Part shown: positions 1 to 64,000 of the stretch, one piece after another
Layout: the number at the start of each line of letters is the position of its first letter
Numbering within the stretch: the stretch's first letter is position 1
Assembly (NCBI RefSeq): GCF_013337685.1
Contig: NZ_SUQN01000008.1
Coordinates: forward strand, 62,001 to 126,000
From: Citrobacter gillenii
GTDB taxonomy: Bacteria; Pseudomonadota; Gammaproteobacteria; Enterobacterales; Enterobacteriaceae
DNA: 64,000 nt
Direction of reading: 5' to 3'
Translations under genes and position numbers: made by a program
Notes under the pieces: model-generated
The model's database searches: none
Seen by the model: the letters and a program-made list of their open reading frames with translations, nothing else
What the model was told of the DNA's origin: nothing

Positions 1-959
1 AGTGATTCCAGCGCTTTATCCGCAAGGTACAGCGCACGCTCACCGTCATCACCGCTGCAATCCGGGACCGCTTCGCCACGCAGCACGGCCACAAAATGTT
101 CCCATTCCGCGGCATAAGCTGATTTGTAGCGTTGCAGGAAGAAATGTTCCGGCAGGGCACTGGTGCAGCCGGTCTTGCCATAGTGCTGCACCTGATTTTC
201 CAGAATGTTGCCCGCACACAGCAGCCCTTCAGAGCCGTGCAGCTCCAGGCGCTGGTCATAACCGTAAGCAGAGCGGCGGCTGTTGACGATGGTCGCCATC
301 GCGCCAGAGGCATATTTCAGGACGATAAACGCGGTATCGATGTCCCCGGCTTCACCAATCGCCGGGTCGACCAGGTTGCTGCCCTGGGCGTATACCGAGA
401 CCGGCTCTTCTCCCATGATAAAACGCGCCATATCAAAATCATGGATAGTCATATCGCGGAACATCCCGCCGGACACACGGACATATTCAGCCGGCGGCGG
501 TGACGGGTCGCGGGAAATGATCAGCAGGGATTCCGGCTTACCGATACGCCCGGCCAGCACATCCGTTTTCACGCGGCGAAACTGCGGATCGAAGCGGCGG
601 TTAAAACCGATAAACAGCGGTACGTCGTACTCTTTGACCACTTTCAGGCAATCGCGAACGCGGGCCAGGTCCAGATGTACCGGTTTCTCGCAGAAGATGG
701 CCTTGCCGTGACGGGCAGCCAGTTCAATCAGATCCGCGTGGGTATCTGTGGCGGAGGCGATCAGCACGGCATGAACATTCGGGTCAGTCATCGCCTCATC
801 CAGGCTCTGCAAACGGGCCTGATATTGCGAGGCAAGACGGGTGGCAAATTCCTGATTCGGGTCGACAACGGACCAGAGTGTGGTGGCACTGTGACTGGCA
901 ATGTTAGCTGCATGTACCTGGCCAATTCGGCCAGCGCCCAGTAAAGCAATGTTAAACAT
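1..959 (-). CDS. iolG: Inositol 2-dehydrogenase IolG (3' end outside window)
   Basis: Catalyses NAD-dependent oxidation of myo-inositol to scyllo-inosose, the first step of inositol catabolism in the cytoplasm. The protein begins MFNIALLGAGRIGQVHA, a Rossmann nucleotide-binding start, and contains the EKPVHLD stretch with the catalytic Lys of the Gfo/Idh/MocA family (around residues 95-101). About 319 codons are visible and the reading frame is still open at position 1, so only the last few residues are missing; the family is about 336 residues long. It is the downstream gene after iolD but is separated from it by a 340-base gap with a hairpin, REP elements and a likely promoter, so it can be transcribed on its own. 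Identity is supported by the adjacent iolD, iolA and iolR. Confidence 0.95.
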   Translation of the reverse strand, partial: MFNIALLGAGRIGQVHAANIASHSATTLWSVVDPNQEFATRLASQYQARLQSLDEAMTDPNVHAVLIASATDTHADLIELAARHGKAIFCEKPVHLDLARVRDCLKVVKEYDVPLFIGFNRRFDPQFRRVKTDVLAGRIGKPESLLIISRDPSPPPAEYVRVSGGMFRDMTIHDFDMARFIMGEEPVSVYAQGSNLVDPAIGEAGDIDTAFIVLKYASGAMATIVNSRRSAYGYDQRLELHGSEGLLCAGNILENQVQHYGKTGCTSALPEHFFLQRYKSAYAAEWEHFVAVLRGEAVPDCSGDDGERALYLADKALES

Positions 960-1136
960 AACGGCTCCCGGTGTTGGTGAATGCGATGAACTAACGACAC
1001 TATAAATAAAACATTTATTTCATTTTTATAAATAGTGAAAATTATGTTTTTGGGTGCGGGTTAACACTTTTGAGATAAGTGAGACAAAATCTGTTATCAA
1101 TATCACAACATCGACGGGTGCCAGATAGGGAAATTC
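960..1136 (-). promoter_or_regulatory. iolG upstream region with candidate IolR operator
   Basis: This A+T-rich stretch directly upstream of iolG contains a perfect inverted repeat at 1004-1020 (AAATAAA, 3-base spacer, TTTATTT). The iolA-iolR intergenic region contains similar A+T-rich elements starting GAAAC/GAAAT. RpiR-type repressors of iol genes act on such promoters, so I infer an IolR operator; no binding is shown by sequence alone. Confidence 0.45.
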
Positions 1137-1161
1137 GCCCTCTTCCGGTCGGGAAGAGGGC
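1137..1161. terminator. Hairpin downstream of iolD
   Basis: A perfect 10-base-pair stem (GCCCTCTTCC / GGAAGAGGGC, 5-base loop). It lies about 140 bases past the iolD stop codon on the minus strand. There is no clear U-run after it, so it may be a 3'-end stabilising or weak termination structure rather than a classical terminator. Confidence 0.4.
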
Positions 1162-1212
1162 AACGTGTGAAAAACCAGGAGAAATGAAATGAAAATTTCG
1201 TTATGGAGGATT

Positions 1213-1290
1213 GCCGGATGGCGGTGCTAATGCCTTATCCGGCCGTTAACCATAGTCCGTAGGCCGGGTGAGCTCAGCGCCATCCGGCAT
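1213..1290. repeat. REP/BIME pair between iolD and iolG
   Basis: Two REP-type palindromic units in opposite orientation: 1213-1244 (GCCGGATGGCG ... TTATCCGGCC) and 1259-1290 (GTAGGCCGGGT ... CCATCCGGCAT). The same unit family recurs at 45189-45272, 52201-52278 and 59648-59680. Such enterobacterial extragenic repeats often protect upstream mRNA 3' ends. Confidence 0.8.
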
Positions 1291-1299
1291 GACTCTACC

Positions 1300-3225
1300 T
1301 CAGTACTGACGGGCGTTTTTCAGCTGCGTTAGCGTCTGTTCTGCGGCCTGGCGTACCGCAGGTGATTCAGCCATCTGCGCATCGCCGGTTCGCCACCATG
1401 AGGCGTAATCATGGGTCATGGTTTTCGGCAGTACTTTGATGTCCAGTAGCGTCGGGCCGGGATGCGCACGTGCCGCCGCCAGCGCCGCCAGCAGGCTTTG
1501 CTCATCATGAACCTTCCACGCACGACAGCCGTAGCTTTCGGCATTTTGGGCAAAATCGACCTTCACCAGCGGCCCGTCCAGCCGCCCGGTTTTCGGGTTG
1601 CGATGGCGATTTTCGGTAGCAAAACTGCCCATCCCATGGCCCATCTGCAGATTGTTAATGCAGCCAAAGCTGGCATTATCAAACAGCAGAATGGTGACTT
1701 TTATGCCCTCCTGCACGGCAGTTTGCAGCTCAGAGTGCAGCATCATGTACGAACCATCGCCCACCATGGCGTACACCGGCTGCTGTGGTTTTGCCAGCCT
1801 GGCCCCGACGGCGGCGGCAATCTCGTACCCCATACAGGAATAGCCGTATTCCAGGTGATAGCTGTCCGGCGTTTTAACTTGCCAGAGTCGCTGTAAATCC
1901 CCCGGTAACGAACCGGCCGCGCCCACCACAATGGCGTTATCTTCAATATGCTGGTTGATAAGCCCCAGTACCCGCGTCTGGGTCAGGCGGGTGTTGAGCG
2001 TGTCGCCATATTCCGCCAGTTGCGCATCAAGATGCCCTGCCACTTCGGGCACATCATCAGGACGCCAGTCGCGCGTCCATAAACGCTGGCGCTCTTCGCG
2101 CCAGGCCGATTGCGCGACAGCAATCTCATCTCCCCAACGGCTACGATACGCCGTCATGGCCTGCGTTAACGCGGTCAACCCGGTTTGGGCATCGGCAATC
2201 AGCGCGGTAGCATCCAGCTTTAAAGCGTCAAATTCCGCCACGTTCAGCAGCAGAAATTCCACGTCCGGGTGCGAGAACAAGGCTTTCGAACCGGTGGTAA
2301 AGTCGGTGAGACGAGTGCCAATGCCAATAACCAGATCGGCCTGGGTTGCCAGTTGATTCGCCGCCATACCTCCCGTCACGCCGATACCGCCCAGGTTAAG
2401 TGGGTGGTCACTTACCAGCGCGCCCTTTCCGGCCTGGGTTTCAGCAAACGGCAGATGCAGCGTCTCGACAAACGTACGAAACGCCTCATGTGCGCCGGCG
2501 TAACGCACGCCACCACCGCACACCACCAGCGGGCGCTGTTTACGCGCAATCAGCGCCCGGGCCCTCTCCAGACGCTGAGGGTCAGGCGGTCGGCGTTCAA
2601 TGTAGTGAACACGGCGCGCGAAGAAGCTAAGCGGATACGCCCAGACCTCACCCTGCACATCCTGCGGCAGGCAAATCGTCACTGCGCCAGTATCTGCGGG
2701 GTCAGTAAGCGTTCGCATCGCACTTAGCATTGCACTCATTAACTGCTCCGGACGGTTAATGCGATCCCAGTAACGAGAGACCGGACGGAAGCAGTCGTTG
2801 GTGCTGATGCTAAGATCGTGATACTGCTCAATCTGCTGCAATACCGGGTCCGGCTGGCGGCTGGCGTAAACATCCCCCGGCAACAGCAGCAGCGGAATGC
2901 GGTTCGCCGTGGCGGTCGCCGCCGCCGTCACCATATTGGCCGCTCCGGGACCTACCGACGATGTCACGGCCCAAATACGCTGTCGGCGATGCTGTTTGGC
3001 GAACCCTGTCGCCATATGCGCAATTCCCTGCTCATTACATCCCTGCATCACCTTCAGATGCCCGGCATCCTGCTCCAGCGCCTGGCCGATTCCGAGCACA
3101 TTACCGTGACCAAAGATGGTCGCCACGCCCTCCACGAAGGGCGTTTCATGTCCATCAACGCAGACATACTGTTGATTGAGGAATTTGACCAGCGCCTGGG
3201 CCATGGTCATACGTTCGGTTTGCAT
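1300..3225 (-). CDS. iolD: 3D-(3,5/4)-trihydroxycyclohexane-1,2-dione hydrolase IolD
   Basis: Thiamine-diphosphate enzyme that hydrolyses the ring of the inositol intermediate to 5-deoxy-glucuronate. 641 residues, usual for the family. The order is the acetolactate-synthase-like fold: N-terminal PYR domain ([14 protein letters not shown], around residues 39-52), central domain and C-terminal PP domain with the ThDP/Mg motif MVGDGSYMM followed by the FDNASFG segment (around residues 480-515). The start at 3225 has a strong AGGAGGAG site. It lies 11 bases downstream of iolA on the same strand, so the two are almost certainly co-transcribed. Confidence 0.96.
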
Positions 3226-3236
3226 AGCTCCTCCTG

Positions 3237-4742
3237 TCAGCCCAATGTCGGCATGGAGAACGCCGCGCCCGTGTCCTGCTGCATTTCCGGCCAGCGTGCG
3301 GTGACGGTTTTCATTCGGGTGTAGAAACGCACGCCGTCGTTGCCGTGAACGTTAAGCGCACCAAAGATAGAGCGTTTCCAGCCGCCAAAACTGTGGAACG
3401 CCATCGGCACCGGGATCGGGACGTTTACCCCAACCATCCCGGCCTGAACCTCTTCGCAGAAGCGACGCGCGCAGCCGCCGTCACGGGTGAAGATAGCCGT
3501 GCCATTACCATATTCATGACGGTTAATCAGTTCCACCGCGCTGGCGTAATCTGCTACCCGCACCACAGAAAGTACCGGTCCAAAAATCTCTTCTTTATAA
3601 ATGGTCATCTCTGGCGTGACCTTGTCGAACAACGTCGGCCCGACAAAGTAGCCCTGCTCATGACCTTTGACGCTAAAGCCACGACCGTCAACGCGCAAAC
3701 GGGCACCCTGAGATTCACCGCTATCAATATAGCCGAGTACTTTACTGCGGTGCACCGAGGAGATCAGCGGTCCCATTTCATTTTCCGGCGTCTGGTCAAG
3801 GCCCGGCCCGACGCGCAGCGCCGCAATCTGTTGTTCCAGTCGGGCACAGAGTTCATCTGCCGTTTTATCGCCGACGGCCAGGACGACGGAAAGCGCCATG
3901 CAGCGTTCCCCTGCCGCGCCATAAGCTGCGCCCATAATGGCGCTGGTGGCCATCTCCATGTCGGCATCCGGCATTAAAATACAGTGGTTTTTTGCCCCAC
4001 CGAGCGCCTGACAGCGTTTACCGTGAGCCGATGCAGTTTGATAAATGTATTCGGCTATGGGGGTTGAACCGACAAAGCTTACGGCCTGAACCCGCGGGTC
4101 GGTCAGCAGCACGTCTACCGACGCTTTATCGCCCTGAACCACGTTGAACACACCGTCCGGCAGCCCCGCCTGTTGCAGCAGTTTTGCCAGTTCGAGCACC
4201 AGAGAAGGATCTTTTTCCGACGGCTTCAGCACAAAGGTGTTGCCGGTCGCCAGCGCGATGGGGAACATCCACATCGGCACCATCGCCGGGAAGTTAAACG
4301 GCGTGATCCCTACGCACACACCGAGCGGTTGCATCAGCGAGTGGCTATCGACGCCCGTTCCCACGTTGGCTGAGTGCTCACCTTTTTGCAGGTGAGGAAT
4401 GCCACAGGCAAACTCCACCACTTCCAGACCTCGGGTGATTTCGCCGACGGCATCAGAGAACACTTTGCCATGCTCTTCGCTGATTAAGCGGGCAAGTCGC
4501 GTCATGTTCTCTTCCAGCAAAGCCTTAAAGCGGAACATCACTCGCGCACGCTTTAGCGGAGAATAGCGCGCCCATGCAGGAAAGGCTTCATGCGCCGCCG
4601 CAACGGCCTGCTCGGTTTCCTGTACCGTACTCATCACCACCTGGCGGATTTGTTCGCCGGTGGCTGGGTTGAAGATTGCCTGCACACGCTGGCCTGAACC
4701 GGTGACACATTCGCCGTGAATAAAATTCGCTACCGTCTCCAT
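3237..4742 (-). CDS. iolA: Methylmalonate-semialdehyde dehydrogenase (CoA acylating) IolA
   Basis: Converts malonate semialdehyde (and methylmalonate semialdehyde) to acetyl-CoA (propionyl-CoA), the last step of inositol breakdown. 501 residues, typical for the aldehyde dehydrogenase superfamily member. Visible are the cofactor-binding FNFPAMVP segment (around 150), the Rossmann stretch SFVGSTP, the catalytic region [14 protein letters not shown] with the nucleophilic Cys (around 285), and the [10 protein letters not shown] motif. It is the first gene of the minus-strand iolA-iolD unit; its promoter faces iolR across a 292-base divergent gap. Assignment over other ALDHs rests on the GERCMA signature and the iol neighbourhood. 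Confidence 0.95.
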
Positions 4743-5034
4743 CCTTAACCTCTCGCTGTTGATACGTGGCTGTTACCTGAACACTGTTCTCTGTGTACTA
4801 TATATGAAACAAATATTCCATTTTAAGTTGAAATAAAACAAATATTGATTAATGTGATCAAGGATGGATTTTTATGTTAACAAGCAGCATTGCCAGAATA
4901 ATCTGGCTATCCGTGTATTTCACACGAAGCGAGGATTGAAGCTTTTGTTTCATTTTTAACAGCAATTGAATCATCAACATTTAAAAGACGCGGCTTTGCG
5001 TTTAGAATCATAAAACGATGTAACAGGAGGTAAA
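4743..5034. promoter_or_regulatory. iolA-iolR divergent control region
   Basis: The gap between the divergent iolA and iolR genes. It contains a direct repeat ACAAATATT at 4809-4817 and 4838-4846, each preceded by GAAAC/GAAATAAA, 29 bases apart. This resembles the A+T-rich palindrome upstream of iolG and is a candidate IolR operator array. A TGTGATC half-site at about 4854-4860 could be part of a CRP site, which would suit catabolite control, but the second half is poor. The iolR ribosome-binding site GGAGGT is at about 5025-5030. Confidence 0.45.
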
Positions 5035-5889
5035 ATGACGACAGCAACCAGCCTGAACGAGCTGCAGCAGCAAATCCGCGATCGCTACGATAGCCTGAGC
5101 AAGAGGCTGCAGCAGGTGTCCCGCTATGTGCTGGATAATACCAATAGCGTGGCCTTCGATACGGTTGCCGTCATTGCCGAGCGTGCCGGAGTACCGCCAT
5201 CGACGCTGATCCGCTTTGCTAATGCCTTTGACTTCTCCGGTTTCAACGAAATGAAACAACTGTTTCGTATGAACCTGGTGGAAGAGACCGCCAGCTACAG
5301 CGACCGCGCACGACTGTTTCGTGAAATGGAAAGTGAAGCGGTGCCGGAAACCCCGCTGGACATCCTGCAGGAATTTGCCCGTTCGAATGCGCAGGCCTTA
5401 CAGCAGCTGGCGGCCCGCGCTGAACCCGAAATGCTGGTACGTGCAGTACAACTGTTGGCAGATGCCGACACGATTTACATCGCAGGTTTGCGCCGCTCAT
5501 TTAGCGTAGCCGCCTATCTCACCTATGCCCTGAGCCATCTTGAGTGCCGCCCTATTCTGCTCGACGGGATGGGGGGAATGCTGCGCGAGCAGATAAACCG
5601 CATTAAAGCGAACGACATCGTGGTGTCGATTAGCTTCTCGCCATACGCAGAAGAGACCGTGATGGTCAGTGAAACGGCAGCGAATGCCGGTGCTCGTCAG
5701 ATAGTCATCACCGACAGCCAGATCAGCCCGCTGGCAACGTTCAGCGATCTCTGCTTTGTGGTGAAAGAGGCGCAGGTCGACGCCTTTCGATCGCAGTCTG
5801 CCACGCTGTGTCTGGTGCAATCGTTAGTGGTAGCGCTGGCGTACAAATTAGGTGATGGCAGCAACGAAAAAAGCCGTTCTGCTGGGTAA
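5035..5889 (+). CDS. iolR: RpiR-family transcriptional repressor of inositol genes, IolR
   Basis: 284-residue regulator with the RpiR architecture: an N-terminal helix-turn-helix (AVIAERAGVPPSTLIRFANAFDFSGFNEMK, in two parts around residues 45-75) and a C-terminal SIS sugar-phosphate isomerase-like domain (IYIAGLRRSFSVAAYL, DIVVSISFSPYAEETV, around 145-215). RpiR-type IolR of Salmonella represses iol genes and is relieved by an inositol catabolic intermediate. Divergence from iolA and the strong GGAGGT site upstream of the ATG support the call and start. Confidence 0.92.
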   Translation: MTTATSLNELQQQIRDRYDSLSKRLQQVSRYVLDNTNSVAFDTVAVIAERAGVPPSTLIRFANAFDFSGFNEMKQLFRMNLVEETASYSDRARLFREMESEAVPETPLDILQEFARSNAQALQQLAARAEPEMLVRAVQLLADADTIYIAGLRRSFSVAAYLTYALSHLECRPILLDGMGGMLREQINRIKANDIVVSISFSPYAEETVMVSETAANAGARQIVITDSQISPLATFSDLCFVVKEAQVDAFRSQSATLCLVQSLVVALAYKLGDGSNEKSRSAG

Positions 5890-6052
5890 GTATGGCAACC
5901 AGGCCGTTCCATCGCGACGAATGCCGGATAGCATGTTGTCCAATAAACAGGTATCTGGCACGCCGCGAGCGCAATCATCTTACGCGCTGATTTTGCATAC
6001 TTGCCTTAACGGCGACGTTGCTCATTTCGCATAATAAAAACAGAAACGTCGG

Positions 6053-7522
6053 CTAAATGACCTGTGCCAGACGGCGAATACCGTCAACAATAGCCGCGGG
6101 TGGATGATTTGCAAAACCAATCATAACCCCTTGTCGAGCAGCTTCCCCATGATAATAATGGCTCAGTGATTGTATTCCCATGCCAAGCATTCTGGCTTTT
6201 TCCTCAACATCCTTTCCCGTCAACGTATTATGCAGCCAGCACACAATATGCACACCGGAATCAGAAGGTTGAACAGTCATTTTATCGGCAAGATAGTATT
6301 GAATAGCATTGACCAATGCGGCCCTTCTCTCGTAACACGCCTTACGGATTCGACGAACATGACTGGCGTAGTGCCCATCTTCAATAAAACTCGCCAGTAC
6401 AGCCTGCTCAAGATAGCTGGTTCCAATATCTGAAAAATATTTCGTCACGACAAACTGTTCTTTTAAACCGGGTGGGACCACTAAAAAGCCTAAACGAAAC
6501 TCTGGGTACATCATTTTAGAGAATGTCCCGGCATAGATGACCCGCTGATGCTGATCTAATCCTTGCAATGCTTGCAAAGAGCGTTCGGCATAACGAAACT
6601 CACTATTATAATCATCTTCAAATATCCATGCCCGATTCAACTTAGCCCATTCCAGTAATTCAAGTCGCCGCGATGAACTCAGCGTTCCGCTCAATGGATA
6701 TTGATCTGAAGGAACGACATAGGCCAATTTTGCGTGAGGAAAATGAGTAATACCATATTGAACATTCATTCCCTCGTTATCTACCTGCACGGGTCTTACT
6801 ATTACCCCTGTTGACATAAATACCCCACGCGCACCTTTATACCCGGGGTCATCCAGCCAAACTTCATTTCCTTTTGAAAGCAGCGCCCGCGCAGTAATAT
6901 TTAATGCCTGCTGAATACCGTTGACGATGATAATTTGATCTTCACTGCAGTTAACGCCCCGAGTCGTTTTAATATAGTGGCAAACCGCTTTTCTTAAGGG
7001 ATGAAAACCACAGGGACTGGTGTGAGAACCCAACTGATGCCGGGATTGTCTCCAGACTCGTCCCAGCAACTTTCCCCATAAGGTATGAGGGAAGAGGTCG
7101 GTACACCCCACGCCAATGGCGAAGAGTCGATTGGGTTCACGCCCTTCATAATCCCCTGGCCACAAGTCGTGCACAGCCGCGATGTCGGCATTAACCTGCC
7201 CCTCTGACGGCAGCTCATCCTCCGGCCTCATTTTAGGATAGTCATTACTTATGCTTCGGTCAGGAATATTTTGTGTGACAAATGTTCCAGCACCTTTGCG
7301 CGTCAGAATATACCCTTCGTCTAATAAACGGTCATAACCGGCAATAACCGAGTTGCGTGAAATTGACATCATCTCGGACAATGCCCGGGATGAGGGTATC
7401 TTCGTACCTGACGCTAAGCGTCCTTCCACAATAGCGTTACGCAGAGCGTAATAGACCTGTTCCTTAATAACGCCGTTTGCTAAAAAAAGCTCCTGAAATA
7501 AAGGTGCCGTGTTTTTTTTCAT
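6053..7522 (-). CDS. MocR-type regulator (GntR HTH fused to aminotransferase)
   Basis: 489-residue PLP-dependent transcription factor of the MocR/PdxR family. The N-terminal winged helix reads GTKIPSSRALSEMMSISRNSV (two overlapping short motifs, around residues 35-55). The C-terminal aminotransferase-I-like domain has the PLP-lysine segment GTFSKMMYPEFRLG (around 318). The start at 7522 (MKKNTAPLFQELF) matches the usual family N-terminus; an in-frame start at 7594 would add 24 atypical residues. It is divergent from the GNAT gene at 7648, which is the likely target. The specific effector is unknown. Confidence 0.88.
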   Translation of the reverse strand: MKKNTAPLFQELFLANGVIKEQVYYALRNAIVEGRLASGTKIPSSRALSEMMSISRNSVIAGYDRLLDEGYILTRKGAGTFVTQNIPDRSISNDYPKMRPEDELPSEGQVNADIAAVHDLWPGDYEGREPNRLFAIGVGCTDLFPHTLWGKLLGRVWRQSRHQLGSHTSPCGFHPLRKAVCHYIKTTRGVNCSEDQIIIVNGIQQALNITARALLSKGNEVWLDDPGYKGARGVFMSTGVIVRPVQVDNEGMNVQYGITHFPHAKLAYVVPSDQYPLSGTLSSSRRLELLEWAKLNRAWIFEDDYNSEFRYAERSLQALQGLDQHQRVIYAGTFSKMMYPEFRLGFLVVPPGLKEQFVVTKYFSDIGTSYLEQAVLASFIEDGHYASHVRRIRKACYERRAALVNAIQYYLADKMTVQPSDSGVHIVCWLHNTLTGKDVEEKARMLGMGIQSLSHYYHGEAARQGVMIGFANHPPAAIVDGIRRLAQVI

Positions 7523-7647
7523 GACGTTCACTCTTACGGTAAAAGTGGATCCTATCAATATATACAAAGTGTCTCTTTGCGGTGATTCAAACATTATTTA
7601 GGATAACCACAATACAAAACACGCTAGCTAAACCTATCAGGAGAACT
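7523..7647. promoter_or_regulatory. MocR/GNAT divergent promoter region with direct repeat
   Basis: A 125-base divergent gap. It holds a direct repeat AAAGTGNNTC at 7542-7551 and 7566-7575, about 24 bases (roughly two helical turns) apart. MocR proteins commonly bind such phased direct repeats, so this is a candidate operator for the adjacent regulator. Inference only. Confidence 0.4.
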
Positions 7648-8106
7648 ATGAGTAACCAAAATACTGATACACCCATTACTCTCGAGCCCGTCACACAACA
7701 AGACTATGCCAGCTGGCTTCCTCTATGGCTAAACTACCAGATTTTTTATCGTACTAACATTTCAGAAAAGGTAACACAATTAACCTGGGAACGTTTTCTC
7801 AATCCCGTGGAGCCCATTTTTTGTGCTGTCGCGAAGTCGGACGGTAAAATTGTCGGCCTGGTACATTATCTCTTCCATCGCTCAACATGGTCTGAGTCAG
7901 ATTATTGCTATCTGGAAGATTTGTTTGTTAGCGAAGATGCCCGGGGCAAACACATCGGTAAGCAGCTTATCGAGCATGTTCAGCGGCACGCCCGTAAACG
8001 CCATGCTCCAAGATTATACTGGCACACCCATGAAACGAACCTTCGCGGGCAGCGCCTTTATGACTGGGTTGCCAGCAAAAGCGGGATGATCGAATATCGC
8101 ATGTAA
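7648..8106 (+). CDS. GNAT-family N-acetyltransferase
   Basis: 152-residue predicted acyl-CoA N-acyltransferase. Motif A is visible as YLEDLFVSEDARGKHIGKQL (around residues 88-107), where R/G-x-x-G-K binds the pyrophosphate of acetyl-CoA, and motif B as LYWHTHETNLRGQRLYD (around 128-144). The start is set by an AGGAGA site eight bases before the ATG. The substrate is unknown. Divergence from a MocR regulator suggests control by PLP or an amino compound. MocR-GNAT pairs are common in Proteobacteria. Confidence 0.85.
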   Translation: MSNQNTDTPITLEPVTQQDYASWLPLWLNYQIFYRTNISEKVTQLTWERFLNPVEPIFCAVAKSDGKIVGLVHYLFHRSTWSESDYCYLEDLFVSEDARGKHIGKQLIEHVQRHARKRHAPRLYWHTHETNLRGQRLYDWVASKSGMIEYRM

Positions 8107-8360
8107 AATAAACGGCAGATGAGGCCATCTGCGGCTCTCTCACAGGGCCGCAGAATACGAGGCCGCGCCGCTGGGTAACCAGAGCCGTTAAGCGCCTTAT
8201 CCGCACGGGAAAACGACATATTCCTATATATTATAAGATTAATAATACAAACAAATATTATTTTTCAATGTGTTGCCAACGTTTGATTTTTTATGAATTT
8301 TATTTCCATGACAAACTATCCTACACTTGTTTTTACGCATATATATAGCAGGAATATCCC
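8107..8360. other. A+T-rich intergenic region, GNAT to small ORF
   Basis: A perfect stem GCAGATG / CATCTGC (8115-8132) just after the GNAT stop may end that transcript, although the U-run is weak. From about 8220 the sequence turns very A+T-rich. A CTATCCT element at 8316-8322 resembles an extended sigma-S/sigma-70 -10 box and could drive a short transcript through 8361. No conserved RNA is recognised. Confidence 0.4.
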
Positions 8361-8438
8361 ATGAACGAACCGCCTGGACAGCATCGTTCGGTGTGCAGAA
8401 AACATATCAGCAATATGCATTTTCATACTTTCGGGTGA
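8361..8438 (+). CDS. Candidate 25-residue small protein or leader peptide
   Basis: An open frame of 25 codons (starting MNEPPGQHRS, rich in His, ending HTFG). It is preceded by AGCAGGA at suitable spacing and by a plausible -10 element (CTATCCT, 8316-8322). No family is recognised. It lies about 120 bases upstream of the HExxH gene and could be its leader, an independent small protein, or chance. Conservation of the frame between related genomes would decide. Confidence 0.25.
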   Translation: MNEPPGQHRSVCRKHISNMHFHTFG

Positions 8439-8556
8439 TAACAATTTCGATCAAGCATTTTTTCATCATTTAAGGAGAGAAACAGGATACCAGAATTGCA
8501 ACGCATGTTGCCTTGCTGGTAGTAAACGAAGAAATTGATTGATGGTGTAGAGTAAA
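8439..8556. other. Gap before the HExxH gene
   Basis: Leader region of the downstream gene. A purine-rich AAGGAGAGAAAC at about 8472-8483 looks like a ribosome-binding site but is not followed by an obvious frame at the right spacing. Only a weak site (TAGAGTAAA) precedes the ATG at 8557. Nothing else is recognised. Confidence 0.3.
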
Positions 8557-9696
8557 ATGAATCAAATACGAGAATCATTAAACAATGTTATATTCCCGGA
8601 TAACATGCCTGACTCCTGGCCTTATCAATCCTGGTGTTCCCCGGCAGATATTGACACCGATATTACCTGGTATTCTTTTACTGAGCTTGATTTAACACTC
8701 AACGCCTGGCTAGGACAAAACGCCTTAATCCCTGTGCGAACATCTGTTTGGGGGTTTGTTTATGAGAATGAACCATTAGTCCAGATAAATATCATAGATG
8801 ATACTGCATTTATTGCAATTAACCGGAGATTCTACTCTTGGGTAATTATTGTTGCAGGAACCTACAACTTAAATATCAGCCTCGATTTATCCACGATCTT
8901 TAAGCACACGGCATTAGCAGATACGGCTCTATGTATGATTGCCAATAGAGTTGATACTCAATCAGTAGACGTCGCACTGAACACAGCAAAATCTTTTATG
9001 AACTTTGTTTTTTTTCATGAACTGGTTCATCTAATATGCAGTCATCATGCGTTTTTTCAGCACAATGGACATCAACCGTCCTACATCAGAACTATGGCGT
9101 TTATTGCTGATTTTTTAGCTTTCGAAAACTCACTTATGCCCTTAAGCGGTAATGACACTACACACAAACGAAATAGAGATCTGGAAATCGGCACCGCCCG
9201 TTGTCTTGGTTTTATAATAGCTTCCTATTTCATCATCAAAACTAAACAAATGAACACCGTAAACGTCTACCCTACGGTAAATGAAAGAACTATCTTGTTA
9301 CTGAGCTATATACTATCACCCTATTTAAAAAGAGGTGAATGGGCAAACATGTTGTTGAAACATGAAGCCAGAGGAATAATGGATGCCTATACTCGACGAA
9401 GGAAATTAGGATTTAACCTAGACAATGATAATTGTATCATCTCTACTGATTACGCCACATGTCATTGCAACTGTAGTCAATGCAGTGCTTTCGCCACAGA
9501 GATATACACAAAGGCCAGACCATTAAATACTGAAGTGTTAAACCATATGGATGTCTATACTGCATGTTTCTCTAAAAATAGAAACGGCATGACCTATCCC
9601 AACCTGGAGAAAATAAACAACGCTACGTCTTATTTTTGTGGTTTAAAACACCCAGTGTTATTTTCATTAGAGAATTCAATTAAGAGATTGATGTAG
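8557..9696 (+). CDS. Orphan putative zinc metalloprotease (HExxH) with Cys cluster
   Basis: 379 residues, not assigned to a family with confidence. A zincin motif HELVH lies at residues 154-158, followed by a second pair of His (163-164). About 20 residues later comes FIADFLAFENSLMP (around 182-195), reminiscent of the EADxFA...LMP region of ImmA/IrrE-type proteases; Asp185 or Glu190 could be the third metal ligand. A C-terminal Cys cluster, C302-x-C304-x-C306-x2-C309, may bind a second metal. There is no signal peptide. Base composition and codon use are visibly more A+T-rich than the flanking genes, suggesting transfer. A Lit/U49-like protease is an alternative. Function unknown. Confidence 0.7.
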   Translation: MNQIRESLNNVIFPDNMPDSWPYQSWCSPADIDTDITWYSFTELDLTLNAWLGQNALIPVRTSVWGFVYENEPLVQINIIDDTAFIAINRRFYSWVIIVAGTYNLNISLDLSTIFKHTALADTALCMIANRVDTQSVDVALNTAKSFMNFVFFHELVHLICSHHAFFQHNGHQPSYIRTMAFIADFLAFENSLMPLSGNDTTHKRNRDLEIGTARCLGFIIASYFIIKTKQMNTVNVYPTVNERTILLLSYILSPYLKRGEWANMLLKHEARGIMDAYTRRRKLGFNLDNDNCIISTDYATCHCNCSQCSAFATEIYTKARPLNTEVLNHMDVYTACFSKNRNGMTYPNLEKINNATSYFCGLKHPVLFSLENSIKRLM

Positions 9697-9763
9697 TGCA
9701 CCAGTGCACGTGAACGTCATGCGTAAACAACAAAACACATCAGTAGGGAACGCGGCCGGCCCC

Positions 9764-9793
9764 CCTGTGACTCTGGCACACCAGAGCCACAGG
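9764..9793. terminator. Hairpin between the HExxH gene and MFS gene
   Basis: Stem CCTGTGACTCTGG / CCAGAGCCACAGG with one mismatch and a CACA loop, in the gap where two genes converge. No U-run follows on either side, so its role as terminator is uncertain. Confidence 0.4.
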
Positions 9794-9806
9794 AGACAAA
9801 CATTAA

Positions 9807-11093
9807 TCAGGCTTGACTGGGTAATGCACCAATAGCGTGGGAGTTTTTCACGGTCAGCGTCACCACTGCCGAACAAATCAATGCCGCAATCATAAAGATA
9901 AATGCGCTGTTGTAGCTGCCGCCGCTGCTTTGGATTAACCAACCAATGACCGGTGCGGAAACCACCCCTGCCATTTGTCCACCAAAGTTAACGATGCCGG
10001 ATGCGCGACCCATGATGTTGCTGGGAATAGTGTCCATCAAAATCCCCCAGAATGTCGCCATGGCGAAGAACATAAACAGTGCTGAAATACACTGGTAAAC
10101 CACCGCCATATCCGCGCTGCTTACGCTAAAGGTCAAATACAGGAAACCTGCGGCAATAACGGATGTCACAACGTAGAACATCTTACGCAACGACTTGTAT
10201 TTGTCGGAGCAATATCCACCGATCAATGTGCCACATGCGCCAAACAGGAATGGAATCGCCGCCATCACACCGGTCTTCGCCAGTGAGAACTCACGGACGG
10301 TGATCAAATAGCTTGGCAGCCAGGTAGAGAAGCCCCAGAAGGTGATATCAAACAAGAACCAGATAGCCGCCATCTGCCATAGCACGGGCATTCTGAGCAC
10401 GTCTTTGAACGCAACGGCACGGGTACTTTGCTGGCTACCTTGATCGTCAGCCGCCAGTTCCGCCAGATCCTGCTGCGTAATAGCCGGGTGATCTTTCGGG
10501 TTGTCCCGGGTAAAGAAATAGATACCCGCCGCAATAAACAGACCGGGAATACCGAGCACGATAAAGACCATGTGCCAGCCAAATGCCCCGATGATGCTCG
10601 CCGCAACCACCACCGCCAGCGCCGGGCCTAAGGTATTCACCGTCGACTGAATCGCCGTTGCACGACCACGCTCTTTTGACGGGAAGTAGGTCGAGATCAT
10701 CTTCCAGGACGCAGACGGGAAGCACCCTTCACCGATGCCAAATAAGAAGCGGACGGCCAGCATCAGAGGAAGCGTCAGTACCGCACCGGTTAAGCTGGTG
10801 AAAATTGACCACCAGGCAATGCCAATGGCCATAATTTTACGCGAGCCAAATTTATCCGCCAATAAACCGCCGGGAATTTGAAATGCCGCGTAACCAATAA
10901 AGAAGGCGCTAATAATTAAACCTTGTTGCGTGGTATCAAGATTTAAATCTTTACCGATATACGGTAATGAAACGCTCATCACCATACGGTCGAGAAAAGA
11001 AAGCAGCCATGCCAGCCAGATTAATGACAGGACGGTATATCTTGCTTTCCATGTCTTTGGTTTACCTGAAGGTAAAGATGCTTGTTGGTTCAT
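9807..11093 (-). CDS. MFS transporter, anion:cation symporter family
   Basis: 428-residue inner-membrane protein with about 12 hydrophobic segments and the major-facilitator signature between segments 2 and 3 (GLLADKFGSRKIM, around residues 76-88). The N-terminus (SLIWLAWLLSFLDRMVMSVSLPYIGKDL, in two parts) is typical of the ACS subgroup that imports organic anions such as hexonates and hexuronates. It is the last gene of a minus-strand unit with an ammonia-lyase and two deacylases, so it probably imports their substrate, perhaps an N-acylated amino acid. The AAGGA site supports the start at 11093. Confidence 0.88.
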   Translation of the reverse strand: MNQQASLPSGKPKTWKARYTVLSLIWLAWLLSFLDRMVMSVSLPYIGKDLNLDTTQQGLIISAFFIGYAAFQIPGGLLADKFGSRKIMAIGIAWWSIFTSLTGAVLTLPLMLAVRFLFGIGEGCFPSASWKMISTYFPSKERGRATAIQSTVNTLGPALAVVVAASIIGAFGWHMVFIVLGIPGLFIAAGIYFFTRDNPKDHPAITQQDLAELAADDQGSQQSTRAVAFKDVLRMPVLWQMAAIWFLFDITFWGFSTWLPSYLITVREFSLAKTGVMAAIPFLFGACGTLIGGYCSDKYKSLRKMFYVVTSVIAAGFLYLTFSVSSADMAVVYQCISALFMFFAMATFWGILMDTIPSNIMGRASGIVNFGGQMAGVVSAPVIGWLIQSSGGSYNSAFIFMIAALICSAVVTLTVKNSHAIGALPSQA

Positions 11094-11171
11094 TGTGATG
11101 TCCTTGGGGTGTAGTGATCTCTCGCGGCTATAAATGGTCGCGAGAGATCAACGCGTGTTGCGCGTTATTTA

Positions 11172-12764
11172 TTAGTATTGTTTTCTAATAACAGTACCGC
11201 TACAGGCATAGCTCTCTATGCCATTAATTAAAGCAATACGTCCATTGACCATCACCAGTTCGATCCCTTCAGGATACTGATTAGGTTCAACAAATGTGCC
11301 TTTATCGGTAATGGTGTACGGATCGAACATCACAATATCCGCAGCATAACCGATCTTAATCAGCCCTCGATCCTGCAAGCCCAACACCTCGGCAGGTTTT
11401 CCGGTCATTTTACGGATTGCCGCTTCCCAGGTCAGACAGCCCTCTTCCCGCACATATTTACCCAGTACACGAGGGAAAGCACCGAACACGCGCGGATGCG
11501 GCTTACCTGCGCCCATCAGGCCATCGGTACAGACGTTCTGTTCCGGGCGGCAGAGGAACTTAATTACGTGTTCTTCCGTGCCGTAGAAATCGACCATCCC
11601 AACGGCATTTTCTTCTTCAAACAGCAGATCAAAGGTGGCGTTGTACGGATCTTTACCACGCAGTTCACCCAACTCGACGAGGTTCAGGCCAACGGCATCC
11701 TGATTTTTTTCTGTCTTCACGCTGGTAACAAAAATCTGATCCAGACCGGCGAAATCAATAAAGTTATCCCAGCCCGGAATGCCCTGTTGAATATCAGCGA
11801 TCATCTTCTCCCGCAGTTCAGGCGAGGCCAGACGTTCAAGCAGCTTGTCGGTTCCACCCGAATGGACCCACGGTGGCAGGATCACACCAAGCATGGTGCT
11901 GCCCGCGACGTATGGATACTGATCGAAAGAGATGCGGATCCCCTCTTCCTGCGCCTGCTCCAGCATGCCCAGCATCCGATCAATCAGCGTCCAGTTTTTC
12001 TTGCCGCAGACTTTCATATGCGAAATGTGCAGCCAGACGCCGGTTGCTTTAGCGATATCGATCAGTTCCTGGGTGGAGTTGATGATGTCGTCGGCTTCAC
12101 TGCGCTGATGCACCACGAAGATCCCGTTGTATTTCGCCGTGACCTTGCACAGCGCAATCATCTCAGCGGTATCGCCAAAAGCGCACGGCATATAGATAAG
12201 CCCGGTGGACAGGCCAAATGCTCCAGCCTTTAACTCCCGCTCGAGGACCTCGCACATCTTGGCCACGTCTTCACGGGTGGAAGGTCGCCCATCCAGCCCC
12301 ATCGCTTCCATACGCACATTGCCATGCGGGACCAGATACGCAAGGTTAGTGGCCGGGTGACGAGAGGCCAACAAATTGAGATAACCGTCCGTATTCTTGT
12401 ATTTCCAGTCAATTTTGTCGGTATCGCCATCCAGTCCGGCAATATTTTTACGCCAGGCCGGAATATATTCCTCAGGCAACGGCGCAAGTGCCACGCCATC
12501 CTGTCCGAGTAATTCCGTGGTAATACCCTGACGAATTTTTGCCGACAGTGCGGGATTAATAATTGCCGACAAATCAGAATGTGTGTGGGTATCAATAAAG
12601 CCAGGACAAATTACTTTTCCTGTTGCATCAATAACCTGTTCATTTACACCAGCATCAATTTGGCCGATCGCCACAATACGACCGTCATCAACCATCACAT
12701 CGGCAATCCTGCCTTCGCTGCCCGTCCCATCGATCACATTTCCGTTTTTGAAAATGGTTTTCAT
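11172..12764 (-). CDS. D-aminoacylase-type amidohydrolase
   Basis: 530-residue member of the amidohydrolase superfamily, N-acyl-D-amino-acid deacylase branch: removes acyl groups from N-acyl-D-amino acids. The metal site is visible as GFIDTHTHSDL (around residues 55-65), with later candidate ligands in HQRSEADD (around 219) and HISHMKVCG (around 247). The C-terminal composite beta domain begins at VLGLQDRGLIKIGYAADIV. It is co-directional with the M20 deacylase and ammonia-lyase. The acyl and amino acid parts cannot be read from sequence; a dihydropyrimidinase-like role is less likely given the family match. Confidence 0.85.
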   Translation of the reverse strand: MKTIFKNGNVIDGTGSEGRIADVMVDDGRIVAIGQIDAGVNEQVIDATGKVICPGFIDTHTHSDLSAIINPALSAKIRQGITTELLGQDGVALAPLPEEYIPAWRKNIAGLDGDTDKIDWKYKNTDGYLNLLASRHPATNLAYLVPHGNVRMEAMGLDGRPSTREDVAKMCEVLERELKAGAFGLSTGLIYMPCAFGDTAEMIALCKVTAKYNGIFVVHQRSEADDIINSTQELIDIAKATGVWLHISHMKVCGKKNWTLIDRMLGMLEQAQEEGIRISFDQYPYVAGSTMLGVILPPWVHSGGTDKLLERLASPELREKMIADIQQGIPGWDNFIDFAGLDQIFVTSVKTEKNQDAVGLNLVELGELRGKDPYNATFDLLFEEENAVGMVDFYGTEEHVIKFLCRPEQNVCTDGLMGAGKPHPRVFGAFPRVLGKYVREEGCLTWEAAIRKMTGKPAEVLGLQDRGLIKIGYAADIVMFDPYTITDKGTFVEPNQYPEGIELVMVNGRIALINGIESYACSGTVIRKQY

Positions 12765-12778
12765 CGTAATTCTCCATT

Positions 12779-12801
12779 GCGGTGCAGATAAACTGCACCG
12801 C
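12779..12801. promoter_or_regulatory. Perfect intercistronic hairpin upstream of the D-aminoacylase
   Basis: GCGGTGCAG / CTGCACCGC, a perfect 9-base-pair stem with an ATAAA loop, placed between the M20 gene stop and the ribosome-binding site of the D-aminoacylase gene. There is no U-run downstream on the minus strand, so it more likely sets relative mRNA stability or processing within the operon than termination. Confidence 0.5.
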
Positions 12802-12833
12802 CTGTAGGGTAAGAGGGTTTTATCTTTATTTTT

Positions 12834-14018
12834 TTAATGGCGATACAATGTCTGGATAATGCTGTAATACCCGCTGGCCGAACCGGTTAGCTGATCGATT
12901 TCAATAAACTCATCGATGGTGTGCGCCAGGTTTTCACGCGATGGGCCAAAACCGATGGTTTTGATGCCCGCTTCGCCCGCATAGTGGCTACCGTTCGTGC
13001 AAAAGGAATACTGGGTGATGGTCGGTTCAAACCCTGCCGCACGCACGCCGGCCAGCGCGGCCTGCACAAACTCGTCGGACTCTTCGTAAACCCACCCAGG
13101 GAAGAAACGCTCGCCCTCAATGGTCGCGCCGGTATAGCAGGACTCCTGGCCTACAGCGTAGGAAACGCTGGCCTTAAATTGTGGATCCTGAGCGACCAGC
13201 TCGGCCAATGCGCTTTCCAGTGGCGCAATGACGCTTTCTTTGGTTTCGCCCACCAGCAGACGGCGATCGTAGGTCGCACGGCAGTAATCTGGCACCACAG
13301 ATGCACCCGGATACGGCGACGATCTAATGTCCGTCAGTTCCAGAATGCCAGGCCCTAACACCGGATGCGTTGGCGGAGTAATGGTGCGGATTTTGTCGAT
13401 CAGCTGCGCCATTTTGTACACCGCGTTAATACCTGCCTGCGGATTAGCGGAGTGCGCCGGTTTGCCAAACGTTTCAACCACAATTTCAGCGCGGCCACGC
13501 TGACCAATTTTCAGGTTTAATTCGGATGCTTCGCCGATAATCACATAGTCAGGTTTATAGCGTTCGCTGACCAGACGGGCGGCGATCCCTTCGAAGCACT
13601 CTTCATGTACGATGCAGGCCACGTAGATTTTACCGGCAAACTCACGCTGATTATCCTGGCCGAAAAATCCGACGGCAGAGATCATCGCCGCCACAGCGCC
13701 TTTCATGTCCGTCGTGCCGCGGCCATAAATTTTACCGTCCTCAATGTCGCCACCGTACGGATTGTGGGTCCACTTTTCCGGATTCACGGGCACAGTATCA
13801 ATGTGTCCATCCAGCACCAGCGTTTTTCCTGGTTTATTGCCGACAATACCGCCAACAATATTTCCGTATTTATCGACGTGAATGTCATCGAACTGGTAAT
13901 GCTCCATCATTGTTTTTATTGCATTTACCACTTCCCCTTCCTGACCGGAATAACTTTTCTGCTGGATCAGTGCCTGGCAATTCTTAATCACTTCTTCAAT
14001 ACGGTTTGCAGATAACAT
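12834..14018 (-). CDS. M20-family metallohydrolase (YgeY/ArgE/DapE-like)
   Basis: 394-residue zinc amidohydrolase of the acetylornithine deacetylase/succinyl-diaminopimelate desuccinylase family. Metal and catalytic motifs are LDGHIDTVPVN (around residues 74-84), GRGTTDMKGAV (around 104-114) and the catalytic Glu pair in VHEECFEG (around 141-148), with a C-terminal His near GFGPSRENLAH. The start at 14018 (MLSANRIEEV) has a GGAG site; an upstream in-frame start would overlap the ammonia-lyase gene and lacks such a site. Like E. coli ygeY it follows a diaminopropionate ammonia-lyase gene, so it probably deacylates a diamino acid derivative. Confidence 0.88.
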   Translation of the reverse strand: MLSANRIEEVIKNCQALIQQKSYSGQEGEVVNAIKTMMEHYQFDDIHVDKYGNIVGGIVGNKPGKTLVLDGHIDTVPVNPEKWTHNPYGGDIEDGKIYGRGTTDMKGAVAAMISAVGFFGQDNQREFAGKIYVACIVHEECFEGIAARLVSERYKPDYVIIGEASELNLKIGQRGRAEIVVETFGKPAHSANPQAGINAVYKMAQLIDKIRTITPPTHPVLGPGILELTDIRSSPYPGASVVPDYCRATYDRRLLVGETKESVIAPLESALAELVAQDPQFKASVSYAVGQESCYTGATIEGERFFPGWVYEESDEFVQAALAGVRAAGFEPTITQYSFCTNGSHYAGEAGIKTIGFGPSRENLAHTIDEFIEIDQLTGSASGYYSIIQTLYRH

Positions 14019-14052
14019 GGTTTTCTCCGTTATAACTTCAATCAGGAATGGA

Positions 14053-15267
14053 TTAATTAATGCCGGGGTACTGACCGCCCCAGACAATATCCAGATATTG
14101 TTGCGGGTCGGTATCACCTTCTGTGCTTATCAACAGCACGCGAGAATGCGCATCCAGCCCCAGTTGTTCACGCGTCTGTGCCAGTGCTGGCGAGGTCATT
14201 AGCAATGCCAGCAGACCGGTGGTCACAGCACCGGATTCACCGGACGTAATTTGGGGATCGCCCGCTAATGGGTTACCCAGCATGCGCATCCCCAGCGCGG
14301 CCACTTCATCAGGGCAGGAGGCGAATGCGTCGGCATAATCACGCAACAGTTTCCAGCCGATGCTGTTGGCTTCGCCGCAGGCAAGTCCTGCCATAACGGT
14401 CTGCAAATCCCCCCCAACGGCCACCGCCTCGCCCTCTTTAGCCAGCGCAGAACGGTAGAGGCAGTCGGCGATTAACGCCTCAGCGACAATCACTTTCGGA
14501 CGATTTTCCCCCCAGGCCGCCGTCACCATTCCCTGCACCATTCCGGCAAAAGAGCCCACGCCCGCCTGAACGAACACGTGTGTTGGCGCAACCTGGTGAA
14601 GCTGATCTATCGCTTCCAGCATCAGCGTGCCGTAGCCTTGCATAATCCACAGCGGGATCTTTTCATAGCCTTCCCAGGCCGTATCCTGCACCACGATCCA
14701 GCCATGCTCTTCAGCTTGTTCGGCGGTCATACGCACGGCATCGTCGTAGTTCATATCGACAATCTCCGCCGTCGCGCCTTCATTGCGAATTGCGGTCAGA
14801 CGCTGCTCAGATGAGCCTTTCGGCATGTAAACCACCGCATTCTGCTTGAGCTGCCGCGCCATCCATGCCACTCCTCGTCCGTGGTTGCCGTCGGTCGTTG
14901 TAGCAAACGTCACGGTCTTCAGGTCGCGGCGCACTTCGTCGCTGGTCATCACATCAAAAGGTAATTCGCTGATATCCTTACCCACTAATTCCGCGATGTG
15001 GCATGCCATCGCATAGGCACCTCCCAGCGCTTTAAAGGCTTTGAGACCAAAACGCTGAGACTCATCCTTCAGATAAATATTTTTAACGCCCAGTTTTTGC
15101 GAAAGAACCGGTAACGAATACAGCGGCGTCGGCGCATAACCCGGAATAGAGCGATGAAAATTCAGCGCTTTTACCAATTCCTGGCGACTAAACGGCGCCA
15201 GCGGCGCATTGGGGTGTTCAGTAAACGGCGTCTGGTTGATAAAAAACGATAAGTTTTCCTGCATCAT
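14053..15267 (-). CDS. ygeX: Diaminopropionate ammonia-lyase (YgeX/DpaL type)
   Basis: 404-residue PLP enzyme of the fold-type II family that converts 2,3-diaminopropionate (both enantiomers in the known enzyme) to pyruvate and two ammonia. The PLP-lysine region is LKDESQRFGLKAFKALGGAYA (read as two parts, around residues 70-90). TTDGNHGRGVAWMA (around 122-135) and a Gly-rich phosphate loop (QAGVGSFAGMVQG, around 233) are present. Family length and motifs match YgeX. It is the first gene of the minus-strand unit and has a sigma-54-type promoter upstream. The start at 15267 or 15264 cannot be separated. Confidence 0.93.
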   Translation of the reverse strand: MMQENLSFFINQTPFTEHPNAPLAPFSRQELVKALNFHRSIPGYAPTPLYSLPVLSQKLGVKNIYLKDESQRFGLKAFKALGGAYAMACHIAELVGKDISELPFDVMTSDEVRRDLKTVTFATTTDGNHGRGVAWMARQLKQNAVVYMPKGSSEQRLTAIRNEGATAEIVDMNYDDAVRMTAEQAEEHGWIVVQDTAWEGYEKIPLWIMQGYGTLMLEAIDQLHQVAPTHVFVQAGVGSFAGMVQGMVTAAWGENRPKVIVAEALIADCLYRSALAKEGEAVAVGGDLQTVMAGLACGEANSIGWKLLRDYADAFASCPDEVAALGMRMLGNPLAGDPQITSGESGAVTTGLLALLMTSPALAQTREQLGLDAHSRVLLISTEGDTDPQQYLDIVWGGQYPGIN

Positions 15268-15345
15268 AGAACCTCATTGTCCTGATATTTCATTCCCTGT
15301 AATCGGTGCCATACAGAGAGCGTTAAGCGAGCGGTATTCCCTAAA

Positions 15346-15361
15346 AGCAAAATGCTTACCA
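15346..15361 (-). promoter_or_regulatory. Sigma-54 promoter for the ygeX unit
   Basis: On the minus strand this reads TGGTAAG-CATT-TTGCT, matching the -24/-12 consensus TGGCACG-N4-TTGC(A/T) with GG and GC in the right phase. The start of transcription would be near 15335, about 68 bases before the ygeX start codon. The divergent neighbour is a sigma-54 activator, which makes the match functionally coherent. Confidence 0.75.
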
Positions 15362-15483
15362 GTTTTTTATAAAACGACAAAATCATGACGAGAAAATTAA
15401 TAATTACTTTAACTTCAATGAATTAAAAAATAGTGAGCGGATTAATGTCGTAAAAACAGTGTGCTGAGTTTATCGCGTTATTT

Positions 15484-15506
15484 TGATAAATTATCACCAA
15501 TGATAA
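15484..15506. promoter_or_regulatory. Candidate upstream activator sites for the sigma-54 regulator
   Basis: Three consecutive half-sites TGATAA, TTATCA, TGATAA form two overlapping palindromes: 15484-15496 (one-base spacer) and 15491-15506 (four-base spacer). They lie about 150-170 bases upstream of the inferred ygeX start of transcription, the usual range for enhancer-binding proteins, and next to the regulator gene. The rest of the 378-base gap (15268-15645) is A+T-rich with no other recognised feature. Confidence 0.5.
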
Positions 15507-15645
15507 ATAGTGTGATCGCGGAAGATAAAACAAAAAATATATCTAAAAACAACGTAATAGATTGATTATGCGCAAGCCGAGCTGGTCATATTTCGCATAT
15601 TTATCATTCTCCTTGATAAATTCGCTGCCCAACCGGAGAGGGATC

Positions 15646-17394
15646 ATGATTTCAGTACTCAGTAATATTCAGGATGATATCTGCAATTATGCTGACGCCA
15701 TTTCCGGTATTACCGGGACCGATGTTGAAATCATTGATGAATCTTTAATGCGCATTGCGGGCACCGGAAAATACCGGCACATGCTCAATGAGAATGTGGC
15801 AAAAAATGGCTATATCTATCGCCATGTTCTGCAGGTGCGCGAAACGGTGCTGATCAAAAATCCCGGTGAACATCCGCTGTGCCAGATGTGTGAAAAACAT
15901 CGCTATTGTTCAGAAATGCTGGATTTGAACGCGCCCATCTTTCTTAATAATCGCGTCATTGGGGTGATCGGGATTATTTGTTCAACCCAGGCACAGCGAG
16001 AAACGCTACTCAGTCAGATTGATAAATTCGTTACCTTCATTGAACAAATCGCCGTCATGATCTCAAGCAAGGTCTTTGAGTGCCTGGAACGCTTACGCGC
16101 CCAGGAGACGCTGGGCGCATTCCGTCGCCTGATCGATGCGATGGATCGCGGCGTCGTGGCGATCGATGGTCATGGCCGTATCTGGCATGCCAACCACTCC
16201 GCCGATCGTATTCTCAACCGGGAGGTTCAGGGACTCCCCCTCACCATTGAAACCACCGGTGACAGTTTGTATGGCGATGAAGAAGCGTGGCTGACGCTCG
16301 AAGGTCAGAAACATCATGTATTGTGCAAACAGATTTCACTCTCGTCACAAGATAACGATCGTTTAACCATGGTTATTTTTCGCGATGCTCATGACTACCT
16401 GAGCAGCATGACGATGCCGCCTTATGAGTCCGATACTCAGGTGCGGTTAATTGGCCATTCCCCGTCAATGGAGCAGCTTAGAAGTACCGTAGGGAAAATC
16501 GCTAACAGCTACGCCAGCGTGCTGATTACCGGGGAGAGCGGATCGGGGAAAGAAGTGGTGGCATTTGCGATTCACCAGAGCAGTCCGCGTAAAACCGCGC
16601 CTTTTGTGACGATCAACTGCGCAGCTATCCCCGAGCAGTTACTGGAAAGTGAACTGTTCGGCTACGTCCGTGGGGCGTTCAGCGGTGCGGACCCCAAAGG
16701 ACGGATGGGCAAATTTGAACTGGCCAACGGCGGCAGCTTGTTCCTCGATGAAATAGGCGATATGCCGCTGCACCTGCAGGCTAAGTTGCTCAGGGTACTG
16801 CAGGAAAAAGCGATTACCCGGGTAGGCTCGAATAACACCATCGAAATTGATGTCCGCATTATCGCAGCGACCAACAAAAATATTCACACGATGGTTGAGA
16901 ATCATCAGTTTCGCGAAGATCTTTTTTATCGTCTGAACGTGGTTCCGCTGGTACTCCCTTCCCTACGGGAACGACGTGCGGATATCGCCGTCCTCGCCCA
17001 GTATTTTGCCGATGAGTTCTCAGCAAGCTACCAACGGCCACCACAAAAACTGCCCGATGATGTGATCAACCGCCTGTATACCTGGCACTGGCCCGGAAAC
17101 GTCCGCGAACTGCGTAACGTCATCGAATATATTTTTGTCATGCGTGGGGAAGCGACCGGGATCAACGCCAGCCACCTGCCTCCATACCTGCTCACCGCGG
17201 CGGACAGCAGAAAACCCGCTATATCGGCACAACCACGTCAGCTTGCCAGTCAGGGAAAACAAGCCGAAAGAGAAGCCATTGAGCGTGTTTTACAGCGTTT
17301 TGGCACAAGCGTAGAGGGCAAGAAACAGGCGGCGACAGAGCTGGGGATCGGCATCGCCACGCTCTACCGAAAAATTAAGCTGTACGGAATGTAA
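15646..17394 (+). CDS. Sigma-54-dependent Fis-family activator
   Basis: 582-residue enhancer-binding protein. The N-terminal sensor domain (1-200) holds a Cys motif C79-x2-C82-x5-C88 that could bind a metal or Fe-S centre; a PAS-like segment follows (about 165-260). The central AAA+ domain has Walker A GESGSGKE, the sigma-54 contact loop as GAFSGA (instead of GAFTGA), Walker [12 protein letters not shown] and the arginine-finger region. The C-terminal Fis-type HTH reads [20 protein letters not shown]. The start at 15646 is set by a GGAGAGGG site; an upstream in-frame ATG at 15562 lacks one. It is divergent from ygeX and is its likely activator, similar in role to E. coli YgeV. Confidence 0.9.
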
Positions 17395-17423
17395 GCCATC
17401 TGTCCATGCTCTAAAAAAGAAGA

Positions 17424-17449
17424 AGCCCGCATAACGCATAACGCGGGCT
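17424..17449 (-). terminator. Terminator of the Sel1-repeat gene
   Basis: AGCCCGC / GCGGGCT stem with a 12-base loop; on the minus strand it is followed by TTCTTCTTTTTT, a good U-run. It lies 11 bases past the stop of the Sel1-repeat gene and could also end the convergent regulator transcript. Confidence 0.75.
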
Positions 17450-17459
17450 ACATTGTGCA

Positions 17460-18656
17460 TCAGATTTGCGGTTTATATCGATACTGTTCAAAGTATTTCC
17501 GCGCCCTGCCATCGGCTTCTTCTAAAGCGGCAGGAGAGAGGTTTTCCCGCGAAGCATCTAGCCCGGCCTGAGCATCAAAGTTTCCGTTAGCAACGGCCAC
17601 GGCATTCCAGATATAGGCTTGCGCATAGTCCTTATCTACTCCTTTCCCTTCCAGGTACATCCTGCCCAACAATCTCTGGGCTTCCGGACTACCCATTTTG
17701 GCTGCGCGCTCAATATGTTCGACGGCTTTCTTGTCATCCTGAGCGACCCCTTTGCCCTCGAGGTACATCAATCCCAGGTCCGTGTGAGATCCCGCATCGC
17801 CTTGTGCGGCAGCCTTCTGATACCATTCGAAGGCCTTTTTATCGTTCTGCGCGGTTCCCTCACCTTTTGAGTACATCATGCCGAGCATCCCTTGTGCCAG
17901 CACATCCCCCTGGGCTGCCGCCTGCTGAAATAACTCAAATGCTTTCTTGTGATCCTGCGTAACGCCGACGCTTTCTCCCAGGTAATACATCACGCCCAGC
18001 ACGCCCTGAGACAGCGCATCACCCTGGCTGACGCCCTTACTCAACAGGGCAAAGGCTTTGTTGCGATCCATACCGACGCCATGCCCTTCAAAGTAGCGCC
18101 GACCCAGCAGCCCCTGCGCTTTTGCATCTCCCTGTTCAGCGGCTTTACTCAATGCTTTAACTGTGTTGTAACCCTCGGACAGCGACTTTTTACTGTTGAG
18201 AGCACGCTGTGCTTCGGGATTCCCCTTATCAACCGCCTGGTGTAACCACTCTATCGCCAGATAGTTTCCGCGCTCGGCAGCGAGGGTGAGCCAGTTGATC
18301 GCTTGCTGATTACCCTGTTCGGCTTGATGGTTAAACCACTCAATCACCTTGCCGTCATTCCACCGTGCTCCTTCACCATCAAAATAGACTAAGGCGAGGA
18401 CGTAACGTGCGTCGGGATTTCCCTGCTCAGCCGCGCGGGTCAACCACTCAACGGCCTTCGTATCATCACGCGCAACACCTTTTCCTTCGCAATACAGGGT
18501 TCCAAGGTAGTACTGCGCCTTTACATCCCCCGCCTCGGCCCCTTGCTGTAAAACAGCCATCGGCTCTTTGTTCCACTCTTTTGCATATCCTTGCGATATT
18601 CCCGCGCCCCATAATAAGCCAATGAAAGTGAAGGCGAGGAGAGGCCGAATGTTCAT
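17460..18656 (-). CDS. Exported Sel1-repeat (tetratricopeptide-like) protein
   Basis: 398 residues with an N-terminal signal peptide (LLAFTFIGLLWGAGISQGYA, cleavage near residue 25) and about eight Sel1-like repeats of some 36 residues, several with the complete pattern LGxMYxxGxGVxxDxKKA. Repeats three to four are shorter and degenerate. Sel1 proteins are solenoid adaptors for protein interactions; here the protein should be periplasmic. It stands alone on the minus strand with its own terminator, so context gives no function. The copies are similar enough for repeat-number variation between strains. Confidence 0.85.
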   Translation of the reverse strand: MNIRPLLAFTFIGLLWGAGISQGYAKEWNKEPMAVLQQGAEAGDVKAQYYLGTLYCEGKGVARDDTKAVEWLTRAAEQGNPDARYVLALVYFDGEGARWNDGKVIEWFNHQAEQGNQQAINWLTLAAERGNYLAIEWLHQAVDKGNPEAQRALNSKKSLSEGYNTVKALSKAAEQGDAKAQGLLGRRYFEGHGVGMDRNKAFALLSKGVSQGDALSQGVLGVMYYLGESVGVTQDHKKAFELFQQAAAQGDVLAQGMLGMMYSKGEGTAQNDKKAFEWYQKAAAQGDAGSHTDLGLMYLEGKGVAQDDKKAVEHIERAAKMGSPEAQRLLGRMYLEGKGVDKDYAQAYIWNAVAVANGNFDAQAGLDASRENLSPAALEEADGRARKYFEQYRYKPQI

Positions 18657-18851
18657 AAAACAGAATCCTTGTTAAGAAAAATACACATGATGGAGAAGAC
18701 GCTTCAACAATCCAACGTATTTGGCTGGCATTGCGATCTACATCAGAATTATTAACTATATACTGCATAAGGATGAGAAATAACCCCCTTAAATTAAGTT
18801 GATTCTCACTCACTTATCCACGAAGGAAATCAGGACAGGTCAAAGATAATA

Positions 18852-18879
18852 AAAAAGCCACGACTTATCGTGGCTTTTT
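18852..18879. terminator. Bidirectional terminator after the CigR-like gene
   Basis: AAAAAGCCACGA, a CTTA loop, then TCGTGGCTTTTT: a perfect 12-base arm pair with A- and U-tracts on both sides. It lies 21 bases past the stop of the CigR-like gene on the minus strand. Confidence 0.85.
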
Positions 18880-18900
18880 GCGTTCACACCGCATCTACAA

Positions 18901-19392
18901 TTAGTCAAACACCCCGTTAATCACCGAGGTCACAATCGCGGTGCTCAGCGCAATCAGCACCAGATTGTCGCCCACCACCTGCCATTCGTAGCCGGGGTAA
19001 TAGGGCAATTGATTGAGCATCGAGGCCGGAACGTTCTTCTTCGCAATACCCGGAGGCAGCGGCTTGCCACGCGCCAGATTTTTGGCGATGCCAGGAGGAA
19101 GCGATTGATACCCGGTCAAACCGTATCTGACCGCATACTGTCTTGCCACATTAAAGCTAATATCGCTATCAACATGATCCGGCTTGCCATAATTTTTACG
19201 TTGTTCAGATTGCTGATTGTTTTTTGAACCTAAATTGCCTTTCTGACTATTACCGCTATTACCCTTGTTACCATGATTACCGCTGTTACCGTTCCCGTTT
19301 CCGTTACCCGGGTTAGCGAATGCAGGCATGGCGCACATCGTCATCGCAGCAACCGCGACCAAAGCGGTTGCTAAAGTACGAAACCTGGACAT
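18901..19392 (-). CDS. CigR/RcnB-family exported protein
   Basis: 163 residues: signal peptide (LATALVAVAAMTMCAMPAFA, cleavage near residue 27), a Gly/Asn-rich low-complexity linker (27-55), and a C-terminal domain with two copies of LPPGIAK (around 102 and 116), typical of the RcnB/CigR family. A hydrophobic C-terminal segment (LVLIALSTAIVTSVI) would anchor it in the inner membrane. Salmonella CigR is known as an anti-virulence factor encoded in SPI-3; RcnB is a periplasmic protein in nickel/cobalt homeostasis. Here there is no SPI-3 or rcn context, so the function of this copy is open. Confidence 0.75.
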   Translation of the reverse strand: MSRFRTLATALVAVAAMTMCAMPAFANPGNGNGNGNSGNHGNKGNSGNSQKGNLGSKNNQQSEQRKNYGKPDHVDSDISFNVARQYAVRYGLTGYQSLPPGIAKNLARGKPLPPGIAKKNVPASMLNQLPYYPGYEWQVVGDNLVLIALSTAIVTSVINGVFD

Positions 19393-19706
19393 GATGATTC
19401 CTTAATATGGAGGGACCTTTAAAAGGTACGATACTTCGTAAATGCCAGCCATCTCTATAGTTCCGATTTATGTGCAAAAAAAGCGGTCCCTGTCCCGGAC
19501 AGAAAAGGCATCATCGTGATGTAAGATTTGTTGACGTAACCCGCTATTCCCGATAACTCAGATCTTCATGTGACTGACAGGCGATCTGAGTTTTTGGGAA
19601 TAACTTCGCGAAAACGGAGAGAAAACGGCGTTTTTTTTCGGTTAAGCTATGTTCATGCTTTGGCGCTACCACCCGGTCAAACTCACTACCCAGGAATTAA
19701 TCCACC
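19393..19706. promoter_or_regulatory. CigR/MelR-like intergenic region with several dyads
   Basis: 314 bases between divergent genes. Dyads: CTGTCC-C-GGACAG at 19490-19502, CATCA-TCG-TGATG at about 19509-19521, and CTCAGATC (19557-19564) pairing with GATCTGAG (19583-19590) followed by TTTTT. The last is a terminator-like hairpin on the plus strand with no annotated gene before it, so a short untranslated transcript is possible. The CAGGA site of the MelR-like gene is at about 19691-19695. Confidence 0.4.
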
Positions 19707-20627
19707 ATGGCTAAAAGTATCCCGCAACTGCCACATGACCCACATATGTGCCGCAGTTATGAAAAAAAGACGCGTAGCCCACTGGCACTCTATTCCGAGT
19801 ATCAGCGTATGGACGTCGAGTTGCGGGCGCCGTTGGCCATGACCTACAGCCACTGGCACGGCCAGGTTGAGGTGAATGTTCCGTTTGATGGCGACGTAGA
19901 ATACCTTTTCAATGATGAAGTGGTTCGGAGTAAGCAGGGCTACATTACGCTATTTTGGGCCTGTACCCCTCATCAGCTCACTGACCCTGGGCACTGTAAA
20001 CAAATGGCAATATTTAACTTACCCATGCATTTGTTTTTATCCTGGCCGCTGGACAGGGAACTGATTAACCATGTAACTCACGGAATGGTCATTACATCAT
20101 CAGCATCACAGCAACTCAGCGCGTTTGAAGTTCAGCGCTGGCAGAATGAACTCAACAGTGATAACGAGCAAATTCGCCAGCTCGCCATTGATGAAATTGC
20201 CCTCATGCTCAAGCGGTTTAGCCTTTCAGGCTGGCAACCTTTATTGGGTAATAAAACATCACGTACCCAGAAGAACAGTATTTCACGGCACTCACAGTTT
20301 TACGTAAGCCAGATGCTTGAGTTTATTGCCGCCAACTGCGACAAGTTGCTGACGGTTGATGCTATTGCCGAACACGTTAAACTCAATCCAAACTACGCGA
20401 TGGGCATTTTTCAACGGGTGATGCAACTGACCATGAAACAGTACATTACCGCCATGCGTATTAATCATGTACGCGCGTTACTGAGTGACACCGATAAAAC
20501 CATACTCGACATCGCCACGATTGCTGGCTTTCGCTCCAGTAGTCGTTTTTATAGCTCATTTCATAAATACGTTGGTATGCCACCACAACAGTATCGCAAA
20601 CTCAGCCAACAGCGGCGGAACCATTAA
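19707..20627 (+). CDS. MelR-like AraC-family regulator
   Basis: 306 residues, very similar over its whole length to E. coli MelR as I remember it (for example SHWHGQVEVNVPFDGDVEYL, LFWACTPHQLTD, MAIFNLPMHLFLSWPLD). The N-terminal cupin-like sensor is followed by two AraC helix-turn-helices (VDAIAEHVKLNPNYAMGIFQ and ILDIATIAGFRSSSRFYSSF). MelR activates melAB for melibiose use, but no melA/melB adjoin: the neighbours are an NhaC antiporter and a C-S lyase. Either this is a paralogue with a new target or a displaced melR. The symbol is left blank for that reason. Confidence 0.85.
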   Translation: MAKSIPQLPHDPHMCRSYEKKTRSPLALYSEYQRMDVELRAPLAMTYSHWHGQVEVNVPFDGDVEYLFNDEVVRSKQGYITLFWACTPHQLTDPGHCKQMAIFNLPMHLFLSWPLDRELINHVTHGMVITSSASQQLSAFEVQRWQNELNSDNEQIRQLAIDEIALMLKRFSLSGWQPLLGNKTSRTQKNSISRHSQFYVSQMLEFIAANCDKLLTVDAIAEHVKLNPNYAMGIFQRVMQLTMKQYITAMRINHVRALLSDTDKTILDIATIAGFRSSSRFYSSFHKYVGMPPQQYRKLSQQRRNH

Positions 20628-20840
20628 CCTTATGTGGAGAAATAACGAGTCATCAGAACAATTTATCCTATTACTCCCCGGAGATGATAGTCAAAAAAAA
20701 TAAATAAATAATAGAAAACCTGGCGCAGTTAATAAAATAACATTCGCTATTAACGCGAGTCACTATGTCATTCAATTATTGGATGACCTGTAGCAGGAAT
20801 TTATTTGATTTGTAGAATCATTAACTATTTGGATGGAATT

Positions 20841-22301
20841 ATGGAACCAAAAAACTGTGCTTTAAAAAACCGGAAGGAATTATCTTTCTTTTGGTCAGTG
20901 TTACCGATGGTCGTCATGCTAGGTGGAATTAGTATCGGATATTTTATTTTTAATATTCGTGCAGAACCCATGATTTTAATGGGCACGGCGACCGCCTCAT
21001 TTATCGCTCTCGCACACGGCTATACGTGGGACGATATTCTACAATCTATTTGTAATAAAATATCTGAGGCGCTGCCTGTCATACTGATTGTCGCGAGTAT
21101 CGGCTTCTTGATTGGAGCGTGGATGGTGTCAGGCACCATTCCCATGATGATTTATTATGGTTTGAAGTGGATTAACCCACAATATTTCTATATTTCGGCT
21201 TTTTTGCTGGGTGCTCTCATCTCCGTCTGTACCGGGACTTCCTGGGGATCGATCGGTACCGTTGGCATTGCCATGATTGGTGTCGCGATTGGGCTTAATG
21301 TATCGCTACCCATCGCAGCAGGGGCTATCGTCTCAGGTTGCTGGTTTGGCGATAAACTCTCTCCCGTCTCTGACTCCACAAACATGGCCGCACTGGCGGC
21401 AGGCGTAAACCTGTACTCGCATATCGGGCATCTGCTGTGGACCACCGGTCCAGGTTTTGTAATCTGCTGTATTATTTACAGTTATATGGGAATGGGGATT
21501 GATGCCTCGTCAAGCGTACCTGAAAATATTACCCATTTGATGAATACTATTGGCCAGATTTATCACTTTAACATTCTACTACTGCTGCCACCGATTATCG
21601 TTTTGTACGGTTCGCTGTCAAAGAAACCAGCGATTCCTATGTTATTTCTGTCAACTATCGTGTCGATGATTCTGGCGCTAGTCTTTCAGGTATTTACCGC
21701 CGCCTCGGTCGGCGAATCGGTGGTCAGTGGCTTTAAGCTCGCGATGCTCACAGGCGATACTGTCCCTGCACTGTCAGCTGATGTTGCTCGCTTACTGGAA
21801 CGCGGTGGCGCAATTTCCATGTTTAGCAGTTTCGTTACCGTTTTCAGCGCCTTTAGCTTCGCCGGGGCGATGAGTGCCACAGGCTCTCTACACACCGTCA
21901 TTAACGCACTGACGAAAGGGGTTAAATCCACATTTCGTCTGGTTGCCACCACTATTGTTACCACGTTCACCATCTGCGCCTGTACGGCAAACGGCACGTT
22001 ACCTCTATTGTTGTGTGGTGATGCCTTTAAAGATGAGTATAAAAAACGGGGTCTTGCGGCAAAAAACCTTTCTCGAACAACAGAAGACGCCGGGACAGTC
22101 GTTGAACCCATTATTCCCTGGTCTGCTTCCGGTGTTTACTGTGCCACGATGCTGGGCGTCGCCACCCTCGATTATTTACCTTGGGCAATCTTATGCTACA
22201 GCGGGGTCATCTTTGCACTGCTGTGGGCGGCGACAGGTATTGGTATCGCTAAGTATGAATCCAATGACGACGCTGAGTATAGAGTTGAACAAAAATCCTA
22301 G
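20841..22301 (+). CDS. NhaC-family Na+/H+ antiporter-type transporter
   Basis: 486 residues with about 12 membrane segments and NhaC-family landmarks: the stretch LLGALISVCTGTSWGSIGTVG (read in two parts, around residues 115-135), CWFGDKLSPVSDSTNMAA (around 168-185) and a late ANGTLPLLLCGDAF. NhaC-type proteins exchange Na+ for H+; some homologues (MleN type) exchange organic acids, so the substrate is uncertain. The start at 20841 is preferred because the earlier in-frame start adds a non-hydrophobic tail without a ribosome-binding site. It is followed 79 bases later by a PatB-like gene in the same direction, so a two-gene unit is likely. Confidence 0.87.
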   Translation: MEPKNCALKNRKELSFFWSVLPMVVMLGGISIGYFIFNIRAEPMILMGTATASFIALAHGYTWDDILQSICNKISEALPVILIVASIGFLIGAWMVSGTIPMMIYYGLKWINPQYFYISAFLLGALISVCTGTSWGSIGTVGIAMIGVAIGLNVSLPIAAGAIVSGCWFGDKLSPVSDSTNMAALAAGVNLYSHIGHLLWTTGPGFVICCIIYSYMGMGIDASSSVPENITHLMNTIGQIYHFNILLLLPPIIVLYGSLSKKPAIPMLFLSTIVSMILALVFQVFTAASVGESVVSGFKLAMLTGDTVPALSADVARLLERGGAISMFSSFVTVFSAFSFAGAMSATGSLHTVINALTKGVKSTFRLVATTIVTTFTICACTANGTLPLLLCGDAFKDEYKKRGLAAKNLSRTTEDAGTVVEPIIPWSASGVYCATMLGVATLDYLPWAILCYSGVIFALLWAATGIGIAKYESNDDAEYRVEQKS

Positions 22302-22380
22302 CCTCGTTCTGTACATAAATAGACTTCGCTAATTTTGTGTTACTTAAATTTTATTTTTAGAGACCTGCCAGGAGTCAGCA

Positions 22381-23553
22381 ATGTCTTTATTTGACGATAT
22401 TGTCACAAGGGATGCTAATTGTCGTAAGTACGGGCAATTACAACAGATGTACGGTACCAATGATGTATTACCGCTGTGGATTGCAGATATGGATTTTGCC
22501 ACACCAGAACCCATTCTGAATACGCTACGGGCTGTTATAGAACAGCCCGTTCAGGGCTATAATCTGGATTACCCACAGTGGAAAGAAGCGGTTATTCATT
22601 GGTATGCGCAACAGTATGACAGTAGCGTTCAGGCGCACTGGGTGCATTTTGTTCCGGGGGTCATCAAAACCATCGTACTATCATTGATGGCTCTCACCCG
22701 TTCAGGGGACAATATATTGACCTGCAGCCCAATATATGACCCCTACCCCAACCTGGTCAAAACCAGCGGCAGAAATCTGGTTCAAACTCGCCTAATTGAG
22801 AAGGATGGCGGTTACGAATTTGACTGGCATGATTTCACAGAGAAGCTTAAAGCATGCAAAATGTTTCTTTTTCCTTCTCCGCATAATCCCGGCGGGATGG
22901 TATGGCGCCGCGAGACGCTTGAAAGAATAAGTGACTATTGTCACGACGCGGGCGTCATCGTGATCGCGGATGAAGTTCACTGCGATTTGACCTTACCCGG
23001 CAAAACACACCACCCATTTTTCAACCTCAATGAAGGGTTAAACAGTCAATCGATTGTGCTTGCCTCTATCAGCAAAACCTTTAATATCGCAGCGATACAA
23101 GGCGGTATCGCCATTATCAAGAACGATGAACTGCGCGAACGGTTCTATCATTTTCTTGATAACTGCTACCTCGCCGAGACCCATTCGTTACAGCAGGCGG
23201 CCATCTACAGTGCCTATACTCACTGCAGTGACTGGCACCAGAAATTATTGACCTATCTGGCTGACAATATAGCGTATGTAAAAGATGAAATTGAAAAGCA
23301 CTGCCCCTTGATCTCGATTCTGTATGGCGGCGCATCCTATCTGCTGTTTCTGAATGCTGAAAAAATGGGCCTCAGTGATGAGCAACTGAGCGCTTTTTTT
23401 GTCCATGATGCCCGGCTTGGCCTGTCGCCAGGTTATCAATATGGTCCTGGCGGAGAAGGCCATATGCGATTAAACGTTGGTTGTCCGCGTTCTGTACTGG
23501 AGGAGGCCATGGACAGACTCAAAAAGGCATACCAGAAGAGGCTGGACGCGTAG
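22381..23553 (+). CDS. PatB/MalY-type cystathionine beta-lyase (PLP aminotransferase fold)
   Basis: 390-residue PLP enzyme of fold type I. The N-terminal LPLWIADMDFATPEPI is the MalY/PatB hallmark, SPHNPGGMVW binds cofactor, VIVIADEVHCDLTL carries the cofactor Asp, and SISKTFNIA has the Schiff-base Lys (around residue 234). Family members cleave C-S bonds of cystathionine, cysteine or S-conjugates. There is a strong AGGAG site at the start. Linkage to an NhaC-type transporter suggests uptake and cleavage of a sulfur amino acid or conjugate under control of the MelR-like protein; this link is inference. Confidence 0.9.
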   Translation: MSLFDDIVTRDANCRKYGQLQQMYGTNDVLPLWIADMDFATPEPILNTLRAVIEQPVQGYNLDYPQWKEAVIHWYAQQYDSSVQAHWVHFVPGVIKTIVLSLMALTRSGDNILTCSPIYDPYPNLVKTSGRNLVQTRLIEKDGGYEFDWHDFTEKLKACKMFLFPSPHNPGGMVWRRETLERISDYCHDAGVIVIADEVHCDLTLPGKTHHPFFNLNEGLNSQSIVLASISKTFNIAAIQGGIAIIKNDELRERFYHFLDNCYLAETHSLQQAAIYSAYTHCSDWHQKLLTYLADNIAYVKDEIEKHCPLISILYGGASYLLFLNAEKMGLSDEQLSAFFVHDARLGLSPGYQYGPGGEGHMRLNVGCPRSVLEEAMDRLKKAYQKRLDA

Positions 23554-23708
23554 CGCTATACCCAATATTTGCCCTGCTAAGTCAGGGCAAAATACCCCAA
23601 AGATATGTCCTGACCGGCTATAAATACTTCCTCTTCTCTGCGCGAGTGTTAAACTGGAAAGTGTGATCTTCATCATAACCTGCTTAAACAGAGAAAAGAG
23701 ACACTGCT

Positions 23709-24344
23709 ATGCAACATATCATTGAGGGCTTCCTCAACTTCCAAAAAGAGATTTTCCCTCAACGTAAGGAACTCTTTCGCAGCCTGGCCTCCAGCCAGAA
23801 TCCTAAAGCACTTTTCATCTCCTGCTCAGACAGTCGTCTGGTGCCAGAACTGGTTACGCAGCAAGAGCCAGGACAGCTTTTCGTTATCCGCAACGCGGGC
23901 AATATCGTCCCTTCTTTTGGCCCGGAACCGGGCGGTGTATCTGCCACCATCGAATACGCGGTCTTGGCGTTAGGCGTGACGGATATCGTTATCTGTGGGC
24001 ACTCCAACTGTGGTGCGATGAAAGCGATTGCTGAAAGCCAGAGTCTGGATCCGATGCCTGCGGTGGCCCACTGGTTGCACTACGCCGATGCGGCGAAAGC
24101 GGTAGTCGAGAAGAAAACCTGGGATAACGCAATCGACAAAGTGAATGCCATGGTGGAAGAGAACGTTATCGCTCAACTGAATAATATTAAAACGCATCCG
24201 TCTGTCGCTGTCGGACTGCGTAATAATGCGCTGCGTCTGCACGGTTGGGTGTACGACATTGAAAGCGGTGAGATCCGTACGTTGGATAAAGACAGCAAAA
24301 CGTACGTTTCACTGGCAGACAATCCGCAGGTGCATTTCGAGTAA
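23709..24344 (+). CDS. Beta-class carbonic anhydrase, CynT-like
   Basis: 211-residue zinc enzyme that interconverts CO2 and bicarbonate. Zinc ligands are visible in CSDSR (Cys39, Asp41) and HSNC (His98, Cys101), with the family segment [12 protein letters not shown] between them. It is closer to E. coli CynT than to the housekeeping Can in the N-terminal region ([17 protein letters not shown]). CynT normally replenishes bicarbonate for cyanase, but no cynS or cynR is adjacent, so here it is a stand-alone gene. The symbol is withheld because the cyanate link is absent. Confidence 0.9.
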
Positions 24345-24511
24345 AATCTTTATCTGGAGCAAGGATGCTCTGGCAACGTCACACCGCCCCTTCCCCCCGC
24401 CACTCGTTCCGTAAGTGGACAAAAAACGCGCTTGCGACTAGCTTTTAAACTAACCGTTAATGTTGCTGTATGGCACCCGGTGAATTGAAGCGACAAAAGG
24501 AACTCGTGCGA

Positions 24512-25450
24512 ATGCAGGCCAAATATAAAAAAATAATAAATATGCTTTTTTATCATGAGTCGTGGGACATCATGATTATCAAGGATAATGGTTCGCATAC
24601 CTTTCCTACTAACACGTTGGATATACTGAAGCGTACCCCTGCGCAGCAACTTAAAAAGAAACACACCTTTCAGGCCGATCCTTTCATCATTGAAAGAGAT
24701 AATAAAGTTTATATTTTTTATGAGGCTTTACGCTTCCGTAATTCGAAGGGGATCCTACGCTGCCGTATACTCGATGCCGACTTAGCGGAACTCGATGATG
24801 TGAAGCTCGACGGTTTCGATTATCTAAAATGCCATTTATCCTTTCCTTTTGTATTTGAGAGCAATGGCCAGCTCTTTATGATCCCTGAGTCTTCAGAAAG
24901 AAAAGAGGTTATTTTATTTCAGTGCGTAGATTTCCCGCAACGCTGGAAGGCGATAAACGTTTTAATCTCGGACGAAGCATTAACCGATAACGTATTTTTC
25001 TCACTACACGGTGCCTGTTATCTGTTATCGACGACAATGAATAATGAGCTGATGATCCATACTGCCGAGAGCGTGAGCGGTCCGTGGCAGAAAATCACGC
25101 CCACTTTGCAGTTGAGCAACCTGCATCAGCGAGGCGCCGGGGCGCCCCATAACATCGGCAATACACTGTACTTCCTCACTCAGGAATGCACGCCTGAAAC
25201 CTATGGAAAATCAATTTACATCAAAGCATTAGTCACGCTAAACGCATTTTCTTTTGATGAAAAGCTTATTGCACAGGTCAATGCCGCCATCAACCAAAGC
25301 GACGGTGTACATACCTTAAACTTCACGAATAACTATCTTGTCTACGATAGTAAAATAAACACCTTTAGTTTTTTATCGATACTCAAAAAAATATCGTATA
25401 AGTGCATGGTGAAATTCAGAAATTTATCTCTTACCCGACGCCACTCATAG
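24512..25450 (+). CDS. Beta-propeller glycan protein (glucosamine inositolphosphorylceramide transferase N-terminal-like)
   Basis: 312-residue protein resembling the domain found N-terminal to plant GIPC transferases and often encoded in bacterial polysaccharide loci, a five-bladed GH43-like propeller. Landmarks are FQADPFIIERDNKVYIFYEA (around 50-69), HLSFPFVFESNGQLFMIPESS (read in two parts, around 108-128) and a repeated Asn-Thr-Leu-Tyr-Phe strand pattern. It likely binds or modifies a sugar in exopolysaccharide assembly. The start at 24512 has AAAGGAA upstream. It is followed by galE on the same strand; both converge on the main exopolysaccharide unit. Confidence 0.7.
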   Translation: MQAKYKKIINMLFYHESWDIMIIKDNGSHTFPTNTLDILKRTPAQQLKKKHTFQADPFIIERDNKVYIFYEALRFRNSKGILRCRILDADLAELDDVKLDGFDYLKCHLSFPFVFESNGQLFMIPESSERKEVILFQCVDFPQRWKAINVLISDEALTDNVFFSLHGACYLLSTTMNNELMIHTAESVSGPWQKITPTLQLSNLHQRGAGAPHNIGNTLYFLTQECTPETYGKSIYIKALVTLNAFSFDEKLIAQVNAAINQSDGVHTLNFTNNYLVYDSKINTFSFLSILKKISYKCMVKFRNLSLTRRHS

Positions 25451-25518
25451 CCCTGTATTTATAGCCGTGGCCTTGGTGAGTCAATAATCTTTTTCATAAG
25501 ATTTCCTCTGGAGGCTGT

Positions 25519-26535
25519 ATGGCAATACTTGTCACAGGTGGCGCAGGTTATATTGGTTCACATACCGTGTTGACGCTTCTCGAAAGAGGTGATGAAGTTG
25601 TGATCATCGATAATCTCACGAATGCCTCACAAACATCATTACATCGGGTCGCAGAACTCACCGGAAAAGAACCGATTATTTACATTGCCGACGTTCTGGA
25701 CAGAGAGGCATTAAAAACGATTTTTTCACACCATGACATTAGTGATGTCATTCATTTTGCTGGGTTAAAATCAGTTTCAGCATCCATAAAAGAACCCCTC
25801 GCGTATTATAATAACAATGTCACCGGAACGCTGGTTTTACTGAGTGAGATGCTGACTGCGGGTGTTCACAGCCTAATCTTCAGCTCTTCCGCAACGGTCT
25901 ACGGAGATCCGGAAAGCGTGCCGCTCAGCGAACAATCGCGCACCGGGGGAACAACGAATCCATATGGCACCTCTAAATTAATGGTCGAACAGATTCTGGC
26001 GGATTTTTCCCGCGCACACCCTGAATTTCGCCTCACCTGCCTGCGCTATTTTAACCCCGTCGGAGCCCATTCCTCAGGCCGAATTGGTGAGGATCCAAAT
26101 GGTATCCCCAACAACCTGGTTCCCTATATTTCTCAGGTTGCGATTGGCAAGCTTGAAACCGTGTCGGTGTTTGGCAATGACTACCCAACCCCGGATGGCA
26201 CTGGGGTACGTGATTATATTCACGTGATGGATCTGGCAACCGGCCATTTAGCGGCTTTGGATTGCCAGAATAAAGGTCCAGCCTATAAAGTGATAAACCT
26301 CGGTACCGGCATCGGCTATTCGGTGATGGATCTTATTGCCGCTTTTGAAAAAGCGGCTCAACGAAAAATTAATTATCAGATTGTTGCACGAAGACCCGGG
26401 GACATCGCCGAATGTTGGTCTGACCCGTCGCTGGCGCGCGAAGTACTGGGCTGGCAGGCTACCTACACGCTTGATGACATGATGCGCGACACCTGGAACT
26501 GGCAGAAAAATAATCCTGATGGTTATCACGCTTAA
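25519..26535 (+). CDS. galE: UDP-glucose 4-epimerase
   Basis: 338-residue extended short-chain dehydrogenase that interconverts UDP-glucose and UDP-galactose (some also the N-acetyl forms). The NAD site is GGAGYIGSH (residues 7-15), with catalytic Ser-Tyr-x3-Lys visible as SSSATVYGD and NPYGTSK (Tyr near 149). Length equals that of E. coli GalE (338). Its place inside an exopolysaccharide locus, not next to galT/galK, suggests a second copy dedicated to supplying UDP-galactose for the polymer. It is 68 bases after the propeller gene, so probably co-transcribed. A GGAGG site precedes the start. Confidence 0.92.
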   Translation: MAILVTGGAGYIGSHTVLTLLERGDEVVIIDNLTNASQTSLHRVAELTGKEPIIYIADVLDREALKTIFSHHDISDVIHFAGLKSVSASIKEPLAYYNNNVTGTLVLLSEMLTAGVHSLIFSSSATVYGDPESVPLSEQSRTGGTTNPYGTSKLMVEQILADFSRAHPEFRLTCLRYFNPVGAHSSGRIGEDPNGIPNNLVPYISQVAIGKLETVSVFGNDYPTPDGTGVRDYIHVMDLATGHLAALDCQNKGPAYKVINLGTGIGYSVMDLIAAFEKAAQRKINYQIVARRPGDIAECWSDPSLAREVLGWQATYTLDDMMRDTWNWQKNNPDGYHA

Positions 26536-26542
26536 CACCCAT

Positions 26543-26574
26543 CAACAATGAGCCTGCGGGCAGGCTCATTGTTG
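26543..26574. terminator. Bidirectional terminator between galE and the DUF4832 gene
   Basis: A perfect 14-base-pair stem (CAACAATGAGCCTG pairing with CAGGCTCATTGTTG, loop CGGG) in the 46-base gap between convergent genes. Symmetry and position fit a shared bidirectional terminator, although flanking U-runs are short. Confidence 0.75.
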
Positions 26575-26581
26575 CTAATGG

Positions 26582-27979
26582 CTAACGCGCCGTGATCGTC
26601 GACACACGATACCATCCGCTGCTCTGCTTCCCTTCATTGGCAAAGTTAATTCTCGCGGCGCCCGACTTATCCACGATCGCCACTTCAATGGCGTATTTTC
26701 CTCTCGGTAACGCACCGGGCATAGGGAGTTGATAATTCAGCTGATGTTGACCCGGCAGCCAGCGACGAATGTCTTCCGGTGAATTTCCCTGAGCAACAAC
26801 ATTGTTAGCATCATTAATAATACGAAATGACAGGGTGTAAGGAAGGTAAATCGGCGCAACGCCGTCATTATACCAGGTACTGATCAGCGCCAGGCTGCGA
26901 CCATTTTCCCATACTGACTCATGGCTCAGAGAGGCCAGACGAAAGCGATAGCCCAACCTGGTCAGTGCATAATCGACAATCGGCCGATACTCTCTGGGCA
27001 CCGTTCGCGATTTCAGGTTGAGGGTACTGGCATGATGCTTCACCGCCCAGTCAAAAATCCCCTGCACCTCTGCGCGCGTATAATGAAAAAGATTCTTCCA
27101 GTCCAGCATATACGAACAAATTTCCAGACTCACCGGCGATCGTTTCCAGGCATCGTTTAACCCGGAATAACTTTTCTGCGCAGCCAGCAATCGTTGCGGG
27201 TAATCATCTGCCATGTGATTCCAGTCATTTGAAAACACACGCAGGTCGCCCCAGCAGTCCGCGCGCCATCCAGCTCCTCGTGCCACCGCATTGGCCAGGC
27301 TTTGCCCACCGCTCATCAACATAATTTTTGGCGTTACGGGAAATGCAGCAAAGTGCATGGCGACGTAGCGATCTAGCTGCTCGGTGGTATATCGTTCCAG
27401 CAAGGGTTGCAGCACATCTTTCGGGAAGTTGCTGTTATGCCATTCTCCCCACGATCCCACCATGCCAATATCGACAAACGCCAGGTTCTGATTACCATCG
27501 TAGCGCTTGCCAAAAGCGTTCAGCAGACGTTGGCTGTAGGCTATAAACAGGGGATCGTCGAGATCCGGGATAAAGGTTTTATGATCGGGCGTCCATTTTC
27601 CTTTCACCCCTTTTTTAATCAGCCAGTCGGGGATCTGCGAGCCGCTTTCAGGCTCCGCAAGGGCCATAAACCGCAGCCCCACGTTCATCGCGGGCCGATG
27701 CGCCACCGCATATTTAAAGGCATCATCAACCAGCGCAAAATTGTACTGGCCTTCCACTGGCTCCAGTTCCCGCCAGTAGAAGCGTTCATATTCAAACCCG
27801 GTATTAGGGTAATCCGCCAGGCCCAACGTTTCACCATAACCCTGATGAAAACTGGCCACCCCAATCCCGGGGTTGGTCAGCGGACCGGTTACGGCTTTGG
27901 GGGTGACGGTGGTTAATGCAGCCATGGCCGTCAGCGGAAAGAACACACTCAATAGCGCCAAACCCCATTGACTCTTCAT
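26582..27979 (-). CDS. Exported DUF4832-type protein, putative glycan hydrolase
   Basis: 465 residues with a signal peptide (LALLSVFFPLTAMA, cleavage near residue 20). The N-terminal part looks like a TIM barrel with glycosidase-like segments: FEYERFYWRELEPVEGQYNF (around 62-81) and DIGMVGSWGEWHNS (around 169-182), where the Glu residues could be catalytic. The C-terminal part is a DUF4832-like beta domain. It is the last gene of the minus-strand exopolysaccharide unit. A periplasmic hydrolase that trims, releases or edits the polymer is plausible but unproven. Confidence 0.72.
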   Translation of the reverse strand: MKSQWGLALLSVFFPLTAMAALTTVTPKAVTGPLTNPGIGVASFHQGYGETLGLADYPNTGFEYERFYWRELEPVEGQYNFALVDDAFKYAVAHRPAMNVGLRFMALAEPESGSQIPDWLIKKGVKGKWTPDHKTFIPDLDDPLFIAYSQRLLNAFGKRYDGNQNLAFVDIGMVGSWGEWHNSNFPKDVLQPLLERYTTEQLDRYVAMHFAAFPVTPKIMLMSGGQSLANAVARGAGWRADCWGDLRVFSNDWNHMADDYPQRLLAAQKSYSGLNDAWKRSPVSLEICSYMLDWKNLFHYTRAEVQGIFDWAVKHHASTLNLKSRTVPREYRPIVDYALTRLGYRFRLASLSHESVWENGRSLALISTWYNDGVAPIYLPYTLSFRIINDANNVVAQGNSPEDIRRWLPGQHQLNYQLPMPGALPRGKYAIEVAIVDKSGAARINFANEGKQSSGWYRVSTITAR

Positions 27980-28009
27980 CGCCGTAACGCCTCCACCCGT
28001 TGGTTAACG

Positions 28010-28417
28010 CTAGTGGTTTTTCAGGCTTAGCCACCAGTCCCAAATACCCACATGAAAATTCTGGAACACATCAATACCCAACGCGGATTTGATCATATAC
28101 AGCGTCAGCAATACGCAGCAGGTAACGAACAACACAACAAACAGCAGTAACAATGCGATCAGAATATTGGATAGCGTCGATTCCCGACGATGCCAGTGAC
28201 GTAAATCCCTGCCAAACAAAAAGACCAGGTAAAAACGTCTACCGAAAAAGGGAAAGCTTCTACGAATATCAACCTGGTGTCTCGATCCCAGGGTAATAGC
28301 AAGGACCGCTTTTTCGACTCCGTCTTTTTGTTCGGCGGTCAACCCCTGCGAGATCTTCTCATCCAGTTGAGCATAAAATCGTTCAATGACGGGCGGTCGG
28401 TTCTGAGAGTTGGGCAA
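28010..28417 (-). CDS. Small membrane protein of the exopolysaccharide locus
   Basis: 135 residues, not recognised. The N-terminal 80 residues are soluble with a basic stretch (FFGRRFYLVFLFGRDLRHWHRR). One strong membrane segment follows (LSNILIALLLLFVVLFVTC, around 82-101), and an amphipathic Trp-rich C-terminus ends in SLKNH. It starts with TTG two bases after the stop of the upstream glycosyltransferase gene, an arrangement that suggests translational coupling. A role in membrane assembly of the polymer machinery is guessed from position only. Confidence 0.65.
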   Translation of the reverse strand: MPNSQNRPPVIERFYAQLDEKISQGLTAEQKDGVEKAVLAITLGSRHQVDIRRSFPFFGRRFYLVFLFGRDLRHWHRRESTLSNILIALLLLFVVLFVTCCVLLTLYMIKSALGIDVFQNFHVGIWDWWLSLKNH

Positions 28418-28419
28418 AA

Positions 28420-29532
28420 TTAACCTATATCTTTATCAATAGCGTGATAGACGGTGACTGTTTGTCTGGCGATTTCATGCCAGTTATAGTTTTGCAAATA
28501 TACACTATAGTCAACGCTATTTGCTGTCGCCCATCTCGCCATTTTCCCGGCCAGACTCGCCAGATTACCCACCTGAAAATACGCCTCTGCGGGTAACTTG
28601 ACCTCCAGATTCGCCGGAATATCGCTCACCACCGCAGGCAGAGAAAATGACATCGCCTCCAGCAGCGCTATCGGCAACCCCTCATGATACGACGGCATGA
28701 CAAACAGTTTTGCCTGCGAAAACACCGCCTGAAGTTCATCGCCGCGTAAAAATCCGGTCATCACCACACCTGGCGTATCAGCGGCCTGCTGTTTGAGACG
28801 AATACTGTATTCGGTCGGGTGATCCGCATCGCCAATTAACACTAATGGCATCGTCAAACCACTTTGTTGGTAGGCTGAAATGGCATCATGCATGCCTTTT
28901 TCTTCCACGAATCGCCCCACCACCACAAGATAGTTTTTCGGCTGGAGAGCATAACGCGACAGCGTCTGGTGAAGGGTATGTTCTGATAATGTTCGCGGTG
29001 CGTTCACGCCATTGTGAATTAAATGCGCATCATAGCGGCGATGCTTATTCTGGATAAGCTGATTAATGACTTCAGATATTACAATCACTTCATTGGCATA
29101 TCTCACTGCCCAGCGTTCACCGAGCAATAATATTTTCTTTGCCACATACCCCCATTTCTGGCGGTCATAGTCAGGTCCATGATGGGTGAAAACGACCTTC
29201 TTGCCCAGTAACCGCAATACCGGAACCACTAATCCCGGACCAATAGCGTGGACGTGCACGATAATCGAGTGGTCAAAACAGGTGCTGAACGCGGCTAAAA
29301 CGGAATGAACAATCGCTTCCAGCGAGCGTTTTTTAGGTGCCCACAGCGCATGGGTTTCGACATTCTTATACGATGAACGGGTGTAATTCACGTACGGCGA
29401 GCGGGCGATAACACAAATATCAACATCGCATAGCCGTTTAATTTCCGGATAAAGATGTTGGCAGTGCGTTTCCACGCCACCCAATACATCGGGAATACCG
29501 CGCGTGCCAAATACCGTTATTTTTTTACGCAT
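28420..29532 (-). CDS. GT4-family glycosyltransferase (DUF1972-type N-terminus)
   Basis: 370-residue GT-B glycosyltransferase. The N-terminus VFGTRGIPDVLGGVETHCQ is typical of rhamnosyltransferase-like GT4 proteins. The C-terminal nucleotide-sugar site shows VVVGRFVEEKGM (around 190) and the E-x7-E motif in SYHEGLPIALLEAMSF (around 283-298). The start at 29532 (MRKKITVFG) lies one base from the previous gene's stop; a longer form from 29607 would overlap that gene. The transferred sugar is unknown. It should act at the cytoplasmic face on the lipid-linked repeat unit. Confidence 0.88.
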   Translation of the reverse strand: MRKKITVFGTRGIPDVLGGVETHCQHLYPEIKRLCDVDICVIARSPYVNYTRSSYKNVETHALWAPKKRSLEAIVHSVLAAFSTCFDHSIIVHVHAIGPGLVVPVLRLLGKKVVFTHHGPDYDRQKWGYVAKKILLLGERWAVRYANEVIVISEVINQLIQNKHRRYDAHLIHNGVNAPRTLSEHTLHQTLSRYALQPKNYLVVVGRFVEEKGMHDAISAYQQSGLTMPLVLIGDADHPTEYSIRLKQQAADTPGVVMTGFLRGDELQAVFSQAKLFVMPSYHEGLPIALLEAMSFSLPAVVSDIPANLEVKLPAEAYFQVGNLASLAGKMARWATANSVDYSVYLQNYNWHEIARQTVTVYHAIDKDIG

Positions 29533-29533
29533 A

Positions 29534-30745
29534 TTATGGCCTGCCCAGCAGTTCTTTATACAGTGCCTGCAACGTTTCCATATGACCACTGAGCGCATAT
29601 TTATCACTCAGCCGTTGACGTCCATTGATGCCCATTACCCGTGCTTTCTCCGGGTCTTCGACCAGCGTATCCATCGCCTCTGCCAACGCCTGCGCATTAC
29701 CCGGCGTAAATAATATCCCTTCAATACCATCGCGAATTTGTTCAGGGATCCCGCCAATACGTGAGCCAATTACCGGCTTGCCTAATGACATTGCCTCTAA
29801 CACCGCCATCGAACAGTTTTCATAACATTCCGAAGGCAGGATCACCGCCCGGGCATGTTTAATCAGTTGGTCCAGGGCTTCCCCTTGTTGTACATAGCCT
29901 AAAAAATCCACGTCCGGATATTTGGCAATCAACTCGTCATGTAACGGGCCATGACCGACAATTTTCAGCGGCGCCGGGTTACGCATTTTCTGGTGAGCGG
30001 CCAGCAACGTAGCCACCCCTTTTTCACGGCTCAGGCGGCCAAAGTACAGCATATAACCTTCATCACCAGTCGTCTCCACGGGCCGGCTGTCATCTACGCC
30101 ATTGACGATGACATCGATACGCGAATGCGGCAGCACACGTAGCAAAATGCCGCGTAAAAATGCGCTGGGGGACACGATCACATCCAGCGCCTGATAATTT
30201 TGCGCAATGTATTGCCAGGTAGCCTCTAAAGAGAGCAGTAAACTCCTGGCGGCAGACCCTTCCTGACAGCGGTATCTGAAAGCATTGAAGACGGTCCCGG
30301 TAATACAGGCATCGCACACTTTCCCGTCGCGTAGCATAGAGTATGAAGGACAGACAATTTTATAGTCATGGGCGGTCAGCACCGTTTTACAGCCAAAATT
30401 GCGTGCGACTTTAATTAGCGCTGGCGTTAGCTGATGATAGATATTATGAAAGTGAACGATATCCGGGCGTTCTTTCTGCAGCAAGACCTGCATTTTTCGA
30501 CAGGCTTCGGCGTTATGAATAAAGTTAACCGCCGTTTTAATACCGCCTAACAGGTTACTGTCTGTATGGTAATCAACATTTTTGACAAAAAAATCCGCAT
30601 ACTCCGAGGGGAAATTTTTCTCATGCTGCATCGAAAAATCAATCACCTGCACGCCGGCCTTTTTCAGCATCTCGCGTTCCTGAAAATAAACCGTTTCCGC
30701 CCCGCCCTTTATAAAGAAAAACTTGTTAACTAATAAAATTTTCAT
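29534..30745 (-). CDS. GT4-family glycosyltransferase
   Basis: 403-residue GT-B enzyme. It begins MKILLVNKFFFIKGGAETVY, with the Gly-Gly acceptor-site loop, has LYFGRLSREKGVATLL (around 225-240) and E-x7-E in PSECYENCSMAVLEAMSLG (around 302-320). It probably adds one sugar of the repeat unit. It is 14 bases downstream of the GT2 gene, in a tightly packed unit. Donor and linkage cannot be read from sequence. Confidence 0.9.
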   Translation of the reverse strand: MKILLVNKFFFIKGGAETVYFQEREMLKKAGVQVIDFSMQHEKNFPSEYADFFVKNVDYHTDSNLLGGIKTAVNFIHNAEACRKMQVLLQKERPDIVHFHNIYHQLTPALIKVARNFGCKTVLTAHDYKIVCPSYSMLRDGKVCDACITGTVFNAFRYRCQEGSAARSLLLSLEATWQYIAQNYQALDVIVSPSAFLRGILLRVLPHSRIDVIVNGVDDSRPVETTGDEGYMLYFGRLSREKGVATLLAAHQKMRNPAPLKIVGHGPLHDELIAKYPDVDFLGYVQQGEALDQLIKHARAVILPSECYENCSMAVLEAMSLGKPVIGSRIGGIPEQIRDGIEGILFTPGNAQALAEAMDTLVEDPEKARVMGINGRQRLSDKYALSGHMETLQALYKELLGRP

Positions 30746-30759
30746 TACATCCGCTCTTT

Positions 30760-31749
30760 TTATTGTTGAATGATTTTACTGTTGGGCGGCGTCAGCGGAT
30801 CGCGCACAGGATGAAGACACCCTTTCAGCAATCCCACGGAACGGACAATCATATTAATGACGCTTTGAACCCCATCGCTGAGAGAACGATTTTGCACAAT
30901 TTTCCACAGTGTGAACGCCAGTAATGGCAGCAACACCAGGGTAATAATGCTGCCGTTGACGGTGACCAGTGCGGCAAGCAAGATCAACAGATACAGCGCA
31001 AATACCGCCTCATTTTTGACCATCTTGAGGGCGCGGGTGAAATACGGTGTTCCAAAACTACAGCGCAACAGCTCTCCCGGCGCCTGGTAATAGCCGCTCA
31101 ACCACCGATGTTTCAGCATCTTGAAGGTCGGCAGGGTGTGTGACGTATGGCTAAAATAAGGGATATCCAGACGACGCAGTTTGTAGCCGGCATCGGTTAA
31201 TCGCAGCCCCAGCTCGGCCTCTTCATAGGCGTGCAAATTCCGGTTGGTCAGATAGCCAATCTTTTCAATCGCCGCGCGACGATACAGCCCGCCGCCGCCT
31301 AAATGGTCACAATCGCCCACGGGATAGATCTGGTTAATGCGCTGTTTACGGGATTTGAACTCATAGTTCACGGCATCATCCATTTCGACGGTTCCCGCCA
31401 CGCCGGCATACTCTTCATGCGCCTGTAAAAAGGCGACGGCCCGATCGACAAATCCCTCTTCCAGCGCCATATCGCCGTCCATCAGCAGCAGATATTCGCC
31501 TTCGCTATAAAGGTAGCCCAGCTGGTGTCCGACACCGCAGCAGCGATCGCCCGGCTCCGTTAATGACACCACCGTCACCCCTTTATTCACCGCCAGTTGC
31601 TGGGTCCTATCTGTCGACAGGCTATCAGCCACAATAATTTTATGCGGATATCCCACCAGCTGTCGGCGGATGCTGTCGATGGTTTTCTCAATACCTTTAG
31701 CTTCGTTGAGCGTTTTAATACTCACCGAGATAAACGGGATATTATCCAT
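30760..31749 (-). CDS. GT2-family glycosyltransferase, membrane-associated
   Basis: 329 residues with a GT-A fold: FISVSIKTLNEAKGIEKTI at the start, IIVADSLSTDRT (around 38-49) and the metal-binding DxD as LLLMDGDMALEEGF (around 92-105). The C-terminal third has a hydrophobic stretch (ALYLLILLAALVTVNGSIIT, around 251-270) that would anchor it in the inner membrane. The start overlaps the stop of the polymerase gene by 8 bases, showing translational coupling. Substrate unknown. Confidence 0.9.
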   Translation of the reverse strand: MDNIPFISVSIKTLNEAKGIEKTIDSIRRQLVGYPHKIIVADSLSTDRTQQLAVNKGVTVVSLTEPGDRCCGVGHQLGYLYSEGEYLLLMDGDMALEEGFVDRAVAFLQAHEEYAGVAGTVEMDDAVNYEFKSRKQRINQIYPVGDCDHLGGGGLYRRAAIEKIGYLTNRNLHAYEEAELGLRLTDAGYKLRRLDIPYFSHTSHTLPTFKMLKHRWLSGYYQAPGELLRCSFGTPYFTRALKMVKNEAVFALYLLILLAALVTVNGSIITLVLLPLLAFTLWKIVQNRSLSDGVQSVINMIVRSVGLLKGCLHPVRDPLTPPNSKIIQQ

Positions 31750-33124
31750 ACCCTCCTCCTGCGCTGCGAAGAACGGTGCGACGAATCACTAAGCTTGAAC
31801 CGAGCGATAAATAAAACAGGAACTGTAACATCGGCGTTATCATCAGGATTTGGCTATAAGGTAAGCTCACTAAACACGCGATCGCAAAAGCGTTATACGC
31901 TGGCGCAAAGCTCAACAGTTGCAGATCCTGCGGGTCCAGTTGTTCAAGCGCCAGTACCGGTTTCGGCTGACACACTTTTAGAATATAAATAAACAGACCG
32001 ATAAACAGCAGCGTGCCAATCACGCCAATTTCCCACAGCAGCATACTCAGCGACGTGGAGTCCAGGATCAGGTTATAAACAATATTCAAAAACCCAGGTG
32101 ATACCGAACTTCCGCTGTTGGTCGCATTCAGGCCGTAGCCAAATAGCGTACCGGACAGTCCCCACAGATCGTTATTTTTAAGCCAGAACAGAAACGTCGT
32201 GAAGCGGCCCAGTTCACCGGTCGACATGATGTAGTTGGGATCAAAGATATAGCTGAGTGAATCGATAAAAACGCTAAAGGCGCTTTTGGTCGGATCGCCG
32301 CCAAAAGCAGACGAATAGTACCAGGCCAGAATCATCACCGACAGACCGATGAGTACCAGCATGCCAATAACAATCAGCAATAACGTTTTGAGATTAATTT
32401 TACTGACGTCTTTAACATAGCTCGGCGAAATCCACACCCAGGCCAGGAACAGCGGTGAAAGCAAGATGACAAACTTCACTTCACCAATAATACACAGCCC
32501 AAACCCAAGAATAATATGCAGCGCCATCGATTTAAACGTCGTCAGCCCGTGTTTATATTCCGAGAGCTTAAGCAACATAATCAGCAGGCAAAATAACCCC
32601 ATTGCCGCCGTATTACCGCCGCCCATTGGGTCGCCCCCGAAGGTCCCGACCACCGAGTCCCATTTTTCCTCTTCGCCGCGCTGCGCCACGCGCTGGGGAA
32701 CCACCAGTAATACCTGATAAATCATCACCGGGACCTGGGCGTAAAACACCCAATACAGATAGCGCGTTGCCCGATAAATCTGTGATTCCCGGCAGAATCC
32801 CAGCAGTAAACAGATCATCACCAGCGACAGTGCTATCTCGTTTTTAAAGGCCACAATCGCGACGGTTACCCCGCCCTGCAGCAGGGTTGAAGCCCCAGCC
32901 AACAGCAGAAAAGAGAAATACAGCGCAAGAATAATGGTCTCCTGGGCATCCAGATGCAGCGGGCTCTCACGCGTTTGCATCACCATTAATCCGACCATGA
33001 GCAGCGTCAGGAAAAACGGGATCCACAGCACCGACTGCATACCGGTAAAATATTGCACCAGTCCACACAGGATCAGCGTGATAAAGGTATAGGCCTGTAA
33101 ATAATATCCGGTATTCAGGGTCAT
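31742..33124 (-). CDS. Wzy-like polysaccharide polymerase
   Basis: 460-residue multi-spanning protein with about 10-12 hydrophobic segments and a large hydrophilic loop (roughly residues 275-345), the usual O-antigen ligase/polymerase shape. Wzy proteins join repeat units at the periplasmic face. Sequence similarity in this class is low, so the call rests on topology, length and position between the flippase gene and glycosyltransferase genes. It overlaps the flippase gene by 4 bases. Confidence 0.75.
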   Translation of the reverse strand: MTLNTGYYLQAYTFITLILCGLVQYFTGMQSVLWIPFFLTLLMVGLMVMQTRESPLHLDAQETIILALYFSFLLLAGASTLLQGGVTVAIVAFKNEIALSLVMICLLLGFCRESQIYRATRYLYWVFYAQVPVMIYQVLLVVPQRVAQRGEEEKWDSVVGTFGGDPMGGGNTAAMGLFCLLIMLLKLSEYKHGLTTFKSMALHIILGFGLCIIGEVKFVILLSPLFLAWVWISPSYVKDVSKINLKTLLLIVIGMLVLIGLSVMILAWYYSSAFGGDPTKSAFSVFIDSLSYIFDPNYIMSTGELGRFTTFLFWLKNNDLWGLSGTLFGYGLNATNSGSSVSPGFLNIVYNLILDSTSLSMLLWEIGVIGTLLFIGLFIYILKVCQPKPVLALEQLDPQDLQLLSFAPAYNAFAIACLVSLPYSQILMITPMLQFLFYLSLGSSLVIRRTVLRSAGGGYG

Positions 33125-34332
33125 AATATCACCGGCTTGTCTTTCAGCAGATTGGCGCGCTGGTTCATTTTGAAATAAATAAACCCATAGCGAATAAATG
33201 TCAGCGCAGAGAACAAGATGACTGACGTGGCATAGTCTTTATAAAAATAGGGCACCACCACAAAAGCGACTAACACAATCGCCAACTGTTCCAGCTGAAT
33301 ACGCAAAAAATAACGATGGGAGCCAAAAATAAGTTCAATTACCGTGAGTGGGCTGATTGCCAGCGCCGGGAACAAATAGGGCAGCATATAGCGGGATGTC
33401 TCAATGGAGTTAATCCAGTCCTCGCTAAACCCCAGCCGCATCACGATGGGATAGAAAATAAACACCCCGAGCGTACAAACCACCCCAAGCACTAACAGCA
33501 GCAAACGCACCTTTGTATATTCCTGATAATTAAAGGTGTTATTTCTGAAATCAATAGACCACTTGGAGAAAATGGTATTGCGCACCGCATTGCCGATGAT
33601 CACCACCGGTGCCAGACAGAACCGACTGACGACGGAAAAATAGCCCGCCGTCAGCGCCGAGAACCAGAAGTTAATCAGCATAATCGGTAAATTGCTGCTG
33701 GCCATCGCCAGTACCTCAGCGCTGCCGACCTTGCTGATGTGATGAATATTTTGCTTAAAGAATCGCCAGTTATTCAATGGATGCAGATGCCCAAACGTCA
33801 CCGAGCGGATATCAAACGAATGCAAAATACAGCTCGATGTCAGTAGGATCATCGCGCACGCCCACGACCAGTAAAAGGTTTGTACCTGATGCGTGAGCAG
33901 TACCGAGAGCACCACCACCACCGAAACCGAAATTCGCTGAAAAATCAGAAAATAAAAATTGGCCGTGCGCAGCGATAAGTTTTCTGAGATTAACGCCCAC
34001 GCCGTAGAGAGCGTCAATAAATAGAGAAACAGGATATTCTGGTGAAACAACCACGCAGTCAGTACGGCGTAGGGCAACGCAATCAGCGTGCTTTGCAGCA
34101 GGCAAAACACCACATTTTGCGCGAGACTGTCGTCCTGCTGCTTAGGAATTAACAGCTGTGAGGCAAAGGTGCAAACCTGCGCCCCCACCACGGCAATACT
34201 GTAGTTGAGCGCATACAGTCCAACTTCGGCCATGTCATACTTATGTGAGATCAACCAGATAGACAGCGCACCAATCAACTGCGAGATGATTGATGAGCCA
34301 GCTATCGTGGATGCGCTCTTCAGTAGACTCAT
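33121..34332 (-). CDS. Wzx-like polysaccharide flippase
   Basis: 403-residue membrane protein of the polysaccharide transporter (MOP/PST) family with about 12 segments. It starts MSLLKSASTIAGSSIISQLIG, typical of Wzx, with the charged residues of the flippase channel in the early helices. It would flip the lipid-linked repeat unit across the inner membrane. ATGA-type 4-base overlaps with the genes on both sides indicate one transcript. Confidence 0.82.
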   Translation of the reverse strand: MSLLKSASTIAGSSIISQLIGALSIWLISHKYDMAEVGLYALNYSIAVVGAQVCTFASQLLIPKQQDDSLAQNVVFCLLQSTLIALPYAVLTAWLFHQNILFLYLLTLSTAWALISENLSLRTANFYFLIFQRISVSVVVVLSVLLTHQVQTFYWSWACAMILLTSSCILHSFDIRSVTFGHLHPLNNWRFFKQNIHHISKVGSAEVLAMASSNLPIMLINFWFSALTAGYFSVVSRFCLAPVVIIGNAVRNTIFSKWSIDFRNNTFNYQEYTKVRLLLLVLGVVCTLGVFIFYPIVMRLGFSEDWINSIETSRYMLPYLFPALAISPLTVIELIFGSHRYFLRIQLEQLAIVLVAFVVVPYFYKDYATSVILFSALTFIRYGFIYFKMNQRANLLKDKPVIL

Positions 34333-36461
34333 ACGCGGCCTGGTGTCGTCAACAGTTGGTCAGTGCTGAAGTTCAGTGAACGCAGCCCTTCTTGCGTTTC
34401 GAGGTTTTTTTCTTCCACCCCGTTCAACACCGCGCCAATTACCACGCCCTGATTATCCTCAATCTTATCCAGCGCGCTGGCGATCGTCTGTGCCGTCCCC
34501 ACACCGGCTTTCACGATGAAAATAACCCCGTCGGCAGCGCGCTTAATCAGCTGAATATCCTGGCTCTGATTCACCGCCGCCACATCAATAATAATGCGCT
34601 GATAGCGCGACTTCAGCTCGCGCATCAAAGGCTCTACATTTTCCGACGACAGCATCAGTAAAGAGGAGATAGTGGACTTACCTCGCGGGATAAAATCAAG
34701 ATTCTCATGTATCGTCATCCGCGCGTTCTCCAGCACGATTTCGCCCCGTAGCAGCTCCGCCATGCCCGCAGATGCCGGCGTGGCGAGTTCATTCGTCAGG
34801 CCATCGTTATTAAAGAAGTCTGCATCAATGAGTAGCGTTTTCTGATCGAAACTAAAGGAGCTTGCCAGCAAATTGGCCAGCAGGGAACGCCCTTCACCGT
34901 GCCCGGCAGACGCCACCGCAACCGTCTGTAATGGCCGGCTATCCAGCATTATCCGGGTACGAATACCGTGAATAATGTCGGCATTCAGCGGGTTCTTCAA
35001 AATCATATCCCGTACCTGCGCGCGCCCGGTTGTGCCGCTAAACCGGCGGATTTCACCCAGCGGGGTGACGTTAAGGCGTTGACTCATACGGCTCAGGGTG
35101 CGAATGGAATTGTCCATTGCTGCTTTGACGATGAAGTACATGATGCTAAACACCACCACCATCAGGACCACCATCATCAACAGCAATGACTTATTCGGTT
35201 TTACCGGTTTTAACGGTGGCACTGCAGGATCGTACAGCACGGCATCTGCATTGACACCGGACAACGACAGTTCCTGAGTGCGCTGATACAGCGATTTATA
35301 CAGGTCTTCCATTTTGTCTAACGACAGTTTCTGGCTGTTATAGCCATCTCGTTTGGACGCCATTTGTTGGAAGATGTCTTTCTGCTGCGCCACCTGCTGC
35401 TGATAATTCTTTTCATCCGCCAGCGCGGCCAGATATTGCTGACGTAAGCCAACTTTCAGTTCGCCCAGCACCCGCCCGGTTTGACTTTGGATCGACTGAA
35501 CGTCGGCTTCCGCTTTTAAAATCGTCGCGTGTTTCGGCCCATACAGTTTTCGCTGTTCCGACAGCGCGCGCTGCGCCTGAATCAACGCGATACGTAAGTC
35601 CTGAATCTGGGCGTGGTCAGAAACAGAGGGCAAAGAAATGATGCTCTCAAGGGTTCTCCCCCGGCCATTCACTTCGTTATAGACCGACTCCGCCGCAACC
35701 CGACGCTGGGTCGCATCGGCCAGACGATTAGTCACAATACTAAGCTGCTCGGTTTCAAAACCGTCAATACCGCGAAAGGTCAGCAGCCCGGCATTTTTCA
35801 GGTAGCCATCCATCGTCTCTTTTTGCTTCACGATCGCAGCCTGTAGCTCTGCCATCTTTTCCGCATTCAGCGCCTTCGCGTTCTCCACTTTCTGCCGTTT
35901 TTGCTCAACCGTATAGTTGATGAAAGCCTGCGCGACGCCGTTGGCTATCTCAGCCGATTGCTGTGCTGAGGGTGACTCATAGGAAATAGAGGCCAGATTG
36001 GTCGTGCGAATGCCGATGACCTTCAGATGTTGAGATAATGTCTTCAGCGCCTGATCGACTCTCTGTTGTTGATTATCCCCGCTATTAGCCCCCGCTGCGG
36101 CCAATTTATTGCCAGTAAAATCGGGATTTTCATCCAACTTCAGGTCGCGTACCGCCTGCTCGAGGATAATGCGTGACTGCATCAGCGCATATTGCGTTTC
36201 GTAATATCCGCTGCGCGTTGAATCAAAACCATCCACCTGTGGAAACGGCGAAACGTTATCGGCTTGTGCCTTAATCAGCACCGTCGCCGTCGAGACATAC
36301 TTTGCTGACATCATGCTGATCAAGGGATACGCCACCACTCCGGCGATAATTCCGGTTAGCGCAATTTTCCAGGCGTTCTTTTTAAGTTCTTTGGCAAAGC
36401 GGGAGAGTTCGACTGCGTTTTCTCGCTTTTTGCCGTTTTCCACTATAGAGAGTTTCATCAT
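34329..36461 (-). CDS. Wzc/GumC-like polysaccharide co-polymerase with degenerate kinase site
   Basis: 710-residue inner-membrane protein: N-terminal Wzz domain between two membrane segments (around 35-55 and 420-440), long periplasmic coiled coil (about 190-400), C-terminal BY-kinase-like cytoplasmic domain. Where active kinases have GxGKS/T, Walker A here reads SAGHGEGRSLLANLL (around 517-531), with Arg for the catalytic Lys and Leu for Ser/Thr. The second motif is LLIDADFF and Walker B IIIDVAAV. The C-terminus (TDQLLTTPGRV) has no Tyr cluster, and no low-molecular-weight phosphatase gene is near. I infer a scaffold or chain-length protein without tyrosine kinase activity. Confidence 0.88.
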   Translation of the reverse strand: MMKLSIVENGKKRENAVELSRFAKELKKNAWKIALTGIIAGVVAYPLISMMSAKYVSTATVLIKAQADNVSPFPQVDGFDSTRSGYYETQYALMQSRIILEQAVRDLKLDENPDFTGNKLAAAGANSGDNQQQRVDQALKTLSQHLKVIGIRTTNLASISYESPSAQQSAEIANGVAQAFINYTVEQKRQKVENAKALNAEKMAELQAAIVKQKETMDGYLKNAGLLTFRGIDGFETEQLSIVTNRLADATQRRVAAESVYNEVNGRGRTLESIISLPSVSDHAQIQDLRIALIQAQRALSEQRKLYGPKHATILKAEADVQSIQSQTGRVLGELKVGLRQQYLAALADEKNYQQQVAQQKDIFQQMASKRDGYNSQKLSLDKMEDLYKSLYQRTQELSLSGVNADAVLYDPAVPPLKPVKPNKSLLLMMVVLMVVVFSIMYFIVKAAMDNSIRTLSRMSQRLNVTPLGEIRRFSGTTGRAQVRDMILKNPLNADIIHGIRTRIMLDSRPLQTVAVASAGHGEGRSLLANLLASSFSFDQKTLLIDADFFNNDGLTNELATPASAGMAELLRGEIVLENARMTIHENLDFIPRGKSTISSLLMLSSENVEPLMRELKSRYQRIIIDVAAVNQSQDIQLIKRAADGVIFIVKAGVGTAQTIASALDKIEDNQGVVIGAVLNGVEEKNLETQEGLRSLNFSTDQLLTTPGRV

Positions 36462-37018
36462 TAGAAGAACCCCATGCCAATGATCACAACGTCACCTGGA
36501 CGCACCGAGTGCGTTAAATCCACATTCTCCAGCAGCTGATGACTGCCCGCCTGGCGAATATTGATATCTTTACGGTCAGCGCGATCGGTAAATCCGCCCG
36601 CCTGAGCGATCGCTTTCTCCACGGTAAGCCCCGGCTCATACGCGAAAGCATTAGGGCTTTTCACTTCGCCTGATACGTAGTATTTACGAAATTCAGCGAC
36701 GCTAACCGTCACCATGGGATTAACCATATATCCATTACGCAAGCGTTGCGTTAATTCCGCAGTCACCTGGTCCGGCGTTTTCTCTTTTAATGCGAGCGTG
36801 CCAATATAAGGGAAATTGATGGTTCCGCTTTTATCGACGATAAATTTCATGGTCATCTCGGGTTCGCCGTAAACCACAATATTGACCGTATCCCCCGCAC
36901 CAAGACGGTAATCCTCTGCGCTTGCCGCAGGGTCATCCGTTAATGGTGGCCTGGACGTTGCGCATCCGACCAACAGGATACTGAATAGAAAAAACGCGCA
37001 CAGTTCTATTATTTTCAT
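36461..37018 (-). CDS. Short Wza-like polysaccharide export lipoprotein
   Basis: 185 residues with a lipoprotein signal (lipobox LVGC, Cys19). The Poly_export domain begins YRLGAGDTVNIVVYGEPEMT (around 37-56), followed by a SLBB-like domain (YYVSGEVKSPNAFAYEPGLT, around 112-131). It is about half the length of E. coli Wza and lacks its C-terminal membrane-spanning helix, so it cannot alone form the outer-membrane channel. The adjacent beta-barrel gene probably supplies the pore. The stop codon shares one base with the Wzc-like start. Confidence 0.9.
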   Translation of the reverse strand: MKIIELCAFFLFSILLVGCATSRPPLTDDPAASAEDYRLGAGDTVNIVVYGEPEMTMKFIVDKSGTINFPYIGTLALKEKTPDQVTAELTQRLRNGYMVNPMVTVSVAEFRKYYVSGEVKSPNAFAYEPGLTVEKAIAQAGGFTDRADRKDINIRQAGSHQLLENVDLTHSVRPGDVVIIGMGFF

Positions 37019-37019
37019 T

Positions 37020-38306
37020 TTAGATCTGAACCTTAGCTGTAAGCATAATCATAGAATTATCATAACCTAGCGTTCTGATGACTTCCTGATTGTCGTTGGG
37101 ACCGATATAAAACGAGTCAGTATCCTTATTAGAATTCAATGTATCTAACTGATATTTAATTGCAAAATTCACCGACGGCGTGTAGTCATAGCTCATCGTT
37201 ACGCTAAATACACCCCTTTTATCATGGCGATCCTTGTTCTGTTTTTTATAGTCCTCCATGGTGTATGCATAGTCGAGGAGGGTAGAAAAGCGATTACCCA
37301 ACCAAAAATGCTGGTAAGAAATCCCATATTCAGTAACTAAAATATAGCCACCAACTTCCGACGGGTCTTTAATACTTTGCGACGAACGCGCGGTGAAAAC
37401 AGACTGCTGTAACGGTTTCCACTCCCCTTTTATATCCCAGTTTAGACCATTAAAATCATGCGAATTTGGATCGTTTTCAAATGTTTTGTACAACCATGAA
37501 ATATTCATGTCGACATTCGTTTTACCCGTCAACTGCGATTTCAGGCCGTAAAGCAAATAGTATTCATTACTGTCTTTTTCTGAGTTGTTATCGTAATGAC
37601 GCTGGTTAGTAATAAAGCTATAGCGAAAACGTGTTCTCGACGTGTACTGGTCAAATATCTCCGCAACCAGGCTATTTTCATGCCATTCCTGCTGCTGAAT
37701 GTAAGTGTAAAAATCTTCACTGGTATCCTGAACATCCGACGTATTACCGAACGTCAGCTTTTTGTATAACAACGCCAGTTCCGCTTTACCGCGCCCATCC
37801 GGCGCGCCGTAGCTGTAACGCAGTTCACTGTTGATAAAATTGGTCGTCAGTGGAGATTTAATCCCATACTGGCGAAACTGGCTTGGCAAAAAACCCTCAG
37901 TAATATCGCGACCACGATCTTCATGCCCAAGCGAATCTTCCAGATTCAGGGTTAGGCCGTGCATTTGTCCGTAACGCCAGGCACCGTTAAAACGGAAAAA
38001 ATGATCGTTGTAGTTATCCGCAGAATCGCTGGAGTAGTGGCGATAATCCCCCGAATACATCAGCAAATACGTATCCTGACCGCGCTCGCCGATCATACTC
38101 AGCACGGGCGCAGCACTCTGAAAGGCGGAACCTTTCGCATCGCGGTTATGTGGCTGATATGTCACGTTATCATCATAACCATAATCCACAGCAACCTTGC
38201 CCTGGAAGTCGATCCCCGCAAAGCCAATGTGTGATTTCGGTGTCAGATCAGCCCATGCGGACTGCGATATCACGATCCCGGTAATAACGAGTATTTTAGT
38301 ATGCAT
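37020..38306 (-). CDS. Outer-membrane beta-barrel protein, EpsL/GumB-partner type
   Basis: 428 residues with a signal peptide (ILVITGIVISQSAWA, cleavage after Ala19) followed by alternating aromatic/polar strands (for example VAVDYGYDDNVTY, RFRYSFITNQRHY, VTMSYDYTPSVNF) typical of an outer-membrane barrel with about 16-18 strands. Such barrels accompany short Wza proteins in methanolan-type loci, where they are the likely exit pore. The ATG at 38306 is preferred because it gives a normal signal peptide; a TTG at 38318 is possible. It overlaps the WcaJ-like gene by 11 bases. Confidence 0.78.
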   Translation of the reverse strand: MHTKILVITGIVISQSAWADLTPKSHIGFAGIDFQGKVAVDYGYDDNVTYQPHNRDAKGSAFQSAAPVLSMIGERGQDTYLLMYSGDYRHYSSDSADNYNDHFFRFNGAWRYGQMHGLTLNLEDSLGHEDRGRDITEGFLPSQFRQYGIKSPLTTNFINSELRYSYGAPDGRGKAELALLYKKLTFGNTSDVQDTSEDFYTYIQQQEWHENSLVAEIFDQYTSRTRFRYSFITNQRHYDNNSEKDSNEYYLLYGLKSQLTGKTNVDMNISWLYKTFENDPNSHDFNGLNWDIKGEWKPLQQSVFTARSSQSIKDPSEVGGYILVTEYGISYQHFWLGNRFSTLLDYAYTMEDYKKQNKDRHDKRGVFSVTMSYDYTPSVNFAIKYQLDTLNSNKDTDSFYIGPNDNQEVIRTLGYDNSMIMLTAKVQI

Positions 38307-39711
38307 TCTTACCGACAAATCCTTTGAAAATAGTTTTAATAATAATTTTTATATCCAACCATAATGACCAGTTTTGAATATATTCAATGTCATACTGGAC
38401 ACGTTTTTCCATCTTATAGAGCGCATCGATTTCCCCACGAAACCCGTTAATCTGCGCGAGACCGGTGATCCCTGGCTTCACTTTATGGCGGATCATGTAA
38501 TTTTCGACCTGCTTACGGTACTGCTCGTTATGCGTAACCGCATGCGGTCTGGGACCGACAATCGACATACTGCCCTGCAACACATTAATAAATTGCGGCA
38601 GTTCATCGAGCGAGGTGCGACGTAAAAAACTACCGAATTTCGTCACCCGTGGATCGTTCTTCGTAGCCTGAATAACGGTGTCAGAATTCTCCATCACCCG
38701 CATTGAGCGAAACTTCCAGACCTTAATTTTTTGCCCACTCAGACCATAGCGGTCTTGTTTGAAAAATACCGGGCCGCGCGAGGTGAGTTTGATCCCAATG
38801 GCGATGACTAGCATCAGTGAGGAGATCATCACCATAATGAGACTCCCGAGTACCAGATCTTCAGTCCGCTTAATAAACGATCCTGCACCTTCAAACGGCG
38901 AGCTAAAAATGCCGATGGTTTGCAGGTTGTGGATCGAGCGCAGCTTGGACATATTGTTACTGTAGGTATAAAAGTCAGGCACAATATAGGTATCGACCGT
39001 GGTATCAGACATCATCGCCAAAAAATGACGAATGCGCTGTAACGCCACCATCGGTAGCGCAATATAGATCTCATCTATATTCCCATTTTTGGCTTCTTCA
39101 ACTAAATTAATGACCGAGCCGCGAAAGGGGCTTTTTATTTTATCAACCACATCGCCACAACGATCTGGACTGCGCTCATCATAAAATGCCAAGTCTAACT
39201 TGATGTTGGCGTATTCCGTAGTCAACGCATTTTCCGCCGCCAGACCATTCTCGGTCAGGCCAATAACGGCAACGCGAATATGTTTCTTGGCTGAGTATTT
39301 AAAAAGAAAAAAACGAATAAAATAAAGGACAGGTAGTGGAATAAAATACCAAATGACAATAGCTGAACAAAAAGGCGGATCCAGTGCATTCAGATCCCCC
39401 AGCGACTGAGGATCCGCAATGGTCATACGAACCCACTCATTACAGAAAATGGCCAGTAGCGTACACGCCAGCAGTCTCTTTTGGTTGCGCAAGCTAATGG
39501 TTTTGATCTTCTGCTGGTACATTTTTGTGTATTCAGCAAACAACAAAAACAGAAGTGAGAAGATCACACTGAGGATTACAATCGTCGAAAACGGCAGCAT
39601 GCCTAGCAGTTTTGCGCTAAAAATTAGAGTAAAATTGATGACAAGGAAATCGACCAGTTTTATATAAACTGGATATCCTTGACTGCTAATCTTTAGCGAA
39701 TTTTTAAGCAT
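38296..39711 (-). CDS. WcaJ-like undecaprenyl-phosphate glucose phosphotransferase
   Basis: 471-residue polyprenol phosphate hexose-1-phosphate transferase. Four N-terminal membrane segments are followed by a CoA-binding-like fold (HIRVAVIGLTENGLAAENAL, around 142-161), a fifth hydrophobic segment (around 290-310) and the catalytic bacterial sugar transferase domain with KVWKFRSMRV, SLDELPQFINVL and SIVGPRPHAV. The C-terminus FKGFVGKNAY is WcaJ-like. It attaches the first sugar phosphate, probably glucose, to the lipid carrier. It is the first gene of the exopolysaccharide unit, so its promoter should lie in 39712-40007. Confidence 0.92.
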   Translation of the reverse strand: MLKNSLKISSQGYPVYIKLVDFLVINFTLIFSAKLLGMLPFSTIVILSVIFSLLFLLFAEYTKMYQQKIKTISLRNQKRLLACTLLAIFCNEWVRMTIADPQSLGDLNALDPPFCSAIVIWYFIPLPVLYFIRFFLFKYSAKKHIRVAVIGLTENGLAAENALTTEYANIKLDLAFYDERSPDRCGDVVDKIKSPFRGSVINLVEEAKNGNIDEIYIALPMVALQRIRHFLAMMSDTTVDTYIVPDFYTYSNNMSKLRSIHNLQTIGIFSSPFEGAGSFIKRTEDLVLGSLIMVMISSLMLVIAIGIKLTSRGPVFFKQDRYGLSGQKIKVWKFRSMRVMENSDTVIQATKNDPRVTKFGSFLRRTSLDELPQFINVLQGSMSIVGPRPHAVTHNEQYRKQVENYMIRHKVKPGITGLAQINGFRGEIDALYKMEKRVQYDIEYIQNWSLWLDIKIIIKTIFKGFVGKNAY

Positions 39712-40007
39712 ATCTCAGCCTATTATCGATTGATTTTAATTATTTTTTTATCGCTTGATATGGCTAATTATATCACAAGCTCAAAAATCGCAATGTCGGA
39801 GTGTCAGCAAATGTAATTACTAGTATTACAAATTGTGACTACAGTCTCATGAAAAATTCATACCCACTTGATTTAATTGAATATTATTTTCATGACCATT
39901 TGATTTTTATTATTAGAAATATATGATTATCTACAACGGATATATTATTGACAGATAACCATTCGTCGACTAGCAAAATAGGTTATGCCTGATTATTTTT
40001 AGCTGCT
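39712..40007. promoter_or_regulatory. A+T-rich region upstream of the exopolysaccharide unit
   Basis: About 296 bases between wcaJ-like and tctE, both on the minus strand. It is strikingly A+T-rich. I find no JUMPstart/ops element (GGCGGTAG), which often precedes long polysaccharide operons. A partial palindrome of TAATTACTAG/TAGTATTA type sits around 39816-39830. The promoter of the long minus-strand unit is expected here, possibly silenced by H-NS/StpA given the composition; that is inference. Confidence 0.4.
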
Positions 40008-41420
40008 TTAACCCGCGACGCATAAAAACCGCACCCGCACGCCTAACCCTCCCAGAGTTTCACTGCGCGACAGTTGTGGGTGCGTGCGGTGCAGGCGAGC
40101 AATATCATTGACCAGCGCCAGCCCAATCCCCGCCCCGGGAACATTGTCCACATTATCCAGGCGATGAAACGGTAACAGCGCCTGATGCACCCGATCGTCA
40201 TCAATACCGGGGCCACTGTCTTCAACCACCAGCACCACGCTTTCTCCCTCACGCAGCAGCCGGGCGGTGACCATTCCCTGTGCAGGCGTGTATTTCAGCG
40301 CATTATCCAGCAGATTTCCGCACAGTTCGCCGAGCAAAACATCATCCCCTTCAATCCACACCGCCTCTTGTTCCCCTTCATAGCCGAGATCGATGGCTTT
40401 GCTGCGCGCCTGCGCCAGGCGGGTAAAACAGCTGGTTTGCACCACCTCAAACAGATTGACCGGTGAAAAGTGTCTTTCTCCCTGCTCTTTGCGCTTCACG
40501 GCAGAAAGCTGTAACAATCGCTCCGTCAATTGAATGGTGCTGTCGAGCGTAGTGCTCATGGCCTGTAAACTCTCATACCACTGCTGCGGCTGCGGGCTAG
40601 CAAGGGCTACCGCAGCCTGCGTTTTTAGCACCGCCAGCGGGGTTTTTAACTGATGAGAAGCATCTGCGCTGAACCGCTCCTGGCGCGATATCAGTGCGCG
40701 TAGCCGGTCAATGTAGCGATTGAAGGCCACGATCAGCAAACGAGTTTCCGACCACGGCAGCAGCTCCGGCAGTGGCGTCAGCAGCCCCGGCTCGCGGCGT
40801 ACCATCAGTGATGACAACTGGCGCATCGGGCGTAATACCCGTCGCAGCAGCCAGCCGACCAGCACCAGCGTCAGCAGTACCAGCAGCCCCTGGGATACCC
40901 AGGATGAGAACAGCAGCTGTCGCGCCAGATAGCGTCGTGATTGCAGCGTTTCGGCGACATAAATCTCCGCCATACCGACAATCCCGCCTTCATTCACCGG
41001 CTGGAGCAGGCGTGCCACACGAATAGCCTCCCCGCGATATTCAGTATGATAAAACCACGCCAGCGCCGGGTATAGCCGGGTGCGCGAGGTGGAAGGCGGC
41101 ATCGCTGGCAAATCGTCATAGCCGGAAATGACCTTCCCCGTCGGATCCACCACCTTGTAGTACAGCCGATCGTTCATGTTCAGCTCAAAGCTGTCCAGTA
41201 CCACCCACGGTACGTTGACTTCCAGGCGTTTATTGCGCACCACCAGCCGCTCGGATACCGTTCTCGCCGATGAGAGCAGCGTCCGGTCATACGCCTGAGT
41301 CGCCGCCTGCAGGGCACTGACATAGCTGTTAAACGCCGACAGCCCCCACAGCAGTAGCAGCGGTAAGCCAAGGAACATCAGCAGTTGCAGATACAGCGAC
41401 TGCGGCTTAACCCACTTCAT
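40008..41420 (-). CDS. tctE: Sensor histidine kinase TctE
   Basis: 470-residue kinase that senses tricarboxylates and phosphorylates TctD. Two membrane segments (around 13-30 and 168-188) flank a periplasmic sensor; the dimerisation/phospho-acceptor region is FSADASHQLKTPLAVLKT (His around 262) and the ATPase domain has N- and G-boxes (LLDNALKYTPAQG, VVEDSGPGID, GAGIGLALV). The start at 41420 gives a normal N-terminus and a 14-base overlap with tctD, the usual arrangement. It is divergent from the tctCBA transporter genes. Confidence 0.93.
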   Translation of the reverse strand: MKWVKPQSLYLQLLMFLGLPLLLLWGLSAFNSYVSALQAATQAYDRTLLSSARTVSERLVVRNKRLEVNVPWVVLDSFELNMNDRLYYKVVDPTGKVISGYDDLPAMPPSTSRTRLYPALAWFYHTEYRGEAIRVARLLQPVNEGGIVGMAEIYVAETLQSRRYLARQLLFSSWVSQGLLVLLTLVLVGWLLRRVLRPMRQLSSLMVRREPGLLTPLPELLPWSETRLLIVAFNRYIDRLRALISRQERFSADASHQLKTPLAVLKTQAAVALASPQPQQWYESLQAMSTTLDSTIQLTERLLQLSAVKRKEQGERHFSPVNLFEVVQTSCFTRLAQARSKAIDLGYEGEQEAVWIEGDDVLLGELCGNLLDNALKYTPAQGMVTARLLREGESVVLVVEDSGPGIDDDRVHQALLPFHRLDNVDNVPGAGIGLALVNDIARLHRTHPQLSRSETLGGLGVRVRFLCVAG

Positions 41421-42081
41421 CACTGCGCTCCAGCACATAGCCCAGGCCGCGCAGGGTCGCGATACGCACGTCGCTGCCGTTCAGTTTTTTACGCAAACGG
41501 TGGATGTAAAGTTCAATACTTTCGGGGCTGACCTCATCGCTCAGGCTGAAGACCTGTTCAAACAACTGCTGGCGCGAGACCGGACGCAACCGTCGATACA
41601 TCAGCACCGTCAGCAGCGCCTGTTCGCGCGGCGTCAGCGCCAGCGGTTGTCCCTGCAGCAGAAAATAACCCTCATCATGAAACGCCAGCTCACCGAGTTG
41701 CTGTATACCCTGCACTTGCCCCGCGCTACGCCGCAGCAGCGCCCGCAGCCTGGCATCCAGCTCTTCAAGCTCAAACGGTTTTGCCAGGTAATCATCCGCA
41801 CCGGCGTTAAGCCCTTTTACCCGATCCGCCACCGCACTACGTGCTGTCAGCAGCAAAACGGGAAGTGTTTGCCCGCGCTTACGCAGCCGCTGAACCACCT
41901 CAAGACCGTCCAGCCCAGGCATATTGATGTCCAGCACCGCCAGCGCATAGGTTTCACTGTGTAACAGGTGATCGGCCGCCAGACCATCAAACACGCAGTC
42001 AACGGCAAAACCGTTTTGCACCAGCGCTTTCTCCAGCCAGTGAGCGAGCTCACGGTTATCTTCCGCTAATAAGAGACGCAT
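41407..42081 (-). CDS. tctD: Response regulator TctD
   Basis: 224-residue OmpR-family regulator of the tricarboxylate transporter. The receiver domain has the acidic pocket (LLLAEDN, AVLDINMPGLDG with the phospho-Asp near 51, and Lys in YLAKPF near 101). The winged-helix domain carries SPESIELYIHRLRKKL (around 183-198). It is encoded with tctE and divergent from tctC across a 152-base promoter region. Family length and context leave little doubt. Confidence 0.94.
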   Translation of the reverse strand: MRLLLAEDNRELAHWLEKALVQNGFAVDCVFDGLAADHLLHSETYALAVLDINMPGLDGLEVVQRLRKRGQTLPVLLLTARSAVADRVKGLNAGADDYLAKPFELEELDARLRALLRRSAGQVQGIQQLGELAFHDEGYFLLQGQPLALTPREQALLTVLMYRRLRPVSRQQLFEQVFSLSDEVSPESIELYIHRLRKKLNGSDVRIATLRGLGYVLERSDEVG

Positions 42082-42233
42082 ATCACATCCTGTAAAGTTT
42101 CTGCCGCATTGAAAGGGAATTGAAAGGTTAATGTTTTAACAATCACGCAACCGAACTGCTACACATCGGCTCACATAATCACAAAAATAATCTTCCGTAC
42201 CCGAAATCCGGTCATCCGGCGTGAGGATAAATA
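42082..42233. promoter_or_regulatory. tctD-tctC divergent promoter region
   Basis: 152 bases between divergent regulator and transporter genes. An imperfect repeat, TGAAAGG/GTTAATG near 42110-42140 and ATAATC(A/T) near 42174-42195, may be TctD binding sites, but I cannot define them. A GAGGATAAATA ribosome-binding site precedes tctC. Confidence 0.4.
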
Positions 42234-43211
42234 ATGAAAAAACAATTACTTCGTACCCTTACTGCAAGCATGTTACTGATGAGTACCTCTGTTCTGGCGG
42301 AACAAGCGCCTTCACGCACCGAATGTATCGCCCCGGCAAAACCCGGCGGCGGTTTTGACCTCACCTGTAAGCTGATTCAGGTGAGCATGATGGAAACCGG
42401 CGCCATCGAAAAACCGATGCGCGTGACCTATATGCCTGGCGGCGTCGGGGCGGTCGCCTATAACGCCATCGTCGCCCAACGCCCTGCCGAAGCAGGCACC
42501 GTGGTGGCCTTCTCCGGCGGGTCGCTGCTGAACCTGTCGCAGGGTAAATTTGGCCGTTATGGCGTCGACGATGTGCGCTGGCTGGCAAGCGTCGGCACCG
42601 ACTACGGCATGATTGCCGTGCGCAACGATGCCCCATGGAAAACGCTGAAAGACCTGCTGACGGCCATGGAGAAAGATCCCAACAGCGTAGTGATTGGCGC
42701 CGGTGCCTCTATTGGCAGTCAGGACTGGATGAAGTCGGCGCTGCTGGCGCAAAAAGCCAACGTCGATCCGCATAAGATGCGTTACGTGGCGTTTGAGGGC
42801 GGCGGTGAACCGGTCACGGCGCTGATGGGCAATCACGTGCAGGTGGTCTCCGGCGATCTCAGCGAGATGGTGCCCTACCTCAACGGCGACAAAATCCGCG
42901 TCCTGGCGGTGTTCTCCGACCAGCGTTTACCGGGTCAGTTAGCCAATGTGCCCACCGCCAAAGAGCAGGGATATGACCTCGTGTGGCCGATTATCCGCGG
43001 CTTCTACGTCGGACCCAAAGTCAGCGACGCCGAGTATCAATGGTGGGTGGACGCCTTTGCCAAACTCCAGCAAACCGATGAATTTAAAAAGCAACGCGAT
43101 CTTCGCGGTCTGTTTGAATTCAACATGAGTGGGCAACAACTCGACGCCTACGTGAAGAAGCAGGTCACCGATTATCGTGAGCAGGCAAAAGCCTTCGGTC
43201 TGGCTAAATAA
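42234..43211 (+). CDS. tctC: Periplasmic tricarboxylate-binding protein TctC
   Basis: 325 residues with a signal peptide (LLRTLTASMLLMSTSVLA, cleavage near residue 22). It belongs to the TTT/Bug solute-binding family, with KPGGGFDLTCKL (around 37-48) as the carboxylate-binding loop and GASIGSQDWM (around 159-168). It captures citrate, isocitrate or tricarballylate and delivers it to TctAB. It is first in tctCBA, with a 14-base gap to tctB. Confidence 0.94.
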   Translation: MKKQLLRTLTASMLLMSTSVLAEQAPSRTECIAPAKPGGGFDLTCKLIQVSMMETGAIEKPMRVTYMPGGVGAVAYNAIVAQRPAEAGTVVAFSGGSLLNLSQGKFGRYGVDDVRWLASVGTDYGMIAVRNDAPWKTLKDLLTAMEKDPNSVVIGAGASIGSQDWMKSALLAQKANVDPHKMRYVAFEGGGEPVTALMGNHVQVVSGDLSEMVPYLNGDKIRVLAVFSDQRLPGQLANVPTAKEQGYDLVWPIIRGFYVGPKVSDAEYQWWVDAFAKLQQTDEFKKQRDLRGLFEFNMSGQQLDAYVKKQVTDYREQAKAFGLAK

Positions 43212-43225
43212 GCGCAGGGGCAACA

Positions 43226-43660
43226 ATGATGAGCGATCGTATTTTTGCGGGTATCTGGCTGTTGCTCTGTATAGCCGGGCTGTTCGTGGCCTGGCAAATA
43301 ACCAGCGAATACAGCTATGAGCCGGTCGGCCCGCGTCCCTTTCCGCTGGGCATTATCGGCCTGATGTTGCTGTGCGCCGTGGCGTTACTCCTGCGCCACC
43401 CGGACACCATCAGCTGGCCTCGTCGCCACGTACTGCAAAAGCTGCTGACGATGGTGATTATTCTGTTTATGTACGCCTGGGGATTCGAGTGGCTGGGCTT
43501 TCCCATTGCCACCGCCATTCTCACCGTGGTGATTGGCCTGCTGTTCGGGGCCACCATCCCGGCGGCGGGTATTTCCGGGTCGGTTCTTGGCATTCTGCTG
43601 TGGTATGCCTTCGATCGGCTGCTTGACGTCACCTTACCTCTCGGCGCCTGGCTGAGTTAA
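43226..43660 (+). CDS. tctB: Tricarboxylate transporter small membrane subunit TctB
   Basis: 144-residue protein with four predicted membrane segments, the usual size and topology of the small TTT subunit. It starts at ATGATG (43226 or 43229), with CAGGGG upstream fitting either. It lies between tctC and tctA with short spacers, in the standard order. It is required with TctA for Na+-dependent uptake in the known Salmonella system. Confidence 0.9.
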   Translation: MMSDRIFAGIWLLLCIAGLFVAWQITSEYSYEPVGPRPFPLGIIGLMLLCAVALLLRHPDTISWPRRHVLQKLLTMVIILFMYAWGFEWLGFPIATAILTVVIGLLFGATIPAAGISGSVLGILLWYAFDRLLDVTLPLGAWLS

Positions 43661-43670
43661 CGGAGAAACG

Positions 43671-45185
43671 ATGGATACCTGGATATATCTTTCTCAGGGT
43701 TTTGCGGTGGCGATGACGCCGGAAAACCTGGTCATTGCGCTGATCGGCTGTTTTGTTGGCACCATTGTCGGGCTGTTGCCGGGGCTAGGCCCCATTAACG
43801 GCGTGGCGATCCTGCTGCCGCTGGCTTTTGCGTTGCACCTGCCCGCAGAATCCGCGCTGATCCTGCTGGCGACCGTTTACATCGGCTGCGAATACGGCGG
43901 GCGAATCTCGTCGATTTTGCTGAACGTGCCCGGCGATGCCGCCGCTATTATGACCGCCCTCGACGGCTACCCGATGGCGCAGCAAGGACGCGGCGGCGTG
44001 GCACTCTCTATCTCGGCGGTCAGCTCTTTCTTTGGCTCGCTGATCGCCATCGGCGGCATCATTCTGTTTGCTCCGGCACTGGCTCAATGGTCGCTGGCCT
44101 TCGGTCCGGCAGAATACTTTGCCTTAATGGTCTTCGCCATTGCTTGCCTCGGCAGCATGATGGCGCAAAACCCGCTGAAATCCTTTCTGGCAGCGCTGAT
44201 CGGTCTTGGCCTTGCGACTGTCGGCGTAGACGCCAACACCGGGGTATATCGCTTCACCTTTGACAGTGTCCATCTCTCCGACGGCGTGCAGTTTATCGTG
44301 GTGGTGATTGGACTGTTCTCTGTCTCAGAAATCCTGTTAATGCTGGAACATACCAGCAGCGGTCAGGCGCTGGTACGTAAAACCGGCCGCATGATGTTCA
44401 ACGCCAAAGAAGGTGCGCAATGCGTGGGCGCGACGCTGCGCTCGTCGGTGATAGGCTTTTTTGTCGGCGTGTTGCCTGGCGCCGGGGCGACCATCGCCAG
44501 CGCCATCACCTACATGACCGAGAAAAAGCTCAGCGGTAACAGCGACAGCTTCGGTAAAGGGGATATTCGCGGCGTTGCCGCACCGGAGGCTGCAAATAAC
44601 GCCTCGGCCTGCGGCTCGTTTATTCCGATGCTGACGCTCGGCGTGCCTGGCTCCGGCACCACGGCGGTGATGATGGGCGCGCTGACGCTGTACAACATCA
44701 CCCCGGGCCCGGCAATGTTTACCGAGCAACCGGACATCGTCTGGGGATTGATTGCGGCACTGCTGATTGCCAACGTGATGCTGCTGGTGATGAACATCCC
44801 GCTGATCGGTCTGTTTACCCGCATGTTGACCATCCCGCTGTGGTTTTTGGTGCCGGCCATCGCTGCGGTCTCCGCTGTCGGTGTGTACGCGGTACACAGT
44901 ACGACGTTCGATCTGGTGCTGATGGTCGGGCTCGGCGTCTTCGGCTACATTTTGCGTAAAATGCACTTCCCGATGTCGCCGTTGATTTTGGGCTTTGTAC
45001 TGGGCGAAATGCTGGAGCAGAACCTGCGCCGCGCGCTGTCGATCAGCAACGGCAGTATGGATATTCTGTGGGCCAGCGGCGTGGCAAAAGTCCTGCTGGC
45101 GATGGCGGTGATGGTTATCGTGCTCCCACCGGTGCTGCGCCTGATCCGCAAGCGCAACCGCAAACCGCAGGTGGATATCGGCTAA
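43671..45185 (+). CDS. tctA: Tricarboxylate transporter large membrane subunit TctA
   Basis: 504-residue inner-membrane protein with about 12 segments. The conserved family loop GLLPGLGPINGVAILLPLAF (around 37-56) and its second-half counterpart GVLPGAGATIASAI (around 266-279), plus LGVPGSGTTAVMMGAL, form the substrate site. It is the last gene of tctCBA and ends before a BIME that separates it from the convergent lysR-type gene. Confidence 0.94.
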   Translation: MDTWIYLSQGFAVAMTPENLVIALIGCFVGTIVGLLPGLGPINGVAILLPLAFALHLPAESALILLATVYIGCEYGGRISSILLNVPGDAAAIMTALDGYPMAQQGRGGVALSISAVSSFFGSLIAIGGIILFAPALAQWSLAFGPAEYFALMVFAIACLGSMMAQNPLKSFLAALIGLGLATVGVDANTGVYRFTFDSVHLSDGVQFIVVVIGLFSVSEILLMLEHTSSGQALVRKTGRMMFNAKEGAQCVGATLRSSVIGFFVGVLPGAGATIASAITYMTEKKLSGNSDSFGKGDIRGVAAPEAANNASACGSFIPMLTLGVPGSGTTAVMMGALTLYNITPGPAMFTEQPDIVWGLIAALLIANVMLLVMNIPLIGLFTRMLTIPLWFLVPAIAAVSAVGVYAVHSTTFDLVLMVGLGVFGYILRKMHFPMSPLILGFVLGEMLEQNLRRALSISNGSMDILWASGVAKVLLAMAVMVIVLPPVLRLIRKRNRKPQVDIG

Positions 45186-45188
45186 TAA

Positions 45189-45272
45189 TAGGCCGGATGG
45201 GGCGCTGACGCGTCTAGTCCGGCCTACAATAGCTACCTCCCGTAGGCCGGATTAGCGCAGCGCCATCCGGCA
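45189..45272. repeat. REP/BIME pair between tctA and lysR-type gene
   Basis: Two REP units, 45189-45228 (GGCCGGATGGGG ... AGTCCGGCC) and 45241-45272 (CGTAGGCCGGATTAGCG ... CATCCGGCATTT), inside a gap between convergent genes. They probably serve as 3'-end structures for both. Confidence 0.8.
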
Positions 45273-45281
45273 TTTTTATTT

Positions 45282-46172
45282 TCAGCGTAACCCCTGCGTG
45301 CCTTCCAGCATATGCTCGACAAACTGCGTCAGTTTCGGCAAGGGGCGTAAATCCTGACGCCACAGCAGATGAATCGGTCGCGGCTGTGGCGTAAAGCCCT
45401 CCAGCACTCGAACCAGTTTGCCGCTGGCAAGCTCGTCCGCCAGCAACACTTCCGGCTGCAACAGCAACCCCGCGCCCGCCACCGCCGCCATGCGCAGACC
45501 GTGACCATCGTTACAGCGCAGGATCGCATCGCGTTTCCATCTGACTTCACCTTCCATACCCGGCAACGTCCATTCGTTACGCGCCGTCCACACCGTGTGG
45601 GACAAGCACAGATGGTCCACCAGATCTGCAGGCGTCCGGGGCGTACCGTAACGCGCCAGATAGTCCGCTGACGCGCAGATCGCCATACTGTACGGGCACA
45701 GATATTTCGCCACCACATCCGTCTGGTGAATATCACCAATGCGGATCGCCAGATCGACCCCCTCGTTCACCAAATCCACCATCCGGTTAGTCAGATCCAG
45801 TTCAATACGCACCTCGGGCCAGCGTTGTAAAAAAGCCGCGGCCAGCGGCGAAACGACACAGGCGCCAAAAGACGTGGGCGCGCTGATGCGCAGCGTCCCC
45901 GCCGGTGCCAACCGCAGTCGTTCCACCGAGCGTTCGGCTATCGACACCTGTTCCAGCACCCGCCGGGCTTCCTCAACATAGACGCGCCCGGCGTCGGTCA
46001 GACTTTGGCGACGGGTGTTGCGCTCCAGTAACCGTGTACCGAGCTGCGCTTCCAGCAGTGCGATATATTTCCCTACCATCACCGCCGACATTTCCAGCCG
46101 CGTTGCCGCCCCGGTAAAGCTGCCGCTTTCCACCACGGCGATAAACGTTTCCATGCCGCGAAGCTTATCCAT
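45282..46172 (-). CDS. LysR-family transcriptional regulator
   Basis: 296 residues. The N-terminal winged helix reads METFIAVVESGSFTGAATRL followed by MSAVMVGKYIALLEAQLGTRLLERNTR (two short parts, residues 7-55). The effector domain follows with SAPTSFGACVVSPLAAAFL (around 96-114). It belongs to the group usually paired with a divergently encoded short-chain dehydrogenase, as here, 98 bases apart. It likely controls that gene; effector unknown. Confidence 0.9.
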   Translation of the reverse strand: MDKLRGMETFIAVVESGSFTGAATRLEMSAVMVGKYIALLEAQLGTRLLERNTRRQSLTDAGRVYVEEARRVLEQVSIAERSVERLRLAPAGTLRISAPTSFGACVVSPLAAAFLQRWPEVRIELDLTNRMVDLVNEGVDLAIRIGDIHQTDVVAKYLCPYSMAICASADYLARYGTPRTPADLVDHLCLSHTVWTARNEWTLPGMEGEVRWKRDAILRCNDGHGLRMAAVAGAGLLLQPEVLLADELASGKLVRVLEGFTPQPRPIHLLWRQDLRPLPKLTQFVEHMLEGTQGLR

Positions 46173-46270
46173 ATTACAAACCTCTGGTTAGCAATCATCT
46201 AACTTTTAGCCAGTTTATCCGATTTCATTTTCATTAAAGAATAGCGGCTCACACAATTGCGGAGGTGGTT

Positions 46271-46873
46271 ATGAAAATCGTCATTATTGGTGCCAGCGGT
46301 ACCGTCGGCCGCGCAGTCGCAGAAGAACTGGGTCGCAAACATGAGATTGTTCGCGTGGGCCGCACGCAGGGTGATTACCAGGTCGATATCACCTCACAGC
46401 ACAGCGTGCAGGCGCTGTTTGAAAAAATCGGTCGGGTAGATGCCATTGTTTCCGCCACCGGTAGCCTGTTCTTTGGCCCCCTGTCGACCATGACCGACGG
46501 CGAGTTTAATCAGGGGTTGCAGGATAAGTTACTAGGCCAGGTGCGGCTGGCATTGACCGGGCAGCATTACCTCAACGAGGGCGGCTCGATTACGCTGATT
46601 AGCGGTATTATCGCCCATGAGCCGATTGCGCAAGGGGCAAGTGCTGCCACGGTCAACGCCGGACTGGAAGGGTTTGTACGCGCCGCAGCCTGCGAATTAG
46701 GCCGCGGCATACGCATTAACCTGATAAGCCCCACCGTGCTGAGTGAATCCGCTGCGGCGTATGACGGTTTCTTCCCCGGCTTTGAAAGCGTCCCCGCCGC
46801 CACGGTCGCTAACGCCTATCGCCGCAGCGTCGAAGGCATTCAAACCGGTCGTATTTACAAAGTCGGCTACTGA
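46271..46873 (+). CDS. Short atypical SDR-family protein
   Basis: 200 residues with a Rossmann start (KIVIIGASGTVGRAVAEEL) and later GSITLISGIIAHEPIAQGAS. The position of the classical catalytic Tyr-x3-Lys reads SAATVNAGLEGF, so neither Tyr nor Lys is present where expected. Ser (LISG) is kept. This matches a known group of short SDR-like proteins with divergent active sites. The start at 46271 has GGAGG at correct spacing; the GTG at 46265 overlaps that site. It is probably regulated by the divergent LysR protein. Substrate unknown. Confidence 0.83.
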   Translation: MKIVIIGASGTVGRAVAEELGRKHEIVRVGRTQGDYQVDITSQHSVQALFEKIGRVDAIVSATGSLFFGPLSTMTDGEFNQGLQDKLLGQVRLALTGQHYLNEGGSITLISGIIAHEPIAQGASAATVNAGLEGFVRAAACELGRGIRINLISPTVLSESAAAYDGFFPGFESVPAATVANAYRRSVEGIQTGRIYKVGY

Positions 46874-47133
46874 TATTGTGGCTGTCGCGGCGCTCCGCCA
46901 TCGGCAGCCTGATTAACCCTCTGTTTTAAAAGATCCTTCTCCGTATTCCCTCCCACTCCGCGTAATTACCCTCACCTTTTATAATGTTAAATATTTGTTG
47001 TTTTTGATCACAAATAATAAACAAACAAGTTCATTCTGTGCGCGTTTTCCAAAAATGTAGATATTTTTAATTTATGGCTACGAAACGAGCAGCGCCATGT
47101 CTCCCTGACAATCTACTGAGAGGATCGATTCTG
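46874..47133 (+). promoter_or_regulatory. csiD promoter region with CRP half-site
   Basis: A TGATCACAAAT element gives a good right half of a CRP site (TCACA at 47008-47012), with a weak left half around 46997-47001. Its centre (about 47004) is about 68 bases before a start expected downstream of the -10-like TAGATA at 47058-47063. In E. coli, csiD is known to need sigma-S and cAMP-CRP bound near -68, so the spacing fits. A GAGAGGATCG site precedes the csiD ATG. Confidence 0.65.
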
Positions 47134-48111
47134 ATGAACGCACTGACTGCCGTACAACCGAACGCTGAAGATCCAGCCCAGCACTACCGTGGCTTCACGC
47201 TGAAACCGTCAGCCCAGTCACCACGCCTGCTGGAGCTGACGTTTTCTGCCCAAACCGCTGAGCAATTTCTGCAGGCCGTGGCGCAATGGCCGGTGCAGGC
47301 GCTGGAATACAAATCCTTCCTGCGCTTCAAAGTGGCAAACATCCTCGACGACTTGTGCGGCAATCAGCTGCAACCGTTGCTGCTAAAAACGCTGCTGGAT
47401 CGCGCCGAAGGTGCATTGCTGATCAACGCGGAAGGTGTCGATGACGTGGCGCAGGCAGAGGAGATGGTCAAACTGGCAACGGCAGTGGCGCATCTGATCG
47501 GCCGCTCCAACTTTGATGCGATGAGCGGTCAGTACTACGCGCGTTTCGTGGTGAAAAACGTCGATAACTCCGACAGCTACCTGCGCCAGCCACACCGCGT
47601 AATGGAGCTGCATAACGACGGCACCTACCTCGAAGAAATCACCGACTACGTGCTGATGATGAAAATCGACGAGCAGAACATGGCCGGCGGCAATTCGCTG
47701 CTGCTGCACCTCGACGACTGGGAACATCTGGAGAACTACTTCACCCATCCGCTGGCCCGCCGCCCAATGCGTTTTGCCGCGCCGCCAAGCAAAAACGTCA
47801 GCCAGGACGTGTTTCATCCGGTGTTTGACGTCGACCAGCAGGGTCGCCCGGTAATGCGCTACATCGACCAGTTCGTCCAGCCAAAAGATTATGAAGAGGG
47901 TGTCTGGCTAAGCGCGCTCTCCGATGCGCTGGAGACCAGCAAAAGCATCCTGTCCGTTCCGGTTTCGGTCGGTAAATTCCTGCTGATCAACAACCTGTTC
48001 TGGCTGCACGGTCGCGATCGCTTTACGTCGCATCCGGACCTGCGCCGCGAACTGATGCGCCAGCGTGGTTACTTTGCCTACGCTACAAACCACTACCAGA
48101 CGCATCAGTAA
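47134..48111 (+). CDS. csiD: Glutarate 2-hydroxylase CsiD (GlaH)
   Basis: 325-residue Fe(II)/2-oxoglutarate-dependent dioxygenase that hydroxylates glutarate to L-2-hydroxyglutarate in lysine/cadaverine breakdown. The metal site is visible as HNDGTY (His and Asp around 160-162) and a C-terminal His in [10 protein letters not shown] (around 292), with the 2-oxoglutarate-binding Arg nearby. It is very close to E. coli CsiD over the whole length. The ATG at 47134 gives the conserved start MNALTAVQ; a longer in-frame form lacks a site. First gene of csiD-lhgO-gabDTP-csiR. Confidence 0.96.
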
Positions 48112-48130
48112 GCGCGAAGGAATTAAGCGG

Positions 48131-49399
48131 ATGTATGATTTTGTGATTATTGGCGGCGGCATTATCGGCATGTCGACCGCCATGCAGCTGATTGATGTCT
48201 ACCCGGACGCCAGAATTGCTCTGCTGGAAAAAGAGTCCGGTCCGGCCTGTCATCAGACGGGCCACAACAGCGGAGTGATCCATGCCGGAGTCTATTACAC
48301 CCCCGGCAGCCTGAAGGCGAAGTTTTGTCTGGCCGGTAATCTCGCCACCAAAGCCTTTTGCGATCAAAACGGCATCCGCTATGACGTCTGTGGAAAGATG
48401 CTGGTCGCCACCTCAACGCTTGAAATGGAGCGTATGCGCGCCCTGTGGGATCGCACCGCCGCCAACGGTCTTGAGCGCGAATGGCTCAATGCCGAAGAAC
48501 TGCACGAGCGCGAGCCTAACATCACCGGGCTGGGCGGGATTTTTGTGCCATCAAGCGGGATCGTCAGCTACCGCGACGTCACCGCCGCGATGGCGAGAAT
48601 TTTCCAGGCCAAAGGTGGCGAGATTGTTTACAACGCCGAAGTCAGCGGCCTGAAAGAACACGCTGCGGGCGTTATCGTACACACCCGCCAGGGCCAGGAG
48701 TATGAGGGTGCTACGCTGATTAGTTGCTCCGGGTTGATGGCTGACCGACTGGTGAAAATGCTCGGCGTTGAGCCGGGCTTTATCATCTGTCCGTTTCGCG
48801 GGGAATACTTCCGTCTGGCGCCGGAACATAACCACATCGTCAACCACCTGATCTACCCGATCCCCGATCCGGCAATGCCGTTTCTCGGCGTACATCTCAC
48901 CCGCATGATTGACGGCAGCGTCACGGTCGGCCCCAACGCGGTGCTGGCGTTTAAGCGTGAAGGCTATCGTAAACGTGATATTTCGTTGAGTGACACGCTG
49001 GAAATCCTCGGCTCTTCCGGCATCCGTCGGGTGCTGCAAAACAATTTACGTTCCGGCTTAAGCGAGATGAAAAACTCGCTGTGCAAAAGCGGCTACCTGC
49101 GCCGGGTACAAAAATACTGCCCGAGCCTGACGCTAAAAGACCTGCAGCCCTGGCCTGCGGGCGTGCGGGCACAGGCGGTATCACCGGATGGCAAACTGAT
49201 TGACGACTTCCTGTTTGTCACCACGCCGCGTTCGATTCACACCTGCAACGCGCCTTCTCCGGCGGCGACGTCGGCTCTCCCCATCGGGGCGCATATCGTC
49301 AGCAAAGTTCATGCGCTACTGGAAAACCAGAGCAATCCCGGACGCACGCTGCGTGCGGCACGTAGCGTGGAGACATTACACGCCGCCTTTACCCGTTAA
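48131..49399 (+). CDS. lhgO: L-2-hydroxyglutarate dehydrogenase LhgO
   Basis: 422-residue FAD enzyme, same length as E. coli LhgO, that oxidises L-2-hydroxyglutarate to 2-oxoglutarate and passes electrons to the quinone pool. The FAD-binding motif FVIIGGGIIGMSTAM lies at residues 4-18, the HQTGHNSGVIHAG segment at about 43-55, and the C-terminal HTCNAPSPAATSALPIG is characteristic. It uses the product of CsiD, 20 bases upstream, so the two steps together recycle 2-oxoglutarate. Confidence 0.96.
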   Translation: MYDFVIIGGGIIGMSTAMQLIDVYPDARIALLEKESGPACHQTGHNSGVIHAGVYYTPGSLKAKFCLAGNLATKAFCDQNGIRYDVCGKMLVATSTLEMERMRALWDRTAANGLEREWLNAEELHEREPNITGLGGIFVPSSGIVSYRDVTAAMARIFQAKGGEIVYNAEVSGLKEHAAGVIVHTRQGQEYEGATLISCSGLMADRLVKMLGVEPGFIICPFRGEYFRLAPEHNHIVNHLIYPIPDPAMPFLGVHLTRMIDGSVTVGPNAVLAFKREGYRKRDISLSDTLEILGSSGIRRVLQNNLRSGLSEMKNSLCKSGYLRRVQKYCPSLTLKDLQPWPAGVRAQAVSPDGKLIDDFLFVTTPRSIHTCNAPSPAATSALPIGAHIVSKVHALLENQSNPGRTLRAARSVETLHAAFTR

Positions 49400-49422
49400 C
49401 CCTTTTACGACAGGACGCTATT

Positions 49423-50871
49423 ATGCAACTTAACGATCCCACCTTATTTCGCCAGCAGGCGCTGATTGACGGCCACTGGCGCGACGCCAACGGCGGCGAA
49501 ACTATCGCGGTGACCAATCCCGCCAACGGTCAGCAATTGGGTAGCGTACCGAAAATGGGCGCGGATGAAACCCGTGAAGCCATTGAGGCAGCTAACCGTG
49601 CACTGCCTGCCTGGCGTGCGCTAACCGCCAAAGAGCGGGCGACGATTCTGCGCCGCTGGTTCAACCTGATGATTGAGCACCAGGACGATCTCGCCCGCCT
49701 GATGACCCTCGAACAAGGTAAGCCGCTGGCGGAAGCCAAAGGCGAAATCACCTATGCCGCCTCCTTTATTGAATGGTTTGCCGAGGAAGGTAAACGCATT
49801 TATGGCGACACCATTCCCGGCCATCAGGCCGATAAACGCCTGATCGTCATTAAGCAGCCCATTGGCGTCACCGCCGCAATTACGCCGTGGAACTTCCCGT
49901 CGGCAATGATCACCCGCAAAGCTGGTCCGGCGCTGGCCGCAGGCTGCACCATGGTGCTTAAACCCGCCAGCCAGACGCCGTTCTCCGCGCTGGCGCTGGC
50001 AGAACTGGCTAACCGCGCCGGGATCCCAGCAGGCGTCTTCAGCGTGGTCACCGGTTCGGCGGGCGCGGTCGGCAATGAGCTCACCAGCAACCCGCTGGTG
50101 CGCAAGCTGTCGTTTACCGGCTCCACTGAAATTGGTCGTCAGCTCATGCAGCAGTGTGCCAAAGACATCAAAAAAGTGTCGCTGGAGCTGGGCGGCAACG
50201 CGCCGTTTATCGTTTTTGACGATGCCGATCTCGACAAAGCGGTCGAAGGCGCGCTGGCCTCGAAGTTCCGCAATGCCGGGCAGACCTGCGTCTGCGCCAA
50301 CCGTCTGTACGTCCAGGATGGCGTGTATGAGCGCTTTGCCGAAAAACTTCAACAAGCCGTAAGCAAGCTGCACCTTGGCGACGGCCTGCAACCTGACGTC
50401 ACCACCGGACCGCTGATCGATGAAAAGGCAGTCGCCAAAGTAGAGGAACACATCGCCGACGCACTGGATAAAGGCGCCCGGATTATCAGCGGCGGTAAGG
50501 CTCACGCGCTGGGCGGTAATTTCTTCCAGCCAACCATCCTGGTCGACGTGCCCAACCATGCCAAAGTTGCCAAAGAAGAGACGTTCGGCCCGCTGGCACC
50601 GCTGTTCCGCTTTAAAGACGAAGCTGACGTCATCGCGCAGGCCAACGATACCGAGTTCGGCCTGGCCGCCTATTTCTACGCCCGTGATTTGAGCCGCGTC
50701 TTCCGCGTCGGTGAAGCGCTGGAGTACGGCATTGTCGGCATTAACACCGGCATTATCTCCAACGAAGTCGCTCCCTTTGGTGGCATCAAAGCCTCCGGTC
50801 TTGGCCGTGAAGGATCGAAATACGGCATCGAAGACTATTTAGAAATCAAATACATGTGTATCGGACTTTAA
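49423..50871 (+). CDS. gabD: Succinate/glutarate-semialdehyde dehydrogenase GabD
   Basis: 482-residue NADP-dependent aldehyde dehydrogenase, oxidising succinate semialdehyde from GABA and glutarate semialdehyde from 5-aminovalerate. The motifs PWNFPSAMITRK (around 152-163), the catalytic Glu in LELGGNAPFIVF (around 254) and the Cys in GQTCVCANR (around 288) are intact. Length equals the E. coli enzyme. It lies 23 bases after lhgO in the same operon. Confidence 0.97.
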   Translation: MQLNDPTLFRQQALIDGHWRDANGGETIAVTNPANGQQLGSVPKMGADETREAIEAANRALPAWRALTAKERATILRRWFNLMIEHQDDLARLMTLEQGKPLAEAKGEITYAASFIEWFAEEGKRIYGDTIPGHQADKRLIVIKQPIGVTAAITPWNFPSAMITRKAGPALAAGCTMVLKPASQTPFSALALAELANRAGIPAGVFSVVTGSAGAVGNELTSNPLVRKLSFTGSTEIGRQLMQQCAKDIKKVSLELGGNAPFIVFDDADLDKAVEGALASKFRNAGQTCVCANRLYVQDGVYERFAEKLQQAVSKLHLGDGLQPDVTTGPLIDEKAVAKVEEHIADALDKGARIISGGKAHALGGNFFQPTILVDVPNHAKVAKEETFGPLAPLFRFKDEADVIAQANDTEFGLAAYFYARDLSRVFRVGEALEYGIVGINTGIISNEVAPFGGIKASGLGREGSKYGIEDYLEIKYMCIGL

Positions 50872-50895
50872 TAAAACAATACTGGAGAACACCTG

Positions 50896-52179
50896 ATGAG
50901 CACCAATAAAGAACTCATGCAACGTCGTAGCAACGCAGTTCCACGTGGCGTAGGACAGATCCACCCGATTTTTGCCGAACGCGCAGAAAACTGCCGGGTC
51001 TGGGACGTTGAAGGGCGTGAATTCCTTGATTTTGCTGGCGGCATCGCGGTGCTGAACACCGGCCACCTGCACCCACAGATTGTCTCTGCGGTAGAAGCGC
51101 AGTTGAAAAAGCTGTCGCATACCTGCTTCCAGGTGCTGGCCTACGAGCCGTACCTCGAACTGTGTGAAATCATGAACCAAAAGGTGCCGGGCGATTTCGC
51201 CAAGAAAACCCTGCTGGTGACCACCGGCTCCGAAGCGGTGGAGAACGCGGTAAAAATTGCCCGCGCCGCCACCAAACGCAGCGGTACCATTGCCTTTAGC
51301 GGCGCTTACCATGGCCGAACTCACTACACCCTGTCGCTAACCGGAAAGGTAAACCCTTACTCAGCCGGTATGGGGCTGATGCCGGGCCATGTTTATCGCG
51401 CCCTGTATCCTTGTGCGCTGCATGACATCAGCGAAGACGATGCCATCGCCAGTATCCACCGCATCTTCAAAAACGATGCGGCACCGGAAGACATTGCCGC
51501 CATCGTCATTGAACCTATCCAGGGCGAAGGCGGTTTCTATGCCGCCTCCCCTGCCTTTATGCAGCGCCTGCGCGCCATTTGTGACGAGCATGGGATCATG
51601 CTGATTGCCGATGAAGTCCAGAGCGGCGCGGGCCGTACCGGCACACTGTTCGCGATGGAACAAATGGGCGTCGCGCCGGATATCACCACGTTCGCCAAAT
51701 CAATTGCCGGCGGCTTCCCGCTGGCGGGCGTAACCGGACGCGCCGAGGTGATGGACGCGATCCCACCGGGCGGTCTGGGCGGCACCTATGCCGGGAACCC
51801 GATTGCCTGTGCCGCCGCGCTGGCGGTGCTGAGCATCTTCGAGCAGGAAAATCTGCTGCAAAAAGCCAATGACCTCGGCAACACCCTGCGCAACGGCCTG
51901 CTGGCGATTGCCGAAACCCACCGTGAGATTGGTGACGTACGTGGCCTGGGGGCGATGATTGCGATTGAACTGTTCGAAGACGGCGATCGCCATAAGCCTA
52001 ATGCGAAATTGACCGCCGAAATTGTCGCCCGCGCCCGTGATAAAGGGCTGATCCTGCTCTCCTGCGGACCGTACTACAACGTGCTGCGCATCCTCGTTCC
52101 ACTGACCATTGAAGACGGGCAAATCCGCCAGGGGCTGGACATCATCGCCGAGTGTTTTGCCGAGGCGAAGCAAGGCTAA
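50896..52179 (+). CDS. gabT: 4-aminobutyrate aminotransferase GabT
   Basis: 427-residue PLP enzyme of class III, transferring the amino group of GABA (and 5-aminovalerate) to 2-oxoglutarate. Visible are the TTGSEAVENAVKIAR phosphate loop (around 108-122), the IADEVQSGAGRTG stretch (around 236-248) with the cofactor Asp, and the Schiff-base Lys in TTFAKSIAGG (around 268). It is 24 bases downstream of gabD. A REP pair separates it from gabP. Confidence 0.97.
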   Translation: MSTNKELMQRRSNAVPRGVGQIHPIFAERAENCRVWDVEGREFLDFAGGIAVLNTGHLHPQIVSAVEAQLKKLSHTCFQVLAYEPYLELCEIMNQKVPGDFAKKTLLVTTGSEAVENAVKIARAATKRSGTIAFSGAYHGRTHYTLSLTGKVNPYSAGMGLMPGHVYRALYPCALHDISEDDAIASIHRIFKNDAAPEDIAAIVIEPIQGEGGFYAASPAFMQRLRAICDEHGIMLIADEVQSGAGRTGTLFAMEQMGVAPDITTFAKSIAGGFPLAGVTGRAEVMDAIPPGGLGGTYAGNPIACAAALAVLSIFEQENLLQKANDLGNTLRNGLLAIAETHREIGDVRGLGAMIAIELFEDGDRHKPNAKLTAEIVARARDKGLILLSCGPYYNVLRILVPLTIEDGQIRQGLDIIAECFAEAKQG

Positions 52180-52200
52180 ACCCCGTATCTGAGCGGGGAT

Positions 52201-52278
52201 TGTAGGCCGGATAAAGCGCATGCGCCGCCTCCGGCAATATTGTGATGCCCGGTAGCGCTCCGCTTACCGGGCCTACGG
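52201..52278. repeat. REP/BIME pair between gabT and gabP
   Basis: Units at 52201-52236 (TGTAGGCCGGATAAAGCG ... CTCCGGCA) and 52245-52278 (GATGCCCGGTAGCG ... ACCGGGCCTAC). They lie inside an operon, so they may lower gabP expression relative to gabDT or mark a 3' end. Confidence 0.8.
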
Positions 52279-52323
52279 GTAAGGTGCAGGAAGCGACGTC
52301 AATAACAATAACGAGGTTAAAAG

Positions 52324-53724
52324 ATGGGGCAAGTGTCACAATCACATGATTTAGGGGGCGGGCTGAAATCACGCCACGTCACCATGTTGTCTATTGCCGG
52401 GGTTATCGGCGCCAGCCTGTTTGTCGGTTCAAGCGTAGCGATTGCAGAAGCCGGTCCTGCGGTACTACTGGCCTATCTGTTCGCCGGGTTACTGGTAGTG
52501 ATGATTATGCGCATGCTGGCCGAAATGGCCGTCGCCACGCCGGATACCGGATCGTTTTCTACCTATGCCGATAAGGCCATCGGCCCGTGGGCTGGGTATA
52601 CCATTGGCTGGCTGTACTGGTGGTTCTGGGTGCTGGTTATTCCGCTGGAAGCCAACATTGCCGCCATCATTCTGCATTCCTGGATCCCGGGCGTGCCCAT
52701 CTGGTTATTTTCCCTGGTTATCACGCTGGCGTTAACCGGCAGTAATTTGCTGAGCGTCAAAAATTACGGCGAGTTTGAGTTCTGGCTGGCACTGTGCAAA
52801 GTGATTGCCATCCTGGCATTTATTGCCCTCGGGGCGGCGGCGATTAGTGGGTTTTATCCCTACGCCGAGGTCAGCGGAGTATCAAGGCTATGGGATCAGG
52901 GCGGTTTTATGCCCAACGGTTTTGGCGCAGTGCTGAGCGCGATGCTGATCACCATGTTCTCTTTTATGGGCGCAGAAATTGTCACCATTGCTGCCGCCGA
53001 GTCCGACACGCCGGATAAACACATCGTGCGCGCCACGAACTCGGTCATCTGGCGTATCTCCATTTTCTATCTGTGTTCCATTTTTGTGGTGGTCGCGCTA
53101 ATCCCCTGGAATATGCCGGGGCTGAAAGAGGTGGGCTCTTACCGCTCGGTGCTGGAGTTACTGCATATCCCGCACGCTAAGCTGATCATGGACTGTGTCA
53201 TTTTGCTGTCAGTCACCAGCTGTCTGAACTCAGCGCTGTATACCTCCTCCCGTATGCTGTATTCCCTGAGCCGTCGCGGTGATGCCCCGGCCTTTATGGG
53301 TAAACTCAACCGCAGCAAAACGCCTTATGTCGCCGTGCTACTCTCTACCGGGGCGGCGTTTCTCACCGTGATCGTGAATTATTACGCACCGGCAAAAGTG
53401 TTTAAATTTCTCATCGACAGCTCTGGTGCCATCGCGCTGCTGGTCTATCTGGTCATTGCTGTTTCCCAACTGCGGATGCGCAAAATCCTGCTGGCGGAAG
53501 GTGCAGATATCAAGATGAAAATGTGGCTCTATCCGTGGCTGACGTGGCTGGTGATCGGTTTTATTGGCTTTGTACTGGTGGCGATGCTGTTTCGTCCGGC
53601 ACAACAGCTGGAAGTCATCTCAACCGGGCTGCTCGCCATCTCGATCATTTGCACCGTGCCGATTATGGCGCGCTGGAAAAAACTGCTATCGTGGCAAAAA
53701 GCACCGTTGCACAGTACGCGCTAA
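52324..53724 (+). CDS. gabP: GABA permease GabP
   Basis: 466-residue amino acid-polyamine-organocation (APC) transporter with 12 membrane segments, same length as E. coli GabP. The N-terminal signature LKSRHVTMLSIAGVIGASLF (around 15-34) and the consensus amphipathic region around helix 8 (SCLNSALYTSSRMLYSLSRRGD) are present. It imports GABA for GabT/GabD. It is 144 bases after gabT with an intervening BIME. Confidence 0.96.
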   Translation: MGQVSQSHDLGGGLKSRHVTMLSIAGVIGASLFVGSSVAIAEAGPAVLLAYLFAGLLVVMIMRMLAEMAVATPDTGSFSTYADKAIGPWAGYTIGWLYWWFWVLVIPLEANIAAIILHSWIPGVPIWLFSLVITLALTGSNLLSVKNYGEFEFWLALCKVIAILAFIALGAAAISGFYPYAEVSGVSRLWDQGGFMPNGFGAVLSAMLITMFSFMGAEIVTIAAAESDTPDKHIVRATNSVIWRISIFYLCSIFVVVALIPWNMPGLKEVGSYRSVLELLHIPHAKLIMDCVILLSVTSCLNSALYTSSRMLYSLSRRGDAPAFMGKLNRSKTPYVAVLLSTGAAFLTVIVNYYAPAKVFKFLIDSSGAIALLVYLVIAVSQLRMRKILLAEGADIKMKMWLYPWLTWLVIGFIGFVLVAMLFRPAQQLEVISTGLLAISIICTVPIMARWKKLLSWQKAPLHSTR

Positions 53725-53769
53725 ACCTGTTCCCGGCGCAGGCCGGGACACCTTTTCAGGAGTAAGACC

Positions 53770-54462
53770 ATGACCGCCATTTCCCAACCGACGGCCATTG
53801 ATGGATACCGCTGGCTCAAGAACGACATTATCCGCGGGGTGTTTCAGCCCGATGAAAAATTGCGAATGAGTCTGCTGACGTCACGCTATGAACTCGGCGT
53901 AGGACCGTTGCGCGAGGCGCTTTCGCAGCTGGTGGCGGAGCGACTGGTCACGGTGGTCAATCAGAAAGGGTATCGTGTGGCGTCAATGTCTGAGCAGGAG
54001 CTGCTGGATATTTTTGACGCCCGCGCCAATATGGAAGCCATGCTGGTAAGTCTGGCTATCGAACGCGGCGACGACGCCTGGGAAGCGGAAATTCTGGCGC
54101 GCGCGCATATGCTCAGCAAACTGGAAGCCGTTGATGCCAGCGAAGAGATGCTGGATGAATGGGATCAGCGCCATCAGGCGTTTCATACGGCGATTGTTGC
54201 CGGCTGTGGGTCGCAGTATCTGCTGCAAATGCGTGAACGGCTGTTCTCTCTGGCGGCGCGCTACCGGTTTATCTGGCTGCATAAAACGGTGCTGTCGGTG
54301 GAAATGCTGGAAGATAAACACGATCAGCATCAGACGCTGACCGACGCAATTCTGGCGCGCGATGCCGTACGCGCCAGTGAATTAATGCGCCAGCACCTGC
54401 TGACGCCGATTCCGATTATTCAGCAGGCGATGTCCGGCAAACTGCTGGCAGAAAAAGTTTAA
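53770..54462 (+). CDS. csiR: GntR/FadR-family repressor CsiR (GlaR)
   Basis: 230-residue regulator: winged helix at residues 14-75 (MSLLTSRYELGVGPLREALS) and FadR-type C-terminal domain (FDARANMEAMLVSLAI, with metal-binding His in RHQAFHTAIVAGCG). It is very close to E. coli CsiR, which represses csiD-lhgO-gabDTP and is relieved by glutarate. It is about 10 residues longer than the E. coli protein because of extra codons at the N-terminus and the C-terminus. The 3' end overlaps the convergent yqaE by 4 bases. Confidence 0.95.
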   Translation: MTAISQPTAIDGYRWLKNDIIRGVFQPDEKLRMSLLTSRYELGVGPLREALSQLVAERLVTVVNQKGYRVASMSEQELLDIFDARANMEAMLVSLAIERGDDAWEAEILARAHMLSKLEAVDASEEMLDEWDQRHQAFHTAIVAGCGSQYLLQMRERLFSLAARYRFIWLHKTVLSVEMLEDKHDQHQTLTDAILARDAVRASELMRQHLLTPIPIIQQAMSGKLLAEKV

Positions 54463-54617
54463 TCGCGGGTCTGTACCCAGAAAGCGTGGATCAGACCTGG
54501 GATATAGCCCAGCAGCGTCAGCACAATATTGAGGATAAACGCCCAGCCAAAACCTTTGCCCAGCAGCACGCCAAGCGGAGGTAAAATGATCGTTAAAACT
54601 ATTCTCCAGAACCCCAT
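54459..54617 (-). CDS. yqaE: YqaE, Pmp3-type small membrane protein
   Basis: 52 residues (MGFWRIVLTIILPPLGVLL at the start, ending FWVQTRD), a two-helix UPF0057/Pmp3 protein induced by envelope stress in E. coli. It overlaps the convergent csiR 3' end by four bases. In E. coli a ygaU gene lies between these two genes; here there is no room for it. Codons and motif match the E. coli protein almost exactly. Confidence 0.93.
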   Translation of the reverse strand: MGFWRIVLTIILPPLGVLLGKGFGWAFILNIVLTLLGYIPGLIHAFWVQTRD

Positions 54618-54801
54618 ACACACTCCCTACAAGCAAAAAATTAATCATTGTTTAGAAAGAGATTTTATCTCTAAGAATAATCAGTGTAGCTAACTCCACC
54701 CGTCTCGCCCTGCTGTTTTACCCTCCTTTACGCTCTTGACGCTGGCGTAAGCTGTCTCTTTATTTTAGACTATTCTTAATTTAGCAATTACTTAAATAAA
54801 T

Positions 54802-55101
54802 ATGACTGAACTCGAACAACTCCAGGCCAGCGCTGAACAGGCCGCCAGCTTGCTAAAAGCAATGAGCAACCCGAAGCGGTTGCTGATTTTGTGCATGCTT
54901 TGCGGGTCGCCGGGCACCAGCGCGGGTGAGCTCGCACGGATCACCGGACTCAGCCCCTCTGCCACCTCCCAGCATCTGGCGCGGATGCGCGAAGAAGGAT
55001 TAATAGACCGCCAACGTGATGCTCAGCGCATTCTCTACTTCATCAAAAATGCGGCGGTGAATTCCCTCATCGCCACGTTAAAAACACTGTATTGCCCGTA
55101 A
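54802..55101 (+). CDS. ygaV: ArsR-family regulator YgaV
   Basis: 99-residue winged-helix repressor with MSNPKRLLILCMLCG (around 21-35) and the recognition helix in TGLSPSATSQHLARMREEGL (around 54-73). It is paired with the rhodanese gene ygaP as in E. coli, where YgaV represses the two genes and responds to sulfide/tributyltin. Cys in helix regions (CMLCG, CP at the end) may be sensors. It sits 9 bases before ygaP. Confidence 0.93.
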   Translation: MTELEQLQASAEQAASLLKAMSNPKRLLILCMLCGSPGTSAGELARITGLSPSATSQHLARMREEGLIDRQRDAQRILYFIKNAAVNSLIATLKTLYCP

Positions 55102-55110
55102 GGAGCCAAC

Positions 55111-55638
55111 ATGACCATTGGGACGATTTCCCCGCGCGAGGCGCAGACGCTGTTAGCGCAAGGTGCCAAACTGATTGATATTCGTGATGCCGATGAGTAT
55201 CTGCGCGAACATATTCCGCAGGCGCATCTGGCACCGTTGTCCGCGCTCGACCAGGGGTTATTGCCGGATAACTTACGCGCTGATCGCATTATTTTTCACT
55301 GCCAGTCGGGTAAGCGCACACAAAATGCGGCCACAAAACTGAGTGCAATTGCTGCACCAGCCCAGTGCTGGCTGCTTGAGGGGGGAATCGACGGCTGGAA
55401 GGCAGCAGGTTTGCCGGTCGTAGAAGATAAATCACAGCCGTTACCGCTGATGCGCCAGGTGCAGATTGCCGCAGGCAGTCTTATCTTACTCGGCGTGGTT
55501 CTCGGTTACGCCGTTGGCAGCGCCTTCTTTCTGCTCAGCGGCTTTGTCGGCGCGGGGCTTATCCTGGCAGGCGTTACCGGCTTCTGCGGCATGGCGCGGC
55601 TGCTGGATAAAATGCCCTGGAATCGGCGTACTCATTAA
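55111..55638 (+). CDS. ygaP: Membrane-bound rhodanese YgaP
   Basis: 175 residues. The N-terminal rhodanese domain has the active-site loop CQSGKRT (Cys around 64), and two C-terminal membrane segments ([19 protein letters not shown], and [19 protein letters not shown]) match the E. coli inner-membrane protein. It transfers sulfane sulfur to thiol acceptors. Co-transcribed with ygaV. Confidence 0.94.
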
Positions 55639-55718
55639 GCGGTAATCAGTGAAACAGCGCTGTACCCGCCGATGGCCCTGATCTATGGTGGGTTTTGCCA
55701 TCAAGAACGGAGGACAGT

Positions 55719-55898
55719 ATGTTTAAACCCGGCGATCTGGTTCAACCGCGTATGGGCGGACCAAAATTGAAAGTTGTTGAAGTAAATGACGAGCAGATTG
55801 TGGCCGTGCAGGCCAGTAATGAAAGCGGTGAAAAATTCACCCTGAAAGCAGCAGATGTCACCCGATATAGCGAAGACGGCGATTTTGGCGTTTGCTGA
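55719..55898 (+). CDS. YodC-family (DUF2158) small protein
   Basis: 59 residues, FKPGDLVQPRMGGPKLKVVE at the start and ending GDFGVC, a compact beta-barrel-like family also represented by E. coli YodC. The start at 55719 has GGAGGA upstream; an earlier in-frame start lacks it. It lies between ygaP and stpA, where I recall no such gene in E. coli K-12. Function unknown. Confidence 0.85.
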   Translation: MFKPGDLVQPRMGGPKLKVVEVNDEQIVAVQASNESGEKFTLKAADVTRYSEDGDFGVC

Positions 55899-55933
55899 AA
55901 ATAAGCGGTGAGACACTCTCACCGCCTTGCTAA

Positions 55934-56335
55934 TTAGATCAAAAAATCATCGAGTGATTTACCAGCAGCCAGCGCCTGCGCAATAGGTTTTGGCGTGCGG
56001 CCTTGTCCAGTCCAGGTTTTCACTTCACCATTGAGATCGGTAAAACGATATTTTGCCGGGCGCGGCTGACGTTTTTTAACTGCTCGCGACGTCACCGTCG
56101 TCATGCTTAGCAACTCTTCTGGCTCAATCCCATCTGCTTTCATCAGCGCCAGCAGCGTATTAATTTTTTCCTGCTGTTCTGCACGCTGGCGCTGTAACTG
56201 TTCTTCCTCGTCACGTCGTTCTTTGGTGACCACCCTGAATTTTTCCAGCATATCTTCCAGTACATCGACCGGAAATTCACGAGCCATTGCACGCAGCGAG
56301 CGGATATTATTTAAGTTTTTTAACATTGAACTCAT
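55934..56335 (-). CDS. stpA: H-NS-like nucleoid protein StpA
   Basis: 133 residues: N-terminal dimerisation helices (LNNIRSLRAMAREF), charged coiled coil (ERRDEEEQLQRQRAEQQEKI, around 39-58), linker and C-terminal DNA-binding domain with the TGQGRTPKPI motif (around 112-121, AT-hook-like Q-G-R). StpA condenses A+T-rich DNA, silences foreign genes, and also has RNA chaperone activity in E. coli. It lies on the minus strand with a long A+T-rich upstream region. Confidence 0.95.
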   Translation of the reverse strand: MSSMLKNLNNIRSLRAMAREFPVDVLEDMLEKFRVVTKERRDEEEQLQRQRAEQQEKINTLLALMKADGIEPEELLSMTTVTSRAVKKRQPRPAKYRFTDLNGEVKTWTGQGRTPKPIAQALAAGKSLDDFLI

Positions 56336-56823
56336 ATTAATAAAACCTCTTTAACGCATAAAGCAAAAATGGTATTACAGCAAAAATTATATTCGATTGA
56401 TTATTCTATTTCCAGCCCCTGTCGATCTCGAGCTATTAATCAAAACGTTACCTTAATATTTATCACCCCATCGCAGGGGCATCCTGCAATGCAATTTTGT
56501 AATGACCCGATAATAAAAATAAATATGTCGGCGTAATATTCAAAAACATCTAGAAAAGTTCGTAAAAAAACCAGAAAAACAAATCAATATAACATAATGA
56601 TTTGAAAGACATTTAATCAACATGACAACGAAAATGCCAAAACGAACAAAAAACGGACCATTACAGAGCATTTTATCGACAAAAAGACAATAAATAAAAA
56701 TTTTAAGCTAGTTGATAGTTATTATGCAGGCAGATATCCTATTGAAACGCGAAAGCAGCAAAACAAATCACTAGCAACAAGGTATGCGATACCTTTTTAC
56801 CTCTTCTTACAAGGAGCATTAAC
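56336..56823. promoter_or_regulatory. stpA-alaE divergent region
   Basis: 488 very A+T-rich bases between divergent genes, including A-tract-rich segments from 56540 to 56710 likely to be bent and bound by H-NS/StpA or Lrp. No coding frame is convincing. At the alaE end lies the terminator-like hairpin annotated separately at 56779-56798. The GGAG site of alaE is at about 56811-56816. Confidence 0.45.
56779..56798 (+). terminator. Terminator-like hairpin in the alaE leader
   Basis: AAGGTAT-GCG-ATACCTT, a perfect 7-base-pair stem followed by TTT, ending about 25 bases before the alaE ATG and just before its ribosome-binding site. It could be an attenuator in the alaE leader or the end of a short upstream transcript. 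Confidence 0.4.
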
Positions 56824-57273
56824 ATGTTCTCTCCGCAGTCACGCTTGCGTCATGCTGTAGCAGACACGTTCGCGATGGTTGTTTACTGTTCTGTCGTGAA
56901 CATGTTGATTGAAGTATTCCTTTCCGGAATGACCTTTGAGCAGTCGCTCTCTTCCCGACTGGTGGCGATTCCTGTCAACATTCTGATCGCCTGGCCTTAC
57001 GGTATGTACCGCGATCTGTTTATGCGTGCGGCGCGTAAAGCCACACCGGCGGGATGGGCAAAAAATCTGGCGGATGTGCTGGCATACGTGACCTTCCAGT
57101 CACCGGTGTATGTGGTCATTCTGCTCACGGTTGGCGCAGACTGGCACCAGATCACGGCGGCCGTCAGTTCCAACATCGTGGTTTCAATGTTGATGGGTGC
57201 AGTGTACGGCTACTTCCTTGATTATTGCCGCCGCCTGTTTAAAGTCAGCAGCTATCATCAGGCGAAAGCCTAA
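56824..57273 (+). CDS. alaE: L-alanine exporter AlaE
   Basis: 149 residues, same size as E. coli AlaE (formerly YgaW), with four membrane segments and the conserved [20 protein letters not shown] (around 38-57) and [10 protein letters not shown] (around 59-68). It exports L-alanine, driven by the proton gradient. AAGGAG lies before the ATG. In E. coli expression is induced by alanine through Lrp. Confidence 0.95.
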
Positions 57274-57308
57274 ACGTCTCTTCGCGACTGGCCCCGCCAG
57301 TCGCGTCT

Positions 57309-57659
57309 TTAGTTTGTACTCACGTCACCAAACAACCCATTTAAATAACGTTCCAGCGCAATACGCGAGCTGAAGCCGTGTGGAATACCATAATGTTCAT
57401 GGGTTTCTCCGGTTAAATAAAGCGGGAATTGCTGATAGTGATCGCAGGTTTTAATATCCGTTGACGGATCCGCTAACGAAGAACTTCGTTCTTTTAACGT
57501 GGGGTGGATCACTAATGCTGTGCGTCCCATACGCGCTTCACGATTAACATACACATAGTTTTCGCCACGTCGATAACCGTACGCTTTCTGCGTCACTACA
57601 TCCACGGTAAAGCCTACTTTCTCAAGTACGCGCGCCACCTCATCGGGTCTTAAATACAT
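57309..57659 (-). CDS. ygaC: DUF2002-family protein YgaC
   Basis: 116 residues ([17 protein letters not shown] at the start). The sequence matches the E. coli YgaC family, which is Fur-regulated and of unknown function. GAGG precedes the start at 57659. It converges with alaE. Note that ygaM, the next E. coli gene, is not present here. Confidence 0.9.
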
Positions 57660-57782
57660 ATATTTTTCCTCGTTATCTTTTACCGCGGGCTTACCTTACC
57701 TGATTCAGCATTAGCAACGCTTTCAGAAAAGTCCATAAACGCATGAAGAGAGTGAGGCGGCTATCTTAAGCATGGCGCTGGA

Positions 57783-59117
57783 TCAGGTTATTGCCAGCCG
57801 AAGTTGACGGGCGGCCTGCCGGGCCATTTCCACCGACGGGATATTGGTAAATGACAGTAATATACCGCCCTCTCCCGTTGAAGTTATTCGCCATTGGCTT
57901 AACGCCTGAACCGCCAGGCCAGCCTGATTCGCTTTGCGCACCAACGCCGTATCTTCGCCGCTCACCGATATCACCAGTTGAATTCCGCCTTGCTGAGGTA
58001 CAACGGTAAAGCCGTATTCCGTCAGCGCACTTTCCATCCACTGACGCCGCTGGGCATAGTGTTGGCGCATTTTTTTCAGGTGCCGCCAGAAATGGCCATC
58101 ACGAATAAAATCCGCCAGCGTTTGCTGCCATAACAGCGGCACGTGACAAGCCGTCAGCGCCGCCTGGCGGCGAAAGCGCGCGACCTCCGTCACCGGTACC
58201 ACCAGCCAGGCTGTACGTAAAGCCGGAAATAATGATTTGCTGAAGGTACCGGCATAAATCACCCGCTGCGGCGCATCCAGGCTTTTTAGCGGCGGCAGCG
58301 GTTTTCCGTGGTAGCGAAACTCGCTGTCGTAGTCATCTTCAATGATCCATGCCCGCGCATGGGCGGCCCACTCCAGCAATTGGTGTCGACGGTCAAGCGA
58401 GAGAGCAACGCCCAACGGGCTTTGATGGGCTGGCGTGAGGAGGGCAAAACGCGCCTGCGGGTAGTCGCGGATCCCGGCGCTCACATCCAGACCCTCGCCA
58501 TCGACCGGGACGGGCAGCAGTTCAACCTGTTCCTGCGTTATAACGGGGCGGATCAACGGAAAACCGGGATCTTCTACCCACATTCCTGCGCCGGGATTTG
58601 CCAGCGCCCGCAGGATTAAGGTCATGGAGGCCGCATAGCCCGAAGTAATAAAAATCTGCTCTGGCAGGCACTCAATACTGCGGGATACGCGCAGATAATC
58701 AACGATCGCCTGGCGTAGCAACAGTTCGCCGCTGACATCACCCAAGGCGAGATCGGAACGTGTCTGCGTGCGTAAACGCCGCCCCATCACCCGCGCCCAG
58801 ACTTCGCGGGGAAAGAGATCGAGCGCCGGTAATCCCATCTGAAAAAGTTGCGGTGTAGGGTTTTCTCCGGCAAAGACCGTTGGTGCGACGGGCGAAGTGT
58901 CCAGTCGCAGTTGCTGACTGACAAACGTTCCGGCCTGCCCGCGTCGTTCCAGCCAGCCTTGCGCCACCAGATCTGCGTAGGCGTTTTCCACCGTCGAGCG
59001 TGAAACGCCCAGTTCCTGGGACCAGGTGCGGCTGGAAGGCAAGCGTGTGCCAGGCTTAAGTTCCCCTTTCTCAATAGCGGTTTTTAACTGACGGGCGATT
59101 TGCTGGTAGCGTGGCAT
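57783..59117 (-). CDS. MocR-type regulator (PdxR-like)
   Basis: 444-residue GntR-aminotransferase fusion. The winged helix reads GTRLPSSRTWSQELGVSRST (around 22-41). The aminotransferase domain has the PLP-lysine in YAGTFSKSLFPALRTAWL (Lys around 282) and the cofactor Asp in IIEDDYDSEFRY. It is divergent from an AhpD-type gene, its probable target, across a 90-base gap that holds an inverted repeat. This pair occupies the position of ygaM in E. coli, suggesting an insertion or replacement. Confidence 0.9.
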   Translation of the reverse strand: MPRYQQIARQLKTAIEKGELKPGTRLPSSRTWSQELGVSRSTVENAYADLVAQGWLERRGQAGTFVSQQLRLDTSPVAPTVFAGENPTPQLFQMGLPALDLFPREVWARVMGRRLRTQTRSDLALGDVSGELLLRQAIVDYLRVSRSIECLPEQIFITSGYAASMTLILRALANPGAGMWVEDPGFPLIRPVITQEQVELLPVPVDGEGLDVSAGIRDYPQARFALLTPAHQSPLGVALSLDRRHQLLEWAAHARAWIIEDDYDSEFRYHGKPLPPLKSLDAPQRVIYAGTFSKSLFPALRTAWLVVPVTEVARFRRQAALTACHVPLLWQQTLADFIRDGHFWRHLKKMRQHYAQRRQWMESALTEYGFTVVPQQGGIQLVISVSGEDTALVRKANQAGLAVQALSQWRITSTGEGGILLSFTNIPSVEMARQAARQLRLAIT

Positions 59118-59119
59118 TT

Positions 59120-59165
59120 ATGGTCTGCTTTTTTGATAACAATATGGCTCTCTTTAGCAGACCAT
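59120..59165. promoter_or_regulatory. Inverted-repeat operator between MocR and AhpD-type genes
   Basis: A perfect 10-base inverted repeat, ATGGTCTGCT (59120-59129) and AGCAGACCAT (59156-59165), centres 36 bases apart. TGGTCTG/CAGACCA half-sites are similar to those reported for MocR regulators such as PdxR. A -10-like TATAGT at 59166-59171 for the AhpD-type gene abuts the right half. Confidence 0.6.
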
Positions 59166-59207
59166 TATAGTGCTACATTGCGGGTCATCCAAACGAGGAG
59201 AAATACC

Positions 59208-59639
59208 ATGACGATGTTACGCCAGCCCTATTATGAACTTAGCCCTGAAATCTATAACGCTCTGGTTCAGGCCAGCAAAGCGCTGGAAAACTGCGCGTTG
59301 GAGCCTACACTGACGGAGTTGATTTACCTGCGGGTCTCGCAAATCAACGGCTGCGCGTTTTGTCTGGAAATGCACAGTAAAGCCCTGCGTAAGTCTGGCG
59401 TAGAGCAGGCCAAACTGGATGCGCTGGCAGGATGGCGCGTCAGCCACCATTTCAGTGATCAGGAACGCGCAGCGCTGGCATGGGCCGAATCCGTTACCCA
59501 CATCGCCTCGACGCACGCCGAAGACGACGTTTATATGCCGCTGCTGAACCATTTTAGCGCCAAAGAAATAAGCGATCTGACGTTCGCCATTAGCCTGATG
59601 AACTGCTTTAACCGTCTGGCAGTAGGCATGCGCATGTAA
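59208..59639 (+). CDS. Carboxymuconolactone decarboxylase/AhpD-type protein
   Basis: 143 residues with the CMD signature INGCAFCLEMHSK (Cys51-x2-Cys54-x3-His58 region), the peroxidase-like redox motif of AhpD-type proteins; Glu upstream (LTELIYLRV) completes the proton relay. It likely reduces a peroxide or related substrate in the cytoplasm using the Cys pair. The ATG at 59208 has a GAGGAG site; a longer frame from 59100 would run into the MocR gene. Controlled probably by the divergent MocR protein. Confidence 0.87.
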   Translation: MTMLRQPYYELSPEIYNALVQASKALENCALEPTLTELIYLRVSQINGCAFCLEMHSKALRKSGVEQAKLDALAGWRVSHHFSDQERAALAWAESVTHIASTHAEDDVYMPLLNHFSAKEISDLTFAISLMNCFNRLAVGMRM

Positions 59640-59647
59640 TTCTGTGG

Positions 59648-59680
59648 TGCCGGATGGCGGCGGAAACACCTTATCCGGCA
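59648..59680. repeat. Single REP element
   Basis: TGCCGGATGGCGGCG ... TTATCCGGCA, one REP unit just after the AhpD-type stop codon, likely the 3'-end structure of that gene. Confidence 0.75.
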
Positions 59681-59743
59681 ACCCGTAATGCTACATACCC
59701 CGCCCTCCGCCACACTCATCTCCCGGCCCCTTATCACTCTAAA

Positions 59744-59790
59744 ATCCCATATCTTGTATGGTTGAATCTTTTACAAACTACATCTAGTAT
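59744..59790 (+). promoter_or_regulatory. nrdHIEF promoter with two NrdR boxes
   Basis: Two 16-base elements close to the NrdR consensus (acaCwATATaTwGtgt): 59744-59759 (core CCCATATCTTGT) and 59775-59790 (AAACTACATCTAGTAT), spaced 31 bases, the usual three-turn phasing. A promoter TTGAAT (59762-59767), 17-base spacer, TAGTAT (59785-59790) lies between and under them, so NrdR would block it. No clear Fur box was found. Confidence 0.8.
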
Positions 59791-59864
59791 TGATTACATC
59801 ACGACACACACAACCCGACGCCATTATCGCGCCGCTTTTACACCCATAAATGGAAATACGAATC

Positions 59865-60110
59865 ATGCGTATTATTATTTACACTCGCAATAACTGTATT
59901 CAGTGCCACGCCACGAAACGGGCGATGGAAGGTCGTGGGCTTGACATCGAGATGATCAATGTCGATCTGGCACCCGAGCTGGCAGAAACCCTGCGCGAGC
60001 AGGGGTTTCGCCAATTACCGGTGGTGGTAGCAGGGGAAACCCGCTGGTCAGGATTTCGCCCGGACATGATAAATCGTCTGCGTCCGCAGCCCCATGTGGC
60101 CAACACATGA
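59865..60110 (+). CDS. nrdH: Glutaredoxin-like NrdH
   Basis: 81-residue electron donor of the class Ib ribonucleotide reductase with the thioredoxin-type active site C-x2-C ([12 protein letters not shown], Cys11 and Cys14) and the conserved [10 protein letters not shown]-terminal segment. The start at 59865 (MRIIIYTR) fits the E. coli protein; an earlier ATG at 59850 adds five residues. It overlaps nrdI by four bases. Confidence 0.97.
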
Positions 60111-60489
60111 GCACCCTCGTCTACTTCTCCAGCAGCTCTGAAAATACCCATCGTTTTATACAGCGTCTGGGGCTGCCCTCCGTGCGAATTCCGCTTAACG
60201 AACGCGAGCGGATCCAGGTAGACGAACCTTACATTTTAGTCGTGCCGTCTTACGGCGGCGGCGGTACGGCAGGCGCGGTCCCGCGACAGGTGATCCGCTT
60301 TTTAAACGATCCCCACAATCGGGCGTTAATTCGCGGCGTCATCGCCGCTGGCAATCGTAATTTCGGTGACGCCTACGGCCGCGCGGGTGACGTAATTTCA
60401 CAAAAATGCGCCGTGCCGTGGCTCTATCGCTTTGAGCTGATGGGGACGCCAGGCGACATCGACAACGTGCGAAAAGGAGTGAGCGAATT

Positions 60490-60517
<28 letters not shown>
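60107..60517 (+). CDS. nrdI: Flavodoxin-like NrdI
   Basis: 136-residue FMN protein that supplies superoxide/oxidant for assembly of the Mn(III)2-tyrosyl radical in Nrd[13 protein letters not shown] (around 5-16) is the FMN phosphate loop and [17 protein letters not shown] (around 48-64) the ring-binding loop. It overlaps nrdH by 4 and nrdE by 28 bases, showing translational coupling. Confidence 0.96.
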
Positions 60518-63604
<3,087 letters not shown>

Positions 63605-63668
63605 ATCTCATTTTCGCGGGAAATACCCTACACTTTTCGCGTTAATATTTTAACGGGATCACATTTTT

Positions 63669-63699
63669 ATCACACAAATATCATTGTGTGATCTACACT
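63669..63699 (+). promoter_or_regulatory. proU P1-like promoter with perfect palindrome
   Basis: A perfect 9-base inverted repeat (ATCACACAA, 6-base spacer, TTGTGTGAT; 63669-63692) is followed by CTACACT (63693-63699), a sigma-S-type -10. Transcription would start near 63706, about 253 bases before proV, the distance of the distal P1 promoter in E. coli. What binds the palindrome is not known to me. Confidence 0.6.
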
Positions 63700-63718
63700 C
63701 AATATTAGCCGCATTATT

Positions 63719-63750
63719 CGCCTGAGTTTCAACAATTCAGGCGACTTTTT
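63719..63750 (+). terminator. Hairpin with U-run in the nrdF-proV gap
   Basis: CGCCTGA (63719-63725) pairs with TCAGGCG (63737-63743), followed by ACTTTTT. It should terminate nrdHIEF. It lies just downstream of the inferred P1 start, so it could also affect P1 transcripts of proU. Confidence 0.65.
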
Positions 63751-63862
63751 ACTGCCATTTACAAAAAATATCAAAGAAGTTTCATCCACGCTCAGCCCTT
63801 ATATCACGGGAAATCTCGCCATCTGGCCTTTGGCAATATTCATGCCACAACCAAATTCAGGG

Positions 63863-63890
63863 TTGTCTCAGATTCTCAGTATGTTAGGGT
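63863..63890 (+). promoter_or_regulatory. proU P2 promoter
   Basis: TTGTCT (63863-63868), 16-base spacer, TAGGGT (63885-63890). It corresponds to the osmotically regulated sigma-70 promoter P2 of proU in E. coli, about 60 bases upstream of proV, with nearly the same surrounding sequence as I remember it. Osmotic control there acts through H-NS binding to A+T-rich DNA here and inside proV. Confidence 0.8.
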
Positions 63891-63958
63891 AGAAAAAGAT
63901 TACTATTTTCACCAGGTACTATATCGATATAAACAAATAACAGGAATAATTCTATTGC

Positions 63959-64000
63959 ATGGCAATTAAATTAGAAGTTAAAAATCTCTATAAGATATTT
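63959..64000 (+). CDS. proV: Glycine betaine/proline ABC transporter ATP-binding protein ProV (5' end)
   Basis: Only the first 14 codons are in the window (MAIKLEVKNLYKIF), which match the start of E. coli ProV apart from one Ile-to-Val change as I remember it. The position downstream of nrdF and the conserved P2 promoter support the call. The product energises the ProVWX osmoprotectant importer. Confidence 0.9.
   Translation, partial: MAIKLEVKNLYKIF

Follow-up and report, generated by a model that had tools for sequence, protein, structure and literature searches.

A conserved, probable Wzx/Wzy exopolysaccharide locus of Citrobacter gillenii with a short OPX lipoprotein, an adjacent outer-membrane barrel and a DUF4832 protein

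The 64,000-nucleotide stretch of Citrobacter gillenii contig NZ_SUQN01000008.1 that was analysed (the window) contains a gene block that is very probably a complete Wzx/Wzy exopolysaccharide system of a conserved enterobacterial and vibrio type, with a proposed scaffold copolymerase, a proposed composite export pore and probable editing by a DUF4832 protein. The locus belongs to a known kind of biofilm-polymer system making a slime-like polymer and is not a new kind. It may serve in biofilm formation or aggregation. No isolated polymer or polymer structure for the block was found in the accessible literature. A first-pass annotation of the DNA had described a glucose-primed Wzx/Wzy locus with a short OPX protein and a barrel, and the present results support that description.

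Gene content and proposed pathway

The minus-strand unit (26582-39711) comprises 11 genes that abut or overlap, with overlaps of 1-11 bases or gaps of at most 30 bases between neighbours (Table 1). On the plus strand, galE and the GINT1_N propeller gene run towards this unit. All genes named in the first-pass annotation, from WcaJ to DUF4832 together with the converging pair, are intact ORFs, and most carry the claimed family signature in Pfam or NCBIfam. Its coordinates needed small changes: the propeller start moves from 24512 to 24470, the GT4b start is at 29532, and the barrel ATG is at 38306, with an alternative upstream TTG at 38318.

Table 1. Genes of the exopolysaccharide locus, in window positions
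Feature	Position	Strand	Evidence
WcaJ-type undecaprenyl-phosphate glucose phosphotransferase, operon gene 1	38296..39711	-	TIGR03023 491.7 bits, cut-off 410.75; Bac_transf E 1.4e-70
Outer-membrane beta-barrel BBP2_2, proposed export pore	37020..38306	-	Pfam E 5e-13; adjoins OPX gene; orthologue annotation
Short OPX, 185 aa	36461..37018	-	Pfam Poly_export and SLBB; lipobox by simple pattern
Wzc/GumC-like copolymerase, degenerate tyrosine-kinase domain	34329..36461	-	Pfam Wzz, GNVR; alignment
Wzx-type flippase (putative)	33121..34332	-	sub-threshold Polysacc_synt_3; position; annotated orthologues
Wzy-type polymerase (putative)	31742..33124	-	position and hydrophobicity
Family 2 glycosyltransferase (GT2)	30760..31749	-	Glycos_transf_2 E 3e-14
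Family 4 glycosyltransferase GT4a	29534..30745	-	Glycos_transf_1 E 1.7e-32
Family 4 glycosyltransferase GT4b, DUF1972 N-terminal region	28420..29532	-	Glycos_transf_1 E 8e-23; DUF1972 E 2e-9
Small membrane protein, 135 aa, core gene of block	28010..28417	-	conserved residues
DUF4832 protein, apparent signal peptide, proposed GH-A-like glycosidase	26582..27979	-	Pfam DUF4832 E 6e-17
galE, second genomic copy, accessory	25519..26535	+	Pfam Epimerase
GINT1_N beta-propeller protein, accessory, without evident signal peptide	24470..25450	+	PF24793 E 8e-27

Profile support for the Wzx and Wzy assignments is weak. The best Pfam match of the putative Wzx, to Polysacc_synt_3, scores 21.5 bits, below the cut-off of 23; orthologues of this protein carry the names lipopolysaccharide biosynthesis protein or flippase. 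For the putative Wzy, neither Pfam nor NCBIfam gives a match, and the label on its orthologues is 'hypothetical protein'. The small membrane protein matches nothing in Pfam above cut-off and nothing in NCBIfam; R73, Y107, K110, S111, G114 and W126 are invariant in 72 aligned copies. Barrel orthologues are annotated 'outer membrane beta-barrel protein'. Only generic matches were obtained for the donor sugars of the glycosyltransferases, and the GINT1 propeller found two weak matches in the PDB (best E 0.12).

In the proposed pathway, WcaJ would load glucose-1-phosphate onto undecaprenyl phosphate, and GT2 and the two GT4 enzymes would extend the primed lipid. The resulting repeat of about four sugars, as suggested in the first-pass annotation, fits WcaJ plus three glycosyltransferases. 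Wzx would flip the repeat unit and Wzy would polymerise it, while the Wzc-like copolymerase, with its degenerate kinase domain, may act as a scaffold without a tyrosine phosphorylation cycle. The polymer would exit through the short periplasmic OPX lipoprotein docked on the separate outer-membrane beta-barrel. Trimming or editing of the polymer is the probable role of the exported DUF4832 protein, acting as a GH-A-like glycosidase. As accessories of particular lineages, GalE and the propeller protein may supply or modify sugars. The other GalE of the same genome is 54% identical to that of the locus. Galactose in the polymer had been proposed from galE; the gene is present in only 23 of the 70 related loci described below, so galactose is no general constituent of the polymer.

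Promoter-like matches in the block show no excess over shuffled sequences (23 vs 22.5), and terminator-like matches number 25 vs 17.5 in shuffles (sd 4.2). Conserved sigma-54 control upstream of WcaJ was considered and rejected, with sites in 3 of 68 regions (0.6 expected) and none in the window copy.

Distribution and conservation

Related loci were collected with the Wzy of the block as query, giving 70 named loci, mainly from Enterobacterales and Vibrionaceae. In 56 of these, the ten core genes of the block follow the order seen in the window, which excludes a chance gene order. The gene set, called unusual in the first-pass annotation, is not unusual. Seven loci (six Photobacterium, one Vibrio) lack only GT2. 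Five of the remaining seven lie on contigs ending within or near the block; one locus of the 70 (L082) has a rearranged block and another (L091) misses WcaJ and GT2. The propeller gene is present in 31 of the 70 loci, and the DUF4832 gene was undetected in 13, some of them on cut contigs. Counterparts of the whole block are found in K. oxytoca cps2, a V. vulnificus genome, E. coli ATCC 8739 and Enterobacter plasmids.

When compared to the Vibrio copies, Wzx, Wzy and the glycosyltransferases have 59-66% identity, whereas the priming and export genes have 40-52%. This contrast between polymer-specifying and export genes is a new observation here, and it vanishes in Photobacterium. Since Wzx, Wzy and the glycosyltransferases stay similar while the priming and export genes drift, their conservation suggests one conserved repeat unit. 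Conservation of polymer-specifying genes across two orders, as seen here, is not usual for capsule and O-antigen loci. A wider and more tentative proposal, which is possible but less likely to hold than to fail, is that Enterobacterales and Vibrionaceae share one non-serotype exopolysaccharide, in which the repeat was kept, export drifted, the copolymerase gave up tyrosine-kinase control early and needs no Wzc/Wzb phosphorylation cycle, and the DUF4832 protein edits the chain as a GH-A-like enzyme. An anonymous enterobacterial cluster is now linked to a Vibrio exopolysaccharide locus. E. coli ATCC 8739, a common laboratory strain that carries the block, offers a setting for tests of the polymer, of the proposed short-OPX/barrel pore, of the copolymerase, which is probably kinase-free, and of the DUF4832 family.

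Export, copolymerase and DUF4832 proteins

The OPX protein matches Poly_export and SLBB and has no Wza_C match in Pfam; its relatives of solved structure include Wza and PslD. Short OPX proteins with a barrel are an established and widespread third export class (PMC9601211, PMC9603273). According to the available text of PMC9601211, systems of this composite class combine an OPX of up to 280 aa that lacks an outer-membrane-spanning C-terminal domain with an 18-stranded barrel, which is encoded within five genes of the OPX gene and needed for secretion. The window OPX is well within this length, and the BBP2_2 gene directly adjoins its gene. By analogy, the two proteins may form a composite export pore. 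The short OPX and barrel noted in the first-pass annotation are thus present, but they mark a widespread class and not methanolan-type systems only.

For the copolymerase, 74 distinct copies from the block were aligned together with the other Wzc of this genome and V. parahaemolyticus CpsD, which served as comparators. The Walker-A lysine is replaced in 65 of the 74 copies and kept in nine; the window copy has Arg525 at this position. Arginine for lysine at Walker A is a mild change. All 74 copies have at most one tyrosine in the last 35 residues, so that none has a tyrosine-rich tail, and the window copy has no tyrosine there; the tails of the comparators contain six (the other Wzc) and three (CpsD). 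The window copolymerase shares a degenerate Walker A and the lack of a tyrosine-rich tail with the fused BY-pseudokinases. It keeps the Walker-A'- and B-like segments LLIDAD and IIID, and many other copies partly keep theirs, in contrast to EcpK, in which Walker A' and Walker B are also lost (PMC12004946, as far as its accessible text goes). These changes are consistent with an inactive kinase domain. This is not certain, because nine of the 74 copies keep the Walker-A lysine and the A'/B-like segments are partly kept.

The DUF4832 protein is probably a GH-A-like glycosidase with E179 and E286 as putative catalytic residues. Together with E73, both are invariant in all 63 aligned copies, which agrees with the two conserved glutamates of clan GH-A. 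A protein that has a dead glycosidase fold and serves in binding or as a scaffold, without enzymatic activity, would account for the weak similarity to glycosidases: the Pfam GH42 match (E 0.0016) is below its cut-off, the profile matches to GH10, GH35 and GH42 structures in the PDB reach only E 0.006, and the matched stretches end before E286. E179 stands opposite a residue other than glutamate in the best alignment to the PDB. No tested activity for DUF4832 was found in the literature searched, which also suits a non-enzyme. However, E179 (in W-G-E-W-H), E286 (in E-x-C) and the surrounding aromatic and acidic residues are invariant, a pattern that an active retaining glycosidase would show, and the non-enzymatic reading is considered unlikely. 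A single-sequence structure model (pLDDT 35.8) was unusable for the fold.

Comparison with known systems

Group 1 capsules and colanic acid: A variant of an Rcs/RfaH-controlled group 1 capsule or colanic acid locus would share the WcaJ-type priming enzyme and the Wzx/Wzy/Wzc logic with the block. The full-length Wza, Wzb, tyrosine-rich Wzc tail and ops/RcsAB control of such loci were not found in it. Its OPX is half-length, and neither Wzb nor Wzi is found among its ORFs. The exact ops sequence GGCGGTAG is absent from 72 upstream regions (five duplicates), and the same regions contain no RcsAB box with fewer than three mismatches. The block WcaJ scores 421.8 bits against the colanic-type model NF007518, below the cut-off of 684. 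On another contig, the genome has a full-length Wza-like frame, a Wzc and a WcaJ that are separate from the block, and it holds only one match to the Wzy of the block. This origin is therefore extremely improbable, and the first-pass annotation was right to set the block apart from group 1 capsules and colanic acid.

Other enterobacterial polymers: In the accessible parts of their descriptions, Pantoea alhagan differs in having full-length Wza with Wzb and Wzc, the mannose/fucose genes of a Citrobacter portucalensis plasmid are unrelated to the block, and the E. coli sedimentation-resistance system involves colanic acid and yjbEFGH rather than this block. In C. freundii IFO 13545, 'cpsA' is reported as a 1413-bp undecaprenyl-phosphate glucose phosphotransferase gene whose disruption leaves flocculation at 62% of the wild-type level (PMC6414854, accessible text). 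WcaJ was sized in 13 copies (eleven Citrobacter loci, E. coli and a plasmid); it has 1413 bp without the stop codon in 12 of them, and the thirteenth (L033) is cut. The colanic-type WcaJ frame of the C. gillenii genome has at most 469 codons. By this length match, C. freundii cpsA is a candidate counterpart of the block WcaJ, to be taken as a lead.

Vibrio rugosity loci: V. parahaemolyticus cpsA-K and V. vulnificus brpABCDFHIJK share the export head of WcaJ, barrel, short OPX and Wzc with the block. Production of the same polymer as these loci or V. cholerae vps would agree with the first four genes, which match cps and brp in kind and order, with identities of 47-50% (WcaJ), 24-25% (barrel), 43-44% (OPX) and 25-26% (Wzc); the comparison covered cps and brp. 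Beyond this head, the block Wzx, Wzy, GT2, small membrane protein and DUF4832 protein have no significant match in cps or brp, and GT4 similarity is just 21-27%. The brp flippase is BrpJ, late in the operon. One V. vulnificus genome carries brp and the block together. Of 227 Vibrio genomes, 25 have the Wzy of the block, and none of these is V. parahaemolyticus. A shared polymer is thus very unlikely, and cps and brp were rejected as whole-block matches. The V. parahaemolyticus copolymerase also retains the Walker-A lysine and tail tyrosines, both of which the window copy lacks.

V. vulnificus and K. oxytoca exopolysaccharide loci: The preferred reading, a conserved exopolysaccharide locus, has its closest relatives here. 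The first-pass annotation recognised no named counterpart and stated that its reading would be refuted if the entire block matched a described capsule or O-antigen locus. Whole-block matches have now been found in K. oxytoca cps2 and a V. vulnificus 11-gene locus, which are exopolysaccharide and not capsule or O-antigen loci; the accessible literature gave no polymer structure for them. In a V. vulnificus genome, counterparts of the 11 minus-strand genes follow one another in unchanged order, at 40-67% identity, and no galE or propeller match lies within the 19.8 kb examined, whereas the window has both. This chromosome I locus is probably VV1_2302-2312, 'EPS-III'. If that mapping holds, its fourth gene is VV1_2305, which the accessible text of PMC12004946 lists as a fusion of copolymerase and pseudokinase. 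Table 3 of PMC6258164 gives the same 11 genes in order for K. oxytoca DSM 29614 cps2. Behind DUF4832 it has an extra WcaB-like acetyltransferase, and neither galE nor a propeller gene appears in the table. The locus of K. oxytoca NBRC 105695 has 42-66% identity per gene to the window, and its copolymerase has serine at the Walker-A residue in place of arginine.

Myxococcus: As far as the accessible descriptions go, the EpsX/EpsY translocon pairs a short OPX with an outer-membrane barrel, as in the window block. EcpK resembles the proposed copolymerase in the concept of phosphorylation-independent action. It is a separate protein without any Walker motif, whereas the window kinase domain is fused to its copolymerase.

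Gene content and surroundings of the locus

The eleven-gene block is a real, complete exopolysaccharide locus and is probably functional. Every gene named by the first-pass annotation is present and intact, most with the expected family signature in Pfam and NCBIfam. The Pfam match of Wzx lies under the cut-off, and its orthologues carry a flippase-type annotation. Wzy has no Pfam or NCBIfam match, its orthologues are annotated "hypothetical protein", and it is named Wzy for its position and hydrophobicity. The small membrane protein, although a core gene of the block, lacks an NCBIfam match and a Pfam match above the cut-off. Another contig of the same genome carries a further WcaJ, a Wza-like frame of full length, and a Wzc whose tail is tyrosine-rich, and the block is thus the genome's second Wzx/Wzy export system. 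The genome also encodes another GalE, away from the block and 54% identical to the block-side GalE.

Features of the locus and its neighbours (window positions)
Feature	Position	Strand	Content
Block	39711 -> 26582	minus	WcaJ, barrel, OPX, Wzc-like, Wzx, Wzy, GT2, GT4a, GT4b, small membrane protein, DUF4832
Small membrane protein	28010-28417	minus	135 aa
galE	25519-26535	plus	
GINT1_N propeller gene	24470-25450	plus	
tctE/tctD-like genes	40008-42081	minus	two-component genes directly upstream of the operon
Ordinary neighbours (Pfam)	45282-63604		LysR regulator, CsiD, FAD-dependent oxidoreductase, class III aminotransferase, amino acid permease, ribonucleotide reductase large and small chains

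The tctE/tctD-like genes adjoin WcaJ in 8 of 11 Citrobacter loci. The name tctD is taken from a Salmonella record matching the window gene, and the genes diverging from the pair presumably resemble tctCBA. Neither an exact ops element nor an RcsAB box with fewer than three mismatches was present in 72 upstream regions (five being duplicates), and a sigma-54 site is not conserved (3 of 68 regions).

Distribution and conservation

One genome from each of 84,980 species was scanned with two conserved Wzy peptide patterns, a search that misses relatives lacking those peptides. The best 80 of 86 matches gave at least 74 distinct loci, and 70 were left once L103-L106 (26-29% identity), which lack the block, were dropped. 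Among the matches listed, all ten core genes (WcaJ through the small membrane protein) occur in order in 56 of the 70 loci, and only GT2 is missing from seven (six Photobacterium and one Vibrio). Of the other seven, five lie on contigs ending within or near the block, L082 is rearranged, and L091 lacks WcaJ and GT2. DUF4832 accompanies 57, GINT1_N 31, and galE 23 of these 70 listed loci. The closest named Wzy among the matches listed is from Citrobacter sp. Res13-Sevr-PEB04-36 (98%); this match and the Wzy tree both point to Citrobacter as the probable genus of the window.

A Wzy profile matched 30 of 392 sampled genomes of the window's family, in 15 of 154 genera, and 25 of 227 Vibrio genomes. 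Window DNA 24350-42000 matched 31 of 5426 E. coli genomes, none across more than 80% of the query; its wzx-wzy part matched 30, of which 29 across at least 80%. Wzy occurs on 5 of 72,556 plasmid records. The Wzy tree, drawn from 72 rows with a midpoint root (the short L087 was omitted), contains several long branches and for the most part agrees with taxonomy; support for its Enterobacterales clade is 100/99. Exceptions are Yersinia rohdei, grouped with Silvania and Leclercia, and Psychrobacter, nested in Photobacterium. The Wzy on an Enterobacter cloacae IncR plasmid (L024, 5848-23211) and the one in Citrobacter portucalensis are identical, and on this plasmid the block is accompanied by two neighbours from the window, patB (84%) and carbonic anhydrase (96%). 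In E. coli ATCC 8739 (L023, 2543-19888), it sits between ybaE and cof and is flanked by IS1 elements at either end, which suggests acquisition as a mobile segment. In a Photobacterium locus (L090, 11380-20404), two other ORFs of 166 and 407 aa take the place of GT2, and a GINT1_N gene separates two DUF4832 genes.

Across 12 of 14 Vibrio-named loci (those not used are a second V. cincinnatiensis and Vibrio sp. CK2-1, the latter placed with Photobacterium), Wzx, Wzy, GT2, GT4a, and GT4b have mean identities to the window proteins of 59-66%, against 40-52% for the group of WcaJ, barrel, OPX, and Wzc. The same comparison gives 63-66% against 42-56% in the Klebsiella group (6 loci) and 62-66% against 38-50% in Aliivibrio (5 loci), bearing in mind that choosing loci by Wzy biases toward a conserved Wzy. 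The simplest reading of these identities is that one conserved repeat unit would be shared across Enterobacterales, Vibrio, and Aliivibrio. Counting against it, the contrast is not clear within Citrobacter, and the small membrane protein (44%) and DUF4832 protein (49%, both Vibrio means) are kept no better than the export genes. In the Photobacterium group (7 loci), Wzx and Wzy (47%) even fall under WcaJ (50%) and OPX (52%). Photobacterium, in which GT2 is missing, probably has a variant polymer.

The copolymerase and the DUF4832 protein

The copolymerase alignment comprised 74 distinct block sequences (79 rows including the window minus five duplicates; the split L067 had low coverage and is not included). 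The Walker-A lysine position is occupied by Arg in 36, Ser in 11, Ala in 9, Asn in 5, Thr in 3, Val in 1, and Lys in 9, the last being six Photobacterium, Psychrobacter, Aeromonas, and one Vibrio. Within the last 35 residues, 57 of the 74 sequences lack Tyr and 17 have a single one, compared to six in this genome's other Wzc and three in the V. parahaemolyticus copolymerase. None of the block's ORFs was seen to encode a phosphatase. Judged from these residues, the copolymerase is probably kinase-dead in most copies. While EcpK, a separate Myxococcus BY-pseudokinase, is described in PMC12004946 as without all three Walker motifs, the window copolymerase retains Walker-A'- and B-like segments, and so fits the pseudokinase description only in part. 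That paper already notes fused pseudokinase variants. A simple lipobox pattern matched the OPX protein (36461-37018 for the window copy) in 45 of 74 copies, the other 29 being Vibrionaceae and one Aeromonas; the pattern is crude and overlooked a plausible lipobox in at least L081.

Visual inspection of the DUF4832 protein indicates an apparent signal peptide. It shows weak, below cut-off Pfam similarity to GH42, and weak similarity to GH10, GH35, and GH42 structures in PDB (29 sequences with E no higher than 1, of which a few are unrelated). E73, E179, and E286 are invariant in 63 of 63 aligned copies; the glycosidase PDB matches stop short of E286, and the best one aligns a residue other than Glu to E179. 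The protein is proposed as a GH-A-like enzyme, in which E179 would be the acid/base and E286 the nucleophile. DUF4832 genes also occur with Gram-positive Pel loci, according to PMC7112168.

Taken jointly, Enterobacterales and Vibrionaceae may share one conserved, non-serotype exopolysaccharide, with a copolymerase free of kinase control and a DUF4832 enzyme editing the chain. This reading is tentative and somewhat doubtful, and is made slightly less likely by the probable variant in Photobacterium. New here are the cross-order conservation of the block, the finding that most copies have a copolymerase that is probably kinase-dead, and a specific glycosidase activity proposed for DUF4832.

Relation to described loci

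Two Vibrio rugosity loci were rejected as whole-block matches. The V. parahaemolyticus genome, picked by a published primer matching one of 227 Vibrio genomes, has a cps locus with a common head (WcaJ 50%, barrel 24%, OPX 43%, Wzc 26% identity), past which only 22-27% GT4 similarity remains. This restriction to the first four genes agrees with PMC2987987, which likens the first four cps genes to V. cholerae rugosity genes. A genome taken as V. vulnificus by a published brpI primer, again matching one of 227, carries the brp locus (L149) on one contig, with only the head in common; the brp flippase, BrpJ, is described as near the operon end, unlike the block's Wzx.

The open-licence literature yielded neither a polymer structure for the described relatives nor a published equation of the enterobacterial block with the V. 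vulnificus locus. The first-pass annotation did not recognise a named enterobacterial polysaccharide and considered the gene set unusual, the latter view being overturned by whole-block matches in Klebsiella oxytoca and V. vulnificus; the block is a member of a known exopolysaccharide locus kind. Table 3 of PMC6258164 lists the same 11 genes in the same order in "cps2" of K. oxytoca DSM 29614, which differs by an extra WcaB-like acetyltransferase. Its authors suggest that the known rhamnose-containing polymer is made by cps1, not cps2. The larger contig of the V. vulnificus genome (L148) has all 11 genes in order at 40-67% identity to the window. VV1_2305 of V. vulnificus is listed in PMC12004946 as a pseudokinase-fused copolymerase, which fits the block's fourth gene provided that the locus starts at VV1_2302. 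From this listing and term counts for PMC8268162 ("VV1_2302-2312" twice, VV1_2302 26 times, EPS-III 25 times), we infer that the counterpart is the EPS-III cluster. Going by term counts, EPS-III would be one of the two major DctD2-activated V. vulnificus clusters that, according to PMC9040800, supply biofilm-maturing exopolysaccharide.
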